A DNA stretch of 64,000 nucleotides. It comes from Geodermatophilus bullaregiensis (GTDB lineage: Bacteria > Actinomycetota > Actinomycetes > Mycobacteriales > Geodermatophilaceae). Position 1 is the stretch's first letter, and every line of letters begins with the position of its first letter. The translations under genes were made by a program, and so were the position numbers. This document shows, one piece after another, positions 1 through 64,000 of this stretch. The stretch spans positions 5,084,001 to 5,148,000 of the forward strand of contig NZ_JAFBCJ010000001.1 of assembly GCF_016907675.1 (NCBI RefSeq), read 5' to 3'. Below the pieces are notes generated by a model. That model ran no database searches, was not told where the DNA came from, and worked only from the letters and a program-made list of their open reading frames with translations.

Positions 1-1
1 G

Positions 2-433
2 ATCCCGGCGGTCCGGCCGCTGTTCGCCGACGCGCGGCTCGCCGGGGCCGACGGCGGTGAGGTCGCGTACCAGGTGCTGGTGCGCATCCCGCTCGGCACG
101 GTCCTGTGGGAGGAGGTCGCGTTCCGCGGCGTGCTGCTCGCGGCCCTGGCCCGGCTCGTGTCCCTGCCCGCCGCGACCGCGGCCGCGGCGGTGGTCTTCG
201 GGTTCTGGCACGTCCGTCCCACGCTGAGCGCGGTGGCGGCCAACGACCTGGTCGACGGGCCGGTCCTGCGGGGTCTCGCCGTGGTCCTCGGCTGCGCGGT
301 CACGGCCGCGGCGGGGGTCCTGTTCACCTGGCTGCGGCTGCGGAGCGGCAGCCTGCTGGCACCCGTCCTGCTGCACCTCGCGACGAACACCCTGGGCACT
401 CTCGCGGCGGCCGCGGCGCACCGCCTCGGGTGA
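2..433 (+). CDS. CPBP-family intramembrane metalloprotease (5' partial)
   Basis: The frame is already open at base 2, so the start lies outside the window and only the C-terminal ~143 residues are seen. EEVAFR is the EExxxR motif and FGFWH the FxxxH motif of CPBP (CAAX protease, Abi) intramembrane proteases; LHLATN near the end fits the third HxxxN/B motif. Hydrophobic segments separate the motifs, as expected for an active site buried in the membrane. Members cleave prenylated or bacteriocin-type substrates or act in immunity; the substrate here cannot be inferred. It ends 30 bp before the next gene on the same strand. Confidence 0.85.
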   Translation: MPAVRPLFADARLAGADGGEVAYQVLVRIPLGTVLWEEVAFRGVLLAALARLVSLPAATAAAAVVFGFWHVRPTLSAVAANDLVDGPVLRGLAVVLGCAVTAAAGVLFTWLRLRSGSLLAPVLLHLATNTLGTLAAAAAHRLG

Positions 434-463
434 GGGCCCGGGGACCGCGCGCAGGATGTCCCC

Positions 464-1180
464 GTGCCCGCCGCCCCGCCGTGCTACGTCGCCCTCGGCG
501 ACTCCATCTCCATCGACGACTACGCGGGCGGCCCCGGGCGGGGAGGCGCCGGCCTGCTGTTCCGCAACCGCGACGACGACTTCCCCGACTGGCGCGGCCG
601 TGACCTCCTGTCCCTGGACCCGGCGACGACGTTCGCGTTGCTGGCCACGGACGGCGCGACGACCCGCACGCTCCTGCAGGCCCAGCTGCCCCGTCTCCGG
701 GCGCTGCCGGCACGGCCCACGCTGGTCACCCTCACGATCGGTGGCAACGACCTGCTGTCGGTGTACGGGGACACGGCCGGGGCCCTCGAGGTGGTCCCCC
801 GCGTGGCGGCGGCCGTCGACGCGGCCCTGGCCGAGCTCGCCGGTCCCCTGGCGCCGGGTGGACGGGTCGTCGTCGGCACCGTCTACGACCCGAGCGACGG
901 GACCGGGGACGCCGCCGCCCTGGGGCTGCCGCCTTGGCCCGACGCCGTCGCGGCCATCGGCGGGCTCAACGAGGCGCTGCGCGGTGTCGCGGCGCGCCAC
1001 GGTGCCGCGGTCGCCGACGTCGCCGGGGCCTTCCACGGCCACGGGCTCCGCGCGGGCGACCCGTCGCAGCACGCGGCACGGCCGGCGCAGCGGCGACTGT
1101 GGTTCTGCGACGTCATCGAGCCGAACGCCTGGGGGGCGGGAGGAGTCCGGGCGGCGTTCTGGGCGGCGCTGCACGCCTGA
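464..1180 (+). CDS. SGNH/GDSL-type hydrolase
   Basis: 238 residues from a GTG start. The N-terminus has the block I nucleophile motif ALGDSIS and later the block III motif IGGNDLL, which together define the SGNH hydrolase fold (esterase/lipase, often acting on acylated sugars or lipids). Block V, normally DxxH, reads DVIEPN, so the usual catalytic His position holds Glu. There is no signal peptide, so a cytoplasmic enzyme is likely. The start at 464 gives a protein beginning MPAAPPCYVALGDS, close to the usual distance from Met to block I. Substrate unknown. Confidence 0.8.
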   Translation: MPAAPPCYVALGDSISIDDYAGGPGRGGAGLLFRNRDDDFPDWRGRDLLSLDPATTFALLATDGATTRTLLQAQLPRLRALPARPTLVTLTIGGNDLLSVYGDTAGALEVVPRVAAAVDAALAELAGPLAPGGRVVVGTVYDPSDGTGDAAALGLPPWPDAVAAIGGLNEALRGVAARHGAAVADVAGAFHGHGLRAGDPSQHAARPAQRRLWFCDVIEPNAWGAGGVRAAFWAALHA

Positions 1181-1249
1181 CCCGGCCGCCACGGCCCTGC
1201 CGGCCGGCCCGGAGTGGCCCCCGCGCCCGCGCGGCGCCAGGGTGGCGGG

Positions 1250-2743
1250 GTGAGCACGGAGTCCACGGTCTCGACCAGCAGCGGCGCGGTGCGCGGCACC
1301 GAGCGCGACGGGGTGCACGCCTTCCTCGGCATCCCCTACGCCGCCCCGCCCTTCGGCCCGCGGCGGTTCGCCGCCCCGCAGCCGGCGCTACCCTGGGAGG
1401 GCGTGCGCCCGGCCACCGAGTACGGGCCGACGGTGCCCAAGCCGCCCTACGCCCCGCCCTACGACGTGCTGCTGCCCGAGCCGGTCATCCCCGGCGAGGA
1501 CTGCCTCAACCTCAACGTCTGGACCCCCGACCCCGGCGGCTCCGGGCTGCCGGTGTTCGTGTGGATCCACGGCGGCGCGTTCGTCAACGGCTCCGGCGCG
1601 GTGCCGGTCTACGACGGCACCGCCTTCGCCCGCGACGGCGTCGTCTGCGTGACGATCAACTACCGGCTCGGCGTCGACGGGTTCGCGCACTTCGCCGACG
1701 ACGGCCCGCCCAACCGCGGCCTGCTCGACCAGGTGGCCGCGCTGCGCTGGGTGCAGGAGAACGTGGCCGCGTTCGGCGGCGACCCGGCCCGGGTCACCGT
1801 GGGCGGGGAGTCCGCCGGCGCCATGAGCGTGGGCTCCCTGCTCGCGATGCCGTCGGCGCGGGGGCTGTTCGGCCGGGCGGTGCTGCAGAGCGGCGCCGGT
1901 CACCACGCGCTCACCCCGGCCACGGCGACCCGGATCTGCGGCTACCTCGCCGAGCGGCTGGCCGTGCCGCCGACGCGGGAGGCGCTGGCCGCCGTCCCGG
2001 TCCCCGACCTGATCGCCGCCCAGCAGGGACTGGCCGCGGAGATCGCGGTCATGCCCGACCCCGGCCGCTTCGGCGAGGTGGCGGCCAACCTCTTGGCGTT
2101 CGAACCGGTCGTCGACGGCGAGGTCCTGCCCGACCTGCCGATCCGGGCGGTCGCGGCAGGCTCGGCCCGCGACGTCGCCGTGCTGGTCGGTGCGAACCGC
2201 GACGAGCAGCGGCTGTTCCTCGTGCCCAACGGCGTCGTCGACATGGTGAACGACCAGCTGCTCGGGCTCGCGATCGCCGGGTACGGGCTGCCGGCCGACC
2301 GGGCGCTCGAGGTCTACGGCGCGGCCCGCCCGGGCGCGACGCCGGGCGAGCTGCTGGCCGACGTCGCCACCGACTGGTTCTTCCGGCTGCCGGCCATCCG
2401 GCTGGCCGAGGCGCAGGCCCCCGGCGGGCGGACCTGGGTCTACGAGTTCTCCTGGCCCTCACCCCAGTTCGGCGGCCGGCTCGGCGCCTGTCACGCCCTC
2501 GAGCTCGGCTTCACCTTCGACACGCTGGCGCACGAGGCGCACGGCGCCCTGACCGGCGGGGTCGCACCGCCGGAGCTGGCCGACGCGATGCACGGCGCGT
2601 GGGTCCGGTTCGTCACCGACGGCGACCCGGGCTGGGCGCCCTACGACGTGCCGCGCCGGCCGGTGCAGGACTTCGGCGCGCAGGTGCGGCTGGTCGAGGA
2701 CCCGCGGGGCGAGCAGCGCGCGCTGTGGGAGGGCGTCCGCTGA
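1250..2743 (+). CDS. Type B carboxylesterase (para-nitrobenzyl esterase family)
   Basis: About 497 residues, the usual size for bacterial type B carboxylesterases. HGGAFVNGSG is the oxyanion-hole motif, GGESAGAMS carries the nucleophile (Ser188) and ACHALELGF the catalytic His (about 415). FLGIPYAAPPFGPRRF near the N-terminus and EDCLNLNVWTP are family signatures. It hydrolyses carboxylic esters; the physiological substrate is not predictable. An in-frame GTG at 1214 would add 12 residues of low-complexity sequence, so GTG 1250 (VSTEST) is preferred. No signal peptide. It is convergent with the amidohydrolase at 2769. Confidence 0.9.
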   Translation: MSTESTVSTSSGAVRGTERDGVHAFLGIPYAAPPFGPRRFAAPQPALPWEGVRPATEYGPTVPKPPYAPPYDVLLPEPVIPGEDCLNLNVWTPDPGGSGLPVFVWIHGGAFVNGSGAVPVYDGTAFARDGVVCVTINYRLGVDGFAHFADDGPPNRGLLDQVAALRWVQENVAAFGGDPARVTVGGESAGAMSVGSLLAMPSARGLFGRAVLQSGAGHHALTPATATRICGYLAERLAVPPTREALAAVPVPDLIAAQQGLAAEIAVMPDPGRFGEVAANLLAFEPVVDGEVLPDLPIRAVAAGSARDVAVLVGANRDEQRLFLVPNGVVDMVNDQLLGLAIAGYGLPADRALEVYGAARPGATPGELLADVATDWFFRLPAIRLAEAQAPGGRTWVYEFSWPSPQFGGRLGACHALELGFTFDTLAHEAHGALTGGVAPPELADAMHGAWVRFVTDGDPGWAPYDVPRRPVQDFGAQVRLVEDPRGEQRALWEGVR

Positions 2744-2768
2744 ACCGGGCGGGACGCCGCCGCGGACC

Positions 2769-4418
2769 TCAGGAGACGCGCAGGTCGCCGGCCCCGAACT
2801 CGGGCACCCCGCCGACGACGGTGGCCACCACCGGGACGTCGGCGATCCGGGCGGGGTCGACCGCGGACAGGTCCTCGCCGAGCACCACCAGGTCGGCCAG
2901 CAGCCCGCGCGCGAGGCGACCCTTCTCGTGCTCCTGGTGGTCGGCGTAGGCCGAGCCGTACGTGTAGGCGTGCAGCGCCTCCTCGACGGTGAGCGCCTCC
3001 TCCGGGGTGAACGGCTGCCCGGAGCCGGTGCGCCGGTTGACCAGGTCGTGGATGCCCAGCAGCGGGGCGCCCCGCACCACGGGGCAGTCCGAGCTGCCCG
3101 GCACGACGATGCCGGCGTCGAGGAAGCTCCGCTGCCGGTAGCACAGCCGGCTGCGCTCGGGCCCCAGCGCCTGCAGCATGCCGTCCCCGATCTCGCCCAC
3201 GAAGTGCCCCTGCGGCACCGGGACGACGCCGAGCGCGGCCATGCGGGCGACCTGGTCGTCGCCGGTGACGCCGGCGTGCTCGACGCGGTGCCGCACGCCG
3301 GGGCGGGGGAAGCGGCGCTGCGCGTCCTCGTAGGCGTCCAGGACGACGTCGAGCGCGGCGTCCCCGATCGCGTGCGTGGCGACCTGCCAGCCGTGGGCGT
3401 GCGCGGCCACGATCCGCTCGTGCAGGGTCGCCGCCTCCTCCACCAGGAAGCCGGCGGCGCCGGGCGGGTCGGCGTAGGGCTCGCGCATCGCCGCGGTCCG
3501 GCCGATGAGCGAGCCGTCGGAGAACACCTTCACCGCGCCGACGCGCACCCACTCGTCGCCCAGCCCGGTCCGCACGCCGAGGTCCAGGCCGAACCACGGG
3601 TGCCCCGGCTCGACGTCGCCGGTCTCGTGGAGGGTGTCGATCGCCGGCATCAGCGTGGCCCGCACGCGCAGGACCCCGCGCTCGCGGGCGGTGAGGAACG
3701 CGGCCAGGTCGGCGGGGCCGTTGCCCGCCAGGCCGGCGCAGATGCCCGGCTCGGTGATGCTGGTGGTGCCCTCGGACAGCGCCACGTCGCTCGCCATCCC
3801 GATCCCGCGGACCCAGTCCTCGAACGGCTCCGGGCGCAGGACCGCCTGCGCCAGCTCCTGGGCCCGCTCGGCGAGCAGTCCGTCCGGACGGCCCCGGTCG
3901 TCGCGCGCGACGCGCCCGCCGGGCACGTCCGGCACGGCGTCGAGGTCGGCCAGGCCCGCCCGGCGGAAGCCCTCGGTGCTGAGCACTCCCATGTGCCCGG
4001 AGTTGTGCGTCAGCCAGACCGGCCGGCCCCCGGCGGCCCGGTCGAGGGCCTCGCGGGTGGGGTGCCCGCCGATCTTGTTCTGGTCGTAGCCGTGCCCGAG
4101 GACCCACGCGCCGGCCTCCAGTGACGCGGCGCGCTCGGCCACCCGCGCGTACAGCTCGTCGAGGCCGGCGACGCCGGGGGAGGTCAGGTCGACCTGGCGC
4201 AGCCGCTGCCCGCGCATGCTCAGGTGGTGGTGGGCGTCGTGGAACCCGGGGACGACGGGAGCCCCGCGCAGGTCGACGACGGTGTCGGCGGTGCACCCGT
4301 CGAGGTCGTCGTCGAGGCCCGCGACCCGCCCCCGCCACACACCCAGCCGGCGGGCGCGCGGTCGGTCCGGGTCGCCCGTGGTGATGTCGCCGTCGACGTA
4401 GAGCGCGTCCAGCCGCAC
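2769..4418 (-). CDS. Amidohydrolase (YtcJ-like, Amidohydro_3)
   Basis: 549 residues from a GTG start preceded by a clear GGAGG. The N-terminal segment VPGFHDAHHH is the metal-ligand motif of the amidohydrolase superfamily, and the overall layout (beta-sandwich N-terminus, TIM barrel, SSDCPVV near the C-terminal metal site) matches YtcJ/N-substituted formamide deformylase-like enzymes. These hydrolyse amide or imine bonds in small molecules; the exact substrate is unknown. It starts 27 bp downstream of the alpha/beta hydrolase on the same strand, so the two are probably cotranscribed. Confidence 0.88.
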   Translation of the reverse strand: MRLDALYVDGDITTGDPDRPRARRLGVWRGRVAGLDDDLDGCTADTVVDLRGAPVVPGFHDAHHHLSMRGQRLRQVDLTSPGVAGLDELYARVAERAASLEAGAWVLGHGYDQNKIGGHPTREALDRAAGGRPVWLTHNSGHMGVLSTEGFRRAGLADLDAVPDVPGGRVARDDRGRPDGLLAERAQELAQAVLRPEPFEDWVRGIGMASDVALSEGTTSITEPGICAGLAGNGPADLAAFLTARERGVLRVRATLMPAIDTLHETGDVEPGHPWFGLDLGVRTGLGDEWVRVGAVKVFSDGSLIGRTAAMREPYADPPGAAGFLVEEAATLHERIVAAHAHGWQVATHAIGDAALDVVLDAYEDAQRRFPRPGVRHRVEHAGVTGDDQVARMAALGVVPVPQGHFVGEIGDGMLQALGPERSRLCYRQRSFLDAGIVVPGSSDCPVVRGAPLLGIHDLVNRRTGSGQPFTPEEALTVEEALHAYTYGSAYADHQEHEKGRLARGLLADLVVLGEDLSAVDPARIADVPVVATVVGGVPEFGAGDLRVS

Positions 4419-4445
4419 CGCGCGTCCTCCTCGTCCGCCGGGGCG

Positions 4446-5261
4446 TCAGTGCCGCACAGGGTGGGCGCTCAGGAAGTCGGTGACGATCCGGACCAGGTCC
4501 TCCGGGCGCTCGAGGTGCATCCCGTGACTCGAGCCCGGGCCGGTGACGAGCTCGAAGCGGGCACCCGGGACGCCCTCGGCGACGGCCTTCGCCTGCCAGG
4601 GCGGGGTCAGCAGGTCCTGCTCGCCGACGACCACCAGGGTGGGTGCGGTGATGTCCCCGAGCCGGTCGAGCGTGTCGTGCGCCAGGTCGGCGTCCCACTG
4701 CTCGGTGGTCACCTGCATCTGCGCCTCGTCCTGCGGGAAGGCGGGCAGCAGCGGTGCGAGCAGCTCGGCGAAGTCCGGGTGGTCGAGCAGCTGGGGTGAG
4801 AAGGCGATGCCGGCGACGGTCAGTGCCGCCTCCACGTCCCGGACCGCGTAGGGCAGCCGGAGCGCGGCGAGGACGGCCCGCTGGAAGCCGTCGCACCGTC
4901 CCCAGGTGGCGTACATGACCGTGCTCGCCACCTGCTCGGGGTGGCTGAGCGCCAGCTCCTGCGCGATGGCGGAGCCGAGCGACCACCCCATGACGTGGGC
5001 CCGCGGCACGTCGAGCGCGTGCAGCAGGGCCGAGGCGTCCTCGGCCAGGGAGGCGACGCTGATCGGCCCCTCGCCCCGCTCGCTGCCGCCCAGCCCGCGG
5101 TTGTCGAAGGCGATCACCCGGTACCGCTCGGACAGCCGCGGGACCACCTCGCCCCACAGCGGGATCGACCCCGACGTCCCCATGACCAGCAGCAGCGGGT
5201 CGCCCTCGCCGCTGGTCTCGTAGTTGAGCGTGACTCCGGTCCGGCAGGCCGTCTGCGGCAT
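4446..5261 (-). CDS. Alpha/beta-fold hydrolase
   Basis: 271 residues. MGWSLGSA is the GxSxG nucleophile elbow; an Asp in VVGEQDLLTPPW and the late His in GSSHGMHLE complete the expected Ser-Asp-His triad. The sequence resembles esterase/C-C hydrolase-like members of the family. A GAGGAG ribosome site precedes the ATG. It lies just downstream of a Baeyer-Villiger-type monooxygenase and could hydrolyse the ester or lactone that enzyme makes; this link is inference from position. A strong hairpin at 5321-5374 separates the two genes, so it may have its own promoter. Confidence 0.88.
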   Translation of the reverse strand: MPQTACRTGVTLNYETSGEGDPLLLVMGTSGSIPLWGEVVPRLSERYRVIAFDNRGLGGSERGEGPISVASLAEDASALLHALDVPRAHVMGWSLGSAIAQELALSHPEQVASTVMYATWGRCDGFQRAVLAALRLPYAVRDVEAALTVAGIAFSPQLLDHPDFAELLAPLLPAFPQDEAQMQVTTEQWDADLAHDTLDRLGDITAPTLVVVGEQDLLTPPWQAKAVAEGVPGARFELVTGPGSSHGMHLERPEDLVRIVTDFLSAHPVRH

Positions 5262-5320
5262 GGCGAGCTCCTCGCTGAGCTGGGACGGCGAGCCTGGCAG
5301 GCGGGGCCGCCCACCGACAA

Positions 5321-5374
5321 GACCTCCGGGGGACGGCCGTCGGCTCCCGTGCCGGCGGCCGTCCCCCGGAGGTC
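5321..5374 (-). terminator. Strong hairpin terminator downstream of the monooxygenase
   Basis: Bases 5321-5339 and 5356-5374 are perfect 19-bp reverse complements with a 16-base loop. The hairpin sits just past the stop codon of the minus-strand monooxygenase gene and before the alpha/beta hydrolase gene. No T-run follows, which is common for high-GC actinobacterial terminators. Confidence 0.8.
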
Positions 5375-5382
5375 GGCGGGGA

Positions 5383-6900
5383 TCAGCGGTAGACCAGCGT
5401 CCCGTCCTCGAGGTCGGCCTTCGGCAGGATCTCCGCCTCCTCCGCGTGCTCGAGCATGTGGGTCCACGGCTCGCGGTCGCCCTGCTTGAACAGGACGTGC
5501 TGCGAGCGCAGGACGTAGCCGGCGTTGAAGTTCTCCGGGTCCGACCACGGCCGCAGCTGCATGCCCGCGTCCTCCGGCCGCAGCGTCGGGACCACCATGG
5601 TGGCGCCCTTGGTCTCCATGAGCTCGAGCAGCCGGACCACCAGGTCGCACACCAGGTCCACCCGCAACGTCCAGCTGTGCCGGAAGTAGCCGAAGACGTA
5701 GGCCATGTTCGGCACGCCGCTGATCATGATGCCGCGCCAGGTGACCCGCTCCGGGAAGACGACCGGCTCGCCGTCCACGCTGAACTCGACGTCGCCGAAG
5801 GCCGACAGGTCGAAGCCGGTGGCGGAGACGACGACGTCGGCCTGGAGCTCCTCGCCGGAGCCGACCCGGATCCCGGTCTCGGTGAAGGTCTCGATGGTGT
5901 CCGTGACGATCGAGGCCTTCCCCTCGCGCAGCGCCGCGAACAGGTCACCCTCCGGGACGATGGCGATGCGCTGCTGCCACGGGCGGTAGCGGGGCGTGAA
6001 GTGCTTCTCGACGTCGAAGCCCTCGGGCAGCAGCGGGCGCATCGACTCCATCAGGAACGCGTGCAGCTCGTCGGGCGCCTCGTGCGACATCCGCGCCAGC
6101 TCGTTGAACTGGGCGCTGTAGGCCCGGCGCAGGATCTCGTGCGTCCAGTCCTCGGGGATGTCGAGCGAGCGGAGGGTCACGGCGAGCTCGTGCGTGACCG
6201 GCGGGGCCAGGAAGTAGGAGGGGGAGCGCTGCAGCATCGTCACGTGCGCCGCCTCCTGGGCGATCGCCGGGATCAGCGTGGCGGCCGTGGACCCGGAGCC
6301 GATGACGACGACGCGCTTGCCGGTGAGGTCGAGGTCCTCGGGCCACTGCTGCGGGTGCACGACCAGCCCCTGGAACCGGTCCATGCCCTCCCACCGCGGC
6401 CGGTGGGGCCGGCTGTGGTTGTAGTAGCCCTGGCACATCCACAGGAAGTCGGTGCTGAACCGCAGCTGCTCCCCGGTGTCGCCGCGGGAGACCTCCACGG
6501 TCCACCGGCGGTCCTCGGTGGACCAGCTCGCCGCGGTGACCCGGTGGTGGTAGCGGATGTGGCCGCCGAGGTCGTCCTCGGCGATGACCTCGTCGAGGTA
6601 GTCGAGGATCTCCCCGCCCGCGGCGATCGACGGGCCGCGCCAGGGCTTGAACCGGTAGCCGTAGGTGAACAGGTCGCTGTCGGACCGCACGCCCGGGTAC
6701 CGGTGGGTCCACCAGGTCCCGCCGCGGTTGTCCTGTGCGTCCAGGATGACGAGGCTCCGGTCGGGGAATCGTTCGCGCAGGTGGTGGGCGGCGCCGATGC
6801 CGGACACCCCGGCTCCGACGACGAGGACGTCGACGTGGCCGGCGTCCTCGACGTCCGGGTGACCCTGCTCGGCGGCCTTCGTGGGTGCGGTCGTCGTCAT
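5383..6900 (-). CDS. FAD-dependent Baeyer-Villiger-type monooxygenase
   Basis: 505 residues using the ATG at 6900, which has a GGAGG site; the longer open frame to 6972 lacks one. The N-terminus has VVGAGVSGIG, the FAD Rossmann motif, and a second nucleotide motif VIGSGSTAATL binds NADPH. Between them FQGLVVHPQQWP (about residues 176-187) fits the Baeyer-Villiger fingerprint FxGxxxHxxxWP. The family inserts oxygen next to a carbonyl using NADPH and O2, turning ketones into esters or lactones. The neighbouring alpha/beta hydrolase would suit hydrolysis of the product. Confidence 0.9.
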   Translation of the reverse strand: MTTTAPTKAAEQGHPDVEDAGHVDVLVVGAGVSGIGAAHHLRERFPDRSLVILDAQDNRGGTWWTHRYPGVRSDSDLFTYGYRFKPWRGPSIAAGGEILDYLDEVIAEDDLGGHIRYHHRVTAASWSTEDRRWTVEVSRGDTGEQLRFSTDFLWMCQGYYNHSRPHRPRWEGMDRFQGLVVHPQQWPEDLDLTGKRVVVIGSGSTAATLIPAIAQEAAHVTMLQRSPSYFLAPPVTHELAVTLRSLDIPEDWTHEILRRAYSAQFNELARMSHEAPDELHAFLMESMRPLLPEGFDVEKHFTPRYRPWQQRIAIVPEGDLFAALREGKASIVTDTIETFTETGIRVGSGEELQADVVVSATGFDLSAFGDVEFSVDGEPVVFPERVTWRGIMISGVPNMAYVFGYFRHSWTLRVDLVCDLVVRLLELMETKGATMVVPTLRPEDAGMQLRPWSDPENFNAGYVLRSQHVLFKQGDREPWTHMLEHAEEAEILPKADLEDGTLVYR

Positions 6901-7232
6901 GACGCGGACCTCCGTGGGGCGAGGAGTGGTGCGGGTCACACTATGTCCAGCGGCTGCGCCCGTCGCGACCACGGCGACCCGGCGCGCCGCGTGCCCGGCG
7001 CGGGTGACGCCGTCGTGGGGAGCCGGTGCCCGGGTCTCCGTGACCGCCCGGTGACGGGTGGCTGCGCGGCTCCCGCGATCGGAGGGGCGGCCGTGCGGCC
7101 ACCCGTCCGACCGCGGCGTGGGGGACCGGCGGTGCGGGTGCCCGCGACGGGTGGGCCCCCACCTCGACGGACACCCCCCGGTCGGGGGAGTGCACCGCTC
7201 GGGGTCACGAGTCAGGATGGGGCCCCGCGATC
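6901..7232. other. 332-bp intergenic region
   Basis: No supported gene. It should hold the promoter of the minus-strand monooxygenase near 6905-6960 and of the small plus-strand gene at 7233. GTGAC occurs at 7004, 7040 and 7051; the last two are 11 bp apart, like the SARP-type repeats elsewhere in the window. No xANNNT hexamer follows at the expected spacing, so this is the weakest of the candidate sites. Confidence 0.4.
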
Positions 7233-7529
7233 ATGACGACTCGTGGGCGACGGGCCGCCCGCTGGGGCGGGCCGCAGGGACGACCCCGATGGACGGTGAC
7301 CGTGGACGGCGACCGCAGCGCCGCACTGCTCGTCCGCGTCTGGCTCGAGGACGGCGCCCCGGCCTTCCGCGGCCGGCTGACGACCGTGGACACCTCGCCG
7401 GGCCGGCGCGGGACACAGGAGGCCACCGTGGCCCTGGCCTCGTCCCCCGACGACGTCCTCGACGCGGTGCGTGCCTGGCTGGACGCGTTCCTCCGCGACG
7501 CGGGAAACCCGATTGACAGCGACGGGTGA
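7233..7529 (+). CDS. Small hypothetical protein (98 aa)
   Basis: I do not recognise a family. The 98 residues have a basic N-terminus (MTTRGRRAARW) and then a regular pattern compatible with a small beta-strand domain followed by a helix (DDVLDAVRAWLDAFL). The ribosome site is poor. It lies 77 bp upstream of a SARP-like regulator on the same strand. Codon usage matches real genes here, and the opposite-strand alternatives look like low-complexity shadows. Confidence 0.5.
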   Translation: MTTRGRRAARWGGPQGRPRWTVTVDGDRSAALLVRVWLEDGAPAFRGRLTTVDTSPGRRGTQEATVALASSPDDVLDAVRAWLDAFLRDAGNPIDSDG

Positions 7530-7606
7530 GCCGCCGACGATCACCAGCCGTCGGTACCTGAGCTCTCCCCGTCACCACACCGACGGCTCCCCGAGGGGGA
7601 TGCCCC

Positions 7607-8386
7607 GTGACCCTCGCACCTCCCACCCGGGTGACCCTGCTCGACGGCTTCGCGCTCCGGCTGGGGGACGACACCGGGGTGCCGCTGCGCGACCTGCCGC
7701 GCGCGGTCCAGCGCCTCGTCGCCCGCCTGAGCCTGTCGCGCTGCCCCGACCGGAACGCGATCGCCGGCCAGCTGTGGCCCGACGTGCCCGAGGACCACGC
7801 GCACGGCAGCCTGCGGTCGGCGCTGTGGCGCCTGAGGCGGGTGGCGCCCGGGACCGTCGAGGTGTCGGGGGGCTCGGTGTCCCTCGCCGCCGGTGTGCGC
7901 GTCGACGTCCGCGAGCTGGAGACGTGGGCGTCGCTGGTCCTCGACCCGCGCGTCCGCGGGGAGGACCTCGCGCTGCCGGGACAGGCACTGCGCGGGGTGC
8001 TCCTCCCCGGCTGGGACGAGGAGTGGGTGCTGCTCGAGCGTGAGCGGCTGCGCCAGCTGCGGATGCACGCGCTCGAGGCCCTGGCCGACGAGCTCGTCGT
8101 CGCCGGGCGGTTCGGCGAGGCCGCCGAGGCCGCCTACGCCGCGGTGCACGAGGAACCGCTCCGGGAGAGCGCGCACCGTGCCGTCGTGCGGGTCCACCTG
8201 GCCGAGGGCAACACCGCCGAGGCGTGCCGTGCCTACGAGGCGTTCCGGGAGGTGCTCGCCGACACCCTGGGGGTCGCGCCGACGCCGTCCATGATCGGCC
8301 TCCTCAGCCCCGGCCGCTTCCCGGCGCACGACGCCGTGGCGGCGCGGGCGCAGCAGGCGCGGGCGCGGGGAGCGCGGCGGAGCTGA
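7607..8386 (+). CDS. SARP-like transcriptional regulator with BTAD domain (paralogue 1)
   Basis: 259 residues from a GTG with a GAGGGGG ribosome site. The first ~100 residues (VTLLDGFAL to VRVDVREL) look like the winged-helix DNA-binding domain of SARP/AfsR-type activators, with IAGQLWPDVPE and SLRSALWRLRR as conserved blocks. The rest is the BTAD helical domain (RERLRQLRMHALEALADELV, then LRESAHRAVVRVHLAEGN). There is no ATPase or sensor domain, so it is a small SARP. It is the first of three paralogues within 5 kb and a candidate activator of the 11-bp GTGAC repeat promoters nearby. Confidence 0.85.
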   Translation: MTLAPPTRVTLLDGFALRLGDDTGVPLRDLPRAVQRLVARLSLSRCPDRNAIAGQLWPDVPEDHAHGSLRSALWRLRRVAPGTVEVSGGSVSLAAGVRVDVRELETWASLVLDPRVRGEDLALPGQALRGVLLPGWDEEWVLLERERLRQLRMHALEALADELVVAGRFGEAAEAAYAAVHEEPLRESAHRAVVRVHLAEGNTAEACRAYEAFREVLADTLGVAPTPSMIGLLSPGRFPAHDAVAARAQQARARGARRS

Positions 8387-8615
8387 CCCGCGCGACTCCC
8401 CGGCCGGCGACTCACAGCGGTGTGCCGATGGGTCGGCGGCCGTGGCCTCCGACGCCGGCGGTGACGTGCGCTGAGGGCTCGTCCCGGAGACCACGATGCG
8501 CCGTGGGCGCACACTGCTGCAGGTCCGGCTCCCCACCGTGGTCAGCCGACCGGCACCAGCTCCCGCCGGCGTCCGAGCCCGGGCCAGCACCGGGCAACCA
8601 GTGCGCACACCGCTG

Positions 8616-9932
8616 TCACAGGCCGGCGAGGTGGCCGATCGCGGTGACGCTCGGGAGGAAGCAGTAGGCACCGCCGCGGGTGGTGACCAGCCGGGGCAGG
8701 TCGGTGAGCTCGGCCCGCCCGCCGCCGGGGACGGCGAGGGGCATCCGGCCGCCGGCGCCGAGGAAGGGGTCCTGGGTCCGTCCCAGGCCCGGCGCGAACC
8801 GGCCGTCGTTGGCCCACTGGCCCATCACGAACTCGAACTGGTCGCGCAGGCTCACCCCGATGAACAGCCCCAGCAGCCCGCGGTCGTGCCCGTCGCGGGG
8901 GTGGGCGGGGTCGTAGGGCGGGCCGTAGGTCAGCCCGCGCCGCACGATCCGGTGCTGGTGCCCGCCGTTGCCGGCCACGCGGGAGTCCCGCGGGTTCATC
9001 CGCCGGACGTGCGACCCGATCGGGCAGCGCTCGCCCCTCGGGTCCGCGGCGTAGCCGAAGTCGTTCAGCCGCTCCGGCGGCACCGGCGGCACGGGCGAGC
9101 CGGTGTCCGGGGAGAGGACCAGGGGGGTCCCGTCGCGCCAGCGCCCGCACAGCCGCGCGGCGACGAGCTCCGGTGACGCGCCGGTGCGGCGGGACTGCTC
9201 GGCGAGCAGGTCGTGGAAGGCGTCGACGTCCTGGGCCAGCACGCGGAACGCCGCGAAGCTGCCGTTGCGGCCCAGCGCCGGCGGAGCCGGCACCGGGTAG
9301 GTGAAGTCGCGGAACTGGCTGGGGTGACCCAGGACGAAGGCGCCCGCCGGCGCCACGGGGAGCCGGTCGGGCGGTCCCGGTGGGGGCGCGCCGGAGACCG
9401 TGGGCTGCGAGATCCCGTCGACGTAGCCGAAGTGGTCCACCCGGTCGCCCAGCAGGGCGGCGTCGAGCCGGCACAGCTCGGTCAGCCCCGGGGCGGTCCC
9501 GGCCAGCAGGTCGTCGGTGACCCGCTCCACCGCCGCGGAGGACTGCCCGAACAGCGAGACCAGCAGGTGCAGCCCCGGGTCCCGGAAGACGGGCAGCCAG
9601 TGCTCGGGGGCGCTCGGGCCGACGTCGCCCACCCGGTCCGCCCGGGCCCGCGCGCCCGCGGTGAACTCCTCCGGGAAGGTCGCCAGCGACTCCTCGGGGA
9701 CCCCGAGGGCGCGCAGGCCGCCGGCGGTCACCGCCAGGTTGAGGCAGCAGTCGGGCTTCTCGGTCCACGGCGTCCCGGTCGTGACCTGGGGTCGGCGCGG
9801 GTCCCCGTCGACGAGGGAGCCGAGCAGCTCCCGGCCGGCGGCGGGGGAGTCCACCCGCAGCGCCAGGTGGCGCGCGCGGGGCATCGTGTACCCGCGCAGG
9901 ACGACGCCCTGGACGTCGGCGAGGTCGAGCAC
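8616..9932 (-). CDS. Dyp-type peroxidase
   Basis: 438 residues from a GTG start with a GAGGT site 13 bp past the upstream gene. FGYVDGISQP contains the GxxDG motif whose Asp is catalytic in dye-decolourising peroxidases, and IGSHVRRMNPRD supplies the proximal haem-ligand His. Both position and total length are typical of the family. These haem enzymes oxidise bulky substrates with H2O2. There is no Tat or Sec signal, so it should be cytoplasmic or cargo of a compartment. Downstream partner of the 154-residue gene at 9945; the pair is served by a GTGAC-repeat promoter. Confidence 0.92.
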   Translation of the reverse strand: MLDLADVQGVVLRGYTMPRARHLALRVDSPAAGRELLGSLVDGDPRRPQVTTGTPWTEKPDCCLNLAVTAGGLRALGVPEESLATFPEEFTAGARARADRVGDVGPSAPEHWLPVFRDPGLHLLVSLFGQSSAAVERVTDDLLAGTAPGLTELCRLDAALLGDRVDHFGYVDGISQPTVSGAPPPGPPDRLPVAPAGAFVLGHPSQFRDFTYPVPAPPALGRNGSFAAFRVLAQDVDAFHDLLAEQSRRTGASPELVAARLCGRWRDGTPLVLSPDTGSPVPPVPPERLNDFGYAADPRGERCPIGSHVRRMNPRDSRVAGNGGHQHRIVRRGLTYGPPYDPAHPRDGHDRGLLGLFIGVSLRDQFEFVMGQWANDGRFAPGLGRTQDPFLGAGGRMPLAVPGGGRAELTDLPRLVTTRGGAYCFLPSVTAIGHLAGL

Positions 9933-9944
9933 CGGGACCTCGCG

Positions 9945-10409
9945 TCAGCTGCCGCTGTCCGCGGCGAGGACGTCGAGCACCGTCCGGTCCGGGTAGGCGC
10001 TGTAGAACGGCGGCAGGCACCGCAGGTCGTGGCGGCGCACGTAGTCGAGGAACTCCTCGCGGTGGCGCTGCACGGGCAGCGGCGGGGCGCCGTCCACGTG
10101 CTGCAGCAGGTCGTTGAAGACGTCCCCGATGTGGTCGACGAACTCGTTGATGTACACGTCGAACTCGCCGTCGTAGGTCGTGATCACGGCGAGCCGGTCC
10201 GCGTCGAGGAAGACGAAGCGCGCGAAGTGCACGGTGGCGATCGCGTCGAGGGCCGTCACCACCGGGTTCTCCTCGCGGGGCAGGGACTGCAGCGCCTCGA
10301 GCTTCGCCTGCAGCGCCCGGCGGTCGTCGGGCGAGCGCACGCCCATGACCAGCGTGAGTGGGCTCTGCACCGGGTCGTCGGCGGTCCGCGTCGCGGTCAC
10401 CTGCGCCAC
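9945..10409 (-). CDS. Conserved-looking companion protein of the Dyp peroxidase (154 aa)
   Basis: I do not recognise a named family with certainty. The sequence is well ordered, with FARFVFLDADRLAVITTYDG and FDVYINEFVDHIGDVFNDLLQHV suggesting a ferredoxin-like alpha/beta fold reminiscent of the half-repeats of Dyp peroxidases, but without a GxxDG motif or haem-ligand His. It is the first gene of a two-gene unit with the peroxidase, only 12 bp apart. A SARP-type repeat promoter lies 54 bp upstream. It could be a structural or regulatory partner of the peroxidase; that is inference. Confidence 0.75.
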   Translation of the reverse strand: MAQVTATRTADDPVQSPLTLVMGVRSPDDRRALQAKLEALQSLPREENPVVTALDAIATVHFARFVFLDADRLAVITTYDGEFDVYINEFVDHIGDVFNDLLQHVDGAPPLPVQRHREEFLDYVRRHDLRCLPPFYSAYPDRTVLDVLAADSGS

Positions 10410-10446
10410 CTCGTCTCGTCGTGCGCCGTGCCGTCCGTCCGGGCCG

Positions 10447-10478
10447 ACCCTCCCGGCCGGGCGTCACCGCGGCGTCAC
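10447..10478 (-). promoter_or_regulatory. SARP-type 11-bp direct repeat and -10 for the Dyp pair
   Basis: On the minus strand GTGAC begins at 10478 and again at 10467, exactly 11 bp apart, each followed by G. Ten bases after the second repeat the hexamer GAGGGT (10452-10447) fits xANNNT. The start codon of the 154-residue gene lies 37 bp further on. Confidence 0.6.
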
Positions 10479-10563
10479 GGCGGGCCGTCCCCGGCTCCGG
10501 TGTATCAGCGGCCCCCGGCACCCCTCTGCTCGTCGACGTCGGCACTCACGATCGGGGACGCCC

Positions 10564-11321
10564 ATGGACCAGCTCCTGCGTGCCGCTCCGGACAGCGGAC
10601 GGCGCGTCACCCTGCTCGACGGCTTCAGCGTCCTGGACGGCCGGATCGCGGACCGGCCGGTCGACGAGGAGCTGCCCCGGGCGGCGCAGCGCGTGGTGGC
10701 CCACCTGTGCCTGGGGCCGGCCGCCCGGCGCGCACGGCGGTGTCGGGCTCGCTGTGGCCCGACGTCCCCGAGGACAGGGCGCAGGCCAACCTGCGGTCCG
10801 CGCTGTGGCGGCTGCGCAGGTCCGCCCCGGGGCTGGTGGAGGTGTCGGGCGGCACCCTGCGGCTCGCGGTCGGCGTGCGGACCGACGTGCGGGAGCTGCG
10901 CACCTGGGTCGAGCGCGCCTGCGACCCCCGGGCCGGCGGCGACCGGGTGACGCTGCCGCACCCGGCGCTGCTGGGCGACCTGCTCCCCGGCTGGTACGAC
11001 GACTGGGTCCTGCTGGAGCGGGACCGGCTCGCCCAGCTGCGGCTGCGCGCGCTGGAGACCGTGGCCGGCCGCCTCGCCGCCGCCGGCCGGCACGGGGAGG
11101 CGCTGCAGGCCGCGTACCTGGCGATCCGGTCCGAGCCGCTGCGGGAGAGCGCCCACCGCACCGTCGTGCGCGTGCACCTCGCCGAGGGCAACCTCGCCGA
11201 GGCGCTCCGCGCCCACGACGTCTTCCGGGACCTGTTGCGCGACGAGCTCGGCGTGCCGCCGACGGAGCAGATGACCCAGCTGGTCCGAGGCGCCGCCCGG
11301 CTGCGGCGGGCGGCCTCCTGA
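10564..11321 (+). pseudogene. SARP-like regulator with BTAD domain, frameshifted (paralogue 2)
   Basis: The ATG at 10564 opens a frame giving VTLLDGFSVLDG and PRAAQRVVAHLCLGPAA, aligned with the other two SARP paralogues. Near 10723-10730 (run ccgcccggcg) homology jumps to the -1 frame, which continues TAVSGSLWPDVPE and runs to the stop at 11321. Compared with the paralogues, one base is missing at the jump. Both halves keep full family conservation, so the break is recent, a sequencing error, or less likely programmed frameshifting. If intact it would encode about 252 residues with winged-helix and BTAD domains. Confidence 0.8.
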
Positions 11322-11325
11322 CGGT

Positions 11326-11345
11326 GGGACGACGGCCGTCGTCCC
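11326..11345 (+). terminator. Palindromic terminator-like hairpin after SARP paralogue 2
   Basis: A perfect 20-base palindrome (10 bp per arm) begins 5 bases after the stop codon. It lies between two same-strand SARP genes and probably separates their transcripts. Confidence 0.55.
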
Positions 11346-11472
11346 GGTCCGGGCGCGGTCAGGGTCCAACGTCCATTGACGTCCACCCGGCGTGTCGGAA
11401 CGATTCGTCCTCACCACCACACCACCTGCCAGGACCCACCGACCGCCCGGACGAGGGCTCGAGAGGGGCCTC

Positions 11473-12255
11473 ATGAACGCACGCGTCTCCCTGCTCGACG
11501 GCTTCCGGGTCTCCGTGGACGACGCCCGCGCGGAGACGACGGTGGGCGGCCTGCCGCACGGTGTCCAGCGGCTGATCGCGCACCTGGGCCTGAGCGGCCG
11601 CCCGGCCCGCGGGGCGGTCGCCGGCCAGCTGTGGCCGGAGGTCCCCGAGTCGCACGCCCACGGCAGCCTGCGCTCCGCCCTGTGGCGCGTGCAGAAGGCG
11701 GTGCCGGGGCTGGTGGACGTGTCCGGGGGCGCGGTGGCGCTGGCGCGGGGGGTGCGCGTCGACGTCCGCGAACTCGTCGACTGGGCGCGCGCGGTCCTCG
11801 ACCCGGGGACCCGGGTCGAGCGCATCGCCACGCCCGCGGCGGCGCTGGCCGGTGAGCTGCTCCCGGGCTGGTACGACGACTGGGTCCTGCTCGAGCGGGA
11901 GCGGTTGCGCCAGCTGCGCATGCACGCGCTCGAGGTGCTGGCCGACCGGCTGGTGCTCGCCGGCCGCTACGGCGAGGCGGTGCAGGCCGCCTACGAGGCC
12001 GCCCGGGACGAGCCGCTGCGCGAGAGCGCGCACCGGGCGATCGTCCGGGTGCACCTCGCCGAGGGCAACCTCGCCGAGGCGATGCGCGCCTACACCACCT
12101 TCCGGGACGCGCTGGCCCGCGAGCTCGGCGTCCCGCCGACCCGCCAGATGGAGGACCTGGTGTCCCGGTGGCAGGTGCGCGTCGTCGTCGGCGGCCCGGG
12201 CGTCCCGGGGCCGCGACCGGGGGCCCGCACGACCGCCGGGGCGCCGGGCGCGTGA
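11473..12255 (+). CDS. SARP-like transcriptional regulator with BTAD domain (paralogue 3)
   Basis: 260 residues from an ATG with a GAGAGGGG site; the longer open frame from 11392 has no site and is not conserved. Same layout as the gene at 7607: winged helix (VSLLDGFRVSV, AVAGQLWPEVPE, SLRSALWRVQKAV) then BTAD (RERLRQLRMHALEVLADRLV, LRESAHRAIVRVHLAEGN). The last ~30 residues are a glycine/proline-rich tail. It lies upstream of the DUF2235 gene and its GTGAC-repeat promoter and is an obvious candidate activator. Confidence 0.87.
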   Translation: MNARVSLLDGFRVSVDDARAETTVGGLPHGVQRLIAHLGLSGRPARGAVAGQLWPEVPESHAHGSLRSALWRVQKAVPGLVDVSGGAVALARGVRVDVRELVDWARAVLDPGTRVERIATPAAALAGELLPGWYDDWVLLERERLRQLRMHALEVLADRLVLAGRYGEAVQAAYEAARDEPLRESAHRAIVRVHLAEGNLAEAMRAYTTFRDALARELGVPPTRQMEDLVSRWQVRVVVGGPGVPGPRPGARTTAGAPGA

Positions 12256-12277
12256 CCCGGCCCTGCGGCGGGCGGCG

Positions 12278-12310
12278 GTGACGGCGCCGTGACGCGGCGG
12301 CTCCTAGTGT
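12278..12310 (+). promoter_or_regulatory. SARP-type 11-bp direct repeat and -10 for the DUF2235 gene
   Basis: GTGAC at 12278 and 12289, each followed by G, are 11 bp apart. Eleven bases later TAGTGT (12305-12310) is a good -10. The gene's GTG start is 45 bp downstream. SARP activators bind such helical-turn-spaced repeats just upstream of the -10 and replace a -35. Confidence 0.7.
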
Positions 12311-12355
12311 CCGCGACCTGCCCCTCGGGGGACGCGACCAGCGGAGGAGAGGCCC

Positions 12356-13483
12356 GTGCCCAAGCGTCTGGTGCTGTGCTGCGACGGCACCTGGAACACC
12401 GCCGACCAGGAGCGTGACGGCCGGCCCTGCCCCACGAACGTCACCAAGGTCGCCCTCGCGGTCGACGACCGGGGGGAGGACGGCGTCGAGCAGCGGGTCT
12501 ACTACCAGCGGGGGGTCGGGACCAAGCCGGGCGAGCGGCTCCGGGGCGGGGCCTTCGGCGTGGGCCTCTCGCGCAACGTGCAGGACGCCTACCGCTTCGT
12601 CGTGGAGCACTACGACCCCGGCGACGAGCTGTTCTTCCTCGGCTTCAGCCGCGGGGCCTACACCGCCCGCAGCACGGTCGGGCTGATCCGCAACTGCGGC
12701 GTCCTGCGGCGCGAGCACGCCGGCCGGCTGAAGGAGGCCCACACCCTGTACCGGTCCCGGGCGGTGCGCCCGCGTGACCTCGAGTCGCAGCTGTTCCGGC
12801 GGTCCTACAGCCACGAACCGCGGATCCGCTTCCTCGGCGTGTGGGACACCGTGGGCTCCCTCGGCATCCCGTCGGTCGGACTGGGGCTGTCGCGGATCGC
12901 CAACCGCCGGCTGGAGTTCCACGACACCCGGCTGAGCAGCACGGTCGACGCCGCCTACCAGGCGCTGGCCGTCGACGAGCGGCGCCGGCCCTTCGCCCCG
13001 ACCCTCTGGGACCGCCGGTCGGTCGCCGGGCGCGCGCAGGTGGAGCAGGTCTGGTTCACCGGCGACCACTGCGACGTCGGCGGGGGGCACCGGGAGTCGG
13101 AGCTGGCCGACATCGCGCTGCTGTGGATGGTCGACCGCGCCCGCTCGTGCGGCCTGGGGTTCCGCGACGACGCCTTCCGCCGGTCCGGGGACGGCGGCCC
13201 CGCGGCCTACGACGGCCGGACCTTCCCGGTGGACCCCGATCCCCTGGGCCGCCTGCACGACTCGCGGAGGTGGGCCTTCCGCCTGCTGCGGCCCCACTCG
13301 CGGGCCATCGGCCAGGAGGACCCGTCCTCGGAGTCGGTCGCGGCCAGCGCGGTCCGGCGGCACGAGCTGCTGGGTGAGGAGTACGCGCCCCGCGGCCTGC
13401 TCGCCTACCTGGCCGGGAGCCCCCGGGTCACCGACGTGCCGGGGAGCGGGACCCGCCAGGAGGAGCCCGCGCTCACCCGCTGA
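12356..13483 (+). CDS. DUF2235 alpha/beta hydrolase (Tle1-like catalytic domain)
   Basis: 375 residues from a GTG with a GGAGGAGAGG site. LVLCCDGTWN at the N-terminus and LGFSRGAYTAR (Ser98 in the GxSxG elbow) are diagnostic of DUF2235, the catalytic domain of type VI secretion phospholipase effectors of the Tle1 group and of many stand-alone proteins. LGVWDTVGSLG and WFTGDHCDVGGG add further family blocks. There is no signal peptide and no secretion-system gene nearby. It has a SARP-type promoter and is grouped with the nearby proteases by regulation. Lipid substrate is family-level inference. Confidence 0.88.
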   Translation: MPKRLVLCCDGTWNTADQERDGRPCPTNVTKVALAVDDRGEDGVEQRVYYQRGVGTKPGERLRGGAFGVGLSRNVQDAYRFVVEHYDPGDELFFLGFSRGAYTARSTVGLIRNCGVLRREHAGRLKEAHTLYRSRAVRPRDLESQLFRRSYSHEPRIRFLGVWDTVGSLGIPSVGLGLSRIANRRLEFHDTRLSSTVDAAYQALAVDERRRPFAPTLWDRRSVAGRAQVEQVWFTGDHCDVGGGHRESELADIALLWMVDRARSCGLGFRDDAFRRSGDGGPAAYDGRTFPVDPDPLGRLHDSRRWAFRLLRPHSRAIGQEDPSSESVAASAVRRHELLGEEYAPRGLLAYLAGSPRVTDVPGSGTRQEEPALTR

Positions 13484-13673
13484 CCGCGGAGGCCGGACCC
13501 GGCGTCAGGGGAGGAGCCGCTGCGGACGGGCAGCCGCCGCCGGAGACCGCCCGCCGCGCCCGCCGGGAGCCGCGTGACGGTGTCGTGGTGCGGCGCCGCC
13601 CACCCCGGCGTCGTCCGCGCCGCCGGGCCACGGCGGGGGAGGACGGCGAGGGCGGGAGCCACGAGGGCGCCGC

Positions 13674-13698
13674 GGGCCGGTGCCGGCGGCACCGGCCC
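13674..13698 (+). terminator. Hairpin terminator after the DUF2235 gene
   Basis: Perfect 11-bp stem (13674-13684 with 13688-13698) with a 3-base loop, in the 316-bp gap between the DUF2235 and subtilisin genes. The rest of the gap, apart from the repeat promoter at 13712-13754, shows nothing I can support as a gene. Confidence 0.6.
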
Positions 13699-13711
13699 GG
13701 CCGCCGGTGGG

Positions 13712-13754
13712 GTGACGGCGCGTTGACGGGCCGGTGACGCGCGATCCCCACGCT
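13712..13754 (+). promoter_or_regulatory. SARP-type triple 11-bp repeat and -10 for the subtilisin
   Basis: GTGAC at 13712, TTGAC at 13723 and GTGAC at 13734, all followed by G, are exactly 11 bp apart. Ten bases after the last repeat CACGCT (13749-13754) fits xANNNT. The start codon is at 13800. Confidence 0.65.
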
Positions 13755-13799
13755 CGTCGGTGTCGTAGTCCCTCACCCCAGAGACGGTGGTGCAACACC

Positions 13800-15137
13800 A
13801 TGACCAGTCCCGGATCCCCGTCCGGTCCCACCCTGTCGACCCCGGTCGACGACCTGCTCGCGGCCGCGCTGGACAGCGGCGGCGACAGCCTCGAGACGGG
13901 CCGCTTCATCGCGACCTTCCGGGAGGACGCCGTCGACGCGGGGATCCAGTCCCTCAGCTCGAGCGGCATGCGGGTCGCCGACGCCCGCGACTTCGACCGG
14001 CAGGCCGTGTCCCTGGGGGACGTCGGTGACGCCGAGGTCCTCGTCTTCCCGGAGATCGGCGCGGCCGTGCTCAGCGGCCCCGCCGCGACGGAGCGCGGCA
14101 TGACCGCCGAGACGGCCGTCGCCTCCGACAGCCCCGTCGAGGCGATCGAGCCCGAGTACTTCGTCTTCGCCGAGCAGCAGACCCTCGAGTCCCTCCGGAC
14201 CCACCTCACCGACGGCGACACCGACGGCGTCTCGGAGTACCTGCGCGGCTTCGTGCAGGCGGCCGAGGTGATCGCCCGCGACCTCGGCAACGGCCGTCGG
14301 CACCAGGTGGAGGTGGGCGAGGAGGAGACCCTCGTCCTCGGCGCCACGTGGGGCCTGGTGGCCTGCCGGGTCCCGCAGAGCACGCGCAGCGGGGCCGGCG
14401 TCAAGGTGGCGGTGCTCGACACCGGACTCGACCTCGGGCACCCGGACTTCACCGGGCGGCACGTCGTGCACCAGACCTTCGTCGGCCAGCCCGTGCAGGA
14501 CCTGCACAGCCACGGCACCCACTGCATCGGCACGGCCTGCGGCCCCAAGGCGCCGGCCGGCAGCACCCCGCGGTACGGGATCGGCCACCGGACCTCGGTC
14601 TTCGCGGGCAAGGTCCTGTCCAACACCGGGTCGGGGTCCACGGCCGGCGTGCTGGCGGGGATGAACTGGGCGATCGCCAACCGCTGCGAGGTCATCTCGA
14701 TGTCCCTCGGGTCGCAGGCGCCGGTCCAGGCCGCCTACACGGCGGCGGGGCGGGCGGCGCTGAACAACGGGTCGCTGATCGTCGCCGCCGCGGGGAACGC
14801 CTCGGCGGCGACCGGGGCGCCGGCGAACTCGCCGACGATCATGTCGGTCGCCTCCCTCGACCGGACGCTGGCACCCTCCGCCTTCTCCAACTTCGGCAAG
14901 GTGGAGATCGCCGCTCCCGGGCGTGACGTCCTGTCCTCGGTGCCGCGGCCGACCCGGTACGGCACCAAGAGCGGGACCAGCATGGCCACCCCGCACGTCG
15001 CCGGCTGCGCGGCGCTCTGGGCGCAGCCCTCGCCGTCCCTGCGCGGGGAGAGCCTGTGGCGGAGGCTGGTGGCCACGGCCCGGCACCTGCCGCACCCGGC
15101 GGCGCGGGTCGGGGCGGGCCTGGTCCAGGCCCCGTGA
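13800..15137 (+). CDS. S8 family subtilisin-like serine protease
   Basis: 445 residues. The catalytic triad is seen as VAVLDTGLD (Asp207), HSHGTHCIG (His238) and SGTSMATPHVAG (Ser394), with the oxyanion Asn in AAAGNAS. Residues ~35-120 look like an I9-type propeptide (FIATFREDAV, then AIEPEYFVFA before the catalytic domain). The first residues MTSPGSPSGP form no signal peptide, so the enzyme appears to be made without Sec export. It has a triple SARP-type repeat promoter and is followed 82 bp later by a small I9-like protein gene that may act as its inhibitor. Confidence 0.93.
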   Translation: MTSPGSPSGPTLSTPVDDLLAAALDSGGDSLETGRFIATFREDAVDAGIQSLSSSGMRVADARDFDRQAVSLGDVGDAEVLVFPEIGAAVLSGPAATERGMTAETAVASDSPVEAIEPEYFVFAEQQTLESLRTHLTDGDTDGVSEYLRGFVQAAEVIARDLGNGRRHQVEVGEEETLVLGATWGLVACRVPQSTRSGAGVKVAVLDTGLDLGHPDFTGRHVVHQTFVGQPVQDLHSHGTHCIGTACGPKAPAGSTPRYGIGHRTSVFAGKVLSNTGSGSTAGVLAGMNWAIANRCEVISMSLGSQAPVQAAYTAAGRAALNNGSLIVAAAGNASAATGAPANSPTIMSVASLDRTLAPSAFSNFGKVEIAAPGRDVLSSVPRPTRYGTKSGTSMATPHVAGCAALWAQPSPSLRGESLWRRLVATARHLPHPAARVGAGLVQAP

Positions 15138-15219
15138 GCGTGGCCGCGTGAGCGTGCCCGCGGGCCGCCGGGCCGTCCCCGGCGGCCCGCGGGTCGCCCA
15201 CCGGGCGGAGGGAGTCCCC

Positions 15220-15462
15220 GTGGCCGGCAGCAGGCGGTGGGTGGTCACCACCGACGGGCAGCGCGACCTCGCGGAGATCGCCGCGGACCTGACCGCGCGC
15301 GGGCTGGCCGCCGAGCAGGTGCTCGACCAGATCGGCGTCATCGTCGGCGCGGCTCCCGAGGACGCGCGCGAGCGGTTGCAGGCGGTCCCCGGCGTGGCCG
15401 AGGTCGAGCCGGAGCCCCCGCCGCCGGACGTGGGACCACCGGACGCGCCGGTCACCTGGTGA
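15220..15462 (+). CDS. Small I9-like (subtilisin propeptide-like) protein, probable inhibitor
   Basis: 80 residues from GTG 15220, chosen because GGCGGAGGGAG lies directly upstream; GTG 15148 would add 24 residues without a site. The pattern RWVVTTDGQ, LAEIAADLTARGLAAEQVLDQIG, VIVGAAP, LQAVPGVAEVEPE matches the small proteins related to the inhibitor I9/subtilisin propeptide fold, often misnamed as an aldolase in databases, that are encoded next to S8 proteases. Its proline-rich end and position directly after the subtilisin suggest a stand-alone chaperone or inhibitor in trans. That role is inferred. Confidence 0.75.
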   Translation: MAGSRRWVVTTDGQRDLAEIAADLTARGLAAEQVLDQIGVIVGAAPEDARERLQAVPGVAEVEPEPPPPDVGPPDAPVTW

Positions 15463-15477
15463 CCACTGCGGCCGGGT

Positions 15478-15526
15478 GACGTCGGAGGGGACCGCCGCCG
15501 GCCGGGTGGCGGTCCCCTCCGACGTC
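15478..15526 (+). terminator. Strong hairpin terminator of the subtilisin/I9-like unit
   Basis: Bases 15478-15496 and 15508-15526 form a perfect 19-bp stem with an 11-base loop, 15 bases after the stop codon of the I9-like gene. Confidence 0.85.
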
Positions 15527-15660
15527 GGCGCCGCCGGGCGGCCGCTGGGTATCACCGGACCCCTCCGCCTCCTCTGACCGGTGTCCACCACCGCGGCCCG
15601 CCCGGGGAGCGGGTCGCCGAGGTCGACGACCGCGATCGCACGAGCGTCTGGAGGCGGGCC

Positions 15661-16125
15661 GTGGACACGAGCGCGCACGAGTCGTCGTCGCCGTTCCAGC
15701 GCGCCCTCGAGGCAGCCCGCGTCCTGGGGCGTGCCGACGGGCGCCTGGCGGCCGGTCTCGAGCCGGCCGGGGAACCCGCCCCGGTGGGCCCGTGGTGCCA
15801 CGGGCTGGGTCCCGAGGACCTCGCCCGCCTCGTCTGGGACCTCGGGGCGGCCGCACCGGCCGGGGTCGTCCTCAACGCCCCGCTCTGGTACGCGCAGGGC
15901 TTCCGCGAGTCCCTGGCCTGCGCCCGCGCCCAGCAGCACCGCCGGGCCGTCGACGGGAGACCCCCGGCGGCGCACTGCCGGCCGCCGGCGGCGAACAGGC
16001 CGCCGTGCGCGCCGGTCTGCCACGCGCTGCCCGCACCCGTCCGCCCGGGCGCCGTCCCCCGGCGGGCGGGCGCGCGGCGCCGCGACGCCGGCGGCCCGGG
16101 GCGGCCCGACCACGGTCGTCCCTGA
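15661..16125 (+). CDS. Hypothetical protein (154 aa)
   Basis: No recognised family. GTG start with a GGAGG site. The first ~100 residues are well ordered (FQRALEAARVLGRADGRLAAGLEP, then LGPEDLARLVWDLGAAAPAGVVLNAPLWYAQGF), after which the sequence becomes Pro/Arg/Ala-rich low complexity with several Cys. The ordered part suggests an alpha-helical domain. It lies alone upstream of the SDR gene; the 261 bp up to that gene contain no other supported feature. The C-terminal portion could reflect a frameshift. Confidence 0.55.
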   Translation: MDTSAHESSSPFQRALEAARVLGRADGRLAAGLEPAGEPAPVGPWCHGLGPEDLARLVWDLGAAAPAGVVLNAPLWYAQGFRESLACARAQQHRRAVDGRPPAAHCRPPAANRPPCAPVCHALPAPVRPGAVPRRAGARRRDAGGPGRPDHGRP

Positions 16126-16386
16126 CCCGCCGCCCGCCGTCCGGGAGCCGGTCGGCGACCACCCCCGCCGGGGACCACCCACGGCACGGCCGCCCGCCCG
16201 GCCGGCCACGGAACACCCCCGCCACGCCGGTCCGCCGCGTCGTCGTCGGACCCAGCGCGCCCTCTGCCTTGCCGTGCGGCCTCCAGCGCAGGATGCTGCC
16301 CGTACCCCGACGCCGGAGAAGACGGCGTCGTGGTCGCCCCGGTGCAGGCACGGGGGCGCACGCGTCCGAGTCCTCAGGAGGAGTCG

Positions 16387-17202
16387 GTGACAGCCACCCA
16401 GACACGCACGAGCAGGACCGGCGACAAGCTCTCCGGGCGGGTGGCCTTCGTGACCGGCGGTACCCGGGGCATCGGCGCGGCGATCTGCCGCAGCCTGGCC
16501 GCCCAGGGGGCCGTGGTCGCCGCGGGCTACAGCGGCAACACCGAGCGGGCCGAGATGTTCGTCCAGGACGTCACCGGGGCCTACCCCGACAGCCAGGCGA
16601 CCGTGCACCGCGGCGACATCGCCAGCCCGGACGACTGCCGTCGCACCGTCGCCGAGGTGATCGAGCAGCACGGCCGGCTCGACATCCTGGTCAACAACGC
16701 CGGCATCACCGTCGACCGCACGGTGCTGAAGATGACCGACGACGACTGGCGCCGGGTCATCGACGTCAACCTCTCGGGCGCCTTCTACCTCTCCCAGGCC
16801 GCCCTCAAGCACATGATCGAGCGCGGCAGCGGGCGGATCGTGATGATCTCCTCGGTGATCGGGGAGACCGGCGGCATCGGCCAGTCCAACTACTCCTCGG
16901 CCAAGGCCGGGTTGCTCGGGCTGACCAAGACGCTGGCCCGCGAGGCCGCGATGCAGGTGCAGCGCTCCGGCAAGACCGACGGCCTGGGCATCACGGTCAA
17001 CGCCGTGACACCGGGCTACACGGCCACGGAGATGCTCGAGAGCGTCCCGGAGAAGGTGCTCGACAACCTGAAGGCGAAGATCCCGCTCGCCCGGCTCGGC
17101 GAGCCGGAGGAGGTCGCCCGCGTCGTGCACTTCCTCGCCGCGGACGCCTCCGGCTACATCACCGGCCAGGTCTGGGGCGTCAACGGCGGCCTGGACATGT
17201 AG
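16387..17202 (+). CDS. phaB: SDR family reductase, acetoacetyl-CoA/3-oxoacyl reductase (PhaB/FabG-like)
   Basis: 271 residues from a GTG with GGAGGAG upstream. VTGGTRGIG is the NADP(H) glycine motif, NNAGITVDR the NNAG block, Ser in MISSVIG and YSSAKAG the catalytic Ser-Tyr-Lys, and the C-terminus ends in YITGQVWGVNGGLDM as in FabG and PhaB. An insertion near residues 196-203 (VQRSGKTDG) is unlike E. coli FabG. It heads a same-strand group with the giant carboxylase (43 bp) and the KAS III-like gene, with a PHA synthase just beyond. Reduction of acetoacetyl-CoA to 3-hydroxybutyryl-CoA is therefore the likely role; fatty-acid FabG activity is the alternative. Confidence 0.85.
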   Translation: MTATQTRTSRTGDKLSGRVAFVTGGTRGIGAAICRSLAAQGAVVAAGYSGNTERAEMFVQDVTGAYPDSQATVHRGDIASPDDCRRTVAEVIEQHGRLDILVNNAGITVDRTVLKMTDDDWRRVIDVNLSGAFYLSQAALKHMIERGSGRIVMISSVIGETGGIGQSNYSSAKAGLLGLTKTLAREAAMQVQRSGKTDGLGITVNAVTPGYTATEMLESVPEKVLDNLKAKIPLARLGEPEEVARVVHFLAADASGYITGQVWGVNGGLDM

Positions 17203-17244
17203 CACCCGCACCCCCGTCAGCCCAGCGATCGAGGAGAGTGCCCG

Positions 17245-22749
<5,505 letters not shown>

Positions 22750-22802
22750 ACCCCAGAGCTGGACCCCCCCGGAGCTGGACCCGTCCGACCGAGAGGACTG
22801 CC

Positions 22803-24764
22803 GTGAACGCCTTCGTCCTGAACCGGCACGGCCGCATGGTGTTCCCCTCGAACATCATGCCCGAGCTGGACTTCTCCACCATGGAGACGCTCGAGCAGCT
22901 CGACAGCGTCATCCGCCGTGACTTCGAGACCAAGGCCCCGAGCGGCACCGAGATCCTGGAGCGGGTGCAGACCGGCGCGTACGCCAGCCGGTACGACCTG
23001 ATGCGCGACCTCGCGCTGAACCTGTTCTGGGCCAACCGCTTCTCGATCACCATGTACGACAAGCGGCCGACCCGCTGGGGCGACCTCCCGCGCAACCGCT
23101 CCGACGTCTTCCTGCCCGTCCTCGAGCCCTGGGAGGACGGCGAGGCAAAGGTCACCGGTGTCCAGGAGGCCTACCCCCAGCTGCCGTCGAAGTGGAACGA
23201 GGGCTGCGAGGACCGCATCTTCGACGTCCTGTTCGACGTCTTCGCCAACCGCCGGCACCACGCGTCCACGCTGCCGGCGCTCAAGCCCACGGTCGCGGAG
23301 TTCCTGGAGCAGCCGGGCAACCTGACCTTCCGGCTGCCGCGCTACGACCCGGACTACCCGGTCTACGACTACACCGACATCCTCGACGTCTCCGAGGACG
23401 TCCCCGAGCTCGAGGCGCTGCACCGCTGGGCGATGGTGCTGCACAACCAGTACCCGTGGGAGCGCTCCCAGGTGGAGTTGGCCGACGCGAGCCAGCTCAA
23501 GGACGAGGACTGGGTGGTGGCCTTCCACCCCCGCGACAAGGAGGTGCGGGCCTTCCTGCGCCGGCTGCGTGCCGGTGCCCAGCCCCGGCACGTCGCCGGG
23601 CCGCGGGAGTCCCGGCCGCCGGTCCGGCCCTACCCGGAGCTCGACGTGCGGCAGCGCTTCTCGGTGCAGCCGCGGATCGAGGCGCTGGCCGCGGTGCACG
23701 GCGACCAGGTCTGCAGCAACGACGACCTGATCCGCAACACCGCCTACAACTGGTCGCCGATGAGCGCCGACGAGATCTCCTCGAAGACCGGCATCGAGCA
23801 GCGCGAGTACAGCTCGCTGCCGCTGGAGGAGCTCGCCCTGCAGGCCGCCGAGGCGGCGCTGGACAAGGCGGGCCGGCAGCCGGAGGAGATCGGCGCCGTG
23901 CTGGTCTGCACCTGCACCAGCTCCCGGCTCATCCCGTCGCTGGCCACCTACCTGTGCGGCCAGCTGGGGATGCACCAGGTCTACGCCGCCTACGACGTCA
24001 TCGCCGCCTGCGCGGGGATGCCCTACGGCGTCGCCGACGCCGTGCGGATGCTGCAGGAGGTCGAGCGGCCGGTCCTCGTCGTCTGCGTCGAGAAGTTCTC
24101 CGACAAGATCGGCAACGTCCGCACGTCGCGGATGATCTTCGGGGACGGCGCGGCGGCGCTGGTGGTCGGCCCGGCGCCCGAGGGTGCCGACGGCGACATC
24201 GACTACATGAAGACCTACGCCAGCGGCCCGGCCAGCGAGGTCAACTCGATCCTCTGGCCCAACCCGGAGTTCGACAACAACATCACGGTGTTCGGGCCGC
24301 AGGTGAAGGCGCTGGCCGGCCGCTACCTCTCCCAGATGATCGACGAGCTGGGGCAGCTGCCGGCCCCGGACGGCCGGGACGGGTCCCTGATGGACGCCAT
24401 CGACCTGATCGTGCCGCACCAGGCCAACAAGACGATGGTGATCGGCCTGGCCGAGCGGGCCGGGCTGACCGCCGACCAGCTCTACTTCAACATCGAGAAG
24501 GTCGGCAACACCTCCTCGGCGAGCATCCCGCTGGCCATCCACGACGCGGTGCGCGACGGGGTGGTCACCGAGCCGGTGCGGGTCTTCGCGCCCGGGTTCG
24601 GCGCCGGCGCCGTGGCCGGGTACGCGGTCATGCGGGTCGACCCGGCCGTCGTCGCCGTCCAGTCGCCGTCCGTGCCGCAGGAGCACGGTGCCGAGCTGCC
24701 CGCCCCGGTGCCGTCCGCGGAGACCGAGTCGGCGTCCGAGGGGATGCGGCAGGCCTTCGGCTGA
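22803..24764 (+). CDS. KAS III-like beta-ketoacyl synthase with ~275-residue N-terminal extension
   Basis: 653 residues from a GTG with GAGAGGA upstream. From about residue 277 on it is a thiolase-fold KAS III enzyme: Cys403 in IAACAGMPYG, His539 in VPHQANKTM and Asn569 in KVGNTSSASIP form the Cys-His-Asn triad, with FGDGAAALVVG and the closing PGFGAGAVAGY. The N-terminal half (MNAFVLNRHGRMVFPSNIMP, LALNLFWANRFSITMYDKRP) matches no family I know. It directly follows the carboxylase by 53 bp. An NphT7-type condensation of acetyl-CoA with malonyl-CoA to acetoacetyl-CoA would connect its neighbours; FabH-like fatty-acid initiation is the alternative. Confidence 0.85.
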   Translation: MNAFVLNRHGRMVFPSNIMPELDFSTMETLEQLDSVIRRDFETKAPSGTEILERVQTGAYASRYDLMRDLALNLFWANRFSITMYDKRPTRWGDLPRNRSDVFLPVLEPWEDGEAKVTGVQEAYPQLPSKWNEGCEDRIFDVLFDVFANRRHHASTLPALKPTVAEFLEQPGNLTFRLPRYDPDYPVYDYTDILDVSEDVPELEALHRWAMVLHNQYPWERSQVELADASQLKDEDWVVAFHPRDKEVRAFLRRLRAGAQPRHVAGPRESRPPVRPYPELDVRQRFSVQPRIEALAAVHGDQVCSNDDLIRNTAYNWSPMSADEISSKTGIEQREYSSLPLEELALQAAEAALDKAGRQPEEIGAVLVCTCTSSRLIPSLATYLCGQLGMHQVYAAYDVIAACAGMPYGVADAVRMLQEVERPVLVVCVEKFSDKIGNVRTSRMIFGDGAAALVVGPAPEGADGDIDYMKTYASGPASEVNSILWPNPEFDNNITVFGPQVKALAGRYLSQMIDELGQLPAPDGRDGSLMDAIDLIVPHQANKTMVIGLAERAGLTADQLYFNIEKVGNTSSASIPLAIHDAVRDGVVTEPVRVFAPGFGAGAVAGYAVMRVDPAVVAVQSPSVPQEHGAELPAPVPSAETESASEGMRQAFG

Positions 24765-24808
24765 GCGGTCCGCGGCCGGGGAGCCCGGTTCCCCGGCCGC
24801 GGGACCGC
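24765..24808 (+). terminator. Hairpin terminator immediately after the KAS III-like gene
   Basis: Begins at the base after the stop codon: 24765-24782 pairs with 24790-24808, about 18 bp with one bulged base and a 7-base loop. Confidence 0.8.
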
Positions 24809-24814
24809 CCGCAC

Positions 24815-24854
24815 GCCACGACCGTCCCGGCGCGATCGCCGGGACGGTCGTGGC
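24815..24854. terminator. Perfect 18-bp hairpin between convergent genes
   Basis: 24815-24832 and 24837-24854 are perfect reverse complements around the loop cgat. It lies between the plus-strand KAS III-like gene and the minus-strand PHA synthase gene and can work in either direction; it ends 18 bp before the synthase stop codon. Confidence 0.85.
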
Positions 24855-24872
24855 GTCCTGCCGGTGCCCCCC

Positions 24873-26621
24873 TCAGCCGGACGCGGGACGGCGGTCGCGC
24901 ACGTAGGAGCCGGGGGCCGGCTCCAGCACCGGGTGCGCGGCGCTGCCCAGCGTCTCCGGTGCCGCGACCTCGTCGCCGGAGCGCTCGACCGCCCACTCCG
25001 ACCACGGCTCCCACCAGCTGCCGGTGTGCTCCTCCGCCGCCGCGCGCCAGGCGTGCGGGTCCGGCCCGGGCTCCCCGCCGGTCCAGTACCGGGCCCGGGG
25101 GTTGCCCGGGGGGTTGACCAGGCTCTGGATGTGGCCGCTGGAGCTGAGCACGAAGGTGCTCGGCCCGGACAGGAGCTGGGTGGTCCGGTAGCAGCCGTCC
25201 CAGGGGGTGATGTGGTCGGTGAGCGCACCGGTCACGAACGTCGGGACGGTGATCCGGCTCAGGTGGACCGGCGTGCCCAGCACCCGCAGCGCCCCCGGCC
25301 TCACCAGCGCGTTGTGCGCGAAGACGTCGAGGAACTGCTCGTGCAGCCGGGCTGGCAGGTTCGTCCCGTCGGCGTTCCAGGCGAGCACGTCGAACGCGGG
25401 CGGGTCCTCGCCCATGAGCCACTGCTGCACCAGGTAGTTGAAGACCAGGTCGTCCGGGCGCATCCAGGTGAACATCGAGCCCATCTGCCGGGCCGTGATG
25501 ACGCCCCGCCGGCGCGAGTTGCGCCGGGCGACCTCCAGCAGCCGGGGCCCGGAGAACGCGCCGAGCGGGGCCTTGCTGGAGAAGTCGAGCAGGGTCACCG
25601 CGTAGCCGGCGGCGTGCACCCGGTCGTCGCCGGTCGCGGCCAGGTGGTTCAGCGCCGTCGTCATCACCTGGCCGCCGGCGCACAGGCCGAGGGTGGTGAC
25701 GTCGTCGGACCCGGTCACCTCGCGCGCGACGTCGACGGCGGTGACGACGCCGCCGGCGTACTCGTCCAGGCCCCACTCGGACTGCTCCCTGGTCGGGTTG
25801 CGCCAGCTGATCATGAAGACCTGCAGGCCCCGGCTGACCGCGTACTCGACCAGGCTCCGGCCCGGTCGCAGGTCGAGGAAGTAGAAGCGGCCGATGGGGG
25901 GCGGGACGATCACCAGGGGGCGCGTGCGGACGCGCGGGGTCGAGGGGCGGTACTGGATCACCTCCACGACCTCGTCCCGGTGGACGACGGCTCCCGGCGT
26001 GATGCCCAGGTCCTCGCCCACGGTGAAGGCGCTGCGGTCCACCTGGCGGGGCAGCCCGCCGTTGCGCACCAGGTCGTGCAGCGTGTTCCGGAGCCCGCGG
26101 ACGACGCTGAGCCCGGCGGTGTCGAACGCCCGCTTGAGCGCGGCCGGGTTGCCCAGCAGGGTGTTCGTGGGCGCCATGGCGCTGGTCAGCGCGTTGAGGA
26201 CGAACCGCACCTGCTCGACCTCGCGCCAGTCCGCGCCACTGGCCGCGAAGTCCGCCACGAGCCGGTCCAGGGACGCCGACGTCGCCAGGTAGGACTGGAC
26301 GAGCCGGCGGTACCCCGGGTGCAGCGACCAGGCCGGGTCGGCGAACCGGCCGTCCCTGGGGGAGGGCGCGATCTCCCCGGTGCCCCGGAGGATGCGCGCG
26401 GCGTCCCGCCCGAGCCGGACGGCCTCCCGGGCCATCGGCCGGGGCTGGGTGAAGGTCGCGACCAGGCCGCGCGCCATGCCCCGCGGTGAGGGGAGGCCGA
26501 CGGGCTCCCCACCCTCGACCGGGGTCGGCGGCGCGGTGTCGTCCGGCGCCGCGGCGTCGTCCGGCGCGGGACGCGGGCGGGGAGTGGTGCGCGGTCGCAG
26601 TGGTGTGGTCGTGTCGGCCAT
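24873..26621 (-). CDS. phaC: Poly(3-hydroxyalkanoate) synthase
   Basis: 582 residues. The lipase-like box GLCAGGQ holds the catalytic Cys314; Asp469 in GALTDHITPW and His497 in SSSGHIQSL complete the triad. FVLNALTSAMAPTNTLLGNPAALKRAFDT-type residues, shortened here, mark the N-terminal PhaC domain, and the length fits class I/II synthases needing no PhaE or PhaR subunit. A proline-rich N-terminal tail precedes it. GAGGGGG lies before the ATG and TAGGGT (26665-26660) is a likely -10. It polymerises 3-hydroxyacyl-CoA into storage granules and is convergent with the putative precursor genes at 16.4-24.8 kb. Confidence 0.95.
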   Translation of the reverse strand: MADTTTPLRPRTTPRPRPAPDDAAAPDDTAPPTPVEGGEPVGLPSPRGMARGLVATFTQPRPMAREAVRLGRDAARILRGTGEIAPSPRDGRFADPAWSLHPGYRRLVQSYLATSASLDRLVADFAASGADWREVEQVRFVLNALTSAMAPTNTLLGNPAALKRAFDTAGLSVVRGLRNTLHDLVRNGGLPRQVDRSAFTVGEDLGITPGAVVHRDEVVEVIQYRPSTPRVRTRPLVIVPPPIGRFYFLDLRPGRSLVEYAVSRGLQVFMISWRNPTREQSEWGLDEYAGGVVTAVDVAREVTGSDDVTTLGLCAGGQVMTTALNHLAATGDDRVHAAGYAVTLLDFSSKAPLGAFSGPRLLEVARRNSRRRGVITARQMGSMFTWMRPDDLVFNYLVQQWLMGEDPPAFDVLAWNADGTNLPARLHEQFLDVFAHNALVRPGALRVLGTPVHLSRITVPTFVTGALTDHITPWDGCYRTTQLLSGPSTFVLSSSGHIQSLVNPPGNPRARYWTGGEPGPDPHAWRAAAEEHTGSWWEPWSEWAVERSGDEVAAPETLGSAAHPVLEPAPGSYVRDRRPASG

Positions 26622-26655
26622 CGGGTCCCCCTCGTGTGAGGCACGTCACAGGGAC

Positions 26656-26740
26656 GCCGACCCTAGTCCCGGCGGACCCTGGGTGTCTCCCATTGCGGCG
26701 GCACCCGCGACGGGGGAGGGCGACTGGGGCTAGGGTCGGC
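26656..26740. promoter_or_regulatory. Divergent mirrored promoters of phaC and the UGSC operon
   Basis: An 11-bp perfect inverted repeat, GCCGACCCTAG at 26656-26666 and CTAGGGTCGGC at 26730-26740, contains a TAGGGT -10-like hexamer in each orientation. The plus-strand copy ends 7 bases before the GTG at 26744, implying a leaderless mRNA. The minus-strand copy serves phaC with about a 38-base leader. Confidence 0.6.
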
Positions 26741-26743
26741 TGC

Positions 26744-28141
26744 GTGCAGCTGCCGGACGGGCTGGTCGCCGTCGTGAAGCGGGAGTGCCCGACCTGCGTC
26801 CTCGTCGAGCCGGTGCTGCGGCGGCTCGGCGCCGCGGTGTGGTGCCAGGACGACGCCGGCTGGTTCGACCACGACGACACCGGCCTCGAGGTGTCCTACC
26901 GGCTGGACGTCGAGACGGTGCCCACGCTCCTGCGGGTCGAGGACGGCGTCGAGACGGCGCGGGTGGTGGGCTGGAGCCGCGAGCAGTGGGAGGCGCTGAC
27001 CGGTGTCGCCGGGCTGGGCCCGGGCCTGCCCGAGCACCGGCCCGGCTGCGGGTCGCTGTCGGTGGACCCGTCCCGGGTCGACGCGCTCGAGGCGCGGTAC
27101 GGGAGCACGGGGCTGGCCAGCCGCCGGGTCGAGCTGGCCGACCTGGAGGACGAGCACGAGGCGCTGTTCGACCGCGGCTGGACCGACGGGCTGCCCGTCG
27201 TCCCGCCGACACCCGAGCGGGTGCTGCGCATGCTGCGCGGGACCACCCGCGACCCCGGTGAGGTGGTGGCCGTCGTCCCGCCGGACCTGGTCGAGTGCAC
27301 CGTCGAGAAGGTCGCGGTCAACGCGGTGATGGCCGGCTGCCTGCCCGAGCACCTGCCGGTGGTCCTGGCGGCCCTGGAGGCGGCGTGCGCGGAGGAGTTC
27401 GCGCTGCACGGCCTGCTGGCCACCACCTACTTCGCCGGGCCGGTGGTCGTCGTCAACGGGCCGGTCGCCGCGCGGATCGGGATGAACAGCGGGGTCAACG
27501 CCCTCGGGCAGGGCAACCGCGCCAACGCCACGATCGGCCGGGCCCTGCAGCTGGTCGTGCGCAACGTCGGCGGCGGCCGTCCCGGCGAGGTCGACCGGGC
27601 GACGCTGGGCAACCCGGGCAAGTACACCTTCTGCTTCGCCGAGCGCGAGCACGACAGCCCGTTCCCGCCCCTGGCCGCGGAGCGCGGGGTGCCCGGTGAC
27701 GCGGTGACCGTGTTCGGCGGGTGCGGGGTGCAGCCGGTGGTCGACCAGCTCAGCCGGGATCCGGGGTCGCTGGCCCGGTCGTTCGCCGCCTGCCTGCGCG
27801 TCAACGGCCACCCCAAGCTGCCGATGGCCTTCGACGCGATGCTGGTCGTCTCCCCGGAGCACGGCCGGGTCCTCCGGGAGTCCGGCTGGGACCGCGCCCG
27901 CCTGCTGGCCGAGCTCGACGGACTGCTCACCCTGCCGGGCGCCGAGGTGGCGCGCGGGGCCGGCGGCATGGCCGAGGGGGTGCCGGCGGCGCCGGCGGGC
28001 GCCGGCCTGCCGAAGTTCCGGCCGGGCGGGCTGCTGGTCGTCTCCGCCGGCGGCGACGCCGGCCTGTTCAGTGCCGTCGTCGGTGGTTGGGTGGGCGGCG
28101 CGACGGGCAGCGTCCCGGTGACACGGGAGGTGCGCGCATGA
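26744..28141 (+). CDS. Thioredoxin-like/UGSC-partner protein (465 aa)
   Basis: Residues 1-85 look like a thioredoxin-fold domain (VVKRECPTCVLVEPVLRRL with a CPTC redox pair; VETVPTLLRVEDG with the cis-Pro). After a linker, residues ~130-465 are the large partner usually found beside UGSC-type (seleno)proteins (GWTDGLPVVPPTPERV, GRIGMNSG-like VAARIGMNSGVNALGQ, ATLGNPGKYTFCFAE). No enzymatic activity has been established by sequence alone. The GTG start sits 7 bases after a TAGGGT hexamer, so translation is probably leaderless. Its TGA overlaps the ATG of the selenoprotein gene (ATGA), indicating coupling. Confidence 0.8.
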   Translation: MQLPDGLVAVVKRECPTCVLVEPVLRRLGAAVWCQDDAGWFDHDDTGLEVSYRLDVETVPTLLRVEDGVETARVVGWSREQWEALTGVAGLGPGLPEHRPGCGSLSVDPSRVDALEARYGSTGLASRRVELADLEDEHEALFDRGWTDGLPVVPPTPERVLRMLRGTTRDPGEVVAVVPPDLVECTVEKVAVNAVMAGCLPEHLPVVLAALEAACAEEFALHGLLATTYFAGPVVVVNGPVAARIGMNSGVNALGQGNRANATIGRALQLVVRNVGGGRPGEVDRATLGNPGKYTFCFAEREHDSPFPPLAAERGVPGDAVTVFGGCGVQPVVDQLSRDPGSLARSFAACLRVNGHPKLPMAFDAMLVVSPEHGRVLRESGWDRARLLAELDGLLTLPGAEVARGAGGMAEGVPAAPAGAGLPKFRPGGLLVVSAGGDAGLFSAVVGGWVGGATGSVPVTREVRA

Positions 28142-28662
28142 GGACGGTCCTCGACCCCACCGGCGAGCGGCAGGCGCCGGCCCGGGCACCGCTGCCACGC
28201 CCGTCCTCGCTGGGGGACCGCACCGTGGGGCTGCTCGACATCGGCAAGGCCCGCGGCGACGTCGTCCTGGACCGGCTGGAGGAGCTGCTCCGCGCGGACG
28301 GCGTGACGGTGCGCCGCTACCGCAAACCGACGTTCGCGCGGGTCGCCCCGGTCGACCTGCGGCACGAGATCACCGAGCAGTGCGAGGTGGTCATCGAGGC
28401 ACTGGCCGACTAGGGCTCGTGCACGTCGTGCAGTGTGCACGACATCGCCGACCTCGAGCGTCGCGGCGTGGTGGGGGTCTTCCTCGCCAGCGAGGCGTTC
28501 GCCGACGCCGCCCGGCTGCAGGGCGCGGCCCTGGGCTTCCCGGCGCCGTTCGTGCTGGTCCCGCACCCCGTGCAGGACCGCACGGACGCCGAGCTGCGAC
28601 GGGTCGCCGAGGACGCCTACCCGGCGGTGGTGGCCGCGGTGACCGCCGCCGCCCCGGCGTGA
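28138..28662 (+). CDS. UGSC-family selenoprotein with selenocysteine encoded by TAG
   Basis: 174 residues if the in-frame TAG at 28411-28413 is read as selenocysteine (position 92). Upstream: VLDPTG, LPRPSSLGDRTVGLLDIGKARGD-type start and CEVVIEALAD. Downstream, in the same frame: GSCTSCSVHDIADLERRGV and VLVPHPVQD. The motif xGSCxSCSVHD is where this family carries U or Cys, so TAG falls precisely on that residue. Conservation continues unbroken on both sides, so this is not decay. UAG-programmed selenocysteine is published for Geodermatophilus and Blastococcus. A hairpin follows the TAG. It is translationally coupled to the thioredoxin-like gene; the reaction is unknown, probably thiol/selenol redox. 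Confidence 0.88.
28417..28442 (+). promoter_or_regulatory. Putative bacterial SECIS hairpin after the UAG codon
   Basis: TCGTGCAC (28417-28424) pairs perfectly with GTGCACGA (28435-28442) around a 10-base loop containing GU. It starts 3 bases after the TAG, in the place where bacterial SECIS elements lie. It also encodes the conserved residues that follow the selenocysteine. Confidence 0.6.
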
Positions 28663-28668
28663 CGGGTC

Positions 28669-29664
28669 TCAGCGCAGGCTGACCTCCGCGACGACCTGGC
28701 CGTGGTCGGAGACGACGCGACCGCGCCTCTCGTCACCGAGCTGGCTGTCGAAGAGGTGGTCGTTGAAGTACCGCAGGGTGCTCACCTCGCCGATGCGGTC
28801 CGGGTTGCGGTCGTGGAACTCCTGGCTGACGAGGACGTGGTCGAGGGTCTCGTAGTGCCCGTTGAAGACGTGCGTGTAGCTGATGTCGCGCCCGACCCGC
28901 CGGGCGTTCATCTCGTACGTCGAGTAGAGGAGCCGGTCCCAGTAGGCCCTCCGGTCGGCGGCGGCCCTCGGCCAGGACCGCGAGGGCGCGTCGCCCATGA
29001 CGATGTCCGTGGAGACCGCGCGGGCGGCGTCGTTGAGGTCGCCGAGCACGAACGCCGGCCGGGCGTTCCCGACGACCTCGTCGAGGACGAGGAAGCGCAG
29101 GGCCGCCGCCTCGGCGGCGCGGCGGACGAGCGCCCGCGCCTTGCCCAGGGCCTCCTCGCGGGGGTCGTGCTCCGGCGCCTGCGGGTCCCGGATGGGCCGC
29201 TTGGACTTCAGGTGGGCGACGAACACGGTCGCCGGCGTGTCCAGCGCCGGGTCGAGGACCACGCGGGCACGCAGGACCGGGCGGCTGAACGTCCCGACGG
29301 GGAGACCGACGCCGTCGACGACCGCGTCCAGCCCGTCGGGGAAGTCCACGACGGTCGAGACCGGCTCGGCGAGGGGCAGCCGGGTGGCCAGGCCCAGCCG
29401 GGGGCCGCTGACCCCGTCGGCGCCCGGAGCCACCACCGTGGCGCCGTCGAAGCGGCCCGACCGGCCGCAGACGTCGCGCAGCGCCTCCTCGTGGAAGACC
29501 TCCTGGAAGCCGACCAGGTCCGCGGCCATGCGGCGCAGCTGCCCGGCGGTCCAGGCGGCCTTCTCCTCGTACTCGGCCACGGAGTACGGGGCCTCGTCGG
29601 GGTAGTAGCGCTCGCCGGGCCGGGCGAGGTTGAGCACGTTGAAGGTGCCGATCCGGACGTTCAT
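28669..29664 (-). CDS. Endonuclease/exonuclease/phosphatase-fold protein
   Basis: 331 residues from ATG 29664, which has GGAGG upstream; the open frame continues to 29733 without a site. IGTFNVLNLA, FQEVFHEEA, LGDLNDAAR and SDHGQVV are the metal- and phosphate-binding motifs of the DNase I-like fold in the expected order. The family cleaves nucleic acids or phosphodiesters; which one is not clear. There is no signal peptide, although many homologues are secreted. A triple GTGAC-repeat promoter lies just upstream, placing it with the proteases. It is convergent with the selenoprotein gene, 6 bp apart. Confidence 0.85.
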   Translation of the reverse strand: MNVRIGTFNVLNLARPGERYYPDEAPYSVAEYEEKAAWTAGQLRRMAADLVGFQEVFHEEALRDVCGRSGRFDGATVVAPGADGVSGPRLGLATRLPLAEPVSTVVDFPDGLDAVVDGVGLPVGTFSRPVLRARVVLDPALDTPATVFVAHLKSKRPIRDPQAPEHDPREEALGKARALVRRAAEAAALRFLVLDEVVGNARPAFVLGDLNDAARAVSTDIVMGDAPSRSWPRAAADRRAYWDRLLYSTYEMNARRVGRDISYTHVFNGHYETLDHVLVSQEFHDRNPDRIGEVSTLRYFNDHLFDSQLGDERRGRVVSDHGQVVAEVSLR

Positions 29665-29712
29665 GCCCAGACCTCCGGGGGTCCGCTGCGGGGGAGGGGT
29701 GACCTCGGCGCG

Positions 29713-29755
29713 AGGGTCCGGGTCGCCCGTCACGGCGTCGTCACGGGTCCGTCAC
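29713..29755 (-). promoter_or_regulatory. SARP-type triple 11-bp repeat and -10 for the nuclease-fold gene
   Basis: On the minus strand GTGAC begins at 29755, 29744 and 29733, exactly 11 bp apart and each followed by G. GACCCT (29718-29713) follows after 10 bases and fits xANNNT. The start codon is 48 bp beyond. Confidence 0.68.
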
Positions 29756-29835
29756 GCCCGGGCCGGGGGCGGCTCGACGACGTCCGCCCGGGCAGCGACC
29801 GGAGCGAGGCGTCGAGGGACCCCCACCACACGGCC

Positions 29836-29910
29836 GTGACGGCCCGGATCCCGGCCGGCGACAACCCGACCGGCGTCGCGGTGACCCCGGACGGGCGCCG
29901 GGCGTCCGTC
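29836..29910 (+). pseudogene. Remnant of a YVTN/NHL beta-propeller repeat
   Basis: The frame starting GTG 29836 reads VTARIPAGDNPTGVAVTPDG, the signature of one blade of a YVTN-type beta-propeller protein. Homology is lost after about 25 residues and nothing similar precedes it. It looks like a scrap of a decayed gene lying between two divergent SARP-type promoters. Confidence 0.5.
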
Positions 29911-29964
29911 CCCTCCTTCGAGCCGCCGGTGCCCGGTCGCGGCGGTCGGCCGGTGGGCCGGTCG

Positions 29965-30008
29965 GTGACGCGGTCGTGACGCCGGCGTGACGTCGTCCCC
30001 GCGATCCT
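29965..30008 (+). promoter_or_regulatory. SARP-type triple 11-bp repeat and -10 for the M4 protease
   Basis: GTGAC at 29965, 29976 and 29987, each followed by G, are exactly 11 bp apart. GATCCT (30003-30008) follows after 11 bases and fits xANNNT. The protease ATG is at 30108. Confidence 0.7.
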
Positions 30009-30107
30009 CCCCGGGCGGTCCGGGGACGGCCCCGGACCGTCCCCACCGAGCGGGTGCGCGCACCCCGGTCGGCGGGTCCGTCCCCGCCAGTCGCAGGAGG
30101 CTCCTCC

Positions 30108-31169
30108 ATGTCCGTCCCCAGCAGCCACGTGCGGTGCTCGTTCGTGCCCCCCGCCGTGATCGAGCACCTCGCGCGGTCGAGCAGCGTGGACACCCCTGAC
30201 CCGGGCGCGGCGCAGCGCACCGCCGTGCTGACCCAGCAGCTGCGCGACCTGCGCCAGAGCGCCTCCCCGGACCTCCCGTCGGCGCGGACCACGGTCGTCT
30301 CGCCGCGGCCGACCAAGGGCGACCGCGCGGTCTACGACGACGAGAACACCGCGAACTTCGACGTGCAGCTGGTGCGGGGCGAGGGGGACCCGGCCGTCGA
30401 GGCCCGCAACGTCAACCAGGCGTACGACTACGCGGGGGCGGCGCGGGACTACTTCCGCACCGAGCACGGCCGCGACTCCATCGACCACAACGGGATGACC
30501 GTCACCGTCAACGTGAACTTCGACGTGGACTTCCTCAACGCCTTCTGGGACGGCGTGCGGCTGGTCCTGGGCAACGGTGACGGGGAGGTCTTCGTCGACT
30601 TCGCCGCCTCGCCCGACGTCATGGGGCACGAGCTGTCCCACGGAGTCGTGCAGTTCACGGCCAACCTGCAGTACAAGGGGCAGTCCGGCGCGCTGAACGA
30701 GTCCTTCTCCGACGTGTTCGGCAGTCTCATCGAGCAGCGGGTCCGCGGTGAGGACTTCGACTCGGCGAACTGGCTGATCGGCGACGAGATCATGGCCGAG
30801 GGGCTCTACGGCGAGGCCCTGCGCTCGATGGCGCACCCCGGCAGCGCCTACGACAACGCGCTGCTCGGCAAGGACCCGCAGCCGGACCACATGAGCGGGT
30901 ACTACGACGGGCCCAAGGACAACTACGGCGTCCACATCAACAGCGGCATCGTCAACCGCGCCTTCTACCTCACCGCGTCGGAGCTGGGCACCGACAGCGC
31001 CGGCCGGATCTGGTACGCCGGCCTGCAGAACCTGTGGCCGACCGCCACCTTCGCCGACGCGGCCCAGGTCCTCAGCGCGCAGGCGCGCATCCTCGCGCGG
31101 GACCGCAAGGTCGACCGGCAGGCGGCGCAGGCGGTCCGCGGCGCCTTCCGCACCGTCGGCATCCTGTAG
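30108..31169 (+). CDS. M4-family (protealysin-like) metalloprotease
   Basis: 353 residues from an ATG with GCAGGAGG upstream. HELSH (His174, Glu175, His178) with the third ligand Glu198 in ALNESFSDVFG is the thermolysin-family zinc site, and INSGIVNRAFY follows as in M4 enzymes. The N-terminus has CSFVPPAVIEHLA, the short propeptide motif of protealysin-like enzymes, and no signal peptide. Such proteases are intracellular or released non-classically. The convergent gene 10 bp downstream encodes an emfourin-type inhibitor, and a triple SARP-type repeat lies upstream. Confidence 0.93.
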   Translation: MSVPSSHVRCSFVPPAVIEHLARSSSVDTPDPGAAQRTAVLTQQLRDLRQSASPDLPSARTTVVSPRPTKGDRAVYDDENTANFDVQLVRGEGDPAVEARNVNQAYDYAGAARDYFRTEHGRDSIDHNGMTVTVNVNFDVDFLNAFWDGVRLVLGNGDGEVFVDFAASPDVMGHELSHGVVQFTANLQYKGQSGALNESFSDVFGSLIEQRVRGEDFDSANWLIGDEIMAEGLYGEALRSMAHPGSAYDNALLGKDPQPDHMSGYYDGPKDNYGVHINSGIVNRAFYLTASELGTDSAGRIWYAGLQNLWPTATFADAAQVLSAQARILARDRKVDRQAAQAVRGAFRTVGIL

Positions 31170-31179
31170 GCGCAGGCGG

Positions 31180-31482
31180 CTACGTCCGCTGCAGCACGAA
31201 GCGGATCAGCGGGCGCAGCTGCTCCGGCACGTCGGGGTCGCGGGCGTGCAGGTGGACCGACCTCCCGCCGATGGAGACCACGACGTCGTACTCGAAGGCG
31301 TCGGGCACCGACCGGGCCGGGGCAGGCGCGCGCCCGAGGGCCTCGAGGTCGAGTCCGCCGACCAGGTCCCGGAGCCGGCCGGCCTCCTCGGCCGGCAGCG
31401 ACCCGGTGTCCGCGGACCGGTGCGTGACCAGCCCGCCGAGACCGCCGGTGCGCTCGACGTCGACCTGCACCCGTTCCTCCAC
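31180..31482 (-). CDS. Emfourin-type inhibitor of M4 metalloprotease
   Basis: 100 residues from GTG 31482 with GAGGAGG upstream; a longer open frame runs back to 32322 but is a shadow. The pattern VQVDVERTGGLGGL, LPAEEAGRLRDLVGGLDLEAL, DAFEYDVVVSIGGR and PLIRFVLQ matches emfourins, small proteins that bind and inhibit protealysin-like M4 enzymes and are encoded beside them. Here it is tail-to-tail with its presumed target. The inhibitory role is family knowledge and the pairing is inferred. Confidence 0.8.
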   Translation of the reverse strand: MEERVQVDVERTGGLGGLVTHRSADTGSLPAEEAGRLRDLVGGLDLEALGRAPAPARSVPDAFEYDVVVSIGGRSVHLHARDPDVPEQLRPLIRFVLQRT

Positions 31483-31664
31483 GGCCGGACCGCCCTCCTC
31501 GACGCGCCGTCCCCGGCGGCTGGGTACCCGGGGACGCCGGTGCCGCACCGCCGGACCCCGGCCGGAGACCGGGGCGGCGCGGGCGGGGACGCGGCGACCC
31601 GGTTTGCCGGCCGGCCACGCCGGGAACCCGAGCGGGGTCGCGTCGGCGAACCCCCGGAGTGCCC

Positions 31665-31850
31665 GTGTCGGTCGTCCCGTCCTCCGCCGTGGGGCAGCAC
31701 ACCCGCACGCTGGACGTCCGTTCGTCGTGCTGGTCGTGTGGCGCGGCGGTCGTCCGGCGCGTGCAGCGTCGCCACCGGCACCACCGGCACCTGGCGTGGT
31801 CCTGCCCCGACTGCGAGACCTCCTGGTCGGGGCCCGCCGAGCGACCCTGA
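31665..31850 (+). CDS. Small zinc-ribbon protein
   Basis: About 61 residues. CWSCG and CPDCE form two CxxC pairs around a basic stretch (RRVQRRHRHHRHL), which looks like a zinc ribbon. GTG 31665 is preferred over 31659 because GGAG lies at the right distance. No known family. It is followed head-to-tail by another Cys-pair protein on the opposite strand. Confidence 0.5.
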   Translation: MSVVPSSAVGQHTRTLDVRSSCWSCGAAVVRRVQRRHRHHRHLAWSCPDCETSWSGPAERP

Positions 31851-31892
31851 CGCCGCACCGGGCCCCGGGCCGTGCGGGGGCCGGCGGTCCGG

Positions 31893-32150
31893 TCACCAGC
31901 GCAGGGGCTCGACCCGCCGGGAGTGTGCGGTGCGGCAGGCCCGGCAGTTGCCCCACGCGACGAGGGCCAGCGGTGTGGTGGGGGCGCCGCACTCCGGGCA
32001 GTCGACCGGCTCGGCCGACCGGGTGCGGGCCTCGGTGATCTCGCGGGACCGTTCCTCGTGGATGGTCTCGTCGCCCCGGCAGGGGCACCCGAGATGGGCT
32101 TCGGCGCAGCGTCCACGGTGTGTGGTGATGGGGCCTCCTCGGTCCGACAC
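31893..32150 (-). CDS. Small Cys-rich zinc-ribbon-like protein (85 aa)
   Basis: CPECG and CRAC near the C-terminus form a treble-clef or zinc-ribbon pair, and an additional GCPCRGD lies in the N-terminal half. The start GTG at 32150 is weakly supported. Function unknown. It is convergent with the other small zinc-ribbon gene. Confidence 0.5.
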   Translation of the reverse strand: MSDRGGPITTHRGRCAEAHLGCPCRGDETIHEERSREITEARTRSAEPVDCPECGAPTTPLALVAWGNCRACRTAHSRRVEPLRW

Positions 32151-32290
32151 CGACGCTACCGTCCCCCGGCCCCGCCGACGCCCAGGTCAGGCGAGTATCT
32201 GCCCCCCGGCGGCCGCGGCGGCCGAGCCGGAGGACGCCTGCCGGGCTCCGCGGGCCGTCCGCAGCGCGGCGGTGCCCCGCCCGCCGCGGG

Positions 32291-32322
32291 TTGACGTCGT
32301 GGTGACGCCCCGTCCGCACCAT
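32291..32322 (+). promoter_or_regulatory. SARP-type 11-bp repeat and -10-like hexamer upstream of the SDR remnant
   Basis: TTGAC at 32291 and GTGAC at 32302, each followed by G, are 11 bp apart. CACCAT (32317-32322) follows after 10 bases. The downstream gene is truncated, so this may be an orphan site left after a deletion. Confidence 0.5.
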
Positions 32323-32372
32323 GGCGGCGACCGCACGGGCCGCGACGGGCCCGCGGCCGGTGCCGGTGGGGG

Positions 32373-32831
32373 CGGGGGAGCGGCGCGGTGCTCACCGTCT
32401 GCTCGGTGTCCGGCGTCGTGCCGATGCCGCGGATGGCGACGTACGCGGCCTCGAAGGCCGCGCTGCTGTCGTTCACCGAGGCCCTGCACGCCGAGTGCCG
32501 CCCGCACGGGGTCGCGGTCACCGCGCTGTGCCCGGGGACCGTCCCGACCGAGTTCATGGACCTCGCCGGCCTCGGCGCGGCGATCGACCAGGTGCCCGCG
32601 TGGGCACTGGACGACGCGCGCCGCGTCGCGGAGCGCGGGCTGGACGCGCTGGCGCGCAATCGGCGCGTCGTCGTCCCGTCGGCCCCCTACCGGGCCTCTG
32701 CGCTCCCGCTGCGGCTGCTGCCGCACGGGGTGCTCTTCGGCCTGCTGCGGCGCGGCTCGCCGTTCCCGGACCGCTGGCAGGAGGCACCCGGCGCCGCCCG
32801 CGAGCCGGCACCGCTGTCGCCGACGACCTGA
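32373..32831 (+). pseudogene. SDR-family oxidoreductase, 5'-truncated remnant
   Basis: From about 32373 the frame reads RGSGAVLTVCSVSG and then ATYAASKAALLSF, the Ser and YxxxK catalytic residues of a short-chain dehydrogenase, followed by a normal C-terminal half (PHGVAVTALCPGTVPTEF). The N-terminal Rossmann half with TGxxxGIG is missing and upstream sequence is unrelated, so the remaining ~150 residues cannot bind NAD(P). A GTG at 32388 could start a shortened product, but it has no clear function. Confidence 0.75.
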
Positions 32832-32891
32832 GCAGGGCTGTGCGGGGGAGCGCGCCCTGGGTTCCCTCCCGACGCCGGTGGGGCGGCGCGG

Positions 32892-33398
32892 TCAGGCCAG
32901 GATGCGGCGCCCGTTGGCGTCAGCGGCCTCCGCGGCGAGCAGGATCCGGCGGGCCGGGCGGTAGCGCCCCTCCCGGAGGGAGCGGGCCTTCTCCGGGTCC
33001 GTCCGGGCCAGTTCGGTACTGGCGGCGAGGTCGTGCCTGTTCTCGGCCAGCTCCACGAGGCGGCCGAGCGGGTGGGCGGCGGCGCGGCGGATCGAGCCGG
33101 AGATGTAGAGCTCGCCGGGGCGCCGGGTGACCGCGTCGATCGCCTCGACGACGACCTCCGGGACGCCGAGGGCGCGCAGCCGGTCCAGGTCGTGACGGCG
33201 GGCCGGGTCCGGGTGGTCCCTGGTGTCCTCGACGATGTCGTGCAGGACGCCCGCCATCTCCGCGTGCGCGCCGTAGGGGCGCAAGGCCTCGGCGATCGGC
33301 CGCAGGTGCGCGAGGTAGTAGTCGCGTCCCTGCGCGTCCACCTGACCCTCGTGCGCCTGCAGCGCGAGCAGGTGCGCGTCGGGAACGGTGAAACCCAC
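32892..33398 (-). CDS. HD-domain phosphohydrolase-like protein
   Basis: 168 residues from GTG 33398. GRDYYLAHLRPIAEAL and AEMAGVLHDIVEDT carry the H...HD metal-binding pattern of RelA/SpoT-type HD hydrolases, while no synthetase domain is present. It may hydrolyse a nucleotide such as (p)ppGpp, but small HD proteins have varied substrates. TAGCCT (33411-33406) stands 7 bases before the GTG, so the mRNA is probably leaderless. It begins downstream of the sdhB end on the same strand. Confidence 0.8.
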   Translation of the reverse strand: MGFTVPDAHLLALQAHEGQVDAQGRDYYLAHLRPIAEALRPYGAHAEMAGVLHDIVEDTRDHPDPARRHDLDRLRALGVPEVVVEAIDAVTRRPGELYISGSIRRAAAHPLGRLVELAENRHDLAASTELARTDPEKARSLREGRYRPARRILLAAEAADANGRRILA

Positions 33399-33472
33399 GG
33401 ACCCGAGGCTAGGCGCCCCGCCCGGGTCCCGGTGGGGCCACACCGGTCGGCTCGAGCGGGAGGTGGTCGCGG

Positions 33473-34228
33473 TCACTGCCGCGGGCGTCGCCCGATCTTC
33501 GACCCGAGCCAGGTGAGCGGGTCGTACCGGCGGTCCACCACCCGCTCCTTGAGCGGGATGATGCCGTTGTCGGTGAGGTGGATGCCCTCGGGGCAGACCT
33601 CGGTGCAGCACTTGGTGATGTTGCAGTAGCCGAGCCCGAACTCGTCCTGCGCCGCGCCCCGCCGGTCGCGGACGTCGAGGGGGTGCATGTCCAGCTCGGC
33701 CAGCCGGATCAGGAAACGGGGTCCGGCGAAGACCGCCTTGTTCTCCTCGTGGTCGCGGATGACGTGGCAGGTGTCCTGGCAGAGGTAGCACTCGATGCAC
33801 TTGCGGAACTCCTGCGACCGCTCGACGTCGACCTGCTGCACCCGGTGGTTGCCGTCCTCGTCGCGCGGTCGCGGCGTGAAGGCCGGGATCTGCGCGGCCT
33901 TCGTGTAGTTGAACGACACGTCGGTCACCAGGTCGCGGATGACGGGGAACGTCCGCATCGGCGTGACCGTCACCGTCTCGTCCTCGCCGAACGTGCTCAT
34001 CCGCGTCATGCACATCAGCCGCGGCCGCCCGTTGACCTCCGCGCTGCAGGACCCGCACTTGCCGGCCTTGCAGTTCCACCGGACGGCGAGGTCCCCGACC
34101 TGGGTGGCCTGCAGCCGGTGGATGACGTCGAGCACCACCTCGCCCTCGTTGACCGCCACGGTGAAGGTCTGCAGGTCGCCGCCGCCGGCGTCCCCGCGCC
34201 AGACCCGGAACGTCGCGTCGTATGTCAC
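33473..34228 (-). CDS. sdhB: Succinate dehydrogenase/fumarate reductase iron-sulfur subunit
   Basis: 251 residues from a GTG overlapping the sdhA stop (GTGA). CKAGKCGSCSAEV with a later Cys in RLMC binds the [2Fe-2S] cluster; CIECYLCQDTC and CNITKCCTEVCPEG bind the [4Fe-4S] and [3Fe-4S] clusters. It passes electrons from the flavin of SdhA to the membrane quinone site. The upstream frame to 34426 is a shadow inside sdhA. Confidence 0.95.
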   Translation of the reverse strand: MTYDATFRVWRGDAGGGDLQTFTVAVNEGEVVLDVIHRLQATQVGDLAVRWNCKAGKCGSCSAEVNGRPRLMCMTRMSTFGEDETVTVTPMRTFPVIRDLVTDVSFNYTKAAQIPAFTPRPRDEDGNHRVQQVDVERSQEFRKCIECYLCQDTCHVIRDHEENKAVFAGPRFLIRLAELDMHPLDVRDRRGAAQDEFGLGYCNITKCCTEVCPEGIHLTDNGIIPLKERVVDRRYDPLTWLGSKIGRRPRQ

Positions 34229-36024
34229 GCCGGGACCTCCTCGAAGATCTCGGCGAGCTCGTGGGGCATCTGCGGGAGGGGTTGCCGGGTCAGCGCCACG
34301 GAGCCGTCGGGGGCGCGTGAGCACACGAGGTTCGTCCTGGCCCACTCGGCGTCGGTGGCCGGGAAGTCGTCGCGGGTGTGCCCACCCCGGCTCTCCTCGC
34401 GCTCGAGGGCGGCCTTCGCGATGCACTCGCTGACCAGCAGCATGTGCGGCAGGTCCAGCGCCAGGTGCCAGCCGGGGTTGTACTGCCGGTGGCCCTCGAC
34501 CGACAGGTCCGCCACCCGCTGCCTGAGCGCGGCGATCCGCTCCAGGGCCTGCTGCACCTCCGGCGCGGTGCGGATGATGCCGACGAGGTCGTGCATCGTC
34601 TGCTGCAGGTCGTGCTGCACGGTGTAGGGGTTCTCGCCGCCCTCCCGCTCGAACGGCGCCAGCGCGGCCCGTCCGGCGTCGGCCAGCGCGTCGTCGTCCA
34701 GGGCGATCCGGCCCGTGCGCTGCAGCGCGTGCTCCGCGGCGGCCAGCCCGGCCCGCCGTCCGAACACCAGCAGGTCCGACAGGGAGTTGCCGCCCAGCCG
34801 GTTGGACCCGTGCATCCCGCCGGCGACCTCACCCGCGGCGAACAGGCCCGGGACGCGGGCCGCCTGGGTGTCGGGGTCGACCTCCACCCCGCCCATCACG
34901 TAGTGGCAGGTGGGCCCGACCTCCATCGCCTCGGCGGTGATGTCGACCTCGGCGAGCTCCCGGAACTGGTGGTACATCGACGGCAGCCGCTTGCGGATGT
35001 ACTCCGCCGACCGGCGCGAGGCGATGTCGAGGAAGACGCCACCGTGCGGGGTGCCGCGCCCGGCCTTCACCTCGCTGTTGATCGCGCGGGCGACCTCGTC
35101 GCGGGGCAGCAGCTCGGGCGGGCGCCGGTTGTTCCGCTTGTCGTCGTACCAGCGGTCGGCCTCCTCCTCGGTCTCCGCGGTCTCCTTGCGGAAGAAGTCG
35201 GGGATGTAGTCGAACATGAACCGGTTGCCCGCGGAGTTCCTCAGCACGCCGCCGTCGCCGCGCACGCTCTCCGTCACGAGGATCCCGCGCACCGACGGCG
35301 GCCACACCATCCCGGTCGGGTGGAACTGCACGAACTCCATGTTCACGAGCGTGGCGCCGGCCTGCAGCGCGAGGGAGTGCCCGTCGCCGGTGTACTCCCA
35401 GGAGTTCGAGGTGACCTTGTAGGACTTGCCGATGCCGCCGGTCGCCAGCACGACCGACGGCGCCTGCCAGGCCACGAACCGGCCGGACTCGCGCCAGTAC
35501 CCGAACGCCCCGGTGATGCCGTCGGCATCCGTGAGCAGCCGGGTCACCGTGCACTCCATGTACACGTCGATGCCGAGGGCCACGGTGCGCTGCTGCAGCG
35601 TGCGGATCAGCTCGAGGCCGGTGCGGTCGCCGACGTGGGCCAGGCGGGCGTAGCGGTGCCCGCCGAAGTCGCGCTGGCTGATCAGGCCGTCCGGCGTGCG
35701 GTCGAACAGCGCGCCCCAGTCCTCCAGCTCGCGGACCCGGTCCGGCGCCTCCTGGGCGTGCAGCTGCGCCATCCGCCAGTGGTTGAGCATCTTCCCGCCG
35801 CGCATGGTGTCGCGGAAGTGCACCCGCCAGTTGTCCTCGGGATAGAGGTTGGCCATCGCCGCCGCGATGCCGCCCTCCGCCATGACCGTGTGCGCCTTGC
35901 CGAGCAGCGACTTGCACACCACGGCCGTGCGCGCCCCCGACTCGGAGGCCTCGATCGCGGCCCGCAGCCCCGCACCGCCCGCGCCGACGACGACGACGTC
36001 GTACTCGTGCCTCTCGAGATCCAT
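34225..36024 (-). CDS. sdhA: Succinate dehydrogenase/fumarate reductase flavoprotein subunit
   Basis: 599 residues. VVVVGAGGAGLRAAIEA is the FAD Rossmann motif and KAHTVMAEGGIAAA holds the His that carries covalent FAD. HPTGMVWPPSV and GSNRLGGNSLSDL are catalytic and FAD-domain blocks of the family. It oxidises succinate to fumarate on the cytoplasmic side of the membrane. Its ATG overlaps the sdhC stop by one base (TGATG) and its stop overlaps the sdhB start, so the three are tightly coupled. Confidence 0.96.
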   Translation of the reverse strand: MDLERHEYDVVVVGAGGAGLRAAIEASESGARTAVVCKSLLGKAHTVMAEGGIAAAMANLYPEDNWRVHFRDTMRGGKMLNHWRMAQLHAQEAPDRVRELEDWGALFDRTPDGLISQRDFGGHRYARLAHVGDRTGLELIRTLQQRTVALGIDVYMECTVTRLLTDADGITGAFGYWRESGRFVAWQAPSVVLATGGIGKSYKVTSNSWEYTGDGHSLALQAGATLVNMEFVQFHPTGMVWPPSVRGILVTESVRGDGGVLRNSAGNRFMFDYIPDFFRKETAETEEEADRWYDDKRNNRRPPELLPRDEVARAINSEVKAGRGTPHGGVFLDIASRRSAEYIRKRLPSMYHQFRELAEVDITAEAMEVGPTCHYVMGGVEVDPDTQAARVPGLFAAGEVAGGMHGSNRLGGNSLSDLLVFGRRAGLAAAEHALQRTGRIALDDDALADAGRAALAPFEREGGENPYTVQHDLQQTMHDLVGIIRTAPEVQQALERIAALRQRVADLSVEGHRQYNPGWHLALDLPHMLLVSECIAKAALEREESRGGHTRDDFPATDAEWARTNLVCSRAPDGSVALTRQPLPQMPHELAEIFEEVPA

Positions 36025-36854
36025 CAGAAGAACCTCAGATCGGAGATCGTGTCGGTGGCGAGCAGCAGCACGTACAGGTCGGCGAACGCGACGCCGAAGA
36101 GCGACACCCACGCGTACCGCACGTGGGAGGCGTTCAGCCGCGACGCGAGCGTCCAGACCCGGTAGCGCAGCGGGTGGCGGGAGAAGGAGTTGAGCCGACC
36201 GCCGACGATGTGCCGGCAGGAGTGGCACGACAGCGAGTACAGCCACAGCAGGGCCGCGTTGGCCAGGAGCACCAGCGTGCCCAGACCCATGTGACCCCAG
36301 GCGCCGGTCTCGTCGCGGAAGGCGAGGACGGCGTCGTAGGTGAGGACGACGTTGAAGAGCAGGCCCAGGTAGAAGAAGTAGCGGTGCAGGTTCTGCCCGA
36401 GCAGGGGCAGCCGCGTCTCACCGGTGTACCGCCGGTGCGGCTCGGCGACCGCGCACGCCGGCGGCGACAGCCAGAACGAGCGGTAGTAGGCCTTGCGGTA
36501 GTAGTAGCAGGTCAGCCGGAAGCCCAGCGGCACGACGAGGATGTAGATCGCCGGGGAGATGAAGGCCGGCCCGGTGAACAGCTCGGGGAAGGTGTCGCCC
36601 TCGCAGGCCGTGGTGATGCACGGCGAGTAGAACGGCGAGATGTAGGGCTCGGCGAAGTAGTGCGCGTTCTGGAAGGCGCGGAACGACGAGTAGGCGATGA
36701 ACGCCACCAGCGCCAGCACGGTGAGCAGTGGCTGGACCCACCAGCGGTCGGTGCGCAGCGTCCGCGCGCCGATGGCCGCACGGCCCGAGGTGTCCGTGCC
36801 GGTCCTGCGTCCGGGGGTGGCCGCCCCGGCTCCGCGTGGCGCGGTGGTGGTCAC
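36024..36854 (-). CDS. sdhC: Succinate dehydrogenase cytochrome b/membrane subunit
   Basis: 276 residues from GTG 36854, which overlaps the stop of the small upstream gene (GTGA). Five hydrophobic segments are visible, e.g. VQPLLTVLALVAFIAYSSF, AIYILVVPLGF, FFYLGLLFNVVLTY and LGTLVLLANAALLWLY. His residues near the helices (QNLHRYFF, CHSCRHIVG) are candidate haem ligands. It is the only membrane subunit, as in single-anchor SdhCAB complexes. An Ala/Gly/Thr-rich N-terminal tail of ~40 residues precedes the first helix. Confidence 0.9.
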   Translation of the reverse strand: MTTTAPRGAGAATPGRRTGTDTSGRAAIGARTLRTDRWWVQPLLTVLALVAFIAYSSFRAFQNAHYFAEPYISPFYSPCITTACEGDTFPELFTGPAFISPAIYILVVPLGFRLTCYYYRKAYYRSFWLSPPACAVAEPHRRYTGETRLPLLGQNLHRYFFYLGLLFNVVLTYDAVLAFRDETGAWGHMGLGTLVLLANAALLWLYSLSCHSCRHIVGGRLNSFSRHPLRYRVWTLASRLNASHVRYAWVSLFGVAFADLYVLLLATDTISDLRFF

Positions 36855-37102
36855 CGCCGCGTGCGGCCGGACCCGCCGATGCCCTCGTCGTCGCCGTCGC
36901 CGTAGACGACCGCGAACGGCTCGTGCGTCGCGCGGGCGTGCGCGCCGCACAGGAGGTTGAGGTCGTCGCGCAGCCGGGCGACGTCCACTCTCAGCCTGCG
37001 CGAGTCCACCGTGTCACCGAAGTGTCTCGCCAACGGTGCGCACGCCTTCTCCAGGGCGTCGACCGCTCCGCGAGCCGCCGCCACGTCCTGTTCCAGGGAC
37101 AT
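36851..37102 (-). CDS. Small helical protein translationally coupled to sdhC (83 aa)
   Basis: ATG with a perfect GGAGG 5 bases upstream. Residues 1-60 are amphipathic and charged (LEQDVAAARGAVDALEKA, RRLRVDVARLRDDLNLL), suggesting a helical hairpin or short coiled coil, followed by an acidic Gly-rich tail. No family recognised. Its TGA overlaps the sdhC start, so it is the first gene of the sdh operon and may help assembly or regulation. That role is inference from position. Confidence 0.7.
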   Translation of the reverse strand: MSLEQDVAAARGAVDALEKACAPLARHFGDTVDSRRLRVDVARLRDDLNLLCGAHARATHEPFAVVYGDGDDEGIGGSGRTRR

Positions 37103-37320
37103 CGCCGCCTCCAGACCCCTGCTGGCGCTGCCGGGATGGGGCAGTCGACCACGGACCCGTCGCGGAGGAAAGGGGCTCCGCTCCGCCGTCTGCGGCTGCT
37201 CGACGGGGGCGTGATCAGCCGGGCCGTCCGGCCGTGGACGTGTCGCGGGCGTCGGGGCCGGGCATGTCCGGCTCGCCCCGATCACTGCCCGGCGTCGCCG
37301 GGGGACACGGAGGACGAGCC

Positions 37321-37542
37321 ATGCAGTCCGACCCACGTCCGGGAGAGGACGACGTCGAGCGCGACGACGCACAGGCGCTGTCGCGGGCCACCGGTGGCGG
37401 AGCCGGCGCGGGCCCTGACGCGGACGGCACGACCGGTACGGGCGAGGCGGAGACCTTCGTCGGCCGCGTGGCCGGCCAGGACGTCGGCTACGCGGAGGAG
37501 ACTGGCGCGGAGCGGCGGGCGGCCGCCCAGCAGGAGGACTGA
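37321..37542 (+). CDS. Small acidic hypothetical protein (73 aa)
   Basis: ATG with GGAGG 8 bases upstream. The product is rich in Asp, Glu, Gly and Ala with no hydrophobic core (MQSDPRPGEDDVERDD; ETFVGRVAGQDVGY), so it is probably intrinsically disordered. No family recognised. Confidence 0.55.
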   Translation: MQSDPRPGEDDVERDDAQALSRATGGGAGAGPDADGTTGTGEAETFVGRVAGQDVGYAEETGAERRAAAQQED

Positions 37543-37772
37543 CCGCGGGGACCGGGGCGAGGTCGTGTCGCCCACCGAGGGGCCCGCGCACGCCTGACCT
37601 CGTGGTGGGTCGGACCCTCCTGGTCGACCGCTGCTGCCCGCCTGTGCACCGTGCGTACCAGCGGCCGGGCCCCGGGGCTCCGGGTCGGTGGAGCACCGAT
37701 CCACCCGCCGAAGCGGTCGCGCCGGCGGTCCCCGTGGTCGTCCGCGGCCCTCGCACCTCCCGAGGAGCCGTC

Positions 37773-38182
37773 ATGCGCCCGCCCCGCACCCCGCCGGCGG
37801 CACGGGCACTCGCCTCCGCGGAGGAGGTCGACGCCCGCCTGGGACACGACGACCTCGGCTCGCTGACGGACGCGACGCGCTCCCGCGGGTGCGCGACGGT
37901 CTCCGCCTGCTGGTGCCCGCGGTGGGCAACCAGGAGGAGGCCGTCTTCCACCTGACCCAGGTCGAGATCCTGGCCCGCTGCGCGCCCGTCGTCCCCGCAC
38001 CCGGTGGCGGAGGAGCCCCCGGTCCCGCAGCCGGCGGGGAGACGGGGTCCGGGGTCGCCGTCCTGCGGCGGTATCAGGAGGCAGCGGGTGGGGCTCCGTC
38101 CTGGCGAGGCCCGTCCGGGACCGCGTGGCCTCCCCGGGCGCGGCTGCCCGGGCACCTCCGGTCCCCTGACAGGAGGATCGCC
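37773..38182 (+). pseudogene. Small gene broken by a 5-bp tandem duplication
   Basis: ATG 37773 with GGAG upstream opens RALASAEEVDARLGHDDLGSL. At 37869-37878 the 5-mer GACGC is duplicated in tandem; removing one copy joins this frame to LPRVRDGLRLLVPAVGNQ and EAVFHLTQVEILARC, which look like continuous helical coding sequence. With both copies the first frame ends at 37955. The 3' end is unclear: the continuing frame has no stop before the next gene and turns Pro/Gly-rich after ~38000, so a second disruption is possible. No family recognised. Confidence 0.45.
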
Positions 38183-38724
38183 ATGACCTACGGCGCGCCG
38201 CCCCCTCCCTCGGGGTGGCCTCAGCCCCGCAGCCGGTCCAGGACCCGTCGACCCCCGGCGGGACGCCTCCGCACGGGAGCTTCTTCACCACCCTCCCCGG
38301 TGTCCTGACGGCCCTGGCCGGCCTCATCACGGCGGTCACCGGTGCCGTCGGCATCTACCTCAGCCAGGGCGACGGCTCCTCGACAGGAGGCAGTCCGCCC
38401 TCGGCCCTCCCGAGCACCACCGAAGGGGCCGGACCCGTGCCCGAGGGCTCCGGCCAGGCCGACCCCGACGACCTGCCGAACGGGTTCGAGGAGGACTCCA
38501 TGAACGAGGAGGCCTCCACCCTGATCGACGACTGCGAGGGTGGGGACGCCGGAGCCTGCACGGCCCTGCTCGACCTGCTCGCGGTGGAGTGCGCCGAGGG
38601 ATACGGGGCCAGCTGCGACGCCCTGTGGTACGTGTCCCCGCCGGGGTCGGCCTACGAGGACTACGGCGCCACGTGCGGCGGACGGTACGACTGGACGTAC
38701 GTCGGCGTCTGCAGCCAGCTGTGA
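38183..38724 (+). pseudogene. Membrane-anchored Cys-rich protein, apparent 1-base frameshift
   Basis: ATG 38183 has a perfect AGGAGG site and begins MTYGAPPPPSGWPQP, a typical proline-rich cytoplasmic start. At the C-run near 38225-38235 the frame must shift to continue as QPVQDPSTPGGTPP, then a membrane segment LPGVLTALAGLITAVTGAVG and a Cys-rich end (IDDCEGGDAGACTALLDLL, YGATCGGRYDW). One missing base explains the shift. If the break is a sequencing error, it is a single-pass membrane protein of about 180 residues with an extracytoplasmic disulfide-rich domain. Otherwise GTG 38215 could start a shorter product. Confidence 0.6.
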
Positions 38725-38999
38725 TGGCCGAGCCGTTGCAGGTGCGGGGGAGGTGGGAGCGTCGTCCCGCCTCCCCCCTCGGCCGGGCCGTCGACCGGCC
38801 CGTCTTCTGGTGGAGCGCCGGAGCCGTGTTCCTGGCGAACGCCAGCCTCTCGGCGGCCGAGGGCCGGTGGGTCCTGGCCGTCCTCCACGTCCTCACCTGC
38901 CTGTGGGCCGTGGTCGCCGGGGTGACCGCCCGGGTCCCGGCCGCGGGTCCGCCGACGCTGGACGGTGTTGCGGGGGGGACGACCGCTCCAGGACCGTGA
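38724..38999 (+). CDS. Small membrane protein (91 aa)
   Basis: The ATG overlaps the stop of the preceding gene (TGATG), implying coupling. Two hydrophobic segments (FWWSAGAVFLANASL; WVLAVLHVLTCLWAVVAGV) suggest two membrane helices with a short basic N-terminus inside. No family recognised; probably works with the Cys-rich membrane protein before it. Confidence 0.6.
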   Translation: MAEPLQVRGRWERRPASPLGRAVDRPVFWWSAGAVFLANASLSAAEGRWVLAVLHVLTCLWAVVAGVTARVPAAGPPTLDGVAGGTTAPGP

Positions 39000-39093
39000 C
39001 CCGCCGGCCGGTGCGGCACCGCGGGTCCCGACGCGCACGACGCCCTGGGAGGCCCCGGCGAGGGGCCTCCGACCACCACGGAGCAGGACGTCG

Positions 39094-39267
39094 TCAGGCG
39101 GTGCCGTCGGCCTCGGCGGAGACGACGGCCTCGTCGCGGCTGGGGAACGGCCCCGCGGTGCGGCCGTCGGCGCGGCACGTCCACCGGTAGCCCTCCGGGA
39201 CCTCCTCGATGAGGTAGCCGTCGGGGTCGGCCGGGCCGTGGCCCGGGAGTTCGCGTGGGTCGGTCAT
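39094..39267 (-). CDS. Small hypothetical protein overlapping the GDPD gene (57 aa)
   Basis: The ATG overlaps the stop of the phosphodiesterase gene (ATGA), indicating coupled translation. The sequence (PDGYLIEEVPEGYRWTCRAD, PFPSRDEAVVSAEAD) looks like a compact beta-alpha domain. No family recognised with confidence. Confidence 0.55.
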   Translation of the reverse strand: MTDPRELPGHGPADPDGYLIEEVPEGYRWTCRADGRTAGPFPSRDEAVVSAEADGTA

Positions 39268-40604
39268 GCGAGCACCAGGTTCCTGAAGCGGACCCCGGCC
39301 GACGCGCTGCCGAGGTGGACGACGGGCACGGGTCGGTGGGTGGCGTCCGCGACGGTCACGGTCGCGCCGACGGTGTCCGCGCGGGCGAACAGGAGGCTCG
39401 AGCGGGTGACGCCGATCCGGAGCGGGACGTAGGCGCCCGTCCGCAGCGCCGTCCCCCCCGCCGAGGACACGAGCGTGCCGCCCACCCCGTCGGTCACCCG
39501 GCGGACCTCGAGGGCGCCGTCCGCCCGCAGGAGGAACAGGTAGCCGTCGGCGCCGGGCGAGGGACGGGACGGCCGGTACGGGTGGTCGTCGGTGCTCAGG
39601 AGGACCCACCCGAAGCTCGAGCGGCCGTCGCCGCGGACCTCGTCCACGCGGAGGTCGAGGTGCAGCGTGAACGCCGCCGGGTCCGGCGGTGCGAGGAAGC
39701 CCATGAGCGTGGAGGTGGCGGGATCGGAGACGTCGCAGCCCCACGAGGAGTCGTCCGGGTGGAACCGGCCGCGGCCGGTGTCGGGCAGCATCCCGGGCAG
39801 CCAGACCTGACGGGCGAACAGGTCGGAGGTGCGGCGTCCCGCGTCCCCGGCGACGTAGACCGGGTCGTCGGAGAAGATCGCGTCCACGCCGTGGGCGACG
39901 AGGGTGTCCCGCTGGTGCCGCCGGTTGACCGTGTGGCAGGCCACCTCGACCCCGGCCGCGTGCGCTCGCGCGCAGACCGCCTCGGTGACGCTGCCCGCCT
40001 CCGGGCCGATCCAGCCGATGCCCTCCGCGGCGGCGCGGGCGACGTCGGTGCTCCCGAGCCAGATGACGTCCCACCCCCGCGAGCGCGCCAGCCGGCAGTC
40101 GGCGAGCGCGTAGGACTGCAGCAGCACCGACGCCGGGCTGGTACCGCGTCGTTCGAGCGCGTCGATCATCGGGCCCATCGCGTCGCTGCTCTTGGCCTCG
40201 GCGCACAGCAGGACGCGGTTGCCGAACTCGGTGAGCACCTCCTCGAACAGCGGCGGGCGCAGCCCGTCGGGCCAGCCCCCGCCGAGGGTGGCCGAGGCGT
40301 CGATGTCGAGCTGCTTCCAGGACACCGACGTGTGGTCGGCGACGTTGCCGGTGGAGGTGGTGGTGCGGTCCACGGTCCCGTCGTGCATGACCCCGAGGCC
40401 GCCGTCGGCGAGCACGGACACGTCCTGCTCGATGACCGGCAGGCCCTGGCCGACCGCGACCCGGTAGCCCTCGAGCGTGTGCTCGGGGACCTGCAGGGCC
40501 CCGCCGCGGTGGGCGATCACGAACGGCCGGCTCAGGCCGGCGAAGGCCACGGCCGCTCCCGGAGCCGGCGTCCGGGCCGGTGACCGGCCGGGGCGGGCGC
40601 TCAC
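39264..40604 (-). CDS. Glycerophosphodiester phosphodiesterase with C-terminal beta domain
   Basis: 446 residues from a GTG. FVIAHRGGALQVPEHTLEGY and IEQDVSVLADGGLGVMHD are the HRG and metal-binding motifs of the GDPD TIM barrel; CHTVNRR and AIFSDDPVYV close the barrel at about residue 255. The remaining ~190 residues (HLDLRVDEVRGDGRSSFGWV, VPLRIGVTRSSLLFARADT) look like a concanavalin-type beta-sandwich, perhaps carbohydrate-binding. It would release alcohols from glycerophosphodiesters. No signal peptide is evident, which is odd for a protein with a lectin-like domain. Confidence 0.88.
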   Translation of the reverse strand: MSARPGRSPARTPAPGAAVAFAGLSRPFVIAHRGGALQVPEHTLEGYRVAVGQGLPVIEQDVSVLADGGLGVMHDGTVDRTTTSTGNVADHTSVSWKQLDIDASATLGGGWPDGLRPPLFEEVLTEFGNRVLLCAEAKSSDAMGPMIDALERRGTSPASVLLQSYALADCRLARSRGWDVIWLGSTDVARAAAEGIGWIGPEAGSVTEAVCARAHAAGVEVACHTVNRRHQRDTLVAHGVDAIFSDDPVYVAGDAGRRTSDLFARQVWLPGMLPDTGRGRFHPDDSSWGCDVSDPATSTLMGFLAPPDPAAFTLHLDLRVDEVRGDGRSSFGWVLLSTDDHPYRPSRPSPGADGYLFLLRADGALEVRRVTDGVGGTLVSSAGGTALRTGAYVPLRIGVTRSSLLFARADTVGATVTVADATHRPVPVVHLGSASAGVRFRNLVLA

Positions 40605-40650
40605 CCGCCGGCCCGGGACGGCCCGCGCGGCACGGGCCGGACCGGGCCGG

Positions 40651-40953
40651 TCAGCCGCGGCGCGCGTCCGCGACGACCTCGAACCACTCCGTCCGGCTCG
40701 GCTCCTCCTCGAGCCGCTCGAGCGTCGACCGCTGCTCGAGGAAGGCGGGGTCGTGGTGCCAGGACTCCCAGTCCTCCCGGCTCTGCCAGGTGCCGACGAG
40801 GACCCGGGTGCCGGTCTCCTCCGCCGGGGTGAGCAGCTGTCCCGACACCCAGCCCGGCCGGTCGCGCGCCGACTCGAACCGGGCCCGCACCGCCGCGTCC
40901 CATTCGTCCTCCCCGCCCGGACGCAGCCGGGTGGTCGTCACCACGGTCATCAT
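40651..40953 (-). CDS. Antibiotic biosynthesis monooxygenase (ABM) domain protein
   Basis: 100 residues, one ferredoxin-like ABM domain: MTVVTTTRLRPGGEDEWDAA, WVSGQLLTPAEETG, LVGTWQSREDWESWHHDPAF and WFEVV. Such dimeric proteins act as cofactor-free oxygenases or haem-related enzymes, often without known substrate. Two adjacent ATG codons follow a GAGGAG site. It is upstream of the GDPD gene on the same strand. Confidence 0.8.
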   Translation of the reverse strand: MMTVVTTTRLRPGGEDEWDAAVRARFESARDRPGWVSGQLLTPAEETGTRVLVGTWQSREDWESWHHDPAFLEQRSTLERLEEEPSRTEWFEVVADARRG

Positions 40954-41232
40954 CGACAGCTCCTCACACGCCGGCCGGTCAGCTGCGGTGCCAGTCTCGC
41001 CCGTCCGTCGTCCCCCCGCACGGCCCGCAGCCGGGAGCGGTCGTCGTCCGGACGACGAGCGGGCACGTCGGAGGGCGCGCGCACGACGGACCGGGCACTG
41101 TGGTCCCCGGACGGCGATGGCCGATCATCGGACCACCGCACGGCCCGCGAGCGTGCCGCCCCGTCGACCGGCTGCCGACGACCCGGGGACCACCTCGCGC
41201 GGCCGGTCGCCCCACTCACGAGGAGGACGTCG

Positions 41233-42447
41233 TTGGACCGGCCCCGAGCCCTGCTGCTGGAGAACATCGACCCGGTGGCGGCCGACGTCCTCCGCTCGGC
41301 CGGCTACCAGACCGAGTCGCTGCGCGGAGCCCTGGACGAGGCCGACCTCGTCGCCGCCCTGGACGGCGTGGACCTGCTGGGCATCCGGTCGAAGACCCTG
41401 GTCACCGCGGAGGTGCTGCGCCGCAGTCCCGGCCTCGCGGCGGTCGGCGCCTTCTGCATCGGCACCAACCAGATCGACCTCGCCGCCGCCGCCGCGGCCG
41501 GCGTCGCGGTGTTCAACGCCCCCTACTCCAACACCCGCAGCGTCGTGGAGATGGCGATCGCGGAGATCATCTGCCTGGCCCGCCGGCTGGTCGACCGGGA
41601 TCGCGCGCTGCACGCCGGGACCTGGGACAAGTCCGCGGCCGGCAGCCACGAGATCCGCGGGCGGACCCTGGGCATCGTCGGCTACGGCAACATCGGCAGC
41701 CAGCTGTCCGTGCTGGCCGAGGCACTGGGCATGCGGGTGCTGTTCTACGACCTGGAGGACAAGCTCGCCCTGGGCAACGCGCAGGCCTGCGGCAGCCTCG
41801 AGGAGCTGCTCGAGGCCGCCGAGACCGTCACGCTGCACGTCGACGGGCGGGCCGGCAACGCGGGGCTGTTCGGCGCCGAGCAGTTCTCGCGGATGCGCCG
41901 GCGCAGCCTGTTCCTCAACCTGTCCCGGGGGTTCGTCGTCGACCACGAGGCGCTGCGCGACCACGTGCTCAGCGGGCACATCGCCGGCGCGGCCGTCGAC
42001 GTGTTCCCCGAGGAGCCGAGGGAGCAGGGCGACGCGTTCACCTCCGTGCTGCGGGGGCTGCCCAACGTCATCCTCACGCCGCACGTCGGGGGCTCGACCC
42101 AGGAGGCCCAGCACGACATCGGGCGGTTCGTCGCCGGCAAGCTCGTCGACTTCACCGGCTCCGGGACGACGACGCTGAGCGTCAACCTGCCCGCGGTCGC
42201 ACTGCACGGGTCCTCGGCGGCCCGCTTCGCGCTGCTGCACCGCAACGTGCCCGGCGTCCTCGCGCGCGCCGACGCGCTGGTCGGCGAGCACGGCCTCAAC
42301 GTGGACGGGCAGGTGCTGGCCACCCGCGGCGAGCTGGGGTACGCGGTGACCGACGTCAGCGCGCCGCCGCCCCCGGAGCTGCTGGCCGCGCTGCGGGCGC
42401 TCCCGGAGACGGTCCGCCTGACGCTGCTGCCGCGCACGGCCGGCTGA
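41233..42447 (+). CDS. serA: D-3-phosphoglycerate dehydrogenase-like, with ACT domain
   Basis: 404 residues from TTG 41233, supported by AGGAGG 6 bases upstream. LGIVGYGNIGSQLS is the NAD motif, LFLNLSRGFVVD and TPHVGGSTQEAQ hold the catalytic Arg/Glu/His region, and the last ~75 residues (RNVPGVLARADALVGEHGLN) are an ACT regulatory domain. The arrangement matches short (E. coli-type) SerA. It oxidises 3-phosphoglycerate, the first step of serine synthesis. Other ACT-containing 2-hydroxyacid dehydrogenases cannot be excluded. Confidence 0.85.
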   Translation: MDRPRALLLENIDPVAADVLRSAGYQTESLRGALDEADLVAALDGVDLLGIRSKTLVTAEVLRRSPGLAAVGAFCIGTNQIDLAAAAAAGVAVFNAPYSNTRSVVEMAIAEIICLARRLVDRDRALHAGTWDKSAAGSHEIRGRTLGIVGYGNIGSQLSVLAEALGMRVLFYDLEDKLALGNAQACGSLEELLEAAETVTLHVDGRAGNAGLFGAEQFSRMRRRSLFLNLSRGFVVDHEALRDHVLSGHIAGAAVDVFPEEPREQGDAFTSVLRGLPNVILTPHVGGSTQEAQHDIGRFVAGKLVDFTGSGTTTLSVNLPAVALHGSSAARFALLHRNVPGVLARADALVGEHGLNVDGQVLATRGELGYAVTDVSAPPPPELLAALRALPETVRLTLLPRTAG

Positions 42448-42468
42448 GCGCGGGGGAGGGGGACCGGG

Positions 42469-43215
42469 ATGGTGATCAGCGAGGGCGACCTGCGGGCGCG
42501 GTGGTCGGCCGGGCAGCCGTGCCACGGCCTGTGGAGCCTGCTGCCCGGTGCGGTGACCGGCGAGGTCCTGGCCCGCACGGGCGCGGACTTCGTGGTCGTC
42601 GACCTGCAGCACGGCGCCACGGCCGAGGCCGAGCTGCCGGGGACCGCGGCGGCGATCACCGCGGCGGGCTCGGTGCCGCTCGTCCGGACGCGCAGCCCGT
42701 CCTTCGCCGACGTCGGCCGCCCGCTCGACCTGGGCGCCCGCGGCGTCATCGTGCCCAACGTGCGCGACGCCGCCCACGCCCGGGAGGTCGTCGCCGCCTG
42801 CCGCCACGCCCCGGCCGGGAGCCGGTCGATCGGGCGGCTCTCCGGCGGGGCCGACGCGCCGCTGGTGGTCGTGATGGTGGAGGCCGCGACCGCGCTGGCC
42901 GACCTCGACGCCGTCCTCGCCGTCGAGGGGCTGGACGGGGTCTACGTCGGTCCCGGCGACCTCTCGCTGTCCCTCGGGCTGACCGGCGAGGACCGCCGGG
43001 CCGAGCTGCGCGGGGTCCTGTCCTCGATCGTCGCCCGGGCCGGCGCCGCCGGGGTGCCCGTCGGTGTGCACGCCTACAGCGGCGAGGAGGCCGCCGGCCA
43101 CGCCGCCGAGGGCGCGACGATCGTCACGGTCGCCGTCGACGCGGTGTCCCTGGGTGAGGTCGTGGCGCACCACCTCGCCGTCGCCCGCGGCGGACCGGGG
43201 CCGAACGGGACCTGA
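42469..43215 (+). CDS. HpcH/HpaI family aldolase
   Basis: 248 residues. GLWSLLPGAVTGEVLARTGADFVVVDLQHG, shortened here by the rules, and the block ARGVIVPNVRDAAHA are the class II pyruvate aldolase fold, with VMVEAATALADLD carrying the metal-binding Glu and VGPGDLSLSLG the second metal site. The family cleaves 2-keto-4-hydroxy acids. It lies 21 bp after the SerA-like gene and may be cotranscribed; substrate unknown. Confidence 0.85.
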   Translation: MVISEGDLRARWSAGQPCHGLWSLLPGAVTGEVLARTGADFVVVDLQHGATAEAELPGTAAAITAAGSVPLVRTRSPSFADVGRPLDLGARGVIVPNVRDAAHAREVVAACRHAPAGSRSIGRLSGGADAPLVVVMVEAATALADLDAVLAVEGLDGVYVGPGDLSLSLGLTGEDRRAELRGVLSSIVARAGAAGVPVGVHAYSGEEAAGHAAEGATIVTVAVDAVSLGEVVAHHLAVARGGPGPNGT

Positions 43216-43313
43216 TCGGCGGAGCCGGGGGCGGTGAGCGCGCGCGGAGCGGCCGGACGGACCACCATCACTCTGACGGCACACCGGTGCCGACCGATCA
43301 GGAGGACGTCAAG

Positions 43314-44270
43314 GTGGCGGGTGGACTCGTAGCACTGTTCGACGACGTGGCGCTGCTGGCGCGCGCAGCAGCCGCCTCGATCGACGACGTCGGTGCCGCT
43401 GCCGGGCGGGCCGGCGTGAAGGCCGCCGGCGTCGTCGTCGACGACACGGCCGTGACGCCGCAGTACGTGCGCGGACTGGCGGCCGAACGCGAGGTGCCGA
43501 TCATCCGGCGCATCGCGCTCGGGTCGCTGCGCAACAAGCTGCTCGTCATCCTGCCCGCCATCCTGCTGCTCAGCCAGTTCCTGCCCTGGCTGCTCACCCC
43601 GATCCTCATGATCGGCGGCGCCTACCTCTGCTACGAGGGCGCGGAGAAGGTCTGGCACCGGCTGAGCGGCCACCACGACGACCACGCCGCGGGTGAGCAG
43701 GCGGCACCGGACGAGGACACCATCGTGTCCGGTGCCGTCCGCACCGACTTCATCCTGTCGGCGGAGATCATGGTCATCTCGCTGAACGAGGTGGCCGCCG
43801 AGACCTTCTGGTCCCGGGCGATCATCCTCGCGGTCGTCGGGCTGCTCATCACGATCCTGGTGTACGGGGTCGTCGCGCTCATCGTGAAGATGGACGACGC
43901 CGGGCTGCGGCTGTCCCAGTCCTCGCGCAAGGGCGTGGCCGGGCTCGGCCGTGGGCTGGTCAAGGGCATGCCCCGGCTGCTGACCGCCCTCACGGTGATC
44001 GGGACCGCCGCGATGCTGTGGGTCGGCGGGCACATCCTGCTGGTCGGCAGCGACGAGCTCGGGCTGCACGCCGTGTACGGCGTCGTGCACCACCTGGAGG
44101 AGCTGGCGCACGAGGCCACCGGAGCCCTCGGCGGGGTCGTGGGGTGGCTGGTCAACACGTTCGCCAGCGCGCTCGTCGGGCTCGCCGTCGGCGCGCTGAT
44201 CGTGCTGGTCGTGAACCTGACGGTGCACCGGCGCAAGGCCCACCCCGCCCGCGGGACGGCGTCCCACTAG
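43314..44270 (+). CDS. DUF808 integral membrane protein (YedI-like)
   Basis: 318 residues from GTG 43314, chosen because GGAGG lies 8 bases upstream and the product then begins VAGGLVALFDDVALLARA, the usual DUF808 start. Several membrane segments are visible (LLVILPAILLLSQFLPWLL, IILAVVGLLITILVYGVVAL, ALVGLAVGALIVLVVNL). YLCYEGAEKVWHRL is a family block. Function unknown. Confidence 0.88.
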   Translation: MAGGLVALFDDVALLARAAAASIDDVGAAAGRAGVKAAGVVVDDTAVTPQYVRGLAAEREVPIIRRIALGSLRNKLLVILPAILLLSQFLPWLLTPILMIGGAYLCYEGAEKVWHRLSGHHDDHAAGEQAAPDEDTIVSGAVRTDFILSAEIMVISLNEVAAETFWSRAIILAVVGLLITILVYGVVALIVKMDDAGLRLSQSSRKGVAGLGRGLVKGMPRLLTALTVIGTAAMLWVGGHILLVGSDELGLHAVYGVVHHLEELAHEATGALGGVVGWLVNTFASALVGLAVGALIVLVVNLTVHRRKAHPARGTASH

Positions 44271-44304
44271 TCCCCGGGCGGGTGGTGCTGGAGCACGACG
44301 GCCG

Positions 44305-45450
44305 GTGAGCACGTTCGACCTCGCCGTCCCGCGGCGGGTGCTGTTCGGCCCGGGCCGGGCCGACGAGCTCGCCGAGCTGCTGCCCGCCCTGGGCCGGCGG
44401 GTCGTGCTGTGCACGGGGCGGGACCCCTCACGCCACCGCCACCTCCTCGGCGGGGTCGACCCGGTCGCCGTCGTGAGCGTCGCGCGCGAGCCGACGGTGG
44501 ACGACGTGCGTGCGGCGACCGGCGAGGCGCGGGCCGCCGGCGCCGACGTCGTCGTCGCGATCGGTGGCGGCAGCGTCCTTGACCTCGGCAAGGCGGTCGC
44601 GGTCCTGCTCGGCAACGGCACCGATCCGCTGGACCACCTGGAGGGCGTGGGCCGCGGGGTGCCCGTCGGGCGGCCGGCCGCGCCGTGCGTCGCGGTGCCG
44701 ACGACCGCGGGCACCGGTGCGGAGGCGACCGCCAACGCCGTGCTCGGCTCGCCGGAGCACGGCGTCAAGGCGAGCATCCGCAGCCCGCACCTGCTCGCGG
44801 CCGTCGCGCTGGTGGACCCGCTGCTCACGCTGAGCTGCCCGCCCGCGGTGACCGCGAGCAGCGGTCTGGACGCGCTGACCCAGTGCCTGGAGCCCTACGT
44901 CTCGCCCCGGGCCAACCCGGCGACCGACGCCGTCGCGGCCGAGGGGCTGCGGCGCGGGGCGCGGGCGCTGCGGCGCGCCCACGAGCACGGGGACGACCGC
45001 GTCGCCCGCGAGGAGATGGCGCTGTGCAGCCTCTTCGGCGGCATCGCGCTGGCCAACGCGAAGCTCGGGGCGGTGCACGGCCTCGCCGGCGTCGTGGGCG
45101 GGACGGTCGACGCACCGCACGGCGCGGTGTGCGCCGCGCTGCTGGCGCCGGTGGTCGAGGCGAACCTCCGGGCGCTGCACGAGCGCGAGCCGGACGCTCC
45201 GGGGCTGCGCCGCTACGCCGAGGCCGCCCGGCTGCTGACCGGCCGGGAGGACGCCACCGCCGGGGACGCCGTGGCGTGGCTGCGCGCGACGGTCGCCGCG
45301 CTCGACGTGCCGTCCCTGGGGGCGGTGGGCCTGGCGCGGGCGCGGTACGCCGAGGTCGCCGGGAAGGCCGCGCGCTCGAGCAGCATGCAGGGCAATCCCG
45401 TGCGGCTCACCGAGGAGGAGCTCGTGGCGGTGCTCGAGGCGGCAGCGTGA
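44305..45450 (+). CDS. Iron-containing alcohol dehydrogenase/maleylacetate reductase-like
   Basis: 381 residues. AIGGGSVLDLGKAVA and VPTTAGTGAEATANAV are the NAD(P) and substrate blocks of group III alcohol dehydrogenases, and VHGLAGVVGGTVDAPHG contributes the metal-binding His residues. Size and AIGGGS spacing resemble maleylacetate reductases as well as iron alcohol dehydrogenases. No aromatic catabolism genes are adjacent, so substrate remains open. Confidence 0.85.
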   Translation: MSTFDLAVPRRVLFGPGRADELAELLPALGRRVVLCTGRDPSRHRHLLGGVDPVAVVSVAREPTVDDVRAATGEARAAGADVVVAIGGGSVLDLGKAVAVLLGNGTDPLDHLEGVGRGVPVGRPAAPCVAVPTTAGTGAEATANAVLGSPEHGVKASIRSPHLLAAVALVDPLLTLSCPPAVTASSGLDALTQCLEPYVSPRANPATDAVAAEGLRRGARALRRAHEHGDDRVAREEMALCSLFGGIALANAKLGAVHGLAGVVGGTVDAPHGAVCAALLAPVVEANLRALHEREPDAPGLRRYAEAARLLTGREDATAGDAVAWLRATVAALDVPSLGAVGLARARYAEVAGKAARSSSMQGNPVRLTEEELVAVLEAAA

Positions 45451-45507
45451 CCGCGGCGGCCGCTGTCACGGTGCCGCCTGCCCGGCGGTGAGCACGGCAG
45501 GAGCCGG

Positions 45508-46704
45508 TCAGGTGTGGTCGAGGTCCGCGATGCTCGCCGTGGACGGGCCTCGCCGGGCGGACGAGGACCGCGACCCGGCCTCGGCCTCACGGAGCACCCG
45601 CAGGACGTTCCCCCCGATCAGCCGCACGCACTCGTCCTGGCTCCACCCCCGGTCGAGGAGCTCGGCGATCAGCGCGGGATAGCAGGCGACGTCCTCCAGG
45701 CCGTCGGGGACGTCGTCGGTCCCGTCGTAGTCCCCGCCGATGCCGACGTGGTCGATGCCGGCCACCCGCCGCACGTGCTCGACGTGGTCGGCGACCTCGG
45801 CGAGCACCGCGCGCGGGCGGGGACGGTCGGCGACGTACTCCGCCGCCGTCGCGGCTCGCTGGCCGGCGTCCCGCGGGTCGAGCCCACGGCGCTCCATCTC
45901 GGCCCGGAGCCCGAGCGTCCACGCGCGGCACCGCGGCGACACGAAGTCCGGGACGAACGTCACCATGCAGACGCCTCCGTTGGCAGCCAGCCGACGGAGC
46001 AGGTCGTCGGGGACGTTGCGCGGGTGGTCGCAGACCGCACGAGCCCCCGAGTGGGAGAAGACGACCGGGGCCTCCGCGATCTGCAGGACGTCACGCGCCG
46101 TGGTGGCCGCCACGTGCGACAGGTCGACCAGCATCCCGAGCCGCTGCATCTCGCCCACCACCTCCCGGCCGAACGCGCTCAGCCCCCCGACCACGGGATC
46201 GTCCGTCGCCGAGTCGGCCCAGGGGACGTTCACGTTGTGCGTCAGCGTCATGTAGCGGACGCCGAGCCGGTGGAGCATCCGCAGCACACCGGTCGAGTTC
46301 GCGATGGCATGGCCGCCCTCGGCGCCCAGCAGCGAGGCGATCCTGCCGCGGGAGAAGGCGTGCTCCACGTCGTCGGCGCTCAGCGCGAGCTCCAGGTCGT
46401 CCGGGTGGCGGTGGACCATCTGGTGGACGAGGTCGATCTGTTCCAGGGTGGTGGCCACCGCCGCGTCACCCTGCAGCGTGCCGGGCACGTAGACCGACCA
46501 GAACTGGGCACCGACCCCGCCGCGCCGCAGCCTCGGCAGGTCGGTGTGCGTCTGTGGCACGGGGGCCGCGAGGTCCACTCGGCCGAGGTCCCGGCCGAAA
46601 CGCGTGCGGACGGCCCACGGCAGGTCGTTGTGACCGTCGACGAGCGGGTGGTGGCGCAACAGGTCACGGGCCGTGGCGAGTGCCGCGGCGGGACCACTGC
46701 GCAT
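45508..46704 (-). CDS. Membrane dipeptidase family (M19) peptidase
   Basis: 398 residues from ATG 46704 (a GTG 3 bases earlier is too close to the GGAGG). Metal ligands of M19 dipeptidases are visible: [33 protein letters not shown] and GGDYDG. There is no signal peptide or lipobox. It hydrolyses dipeptides, including D-residue ones. It stands next to the regulator and 5 kb from pqqA; a role in trimming the cross-linked PqqA peptide is possible, because no pqqF or pqqG is visible. Confidence 0.9.
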
Positions 46705-46724
46705 CACGGACCTCCCGGGGTGTC

Positions 46725-48176
46725 CTACAGACCGAGCACCTGGCGGACGGACGGCGCGTGCCGGCGGGAGACCGGGACGGTCTCGCGGGCGCGGGTGTCC
46801 GTGGCGAGGAACAGCGTCCCCTTGAAGCCCGGCTCGACCTCCCGCACGCGGCCGAGGTTGACGAGGAACCGGCGGTGGACGCGCAGGAACCCCTCGTCCA
46901 CCAGCTCCTGCTCGAGGCGGTCGAGGCCGCGGGCGGCGCCCAGGAGCCGTCCCTGGTCACTGGTGAGCCAGACGTTGTTGTGGTCGGCCTCGGCGAACCG
47001 GATCTCGCGCGGGTCGAGCAGCACCCACCGGTCCTCCCGCAGGGCGACGACCCGGTGGGGTGACGAACGGGGACACGGGACGGAGGGTCCGGGGCGGCCG
47101 GGTGGCGGTTCGACCTCCGACGAGTCGGCGTCGGACCCGTCGGCGGGCCCGAGGGCCAGCAGCGCGCCGATGACCTGGGTGCCGTCGAGGACCGGGCGGA
47201 CGGCGACCGGGAGAGCGGTGCCGAGGAAGGGCACGTAGACCCGTGTCGTCCCGTTCCAGCACGGGTCCTGCCGGGCGCGCTCGGTGACCCTGCGGGCCAG
47301 CTCGGGCATCCCGGGGACCTGCGGGGCCCACCGCTGCGCCGGCGCGTACGCCGGGGTGTCCGCGGGCGTACCGATCAGGACGGCGGCCCCGCTGTTGGCG
47401 AGCACGACCTTGCCGGCGGTGTCCACGGCGGCCAGCGGCGTCGCGCACGGCACCCGGGCATCGGCGAAGGCGGCGGCCAGGAGCGTGCCGGTGTGCCGCG
47501 CCCGTTGCCGCAGCTTGGCCTCGGTGGCCGCGGCGGCCCTGCTCAGCCACGGCAGCACGGCGTCGGACAGCGGCGTCCTCCAGCAGGACACGTTGAGCAC
47601 GGCGAGCGGCTCGTGCGTGACGACGTCGCGGACGGCGACGCCGGCACACGTCCACGCGTCGAAGGTGCGGCACCAGTGCTCCGGGCCCCTGACCAGGACG
47701 GGACGCTGGCTCTCCAGGGAGGTGCCCACGCCGTTGGTGCCGCTGGTCCGCTCGGCCCAGGCGGACCAGGCGGCGAGGTTGCTCCCCGCGGCGAGGCGGA
47801 GCATCCGTCTGCTCCCCCAGGAGGCCAGGACGCGGCCGTCGGAGTCGGCCACGGTGACGACAGCGTCCACGCCGGTCACGTCCCCGGCGGCGCAGGCCGC
47901 CGAGCCGCCCAGCTCGGCGAACACCACGTGGTGCTCCATCGAGTGGGTCCCGCCCTCGGCCGCGACGGGTGCCCGTTCCAGGTCGGGGTCGACCTCGTAC
48001 TCCGACCGGCACCGGTACCAGGACATGAGGATCTCGGGCCGAACCCCGTGGACGGTGTCCGCCCCCGCGGTGAAGCGCTCCCGGGCCGCCGCGATCCGCT
48101 TGAGGTTCTCCTCGGAGAGCGCCGCCCCACTCGTCGCGGGTGGTGCGCCGTTCGTCCGACCTTTCGCGCCGTTCAT
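46725..48176 (-). CDS. GAF-LytTR transcriptional regulator
   Basis: 483 residues from ATG 48176 with AAGGGGA upstream. The N-terminal half resembles the sensory GAF part of AcoR-type activators ([59 protein letters not shown]), but the AAA+ and Fis domains are absent. The last ~105 residues are a LytTR DNA-binding domain ([32 protein letters not shown]). AcoR relatives respond to alcohols, acetoin or their metabolites. It is divergent from the alcohol dehydrogenase/PQQ genes, which it likely controls; 124 bp separate them. Confidence 0.85.
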
Positions 48177-48300
48177 CCCGTTCCCCTTGGACTGTGCGGG
48201 GGAGCGTCCCAGGCTCGGGGCGCGGTCGAGGAGCAGCACGCTAGCCGCCGGGAGCCGGTGTTCCAAGGGCGGGGAGCGGGCCGAGCCGAGGGGGGAGGGC

Positions 48301-49446
48301 ATGCGCGCGGTGGTCTACCAGGAGCCCTTCCAGGTCGCCGTGCAGGAGGTGCCCGACCCCCACATCGAGCAGCCGAACGACGTGATCGTGCGGATCACGT
48401 CGACCTGCATCTGCGGAACCGACCTGTACGTCTACGGAGGTCGGACGGCCGCCCAGCCGGGCACCGTGTTCGGCCACGAGGACCTCGGCATCGTCGAGGA
48501 GGTCGGCGCCGGCGTCGTCACCGTGGAGCAGGGCGACCGCGTCGTGGTGCCGTTCGCCGTGGCCTGCGGCTTCTGCAGGAACTGCCGGGCCGGCTCCACC
48601 GGTGCCTGCCTCACGCTCCACCCGTCGGGCCGGGCGAGAGGCGCGTACGGCTCCGTCACCGCGGGGCCGTGTGCCGGGGGCCAGGCGGAGTACCTGCGGG
48701 TCCCGTACGCGGACGTCAACTGCCTGCCGCTGCCACCGGGCACCCAGCACGAGTCCGACTACGTGCTGCTCGCCGACGTCTTCCCGAGCGGCTACCACGG
48801 CTGCGAGCTCGCGGGCGTCTCGCCGGGGGAGACCGTGGCGGTCTTCGGTGCCGGGCCGGTCGGCCTGATGGCCGCGTACTGCGCCCTGCTCTGCGGCGCG
48901 TCGCGCGTCTTCGTGGTCGACCGCGTCCCCGAGCGACTGGCCAAGGCGCGCGACATCGGGGCCGTCGCCGTGGACTCCTCCGCCGGGGACCCGGCCCAGC
49001 AGATCAAGGAGCTGACCGGCGGTGAGGGCACCGACAAGGGCGTGGACGCCGTCGGCTTCCCGATCACCGCCCGGACCGGCGAGGGCGAGGAGCCCGCGAC
49101 GGTGCTCCACCAGCTCGTGCAGACGGTGCGGCCGACCGGCGGGCTCGGTGTCCCCGGCCCGTGCGTGCACTGGGAACCGGTCGGGGTCGTCGCGGACGCC
49201 GAGGCCGGCACGCTGCTCGTCGCGATCGACACCCTGTTCGAGAAGGGCCTGCGCGTGGGCACCGGGCGGGCGGACGTCAAGCGCTACGACCGGCAGCTGC
49301 GCGACCTGATCACCGAGGGCCGGGCCACGCCCAGCTTCGTGGTGTCCCACGAGCTGCCACTCGACGAGGCGCCCCTGGCCTACCGGAAGGCCGACCAGTG
49401 CGTCGACGGCTGCACGAAGGTCGTCCTCAAGCCCGACGCCGGCTGA
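48301..49446 (+). CDS. Zinc-dependent alcohol/formaldehyde dehydrogenase-like
   Basis: 381 residues from an ATG with GGGGGGAGGG upstream. TCICGTDLYVYGG and VFGHEDLGIVEEVG hold catalytic zinc ligands, CGFCRNCRAGSTGAC the structural zinc, and VAVFGAGPVGLMAAYCA the NAD-binding site. Long insertions and the end KADQCVDGCTKVVLKP resemble glutathione-independent formaldehyde dehydrogenases. It would oxidise an alcohol or the aldehyde made by the PQQ dehydrogenase downstream. It is divergent from the GAF-LytTR regulator. Confidence 0.9.
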   Translation: MRAVVYQEPFQVAVQEVPDPHIEQPNDVIVRITSTCICGTDLYVYGGRTAAQPGTVFGHEDLGIVEEVGAGVVTVEQGDRVVVPFAVACGFCRNCRAGSTGACLTLHPSGRARGAYGSVTAGPCAGGQAEYLRVPYADVNCLPLPPGTQHESDYVLLADVFPSGYHGCELAGVSPGETVAVFGAGPVGLMAAYCALLCGASRVFVVDRVPERLAKARDIGAVAVDSSAGDPAQQIKELTGGEGTDKGVDAVGFPITARTGEGEEPATVLHQLVQTVRPTGGLGVPGPCVHWEPVGVVADAEAGTLLVAIDTLFEKGLRVGTGRADVKRYDRQLRDLITEGRATPSFVVSHELPLDEAPLAYRKADQCVDGCTKVVLKPDAG

Positions 49447-49487
49447 TCGCCGCGCGGCTCCAGCCGCCAGAGAGGGGAGGAGGTGCC

Positions 49488-49550
49488 ATGGCCACCCAGG
49501 TCCCGACCGAACGAGGTGCGGCGGGCCGCCGTCCGGGGGCCTGGCCGTGA
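49488..49550 (+). CDS. Tiny ORF with strong ribosome site (20 aa), possible leader peptide
   Basis: ATG 49488 follows GGGGAGGAGG and encodes a 20-residue basic peptide ending RPGAWP. Its TGA overlaps a GTG that opens a second 22-codon frame ending at 49615, whose last codons are the ribosome site of the next gene. The two together could couple translation into the PQQ-associated gene. It may also be chance. Confidence 0.3.
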   Translation: MATQVPTERGAAGRRPGAWP

Positions 49551-49620
49551 CCCTGGCAGGCACCGGCAGGCATTCCGTCAGTCCGCTTCGACAGGAGAAC
49601 CGAACTAGGAGGTGAGGTCG

Positions 49621-50085
49621 ATGACGAGCACCGCACCGGAGCGTTCCACGGCGCTGAGCGAGCTCGGGTTGGACGGGCAGAACCAGGCGACGATCGGTCG
49701 GCTGCTGGCCACCGGGAACATCGGACACGCCGAGGAGGGCGCCGACGGCCGGATGCGCGCCCGGATCCGGATCGTGCCCGACCAGCTGATCTGGGACCCC
49801 TCGGTCCTGGTCCTGCCCCACGGGGGGCACCTGGACATCGAGTTCGTCAACGACGACCAGAACACGCACTGCGCGCTCGTGCCGAGCAACGGTGACAGCA
49901 AGTGGATGTGGCTGCCCAACTACTCGCGCGGGACCATGTCCGTCACCCTCGACGGCCCTGGTTACTACTGGTTCAGCTCCAACATCGGCAACGACGAGGG
50001 CCGCGGCCTGATCGGGGCGATCGTCGTGAGGGGCGACGTCCCGGAGTCCGCGCGCCTCGACCGCCCGCAGCAGCCCCGACCGTAG
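49621..50085 (+). CDS. PQQ-associated cupredoxin-like protein
   Basis: 154 residues from an ATG with AGGAGG 8 bases upstream. LPHGGHLDIEFVNDDQNTHC and GPGYYWFSSNIGNDEGRG fit a cupredoxin-like beta-barrel, and it resembles the small proteins that accompany actinobacterial PQQ dehydrogenases (the MSMEG_3727-type family). It lacks a signal peptide. It lies 14 bp before the PQQ dehydrogenase and probably serves it as an electron-transfer or stability partner; this is inferred. Confidence 0.75.
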   Translation: MTSTAPERSTALSELGLDGQNQATIGRLLATGNIGHAEEGADGRMRARIRIVPDQLIWDPSVLVLPHGGHLDIEFVNDDQNTHCALVPSNGDSKWMWLPNYSRGTMSVTLDGPGYYWFSSNIGNDEGRGLIGAIVVRGDVPESARLDRPQQPRP

Positions 50086-50099
50086 ACAGGACTGGATCG

Positions 50100-51833
50100 A
50101 TGACAGGCATCCAGGACAGGACCGACATCGAGTACGGAGAGGCCCCGCCGGCAGTCGACTTCGGGTCTCTCACCACCGCCCCCGGGACCGCGCCCCCGGT
50201 GGTCCAGGACGTCACGTACGAACGCATCCTCGACGCCCGCTCCGAGCCGCAGAACTGGCTCACCTACTACGGGGCCTACGACGGACAGCGGTACAGCCCG
50301 CTCGACCAGATCAACACCGAGAACGTCGTCCGCATCACCCCGGCCTGGGTCTTCAGCTTCTCGCCCCACGGGCTGCACGCGGGCCAGTCGACGTACGCCT
50401 TCGAGACCTGCCCGATCGTCGTCGACGGCGTCATGTACGTCTCCGGGTGGGACGGCTGGGTCTGGGCGCTCGACGCCAAGAACGGTCAGCTGCTGTGGCA
50501 GTACAAGCACGCGATCCCGTTCGACGTCTCGCTGTGCTGCGGAAACGTCAACCGTGGGGTCGCGGTGGCCAACGGCAAGGTCTTCGTCTGCACCCTCAAC
50601 GCCCACGTGCTCGCGCTCGACGCCACCGACGGCTCGTGCATCTGGGACGTAACGAGCGGGGACGTGCGCGCCGGGGAGAGCCTCACGGTCGCCCCGCTGG
50701 TGGTGAAGGACCGGGTCGTCGTCGGCAGCTCCGGCGGGGAGTTCGGGGTCCGCGGCCACCTCGACGCCTACGACATGGAGACCGGGGAGCGGGTCTGGCG
50801 GTGCTACACGATCCCGAAGCCTGGTGAGCCGGGTTCCGAGACTTGGCCCGCCGAGGGCGAGGCCTGGGCGCGGGGTGGTGGCAACGGCTGGATCACCGGC
50901 ACCTTCGACCCGGAGACCAACCTCCTGTACTGGGGGACCGGCAACCCGGCGCCCGACTTCGACGGCGAGGTCCGTCCGGGCGACAACCTCTACACCGACA
51001 GCGTGATCGCGGTGGACGCCGACACCGGCGAGATCCGCTGGCACTACCAGTGCACCCCGCACGACCTGTGGGACTACGACAGCAACATGGAGTGCATCCT
51101 GTTCGAGCAGGACGGGCGCAAGCTCCTGGCCCACTTCGACAAGAACGGGTACTGCTTCGTCCTGGACCGCACCAACGGTGAACGGGTGCGGATCTTCCCG
51201 TTCGTCGACCGGATCACCTGGGGGGAGATCACCCCCGACGGTCAGGTGACGCCGCGGATCTACCCCGAGCAGGAGGGGGAGGAGGTCCACTTCCACCCCG
51301 GGCCGGCCGGGGCCAAGGAGTGGACCCACGCGGCGTACAGCCCGAGGACGGGACTGTTCTACGTCCCGGTGCAGGACACCGGCGCGAAGGTCGCCCGCCG
51401 GCGCCGGGAGTTCAAGGAGAGCATCCCCTACTGGGGCGCGGCGGTCACCGTGGACGCCGAGGACATGGCGGGGTCGGTGTCGGCCTTCGACCCGTCCACC
51501 GGCGAGGAGGTCTGGCGCTGGCGCAACGACCTGCCGATGTGTGCCTCGGTGCTGGCCACGGCGGGCGACCTCGTGTTCGCCGGCACGCCGTCCGGGACGT
51601 TCGTGGCCCTCGACGCCCGCAGCGGCGAGTTCCTGTGGCAGTTCAACTGCGGCAGCGGCCACCACAGCAGCCCGACCACCTACAGCGTCGACGGCAAGCA
51701 GTACATCGCCGTCCCGGTCGGCTGGGGCGCCTGGGTCGAGGGGTTCCTGCCCGGGATGATGGGCGGCCCGCACGGACAGGCGATGTTCGTCTTCTCGCTG
51801 CCCGAGGGCCAGGACTCGTCCGGAGGGAGGTGA
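50100..51833 (+). CDS. PQQ-dependent methanol/ethanol-type dehydrogenase, lanthanide signature
   Basis: 577 residues. An eight-bladed propeller with W-motifs such as VWALDAKNGQLLW and SAFDPSTGEEVWRW. SLCCGN contains the vicinal disulfide Cys146-Cys147 that contacts PQQ. HDLWDYDSN gives the catalytic Asp325 and a second Asp327 two residues on; that extra Asp marks lanthanide-dependent XoxF/PedH-type enzymes rather than calcium MxaF types. No haem domain is present. Unusually, there is no signal peptide (MTGIQDRTDIEYGE), though such enzymes normally act outside the membrane. pqqA starts 5 bp after it. Confidence 0.9.
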   Translation: MTGIQDRTDIEYGEAPPAVDFGSLTTAPGTAPPVVQDVTYERILDARSEPQNWLTYYGAYDGQRYSPLDQINTENVVRITPAWVFSFSPHGLHAGQSTYAFETCPIVVDGVMYVSGWDGWVWALDAKNGQLLWQYKHAIPFDVSLCCGNVNRGVAVANGKVFVCTLNAHVLALDATDGSCIWDVTSGDVRAGESLTVAPLVVKDRVVVGSSGGEFGVRGHLDAYDMETGERVWRCYTIPKPGEPGSETWPAEGEAWARGGGNGWITGTFDPETNLLYWGTGNPAPDFDGEVRPGDNLYTDSVIAVDADTGEIRWHYQCTPHDLWDYDSNMECILFEQDGRKLLAHFDKNGYCFVLDRTNGERVRIFPFVDRITWGEITPDGQVTPRIYPEQEGEEVHFHPGPAGAKEWTHAAYSPRTGLFYVPVQDTGAKVARRRREFKESIPYWGAAVTVDAEDMAGSVSAFDPSTGEEVWRWRNDLPMCASVLATAGDLVFAGTPSGTFVALDARSGEFLWQFNCGSGHHSSPTTYSVDGKQYIAVPVGWGAWVEGFLPGMMGGPHGQAMFVFSLPEGQDSSGGR

Positions 51834-51838
51834 CGGCG

Positions 51839-51961
51839 ATGGACCAGGAGCAGTACGTCTGCCCGCTCGGCGCAGACGAGTGGGAGACCCCCTCCTTCGA
51901 GGAGATCCGGGTGTCCGCTGAGGCGACCGCCTACATGGGCGTCCAGGAGGACTGGGACTAG
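51839..51961 (+). CDS. pqqA: Coenzyme PQQ precursor peptide PqqA
   Basis: 40 residues. SAEATAYMG holds the Glu28-x3-Tyr32 pair that PqqE cross-links to make PQQ. The GGAGG site overlaps the stop of the dehydrogenase gene. It is longer at the N-terminus than proteobacterial PqqA (YVCPLGADEWETPSFEEIRV leader). It is followed 108 bp later by pqqB. Confidence 0.88.
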   Translation: MDQEQYVCPLGADEWETPSFEEIRVSAEATAYMGVQEDWD

Positions 51962-52069
51962 ACGGACACGTCCGGGACCGGGCGGGGAGGCGTCGGGCGA
52001 CGCGGTCCGGCGCCTCCCCGTCGACGCGGCGCCGCTGCGCGGCGCACGGCCGGGAGGACACCGATCGAC

Positions 52070-52975
52070 GTGTGGGTGCGGGTGCTGGGCTCGGCAGCGG
52101 GAGGCGGGTTCCCGCAGTGGAACTGCGCCTGCCCGGCGTGCCGCGCGGTGCGCGACGGGTCCCGGCCCGCCCGCCCGCGGACCCAGTCGTCGGTCGCGGT
52201 GAGCCCCGACGGCCGGCGGTGGTTGCTGCTCAACGCCTCACCCGACGTCCAGGCCCAGATGGCGTCCTTCCCCGCCCTGCACCCCTCCAGCGGTCCCGAC
52301 GGTGCCCGGGTGGTCCCGCTGCAGGCCGTCCTGCTCACCGACGCCGAGCTGGACCACACGCTCGGGCTCCTGCTGCTCCGAGAGGGAGGTGGCCTCGTCC
52401 TGCACGCCACCGAGGCGACCCGCGACACGCTGTGCGACGGGACGTCGCTGCTGCGGACCCTCGAGGCCTACTGCCCGGTCGAGTGGCGGCCGGTCGTGCC
52501 GGGGGCGGACGTGCCGCTGGCCGACGGGTTGTCCTACCGCGCCTTCGACGTCCCGACGACGAAGCGGGCGCGGTTCGGCCCGGGCGGGCGGAGCGGGCGC
52601 GTCGTCGGCTACCGCCTGACCGACGAGCGCAGCGGCCGGGTGCTGGTCCACCTGCCGGTGGTGCAGGAGCTGACCGCGGCGGTGCTGGGCGAACTTGACG
52701 GCTGCTCGTGCCTGCTCGTCGACGGGACCTGCTGGTCCGACGACGAGCTGATCCGGCTCGGCCTGGCAGGCAGGACGGCACGCGAGATGGGGCACCTGCC
52801 GATCAGCGGGCCCGGGGGCAGCCTCGAGCAGCTCTCCCCGCTGCCCATCCGGCGCACGGTCTACGTCCACGTCAACAACACCAACCCGATCCTGCTCGAG
52901 GACGCGCCCGAGCGGCGCACCGTGGAGCAGCACGGCATGGAGGTCGCCGTGGACGGGCTGGAACTACAGCTGTGA
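52070..52975 (+). CDS. pqqB: PQQ biosynthesis protein PqqB
   Basis: 301 residues from a GTG; the GGGAGG site is somewhat distant. VRVLGSAAGGGFPQWNCACPAC is the characteristic start, here with its CxCxxC zinc pair, followed by the metallo-beta-lactamase fold (LLTDAELDHTLGLLLLRE) and the end YVHVNNTNPILLEDAPER. It hydroxylates the tyrosine-derived part of the cross-linked intermediate. First of four tightly packed pqq genes. Confidence 0.95.
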   Translation: MWVRVLGSAAGGGFPQWNCACPACRAVRDGSRPARPRTQSSVAVSPDGRRWLLLNASPDVQAQMASFPALHPSSGPDGARVVPLQAVLLTDAELDHTLGLLLLREGGGLVLHATEATRDTLCDGTSLLRTLEAYCPVEWRPVVPGADVPLADGLSYRAFDVPTTKRARFGPGGRSGRVVGYRLTDERSGRVLVHLPVVQELTAAVLGELDGCSCLLVDGTCWSDDELIRLGLAGRTAREMGHLPISGPGGSLEQLSPLPIRRTVYVHVNNTNPILLEDAPERRTVEQHGMEVAVDGLELQL

Positions 52976-52983
52976 GGCCCACG

Positions 52984-53679
52984 GTGACCCTGACGGACAC
53001 GGCGACCGACGGCTTCGTGGCAGCGCTGCGCGCGCAGTCGCGGCGCTACCACGACCGGCACCCCTTCCACGAGCGGATGAACGCGGGGCGCCTGGGCCCC
53101 GGGGAGATCCGGATGTGGGTGGCCAACCGCTTCTACTACCAGGAGAACATCCCCCGCAAGGACGCCGCCATCCTCGCCAACTGCCCCGACCGCGCGGTCC
53201 GCCGCCGCTGGCTGCGGCGCATCGTCGACCACGACGGCACGGCCGAGGGCGAGGGCGGCATCGAGGCGTGGCTGCGTCTGGGCGACGCGGTCGGGCTCAG
53301 CCGGGAGGAGATGGAGGACGAGCGGCACGTCGTCCCCGGGGTGCGGTTCGCCGTCGACGCCTACGTCGGCTTCGCCCGCACCCGGCCCTGGGTCGAGGCG
53401 GTGGCCTCCTCCCTGACCGAGCTGTTCGCGCCGGACCTGATGGCCGAACGGCTGGCCGCCTTCGAACGCCACTACACCTGGATCGACCGTCAGGGTCTGG
53501 CCTACTTCCGGGGCCGCCTCACCCAGGCGCCCCGCGACTCCGAGCACGCCCTGGAGGTGGTGACGGAGCACTGCCGGACGCCCGAGCAGCAAGCAGCCGC
53601 CGCGGCGGCACTGTCCTTCAAGTGCGACGTCCTGTGGAGCGTGCTCGATGCCATCGACCGGGCCTGTGCAGATCGGTAG
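52984..53679 (+). CDS. pqqC: Pyrroloquinoline-quinone synthase PqqC
   Basis: 231 residues from GTG 52984; a GTG at 52972 overlapping the pqqB stop is an alternative. RYHDRHPFHERMNAG, VANRFYYQENIPRKDA, RIVDHDGT and ERHYTWIDRQGLAYFRGRL are PqqC active-site helices. This cofactor-free oxidase performs the final ring closure and eight-electron oxidation to PQQ. Confidence 0.96.
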   Translation: MTLTDTATDGFVAALRAQSRRYHDRHPFHERMNAGRLGPGEIRMWVANRFYYQENIPRKDAAILANCPDRAVRRRWLRRIVDHDGTAEGEGGIEAWLRLGDAVGLSREEMEDERHVVPGVRFAVDAYVGFARTRPWVEAVASSLTELFAPDLMAERLAAFERHYTWIDRQGLAYFRGRLTQAPRDSEHALEVVTEHCRTPEQQAAAAAALSFKCDVLWSVLDAIDRACADR

Positions 53680-53959
53680 CGGGACCGACCGCCCCCGTCT
53701 GGCCCGCCACGTCCGGCTGACGTTCGACCCGGCACGCGGGCAGCACGTGCTGCTGACGCCCGAGGCGGTCACCGTCCTGAACGGCACGGGCGCGGCCGTC
53801 CTGGACCTGTGCGACGGGCGCCGGACGGTGGCCGGGATCGGGGCGGAGCTGCGCCGACGGTACGGCCGCGTGGTCGACGACGAGGTGCGGGCCTTCCTCG
53901 ACCGCCTCGCCGCCCGACGGTGCGTCGAGATCGACCACGCGGAGGTCGGCCGTGGCTGA
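53648..53959 (+). CDS. pqqD: PQQ biosynthesis peptide chaperone PqqD
   Basis: 103 residues from ATG 53648, overlapping the pqqC end by 32 bp; GTG 53666 is an alternative start. RLARHVRLTFDPARGQHVLL, VTVLNGTGAAVLDLCDGRRT and VRAFLDRLAARR are the RRE (PqqD) fold that presents PqqA to PqqE. Confidence 0.92.
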   Translation: MPSTGPVQIGSGTDRPRLARHVRLTFDPARGQHVLLTPEAVTVLNGTGAAVLDLCDGRRTVAGIGAELRRRYGRVVDDEVRAFLDRLAARRCVEIDHAEVGRG

Positions 53960-55064
53960 CGCAGGCGTGGACAGGCCGTTCGGGCTGCTGGCCGAGCTCA
54001 CCTACGGCTGTCCGCTGCAGTGCTCGTACTGCTCCAACCCGCTCGACCTCGCCGCGTACGCCGACGAGCTGACCACGGCGGAGTGGCAGCGGGTGCTGGC
54101 CGAGGCCCGGGAGCTGGGCGTGCTGCAGCTGCACCTCTCCGGCGGCGAGCCGCTCCTGCGCCGCGACCTCCCCGACATCGTGCACTGCGCCTCCGGGCTG
54201 GGCCTCTACACGAACCTCATCACCAGCGCGCTCGGCCTCTCCTCCCGCCGCGCGGAGCAGCTGCTCGCCGCGGGCCTCGACCACGTGCAGATCAGCGTCC
54301 AGGCCGACGAGCCGACCCTCTCCGACCGCCTCGCCGGGTCGCCGTCGTTCCAGCGCAAGGTGGCGGCCTCGCGGCTGGTGAAGGAGCTGGGGTGGCCCCT
54401 CACGCTCAACGTGGTCCTCCACCGGCACAACGTCGACCGGATCGCCGGCATCCTCGAGCTGGCCGAGGAGCTGGGGGCCGACCGGATCGAGCTGGCCAAC
54501 ACGCAGTACTACGGCTGGGGTCTGCTCAACCGCGACGGGCTCCTGCCGAGCAGGGCCCAGCTCGAGCGCGCCGAGGTCGTGGTGCGGGCGGCGCACGAAC
54601 GCCTGGAGGGACGGATGGAGGTCATCTACGTCCTCCCCGACCACTACGGGCGGTACCCCAAGCCCTGCATGGGCGGCTGGGGGCGGCGGCAGCTCACCGT
54701 GGTGCCCAACGGCGACGTCCTCCCGTGCCCGACCGCACAGACCCTCCCCCTTCCCCGGGCCAGCGTGCGGGAGCACTCCCTGGGCTGGATCTGGGAGCGG
54801 TCACCCCTCTTCCAGAGCTTCCGCGGAACGGCGTGGATGCCCGACCCCTGCCGCAGCTGCGAGCGCCGCGAGCTCGACTTCGGCGGCTGCCGCTGTCAGG
54901 CGTTCCAGCTCACCGGCGACGCCGCCCGCACGGATCCGGTCTGCCACCTGTCTCCCGACCACGGAGTCGTGGCCGACGCGGTGCGAGCCGCCAACGAGGC
55001 GCCGTGGCCGGGGGATGCGGTGCTGACCCCCCGGCCGCAGACCGTCACCCGGCGCAGCCGGTGA
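53952..55064 (+). CDS. pqqE: PqqA peptide cyclase PqqE (radical SAM)
   Basis: 370 residues, overlapping pqqD by 8 bp. CPLQCSYC is the radical SAM CxxxCxxC cluster motif; LHLSGGEPLLR binds SAM. The C-terminal SPASM region has Cys residues in KPCMGGW, LPCPTAQ, CRSCERR and CRCQ for auxiliary clusters. It forms the Glu-Tyr carbon bond in PqqA. Confidence 0.96.
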   Translation: MADAGVDRPFGLLAELTYGCPLQCSYCSNPLDLAAYADELTTAEWQRVLAEARELGVLQLHLSGGEPLLRRDLPDIVHCASGLGLYTNLITSALGLSSRRAEQLLAAGLDHVQISVQADEPTLSDRLAGSPSFQRKVAASRLVKELGWPLTLNVVLHRHNVDRIAGILELAEELGADRIELANTQYYGWGLLNRDGLLPSRAQLERAEVVVRAAHERLEGRMEVIYVLPDHYGRYPKPCMGGWGRRQLTVVPNGDVLPCPTAQTLPLPRASVREHSLGWIWERSPLFQSFRGTAWMPDPCRSCERRELDFGGCRCQAFQLTGDAARTDPVCHLSPDHGVVADAVRAANEAPWPGDAVLTPRPQTVTRRSR

Positions 55065-55113
55065 CCGCGCGTCGAGGCCCCTGCCCACCGGGTCGTCGCG
55101 AGGAGGACCGTCC

Positions 55114-56178
55114 GTGACCTCGGTGCTCGTCTTCGTCGCTGGCGCGACGCTGCTCATCGTCAGCGCCGAGAAGCTCATCGACCACCTGGTCGGGGCGGCG
55201 AAGGGTCTGCGGCTCCCGCTGTTCCTGCTCGCCGTCGTCTTCACCGGTGTCGAGTTCGACGACATCACGCTCGGTGTCGCGCTGAACCTCGAGGACCTCA
55301 ACGGCGTCGCGCTGGGCCTGGTGTTCGGAACGGCGCTGTCGTTCACCGGGGTCGTCCTCGCGCTCGCCGCGATCCTCCGGCCGAGCCGGGTCGACGTCCC
55401 GCGCGACTACGTCGTCGTGTTCGCCGTCGCACCGCTGGTGATGGTCGGGTTCACGCTCACCGCGCCGCTCACCGTCACCGACGGCCTGTTGCTCCTCGGC
55501 CTGTTCGTCGTGTTCATGGCCTACGTCGCCACCCGCGAGTTCCGCAGGAGCGTGCCGGTCTTCCGTGACGTGGAGGTGTGCGAAGCCGCCGTCGGGAGGT
55601 CGGGAGCCGGCGCGCAGCAGGGACCGGACGGCGGAGGAGCGCGGGCCGGCGCCGGGCTGGAGCAGCGGGTCCTCGACGACGTGCGGTGCGCGGAGGCGCG
55701 CCGGCTGCCCGGCTGGGCCGATCTGGGACTGGCGGTGCTGGCCCTCGCCGGCCTCGTCATCGGTGCGGCGACCACCAGCGCCGGAACCGAGGGGATCCTG
55801 GACGCCTACGGGCTCGAGGGCACGGTGTTCGGTGCCACCATCGTCACTGCCGTGCTGACCCTCGAGGACCTCTTCCTGACCGTGGAGGCCTTCCGCAAGG
55901 GCGTGCCGGAGGTCGGGGTCGGCAACGTCATCGGGAGCGTCGTCTTCTCGGTCACCGGGAAGCTGGGCATCACCCTCCTGGCCGGTGGCATCGTCGTCGG
56001 CTCGGACGTGCTCACCTGGCACCTGCCTGCGCTCGTCGTCCTCACCGCCCTCGCCGCGTACCTCCTCGCCACCGGCCGGCTGGCGCGGTGGCACGGCTGC
56101 ACCCTGCTGGTCCTCTACCTCGCGTACTGGGTGGTCAGCCTCGTCGTGTTCGGTGGAGCCCCGGTCGAGCTGGACTGA
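55114..56178 (+). CDS. Cation antiporter-like membrane protein (CaCA/NCX fold, divergent)
   Basis: 354 residues from a GTG with GAGGAGG upstream. Two halves of about five membrane helices are separated by a hydrophilic loop (residues ~150-205, Gly/Ala-rich). Each half has an alpha-repeat-like segment, VVFTGVEFDDITLGVALN and ATIVTAVLTLEDLFLTVEA, in which the canonical GxSxPE is replaced by acidic variants. VGVGNVIGSVVFSVTGKLG matches the NxxGSNxxN-type helix. It follows pqqE by 49 bp, so it may move Ca2+, or conceivably lanthanide, for the PQQ enzyme; that is speculation. Confidence 0.75.
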   Translation: MTSVLVFVAGATLLIVSAEKLIDHLVGAAKGLRLPLFLLAVVFTGVEFDDITLGVALNLEDLNGVALGLVFGTALSFTGVVLALAAILRPSRVDVPRDYVVVFAVAPLVMVGFTLTAPLTVTDGLLLLGLFVVFMAYVATREFRRSVPVFRDVEVCEAAVGRSGAGAQQGPDGGGARAGAGLEQRVLDDVRCAEARRLPGWADLGLAVLALAGLVIGAATTSAGTEGILDAYGLEGTVFGATIVTAVLTLEDLFLTVEAFRKGVPEVGVGNVIGSVVFSVTGKLGITLLAGGIVVGSDVLTWHLPALVVLTALAAYLLATGRLARWHGCTLLVLYLAYWVVSLVVFGGAPVELD

Positions 56179-56189
56179 AGAAGGACCCC

Positions 56190-56287
56190 CTGCCCCCCAC
56201 CGCTCGCAGGCTCGCGGCGGGACCCTGCAGGGGGCCGCCTGCCCCCCACCGCTCGCAGGCTCGCGGCGGGACCCTGCAGGGGGCCGC
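56190..56287. repeat. 49-bp tandem direct repeat, two copies
   Basis: The unit at 56190-56238 is repeated at 56239-56287. It contains a CCCCCTGC...GCAGGGGG inverted pair and a CGCTCGCAGGCTCGCGGCG core, so each copy can fold into a hairpin. It lies just after the antiporter stop and may act as a double terminator. Confidence 0.75.
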
Positions 56288-56354
56288 CGTCCCGAGTCCC
56301 TCGCAGACCCGGGACTCCGGGGAGGGGCCGGGGCAGTGGGGAGGTGGCGGCGGG

Positions 56355-56756
56355 ATGCCGGACTGGGCGTGGACGCTGGCCGGGGTGCTGGGGGGCCTGC
56401 TGCTGTGCTGGCTGGTGCTGATGGCGGCGTTGTGGTGGACCTGCCCGGACGAGCTGCGACTGCGGGAGCTGCTGCGGCTGCTGCCCGACGTGCTCAGGTT
56501 GGTGCGCCGGCTGGCCGGTGACGGGACGCTGCCGCGCGGCGTCCGGGTACGGCTGTGGCTGTTGCTGGCCTACCTGGCCTCACCCATCGACCTGGTGCCC
56601 GACTTCGTGCCGGTGCTCGGCCACGCCGACGACGCGATCGTGGTCGCCCTGGTGTTGCGCTCGGTGGTCCGTCGCGCCGGCGCGGACGCGATCGACCGGC
56701 ACTGGCCGGGCACGCCCGACGGCCTGGCCGCGCTGCGCCGGGCGAGCCGCCTCTGA
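56355..56756 (+). CDS. DUF1232 (YkvA-like) membrane protein
   Basis: 133 residues. An N-terminal membrane helix (WTLAGVLGGLLLCWLVLMAA) is followed by the DUF1232 block LAYLASPIDLVPDFVPVLGH and DDAIVVALVL. The function of this family is unknown. Same strand as the PQQ genes but after the tandem-repeat hairpin, so likely a separate transcript. Confidence 0.88.
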   Translation: MPDWAWTLAGVLGGLLLCWLVLMAALWWTCPDELRLRELLRLLPDVLRLVRRLAGDGTLPRGVRVRLWLLLAYLASPIDLVPDFVPVLGHADDAIVVALVLRSVVRRAGADAIDRHWPGTPDGLAALRRASRL

Positions 56757-56877
56757 CCGAGGCCCCGCCGACGGAGGATCCGTGGTGCCCCGTCACCGCA
56801 GCGGCAGGGGGTGCGTGGTCCCCGCGCCCGGCACCGATCGCGCCGACCGGCGCCGGGCCCGTGGAGTGCGGTGGACG

Positions 56878-57291
56878 TCAGAGGCCGGCGGCGGCCGCCT
56901 CGCAGACGGTGGTGTCCTGTTCACCGGTGCCACCGCTCACCCCGACGGCGCCCACGATGACGCCGTCGGCGCGCACCGGGGCGCCACCGGCGAACACCAT
57001 GACCTTGCCGTTGTTGGACGCCTGGATGCCGTAGAACGGCCCCCCCGGCGTCGCCAGCTCGGCGAGCTCGGCGGTGGTGGTGTCGAACGCCCGGGCGGTG
57101 AAGGCCTTGTTGATGGCGATGTCGACACTGCCGCGCCAGGCGCCGTCCATCCGGACGTGCATGACGAGGTCGCCCCCGGCATCGACGACGGCGATGTTCA
57201 TCGGCTGCCCGATCTCCGCGGCGCGGGCCTCCCCGGCCGCGACGATGCGGCGGGCGTCGTCCAGAGTCAGGTTGGTCAGCTGCTGGGGCAC
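56878..57291 (-). CDS. GlcG/HbpS-family haem-binding-like protein
   Basis: 137 residues from GTG 57291 with GGAGG upstream. LTLDDARRIVAAGEARA, NIAVVDAGGDLVMHVRMDG and ADGVIVGAVGVSGGTGEQD are the full-length GlcG (DUF336) pattern. Members bind haem or corrinoid or have unknown roles, and are often encoded near PQQ alcohol dehydrogenase loci. Here it is convergent with the DUF1232 gene. Confidence 0.9.
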   Translation of the reverse strand: MPQQLTNLTLDDARRIVAAGEARAAEIGQPMNIAVVDAGGDLVMHVRMDGAWRGSVDIAINKAFTARAFDTTTAELAELATPGGPFYGIQASNNGKVMVFAGGAPVRADGVIVGAVGVSGGTGEQDTTVCEAAAAGL

Positions 57292-57565
57292 AGGAACCTC
57301 CCGGTGGGGGCGATGGCCACGGGCCAGCGCTCGTCAGCCACTGCTCCGGTCCGGCGGCCGGAACAGGAGCGGAGTACCCGGCTCGGGCCACGGCCAACTC
57401 CGCCGGGGACGCCGGCCGATCCGCGACCCGGGCCGGCGGGTCGTGGTGCCATCGGGACCTCGGGGGTGCTGGTCCGCCCGCCGTCGTCGCGCGGCCGGCG
57501 CTGGCGCCCGCGGACCGCCTCCGGGTGGGGGACCGCTCGCACGGTCGGTGTCCCGGCAGGGGTGG

Positions 57566-59206
57566 TCAGTCCGGCAGGTGACCGGTGGAGGTGGGGCGGG
57601 CGTCGTCGCCTCGGCCGGTCCCGCGGCCCTCGGCTCGGTGGGCGTCTCCGGCCGCGTCCGTGCCCGGGTCGTCGTCGAAGCGCAGCCGCTCGGCGCGCCG
57701 CGGCATGGCCGCCACGGCCACCGCGATGACGACGGCGGTGACGGCCGTCGCGAGGAACACGCCGTGCGACGCCGCGTGCAGGCTCTCCCGCGCGTACTCG
57801 GCCACCGCGCCGCCCTGGGACAGCGCGGCGGTCGTGCCGTCGACGTCGGTGGGGACCTCGCCCCCCAGGCCGGGCGGAGGTGACGCGAAGCGACCGGCCA
57901 GCGTGGTGTTCGCGATGGCGCCGAACACCGCGGCACCGACCGCCGACCCGATCGACCGGGCGAACATGGTGGTGCCGGTGACGACGCCGCGCCGGTCCCA
58001 GCCGACGACGGACTGCACGGCGACGATGAGCGGCGAGGACGACAGCCCCAGCCCGGCCCCGGTGACGAACATCGCCGCGCCCACCTGCCAGAGGTGGGCG
58101 TCCGACCCCAGCAGCGCGGTCGCCGTCGTCCCGAGCACCGCGAGGACGACGCCGATGAGGGCGGTGTTGCGGAAGCCGATGCGCAGGTAGAGCCGGCCGG
58201 CCAGGCTGGCCGCGATCGGCCACCCCAGGGTCAGCGCCGCCAGCGCGAAGCCGGCCTCGAGGGCGCTGGCGCCGAGTACACCCTGCGCCCACGTCGGCAG
58301 GTAGGAGCTCAGACCGATGAGCAGGGCACCGAGGCCCAGCGCGGCCAGGTTGCCGGTCACGAGGATGCGGCGGCGCAGCACCCACGTCGGCAGGACCGGC
58401 TCCGCCGCCCGGCGCTCCACGAGGCCGAACGCCGCCAGCAGCACGATCGCCGTCCCCAGGACGGCGATCGAGGTGCCCGACGTCCAGGCCCAGGCGTTGC
58501 CTCCCTCCAGGAGGCCGAGGATGAGCAGCGCACACCCGGCGGACAGCAGCACCGCGCCCGCGACGTCGAGGCGGTGCCGGCGGCGCTCGACCCGCTCGGT
58601 GAACCGGCGGTACAGCACCACCAGCGCCACCGCGCCGAGGGGCAGGTTGACCAGGAAGATCCAGCGCCAGGACAGGTGGTCGCTGAAGACGCCACCGAGC
58701 GTCGGCCCGAGCACCGACGACACGCCCCACACCGAGGCCAGGTAGCCCTGGACCCTCGCCCGCTCCTCGACCGTGTAGATGTCGCCGATGACGGTCATGC
58801 CGATCGGCTGGACCGCTCCGGCGCCGATGCCCTGCAGCGCACGTCCGACGATCAGCGCCGGCATCGACCACGCCAGCCCGCAGAACAGCGACGCCGCGAC
58901 GAACACCGCGATGCCGAACAGCAGCACCGGCTTGCGCCCGTAGACGTCGGAGAGCTTGCCGTAGACGGGGACGGTCACCGCCTGCGTCAGCAGGTACACG
59001 CTGAACAGCCACGGGAACTGGCTGAAGCCCCCGAGGTCGTCGACGACGGCCGGCACGGCCGTCGCGATGATCGTGCTGTCCAGCGCGATGAGCGCGGTGC
59101 TGAGCATGACCGCTCCGAGCACGGGCCCGCGCTCGGAGCGCAGTCCGACCGACGCGCGGGTCACCGAGGTCACGTCGAGGGACAAACCCGGGCCGGCCCT
59201 CCGCAT
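57566..59206 (-). CDS. MFS drug exporter, 14-helix DHA2 (EmrB/QacA) type
   Basis: About 546 residues from ATG 59206; the start is uncertain, as GTG 59173 and further codons are possible and no strong ribosome site is seen. LIALDSTIIATAVPAVVDDL (motif D1), GKLSDVYGRKPVLL (motif A) and the motif C region VWGVSSVLGPTLGG mark DHA2 proton antiporters. A hydrophilic Asp/Gly-rich tail ends the protein. It likely exports toxic compounds. The 274 bp between its stop and the GlcG gene hold nothing I can support. Confidence 0.88.
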   Translation of the reverse strand: MRRAGPGLSLDVTSVTRASVGLRSERGPVLGAVMLSTALIALDSTIIATAVPAVVDDLGGFSQFPWLFSVYLLTQAVTVPVYGKLSDVYGRKPVLLFGIAVFVAASLFCGLAWSMPALIVGRALQGIGAGAVQPIGMTVIGDIYTVEERARVQGYLASVWGVSSVLGPTLGGVFSDHLSWRWIFLVNLPLGAVALVVLYRRFTERVERRRHRLDVAGAVLLSAGCALLILGLLEGGNAWAWTSGTSIAVLGTAIVLLAAFGLVERRAAEPVLPTWVLRRRILVTGNLAALGLGALLIGLSSYLPTWAQGVLGASALEAGFALAALTLGWPIAASLAGRLYLRIGFRNTALIGVVLAVLGTTATALLGSDAHLWQVGAAMFVTGAGLGLSSSPLIVAVQSVVGWDRRGVVTGTTMFARSIGSAVGAAVFGAIANTTLAGRFASPPPGLGGEVPTDVDGTTAALSQGGAVAEYARESLHAASHGVFLATAVTAVVIAVAVAAMPRRAERLRFDDDPGTDAAGDAHRAEGRGTGRGDDARPTSTGHLPD

Positions 59207-59340
59207 TCCTCGGGAGCGACGTCCCCGCCGGGGGAGCCGACGGCCGATCCCCCGCAGGCGTTCCCGGTCGGGGACACACGGTGCAGCCACGAGCCCGGCG
59301 GTCACCCGGTCGCGGGCACCTGTCCGGACCCGACGTCATG

Positions 59341-59586
59341 GCGGCCGTCGACGCCCTGTTGCTCGGCTCGCTGGTGTACCGGTCCGGCCTCGTAGCACGC
59401 GTCATCCCGCTGATGGGCCTGATCGGCGGCCCCCTGCTGCTGGCCTCCGTGGCCGGGGTCGTCCTCGGCACGCACGACCTGGACGCCGGGCTCCACGTGA
59501 TCGCGGCCGCCCCGATCTTCTCCTGGGAGCTGTCACCCGGCGTCTACCTGATGGTCAAGGGCTTCAGGTCCACGCCGATCACCGCC
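59341..59586 (+). pseudogene. DUF4386 membrane protein remnant
   Basis: The frame reads VDALLLGSLVYRSGLVARVI, LGTHDLDAGLHVIAAAPIF and SPGVYLMVKGFRSTPI, the C-terminal third of a DUF4386 protein (normally ~230 residues). The N-terminal part is absent and the sequence after GFRSTPI is unrelated, so only a fragment is left. Confidence 0.7.
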
Positions 59587-59621
59587 CGCGCCGTCCCGTC
59601 GACCCGGCCCGGACCGGGAGA

Positions 59622-59836
59622 TGACATCCGGTCGCCCGCTTCCTGCCGTTCTTCGCGGGGGACGAGCTGCTCGCCCACAGCAACGACGTCGACACCCCCG
59701 AGGCGATCGCCGTCGCCCTGACCCGGCCCGAGAGCGCACTCGTCTTCGGCGGGTACGCCGCGGTGGCCCTCGTCGTGGGAACCGTCCTGCTGTACCGGCG
59801 CGACGCGACCCGATGGGAGCACCGGCCCGAGGACGG
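59622..59836 (+). pseudogene. C-terminal remnant of an ABC-2-type permease
   Basis: The frame reads ARFLPFFAGDELLAHSNDVD and then a last membrane helix FGGYAAVALVVGTVLLYRRD ending in an RRDA-type tail, typical for ABC-2 permease C-termini. Everything before it is missing; a stop codon lies just upstream in frame. The frame remains open into the Lsr2 gene, which is probably accidental. Confidence 0.55.
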
Positions 59837-59966
59837 GGAGCCCCACGGTCGAGGACCGCGGGGTCCTCCTCGTGTTCGGCGGAGACTGGTCCCCCCGCCG
59901 GGCGACGTCCCGGTGATCAGGGCCGTTCCCTTGACTTCCCGATCACGGCTCTGGAGTCTCGGTCGT

Positions 59967-60305
59967 GTGGCTACCCGGACCGAGGTCGTGCTGATCGACG
60001 ACCTGGATGGCGAGACGCCGGCCAGCACGACCGTGGAGTTCGCTCTCGACGGCACCGAGTACGGGATCGACCTGAGCGACGAGAACGCCGCAGCGATGCG
60101 CGCGCAGCTCTCCCGCTACGTGCAGGCCGCCCGGGAGGTCTCCTCGAGCGCGGGTCGTCGTGCCGCCGAGCCGGCGAGACCCGCCTACTCGGGGTACGAC
60201 CCGGCCGCGGTGCGCGCCTGGGCTGCCGGACAGGGCATCACGGTCTCCCCGCGTGGCCGGATCAAGGCCGACGTCGTCGAGCAGTACCGAGCCGCCGGCA
60301 ACTGA
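59967..60305 (+). CDS. lsr2: Lsr2-family nucleoid-associated protein
   Basis: 112 residues from GTG 59967, GGAG upstream. VVLIDDLDGETPASTTVEFA and YGIDLSDENAAAMRAQLSRY form the N-terminal dimerisation domain; the C-terminal domain ends in YDPAAVRAWAAGQGITVSPR with the RGR AT-minor-groove motif. Lsr2 is the actinobacterial H-NS-like silencer of AT-rich and foreign DNA. It lies beside decayed genes and an insertion element. Confidence 0.93.
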   Translation: MATRTEVVLIDDLDGETPASTTVEFALDGTEYGIDLSDENAAAMRAQLSRYVQAAREVSSSAGRRAAEPARPAYSGYDPAAVRAWAAGQGITVSPRGRIKADVVEQYRAAGN

Positions 60306-60547
60306 CGCCGGCGCCTCGGCGAGGTCCGTGCCCCACGGGTCGGGGGTGGGGGCCGACGGAGCCGGGACCGGCCTCCCGGGCGGTCCTCCGACGAGCCTGA
60401 AGCGGACCTGGCCGTGACCTCGGCTCCGGTCGCGACCGTCGCGGTGACCGGGCTCGGGGCCGGCACGGACCCGTCAGCGACCGGTCACACGTCGAGTACC
60501 GCTCGGATCGTGGTCGGGTCCCGGGGAAGCGGGCATACGATGACGCC

Positions 60548-60967
60548 GTGGGTCCGTCGGTCCACGAGCGGCCTCTCCGGCGCCGGAGGGTCACCCTGCT
60601 GACCTCCATCGTCATGAGCGTGGGGCTGGCGACGGGTTGCGGGGCGGGAGTGATGGCGATGACCCAGTTCGAGCCACCCAGGATCACCGCGTCGGAGGAC
60701 CTGGCGATGCCGCCTCCGGGGCAGGTGCCGCCGGTCTGGGAGTCGCCGGCCGGTGATGCGCTGGACGAGCTGACCGTCCGGGTGGCCCGCGACCTGAGGG
60801 ACAAGGAGTGGGTGAGGGGCGTGTACCGCCGCCTGGACACCCCGACGAAGGACGCCATCGTGATCTGGGTCGACCACATCGGCAGGCGTGACGAGCTCCC
60901 GCGAGAGATCGCCGGCCACCGCGTGATCGTCGAGCCGCACGACCCCATCGAGATCCTGCCGGCCTAG
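60548..60967 (+). CDS. Putative lipoprotein with NAL1 N-domain-like fold (139 aa)
   Basis: GTG start 6 bases after TACGAT (60536-60541), a leaderless arrangement. RRRVTLLTSIVMSVGLATGC looks like a short signal with a weak lipobox (ATGC). The mature part, with LTVRVARDLRDKEWVRGVYR, AIVIWVDHIG and LPREIAGHRVIVEP, resembles the small alpha/beta domain found at the N-terminus of NAL1-type trypsin-like proteases. Such a protease gene is the next one downstream on the same strand, 273 bp away. A partner or inhibitor role is possible. Confidence 0.5.
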   Translation: MGPSVHERPLRRRRVTLLTSIVMSVGLATGCGAGVMAMTQFEPPRITASEDLAMPPPGQVPPVWESPAGDALDELTVRVARDLRDKEWVRGVYRRLDTPTKDAIVIWVDHIGRRDELPREIAGHRVIVEPHDPIEILPA

Positions 60968-61166
60968 CGGTCGCGTCCGACCGTGACGCGGTCCGACTCG
61001 GGGGCACAGGCCACGGCGGACGCGGCGAGTCGTCGCCGGGCGGCTGTCCTCCAGACGAGTGGTGCACTCGTGCACGTCGACCGCACCCCGTGACCCGACT
61101 CGTCGCCGAACCCGGGACGAGCCTCCGGTCGATGTGCTCAAGACACCGGAGTACGGCCCGCCGTAC

Positions 61167-61210
61167 GTGACGCTCCGGTGACGGGTCAGTGACAGCAGTC
61201 GGCCTACGGT
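61167..61210 (+). promoter_or_regulatory. SARP-type triple 11-bp repeat and -10 for the NAL1-like protease
   Basis: GTGAC at 61167, 61178 and 61189 is exactly 11-bp periodic. TACGGT (61205-61210) follows after 11 bases and is a good -10. The protease start is 30 bp downstream. It is about 48 kb from the SARP genes yet has the same geometry. Confidence 0.7.
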
Positions 61211-61240
61211 CCCGTCGGCCGCAGGACCACAGCGGTCCTC

Positions 61241-62539
61241 GTGACCCCCACCGATGCCACACGGAAGCGGGTGATCCACGTGTCCGGACCCAACCCCAAC
61301 CCGCCGGCGGACGGAGCCGGCTCGCAGCCCGGCGGTCGTCAGTACCAGCCGCCCGGTGCAGGCGACCAGTCGGAGGACGCCTCGGTCGGTTACGCCGTGC
61401 CGGACGCCTCGCTCGGGGAGGACGCAGCGATGGCCCAGGCCGCTGCGGACGCGCTCAGCGGTGTGCCGGGCGACGTCGCCGCAGCCTTCGAGGAGGTCTC
61501 CGGCCTCATCAAGAGCCAGGTCCAGCAACAGGCGGATGCGGGGCCGCAGCACCTCGACATCACCTTCGACCCGGGGGCGACCACTGCCCACGCCACGGGA
61601 GCCGACACGAACCTCGTCCAGGCCGTGGCGGTCGGCCCGTCCGTGCCGGGCGCGGGTGAGCCCGGGCAGCAGGCGCTGCACGTGTTCACGTCCGAGGAGC
61701 TCTACCCCGACGCTGCACGGTCCCTCCTCGCACAGGACTTCGGTGTGTCTGCCCTGAGCGGGAACGGCGGCGCCGACGTACCGATCGTCACGCACAAGGC
61801 GACCTTCGAGGCGCTCGAGCACAAGTTCCGTCAGCGCCCCGCCTACTGCGGCATCTCGGTGGGCCACCACCGGATCACGGCCGGGACCATCGGTCAGCTC
61901 TGCCGCGGCCGGACGGCACCGCGTGACGCCCGGTTGATGATCCTGAGCAACAACCACGTCCTCGCCAACTCGTACCCGGGCTGCCCTGCTGCCTATGGCG
62001 ACTGCATCGTCCAACCCGGCCCCGCCGACGGCGGCCGGTGCCCACCGCCTGACCCGAGGGACCAGGTGGCCATCCTGGAGAGAGCCGTCCCCCTTAACTT
62101 CCAGGGCGGGACGAACTACGTGGACGCGGCCACGGGCTGGGCGTGGCCGGACCGGGTGCACCCGGAGCACATCTACCGGTCGGGCACCACCTTCGGCCGC
62201 TTCAAGGTCGGCACCCAGCCGGTCGCCGCGCAGGTCGGCACGATCGTCGGGAAGTCGGGGCGCACGACGCAGCTGACGCAGGGCCGGGTCACCAGCCTGA
62301 CGTGGAGCGGAAGGGTCAGCTACCGGCAGTGCGGCACCGCCTACTTCGAGCGGCAGATCCTCGTCGAGAGCAACATCGCAGGCCGGCCGTTCAGTGCCGG
62401 TGGTGACTCGGGATCGTGCGTCTGGGCGTGGCGGGGGGGACTGCCTCCGGTAGGACTGCTGTTCGCCGGTGGAGGTGACTTCACGATCATCAACCCCATG
62501 GCCTTCGTGCTCCAGCTCCTGGACGTCAACCTGGTCTAG
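61241..62539 (+). CDS. Trypsin-like serine protease, NAL1-like
   Basis: 432 residues; GTG 61241 is taken as start, with GTG 61271 or 61280 possible. Residues ~1-150 are disordered and acidic. The protease domain starts at CGISVGHHRITAGTIGQLC; His239 in LSNNHVLANS, Asp274 in RDQVAILE and Ser390 in GGDSGSCVW form the triad, with GKSGRTTQLTQGRV between. There is no signal peptide. A triple SARP-type repeat promoter precedes it. The stop codon TAG lies inside the 6-bp target duplication of an insertion element that begins 2 bp later. Confidence 0.82.
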   Translation: MTPTDATRKRVIHVSGPNPNPPADGAGSQPGGRQYQPPGAGDQSEDASVGYAVPDASLGEDAAMAQAAADALSGVPGDVAAAFEEVSGLIKSQVQQQADAGPQHLDITFDPGATTAHATGADTNLVQAVAVGPSVPGAGEPGQQALHVFTSEELYPDAARSLLAQDFGVSALSGNGGADVPIVTHKATFEALEHKFRQRPAYCGISVGHHRITAGTIGQLCRGRTAPRDARLMILSNNHVLANSYPGCPAAYGDCIVQPGPADGGRCPPPDPRDQVAILERAVPLNFQGGTNYVDAATGWAWPDRVHPEHIYRSGTTFGRFKVGTQPVAAQVGTIVGKSGRTTQLTQGRVTSLTWSGRVSYRQCGTAYFERQILVESNIAGRPFSAGGDSGSCVWAWRGGLPPVGLLFAGGGDFTIINPMAFVLQLLDVNLV

Positions 62540-62540
62540 G

Positions 62541-63624
62541 TGTCGTGACCAGACAGGTTGTTCACGCGGCGAGGCGGCTGACCGGCGGGTGACCTCCGAG
62601 GGCGGAGTGGCTGCGGGCAGTGTTGTAGTGGGTCAGCCAGCTGTCCAGGGCGGCGGTGCGCTCGTCGTTGCTGGTCCAGGCGGTGGCGTAGGCCCACTCG
62701 GTCTGCAGGGTGCGGTTGAACCGCTCGGCCTTGCCGAAGGTCGCGGGCCGGCCGGGCTTGATGAACCGGCGGCCGATGCCCAGCTGGGCGCAGACGGCGA
62801 TCCAGGCCCGCCCGACTCGGTAGCTCTTGGCGTTGTCGGTCAGCACCCGACGCACGATGACGCCGCGGGCGGCGAACCAGGCCGCCGCCCGGGTCAAGAA
62901 ACCGGCGCAGGTGGCCACCCGCTCGTCAGACAGCACCTCGGCGTAGGCCAGCCGGGTGTGATCGTCGACGGCGACGTGCACGTAGTCCCAGCCCAGGCCG
63001 CGACCGCGGACCTCCTCCGAGCGGCCGTGGACCCGCCAGCCGCCGCCGGCGGGGATCCGGCCGAGCTTCTTGACGTCGACGTGCAGCAGCTCGCCGGGAT
63101 GGGCGCGCTCATACCGGCGGTCGCTGTGCCGCCGGCCGCGCAGCAGCTCGCCGGTGAGCCGGTCGACCTCGGCCAGCCGGGGCAGGCCGGCGCGGGCGAG
63201 GACCGCACCGATGGTGGAGGCTGCCAGGCCCAGGATCGCGGCCAGCCGAACCGGGCCGGCATGGTGCTCGGTGCGCGCGGCCACGATGGCCGCGGTCGTC
63301 TCCGGCGAGGTCTGCCGCGGCATCCGATGCGGCCGGGACGAGCGGTCGGCCAGCCCGGCCTCGCCCTCGGCGCGGTAGCGGCGGATCCACTTGTCGACCG
63401 TCTGTCGGCTCACCCCCAGCTGCTTGGCCACCTCGCCGGGCCGGTGACCGGCTCGGACGCGGTCGACGATCAGCTTGCGGGCATAGACGGTCGTGCGGGC
63501 ATTAGCGTGGGCCACAGAGACCTCCGGTTGGAAACGGCGACGTCAAGCACCGCCACTCCTTCCGGAGGTCTCCTTCGCGATCAAGGCACCACGCCGACTG
63601 TCAATAACGTCCCTGGTCACGACA
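62541..63624 (-). mobile_element. IS481-family insertion sequence with target-site duplication
   Basis: 1084 bp. The ends are imperfect 22-bp inverted repeats starting TGTCGTGACCAG (12 identical bases, then 6 of 10). TCTAGG directly flanks both sides (62535-62540 and 63625-63630), a perfect 6-bp duplication, so the insertion looks recent and complete. One transposase gene fills it. Confidence 0.93.
62562..63515 (-). CDS. IS481-family transposase
   Basis: 317 residues. The N-terminal helix-turn-helix (PGEVAKQLGVSRQTVDKWIR) and the DDE catalytic domain (HVDVKKLGR, VLTDNAKSYR, KAERFNRTLQTEW) are complete and in order. HYNTARSHSALGG closes the domain. No frameshift or early stop, so it may be active. 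Confidence 0.95.
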   Translation of the reverse strand: MAHANARTTVYARKLIVDRVRAGHRPGEVAKQLGVSRQTVDKWIRRYRAEGEAGLADRSSRPHRMPRQTSPETTAAIVAARTEHHAGPVRLAAILGLAASTIGAVLARAGLPRLAEVDRLTGELLRGRRHSDRRYERAHPGELLHVDVKKLGRIPAGGGWRVHGRSEEVRGRGLGWDYVHVAVDDHTRLAYAEVLSDERVATCAGFLTRAAAWFAARGVIVRRVLTDNAKSYRVGRAWIAVCAQLGIGRRFIKPGRPATFGKAERFNRTLQTEWAYATAWTSNDERTAALDSWLTHYNTARSHSALGGHPPVSRLAA

Positions 63625-63672
63625 TCTAGGGCAGGCACGCGGTGACCGAGTGACCGCGGCGAGGCGCAGAGG

Positions 63673-63707
63673 CCGGCCCCGGACCCTCCGTACGGGTCCG
63701 GGGCCGG
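63673..63707 (+). terminator. Hairpin terminator displaced by the insertion element
   Basis: Perfect 14-bp stem (63673-63686 with 63694-63707) with a 7-base loop. Without the IS it would lie about 48 bp after the NAL1-like protease stop codon, so it was probably that gene's terminator. It could also serve the convergent ssb gene. Confidence 0.7.
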
Positions 63708-63842
63708 GCCGCTGCGCGCCTGTGTGCTGATCCGGCCGGTCGGGCGCCGGACCAGCTCTGCGCCATCCCTCGCCCGGGGTGCACGGTGTGGCGGCGGCGG
63801 ACCGCCCTGCCGCACGGGTCGCGGTGCGTCCGGTCGGGGAGC

Positions 63843-64000
63843 TCAGAAGGGCGGCTCCTCACTGGGGGCGCCGACCGGCGCCGCCCAGGGATCGGGGGAG
63901 CCACCCCGCCCAGTCCCGGATCGATCGCCGCCGGTGCCGTCACCGCTGTCGCCGTCGCCGCTGCCGCCGCCGGATCCGCCGCCGAACCCACCCCCGGAGC
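63843..64000 (-). CDS. ssb: Single-stranded DNA-binding protein, C-terminal part
   Basis: Partial; the start lies beyond the window. The visible ~51 residues are a Gly/Ser-rich disordered linker ending in DPWAAPVGAPSEEPPF, whose acidic EEPPF tip (DDIPF in E. coli) is the partner-binding tail of bacterial SSB. The tail recruits DNA repair and replication proteins. Only the tail is seen, so which SSB paralogue this is cannot be said. Confidence 0.82.
   Translation of the reverse strand, partial: SGGGFGGGSGGGSGDGDSGDGTGGDRSGTGRGGSPDPWAAPVGAPSEEPPF

Follow-up and report, generated by a model that had tools for sequence, protein, structure and literature searches.

The window analysed here, a stretch of 64,000 nucleotides, encodes three small SARP genes between 7.6 and 12.3 kb, as follows.

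SARP 1: 7607..8386, plus strand, small SARP with an intact frame (BTAD E = 7.3e-20)
SARP 2: 10564..11321, plus strand, small SARP with the frame broken near 10700
SARP 3: 11473..12255, plus strand, small SARP with an intact frame (BTAD E = 6.5e-18)

The initial annotation had counted three SARP paralogues, and this description holds for SARP 1 and SARP 3, which are intact and 65% identical, but not for SARP 2, in which the frame from the ATG at 10564 departs from the family sequence past VVAHLCL and BTAD lies in another frame, ending at 11321. A C-terminal BTAD (PF03704) scored above the cut-off in SARP 1, SARP 3 and the remaining frame of SARP 2; Pfam reported no Trans_reg_C match in the SARPs, BTAD alone being listed at E ≤ 0.001. 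The nearest folds to the predicted structure of SARP 3 (pLDDT 86.9) were those of AfsR and EmbR, matched over the full length, and this resemblance points to an N-terminal OmpR-type DNA-binding domain. In their BTAD and AfsR/EmbR fold, these proteins are similar to the SARP activators AfsR, ActII-ORF4 and RedD.

Seven sites containing GTGAC repeats at 11-bp spacing were found in the same window; the gap given is the number of bases between the last repeat and an NANNNT hexamer.

Site A: 10447..10478, minus strand, two repeats (10478/10467), gap 10, GAGGGT, putative promoter of the DyP pair
Site B: 12278..12310, plus strand, two repeats (12278/12289), gap 11, TAGTGT
Site C: 13712..13754, plus strand, three repeats (13712/13723/13734), the middle one TTGAC, gap 10, CACGCT
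Site D: 29713..29755, minus strand, three repeats (29755/29744/29733), gap 10, GACCCT
Site E: 29965..30008, plus strand, three repeats (29965/29976/29987), gap 11, GATCCT
Site F: 32291..32322, plus strand, two repeats (32291/32302), the first one TTGAC, gap 10, CACCAT
Site G: 61167..61210, plus strand, three repeats (61167/61178/61189), gap 11, TACGGT

Coordinates, strands and hexamers could all be read back from the sequence as annotated, and the repeats had been described as nearly always followed by G, which is the case for every unit except the last one of site G (followed by A). The hexamer lies 10–11 bases past the last repeat in all seven sites when C and F are included, and in 5/5 of the exact-pattern sites. 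We counted nine exact GTGAC-N6-GTGAC pairs in the window, whereas 100 dinucleotide shuffles gave a mean of 0.31 and never more than 2. The excess was weaker when one mismatch was tolerated (18 against 9.8 expected, a value reached by 2 of the 100 shuffles). The ninth exact pair, at position 7040 and outside the annotated set, has no hexamer at 10–11 bases, looks like a chance occurrence and was set aside.

The genes associated with these sites are listed below.

DyP pair, first gene: 9945..10400, minus strand, 151 aa, no Pfam family, starting 62 bases past the last repeat of site A
DyP pair, second gene: 8616..9932, minus strand, DyP-type peroxidase domain (DyP_N PF21105, 28.4 bits, just above the cut-off of 27.5)
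DUF2235/Tle1-like hydrolase: 12356..13483, plus strand, after site B (PF09994, E = 1.4e-83)
Subtilase (S8): 13800..15137, plus strand, after site C (PF00082, E = 3.8e-40; ATG at 13800 used as the start)
Endonuclease/exonuclease/phosphatase-fold protein: 28669..29664, minus strand, after site D (PF03372, E = 6.9e-08)
M4 (thermolysin-type) peptidase: 30108..31169, plus strand, after site E (PF02868, E = 6.8e-48)
Emfourin gene: 31180-31470, minus strand, convergent with and next to the M4 peptidase gene (PF20242, E = 7.8e-20)
Short-chain dehydrogenase, C-terminal part: 32388..32831, plus strand, after site F (PF00106)
Protein with trypsin-like motifs: 61430..62539, plus strand, after site G (start uncertain, 61241 and 61283 also being possible)

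Site A has the DyP pair on one side and SARP 2 on the other. The gene after site F, previously called an SDR remnant, indeed corresponds to the C-terminal part only (positions 133–187 of 195 of PF00106). The product of the gene after site G had been named a trypsin-like protease; the motifs are visible by eye, but no Pfam family was above the cut-off, and the only match, Nal1_C at E = 0.007, was below it. Relatives of two of these genes also follow such sites elsewhere: the family of the 151-aa protein at four loci (L078, L116, L119 and L184) and that of the site D protein at two (L160 and L168). Among the nine full-length DUF2235 homologues in the genus, the window gene counted, site B is conserved upstream of eight, and in these promoters the repeats and the hexamer are kept while the spacers differ.

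Genome-wide placement of the sites and their dependence on small SARPs

The genome-wide motif search proposed in the initial annotation was run, and it placed the sites in promoters with the hexamer at a fixed distance. In the 5.2-Mb genome, GTGACG-N5-GTGACG occurred 23 times and the reversed pattern 0 times, and GTGAC-N6-GTGAC occurred 49 times, compared with 6 for the control pattern. The supposed regulon of seven promoters is accordingly present in the window only in part, since 7 of the 23 exact pairs lie inside it and 16 lie elsewhere. Across the genus (26 genomes), the full pattern was matched 197 times at 11-bp spacing and once at 12-bp spacing. The genus contains 18 sites that begin with TTGACG and have the hexamer, compared with 0 for the reversed control. 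Every one of the 18 belongs to a genome with a SARP, and C and F are the only ones in this genome.

Only one of 154 distinct sites collected was within a called gene. For the other 153, the gap between the last GTGAC and NANNNT was 10 bases in 75 and 11 bases in 39 (together 114/153), against approximately 2.8 expected per position. The hexamer at 10–11 bases was missing in 40 of the 154 sites, and the downstream ORF was not called for 27; among the 15 sites of this genome beyond those of the window, nine had the hexamer and six did not.

We compared the presence of sites with that of a small SARP gene in 112 genomes of the family, and found 349 full-pattern sites in the 56 genomes with a small SARP, compared with 3 in the 56 genomes without one (Fisher's exact test, P = 6e-22, which is optimistic because the genomes are related). 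This tendency was repeated within genera. However, five SARP genomes had no full-pattern site (G021, G071, G073, G075 and G080), and three genomes without a SARP had one each. In the genus, 18 of 26 genomes contained full-pattern sites. Beyond the family, sites persist near SARP relatives (17 against 0). Moreover, SARP genes carried a site of their own 45–115 bases upstream at all four loci examined, which come from six second-subfamily copies in the genus. In-frame TGA codons were flagged in SARP matches; of the two seen in the loci, one is past the gene end (L055) and one in a second copy aligning in two pieces (L054). The co-occurrence strongly supports the SARP reading, and the regulon proposed initially is supported by the tracking of sites with small SARPs, by the AfsR/EmbR fold and by the promoter location.

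Target genes and contractile injection systems

The targets, scattered over the genome, are diverse, and among them are numerous peptidases, nucleases, phospholipases and peroxidases that are unrelated to one another. They had been described as lytic enzymes, and many are hydrolases, but several are not lytic, namely an asparagine synthase, a PNPOx-like protein, and membrane and unknown proteins; the Pfam family tallies, for the targets as well as for 58 control ORFs chosen at random, are to be read as 'at least' on both sides. By a crude test, signal-like N-termini were found in 6 of 109 targets compared with 25 of 143 control ORFs (P = 0.004). PADLOC, applied to 29 of the 86 target representatives, gave weak matches to subtilase, CHAT, IetS, TIR and ThsA models. 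Among open-licence PMC papers, surveyed by titles, term counts and the beginnings of abstracts, we recognised none describing a GTGACG site with a SARP regulon.

The same sites precede operons for contractile injection systems (CIS) in 6 of the 7 genus genomes having both a tail sheath gene and a small SARP, and at two Streptomyces loci. In the list of Geller et al. 2021, as far as the available part of that paper shows (PMC8213781), BTAD is a shell domain of extracellular CIS (eCIS), and the BTAD genes adjoining a CIS are comparable in this respect; this genome differs in having no sheath match, and a binding site and unlinked targets are absent from that part of the account (PMC8213781).

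These operons raise the possibility that the regulon is correct but that its scattered targets are CIS cargo rather than enzymes acting alone, as might also be suggested by the relationship of some target families (the DyP pair and the L034 family) to genes in CIS loci. We consider this unlikely, although it is the most serious of the alternatives. No match to the tail sheath (PF04984) was found in this genome (G000), and a sheath was matched in only 8 of the 26 genus genomes, fewer than the number with full-pattern sites. In addition, relatives in 12 CIS loci were found for 8 of 59 targets and, among control ORFs, for 14 of 138 (P = 0.47), at least five of the 14 control matches being at a SARP and at least two at the second DyP gene; a wider count gave 18 of 127 targets, of which one was matched to itself within its CIS locus (L080/L209) and another is a SARP. 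A cargo role for the targets in general is thus unproven, because no sheath gene was found in this genome and the target families show no enrichment in CIS loci.

Candidate binders, mechanism and role of the regulon

The true binder could instead be a different regulator inherited together with the small SARP, such as an AfsR-like SARP of the large type or a gene next to the small SARP that has escaped notice, since genes that travel together look alike in co-occurrence, and this genome encodes, in addition to the three small SARPs, six large proteins with BTAD. This is improbable: a genome whose sole match was to a large BTAD protein (G011) has no full-pattern site, second-subfamily SARPs have the site before their own genes, and sites lie near SARP relatives in other families, as given above.

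More improbable still is that the repeats are bound by MtrA, GlnR or PhoP, response regulators of the OmpR type, and that the SARPs are bystanders. The regulons of these three proteins have direct repeats spaced 11 bp, as here, and the MtrA (GTAAC-N6-GTAAC) and GlnR (gTnAc-n6-GaAAc) boxes seem to resemble GTGAC-N6-GTGAC. However, MtrA was above the cut-off in 25 of the 26 genus genomes, including seven that lack a usable small SARP and have no full-pattern sites; MtrA, being present with or without the sites, was rejected as the binder. A by-product of GC-rich sequence (G+C 75%), which the modest one-mismatch excess in the window might have suggested, can be dismissed together with chance on the basis of the shuffles, the reversed pattern, the 12-bp spacing and the dependence of the sites on the SARP.

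The seven sites are very probably promoters that belong to a single regulon, spread over the whole genome and switched on by the small SARP or SARPs at 7.6–12.3 kb. Their position, phase and conservation, their dependence on the SARP gene and the fold of its product are shown by the present analysis. By analogy with AfsR, two or three SARP molecules would sit side by side on GTGACG units spaced by one helical turn and followed closely by a weak –10 element, for which NANNNT is the candidate. They would contact RNA polymerase and bring it in, and transcription would start from these promoters. According to the available parts of two published accounts, SARP boxes have repeats 11 or 22 bp apart, with a distance of 8 bp between the final repeat and the –10 element (PMC10936776), and the AfsR unit is CGTT(T/C)ATCGNN (PMC10972967). 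The present sites are similar in having direct repeats 11 bp apart followed by a putative weak –10 element 8–9 bases past the heptamer GTGACGN, and differ from the AfsR box in their GTGACG unit. A further difference is that the targets here do not form one antibiotic cluster but lie dispersed in the genome, most of them being stand-alone hydrolases, with CIS operons added in relatives.

The regulon would drive a large number of hydrolases and oxidases that stand alone and for the most part lack signal-like N-termini; in relatives with a CIS, it would drive the injection system operons as well. The likeliest role that we infer for it is a co-ordinated arsenal to kill or dismantle cells, either the organism's own or those of a neighbour. 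A broader and rather doubtful reading, which we offer tentatively, is that a clade of small SARPs might serve, throughout the actinobacteria, as master activator of antagonism or of programmed cell death, in which one promoter code (GTGACG-N5-GTGACG, then a –10 element at 10–11 bp) switches on the CIS machine, the SARP itself and fast-changing, scattered, leaderless toxin-like enzymes. If so, a scan for the code would list unlinked effectors that are invisible to gene neighbourhood.

What SARPs are known for is switching on antibiotic clusters. The present results suggest that a SARP clade runs a distributed regulon comprising hydrolases and, in relatives, injection machines. The promoter code is clear enough for a pattern search to list the members of the regulon in a genome, so that the role of the arsenal is directly testable, and it may provide a handle on the regulation and the possible unlinked effectors of actinobacterial injection systems.

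Repeat promoters in the window and the genome

The initial annotation described seven promoters in the window (sites A–G), in which GTGAC units repeated every 11 bp precede an NANNNT hexamer, and all seven were present as described when the sequence was re-read. The pair GTGAC-N6-GTGAC occurs nine times there, compared with 0.31 expected from 100 shuffles. We ran the genome-wide search that had been proposed on the single contig of 5,200,084 bases, of which the window (5,084,001–5,148,000) represents 1.2%. The pair GTGACG-N5-GTGACG was found 23 times and the reversed pattern, used as a control, 0 times; seven of the 23 pairs, forming five sites, lie in the window. GTGAC-N6-GTGAC was found 49 times, compared with 6 for its control. 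Across the genus, the full promoter pattern matched 197 times at 11-bp spacing and once at 12-bp spacing. Sites C and F, each with a TTGACG unit, are the only matches in this genome to the TTGACG-first form with the hexamer; the genus contains 18 such sites, every one in a SARP-carrying genome.

We collected 154 sites distinct by sequence, after removal of copies already met at another locus. Of these, 5 are exact-pattern window sites and 15 lie elsewhere in the same genome. Three relatives contributed 54, from stretches that include 22/22 matches of G018, 22/22 of G024 and 21/26 of G003, and the remaining 80 come from 77 loci that surround SARP relatives. It had been considered that the motif might be equally common inside genes; just 1 of the 154 lay within a called gene. 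With this site omitted, NANNNT followed the last GTGAC at a gap of 10 bases in 75/153 sites and of 11 bases in 39/153, and each other gap from 0 to 30 held 0–9 sites (approximately 2.8 expected), the largest counts being at gaps 21 (9), 13 (7) and 22 (5). A hexamer at gap 10–11 was present in 114 and absent in 40 of the 154 sites, which contain two (122), three (31) or four (1) repeats and precede the chosen start codon by a median of 88 bases. The sites accordingly have a defined position and phase. This anatomy agrees with the published SARP layout, provided that the unit is counted as a heptamer; in PMC10936776 the repeats are spaced at 11 or 22 bp, and 8 bp separate the final one from the –10.

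Dependence of the sites on a small SARP

The three SARP paralogues reported in the window are present, one of them with a broken reading frame:
7607–8386 (+), SARP 1, with BTAD
10564–11321 (+), SARP 2, reading frame broken
11473–12255 (+), SARP 3, with BTAD

SARP 3 has the fold of AfsR and EmbR: its predicted model (pLDDT 86.9, pTM 0.80) was nearest to AfsR (8k60/8hvr) and EmbR (2fez). The SARP profile found AfsR among solved structures (E = 6e-13).

We searched 112 family genomes for small SARPs with a 29-sequence profile (E <= 1e-30) and counted full-pattern sites in the same genomes, scoring the fragmentary SARPs of G012 and G017 as absent. Sites were found in 51/56 SARP-bearing genomes and 3/56 others (349 versus 3 sites; Fisher's test, P = 6e-22), or in 51/58 versus 3/54 (P = 2e-20) when G012 and G017 were scored as present, these P-values being optimistic because the genomes are all related and some are incomplete. 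The reversed pattern matched twice over the 112 genomes. The dependence on a SARP also held within single genera, where sites occurred in 18/19 SARP-bearing versus 0/7 SARP-less genomes (g1), 9/9 versus 0/14 (g18), 12/12 versus 0/11 (g25) and 10/14 versus 0/2 (g19). However, five SARP-bearing genomes had zero full-pattern sites (G021, G071, G073, G075 and G080), and three without a SARP had one apiece (G081, G096 and G126). The shorter pair, counted in 25 genus genomes, occurred 7–29 times in each of the 18 with a SARP and 0–6 times in the other 7. MtrA was above the cut-off in 25/26 genus genomes; the seven that lack a usable small SARP are all among these 25. Near SARP relatives, the pair was found 73 times within the family (30/41 loci) and 17 times outside it (14/36 loci; Streptomyces, Micromonospora and others), with control counts of 0 in both.

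The sites are also conserved at a single gene. Repeats and hexamer stand upstream of 8/9 full-length DUF2235 homologues of the genus, the window copy included, and are missing upstream of the G018 copy; the repeats start 57–141 bases ahead of the first matched codon, and spacer letters vary whereas repeats and hexamer are conserved. Three further DUF2235 rows, outside the nine, are fragments (two from G017, one from G010). At C279:25940–27859 of G017, a SARP fragment adjoins a DUF2235 gene whose match is split in two. No full-pattern site was found in G017, whose SARP is only a fragment.

Genes downstream of the sites

Most of the target annotations in the window held (a DyP-type pair, a DUF2235/Tle1-like hydrolase, a subtilase, an EEP-fold protein and an M4 peptidase), and the SDR is only a remnant. 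Other features are as follows:
Downstream of site G, protein with trypsin-like motifs (by eye)
31180–31470 (–), gene for an emfourin (by its name, a family of M4 peptidase inhibitors), in convergent orientation to the M4 peptidase gene downstream of site E
62562–63515 (–), IS481-type transposase, adjoining the gene of site G
49612–55064, PQQ-associated MSMEG_3727-type protein, metallo-beta-lactamase-fold protein (PqqB-like by eye), radical SAM/SPASM protein; probably a PQQ biosynthesis region

Targets elsewhere in the genome include CHAT+SIR2, clostripain C11, M28, a weak NACHT match, PNPOx and asparagine synthase; nine of those scanned with Pfam had no family. A downstream ORF was called for 127/154 sites, giving 86 sequence clusters, and Pfam was run on one representative of each. 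Among the families listed were peptidases (S8, with at least five members, M4, M6, M14, M28, M43, S41, C11, C14 and trypsin), CHAT (at least two), two endonuclease families, EEP, patatin, Tle1, animal haem peroxidase (at least two), tyrosinase and TIR (at least two), together with non-lytic families such as alpha-amylase (at least two) and a BCCT transporter. Those listed for 58 random neighbouring ORFs included S8, M28 and TIR (at least one each) and alpha/beta hydrolases; both tallies are lower bounds, from which we claim no enrichment. By a crude test, signal-like N-termini were rarer in targets (6/109) than in control ORFs (25/143; P = 0.004).

The target at Micromonospora locus L135 contains polyketide cyclase and carrier domains, the classical SARP setting. 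A family of 67–75 aa proteins follows a site at five Geodermatophilaceae loci (L079, L081, L085, L112 and L116); its L079 member, the one scanned, matched no Pfam family. In Streptomyces aureoverticillatus, a caspase-like protein (by eye; L132:12517–13578, –) lies ~1.8 kb beyond a small SARP and site.

Injection systems, self-activation and possible role

An association of BTAD genes with neighbouring extracellular contractile injection systems (CIS) is already known, as stated in an excerpt of PMC8213781. At Streptomyces loci L124 and L125, a site stands 82 bases upstream of a sheath gene, near a SARP gene, with a tail-tube protein as the neighbour at L125; L147 has a site with the same hexamer near a SARP, and no sheath ORF was called there. 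Sheath matches were obtained in 8/26 genus genomes, that of G. bullaregiensis not among them, and 7 of the 8 have a small SARP. In 6 of these 7 (G006, G008, G009, G010, G016 and G020), the stretch analysed around the sheath contains hexamer-bearing sites, with one site 69 bases upstream of the sheath gene in G010; the 14-kb stretch of G004 had zero sites, and that of SARP-less G019 had none with a hexamer at gap 10–11. Certain target families recur in CIS loci, without excess (8/59 targets versus 14/138 control ORFs, P = 0.47).

Six second-subfamily SARP copies were found in the genus; at 4/4 loci examined, a site stands 45–115 bases before the SARP gene, which suggests that these SARPs activate themselves. 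In the window, no site was seen reading into SARP 1 or SARP 3.

The regulon is probably of the SARP kind. By analogy with AfsR, SARP molecules would bind the repeats side by side and recruit RNA polymerase to a weak –10. We recognised no description of the GTGACG site, its scattered targets or the family-wide SARP dependence in the literature searched. The target enzymes may form a killing or dismantling arsenal.
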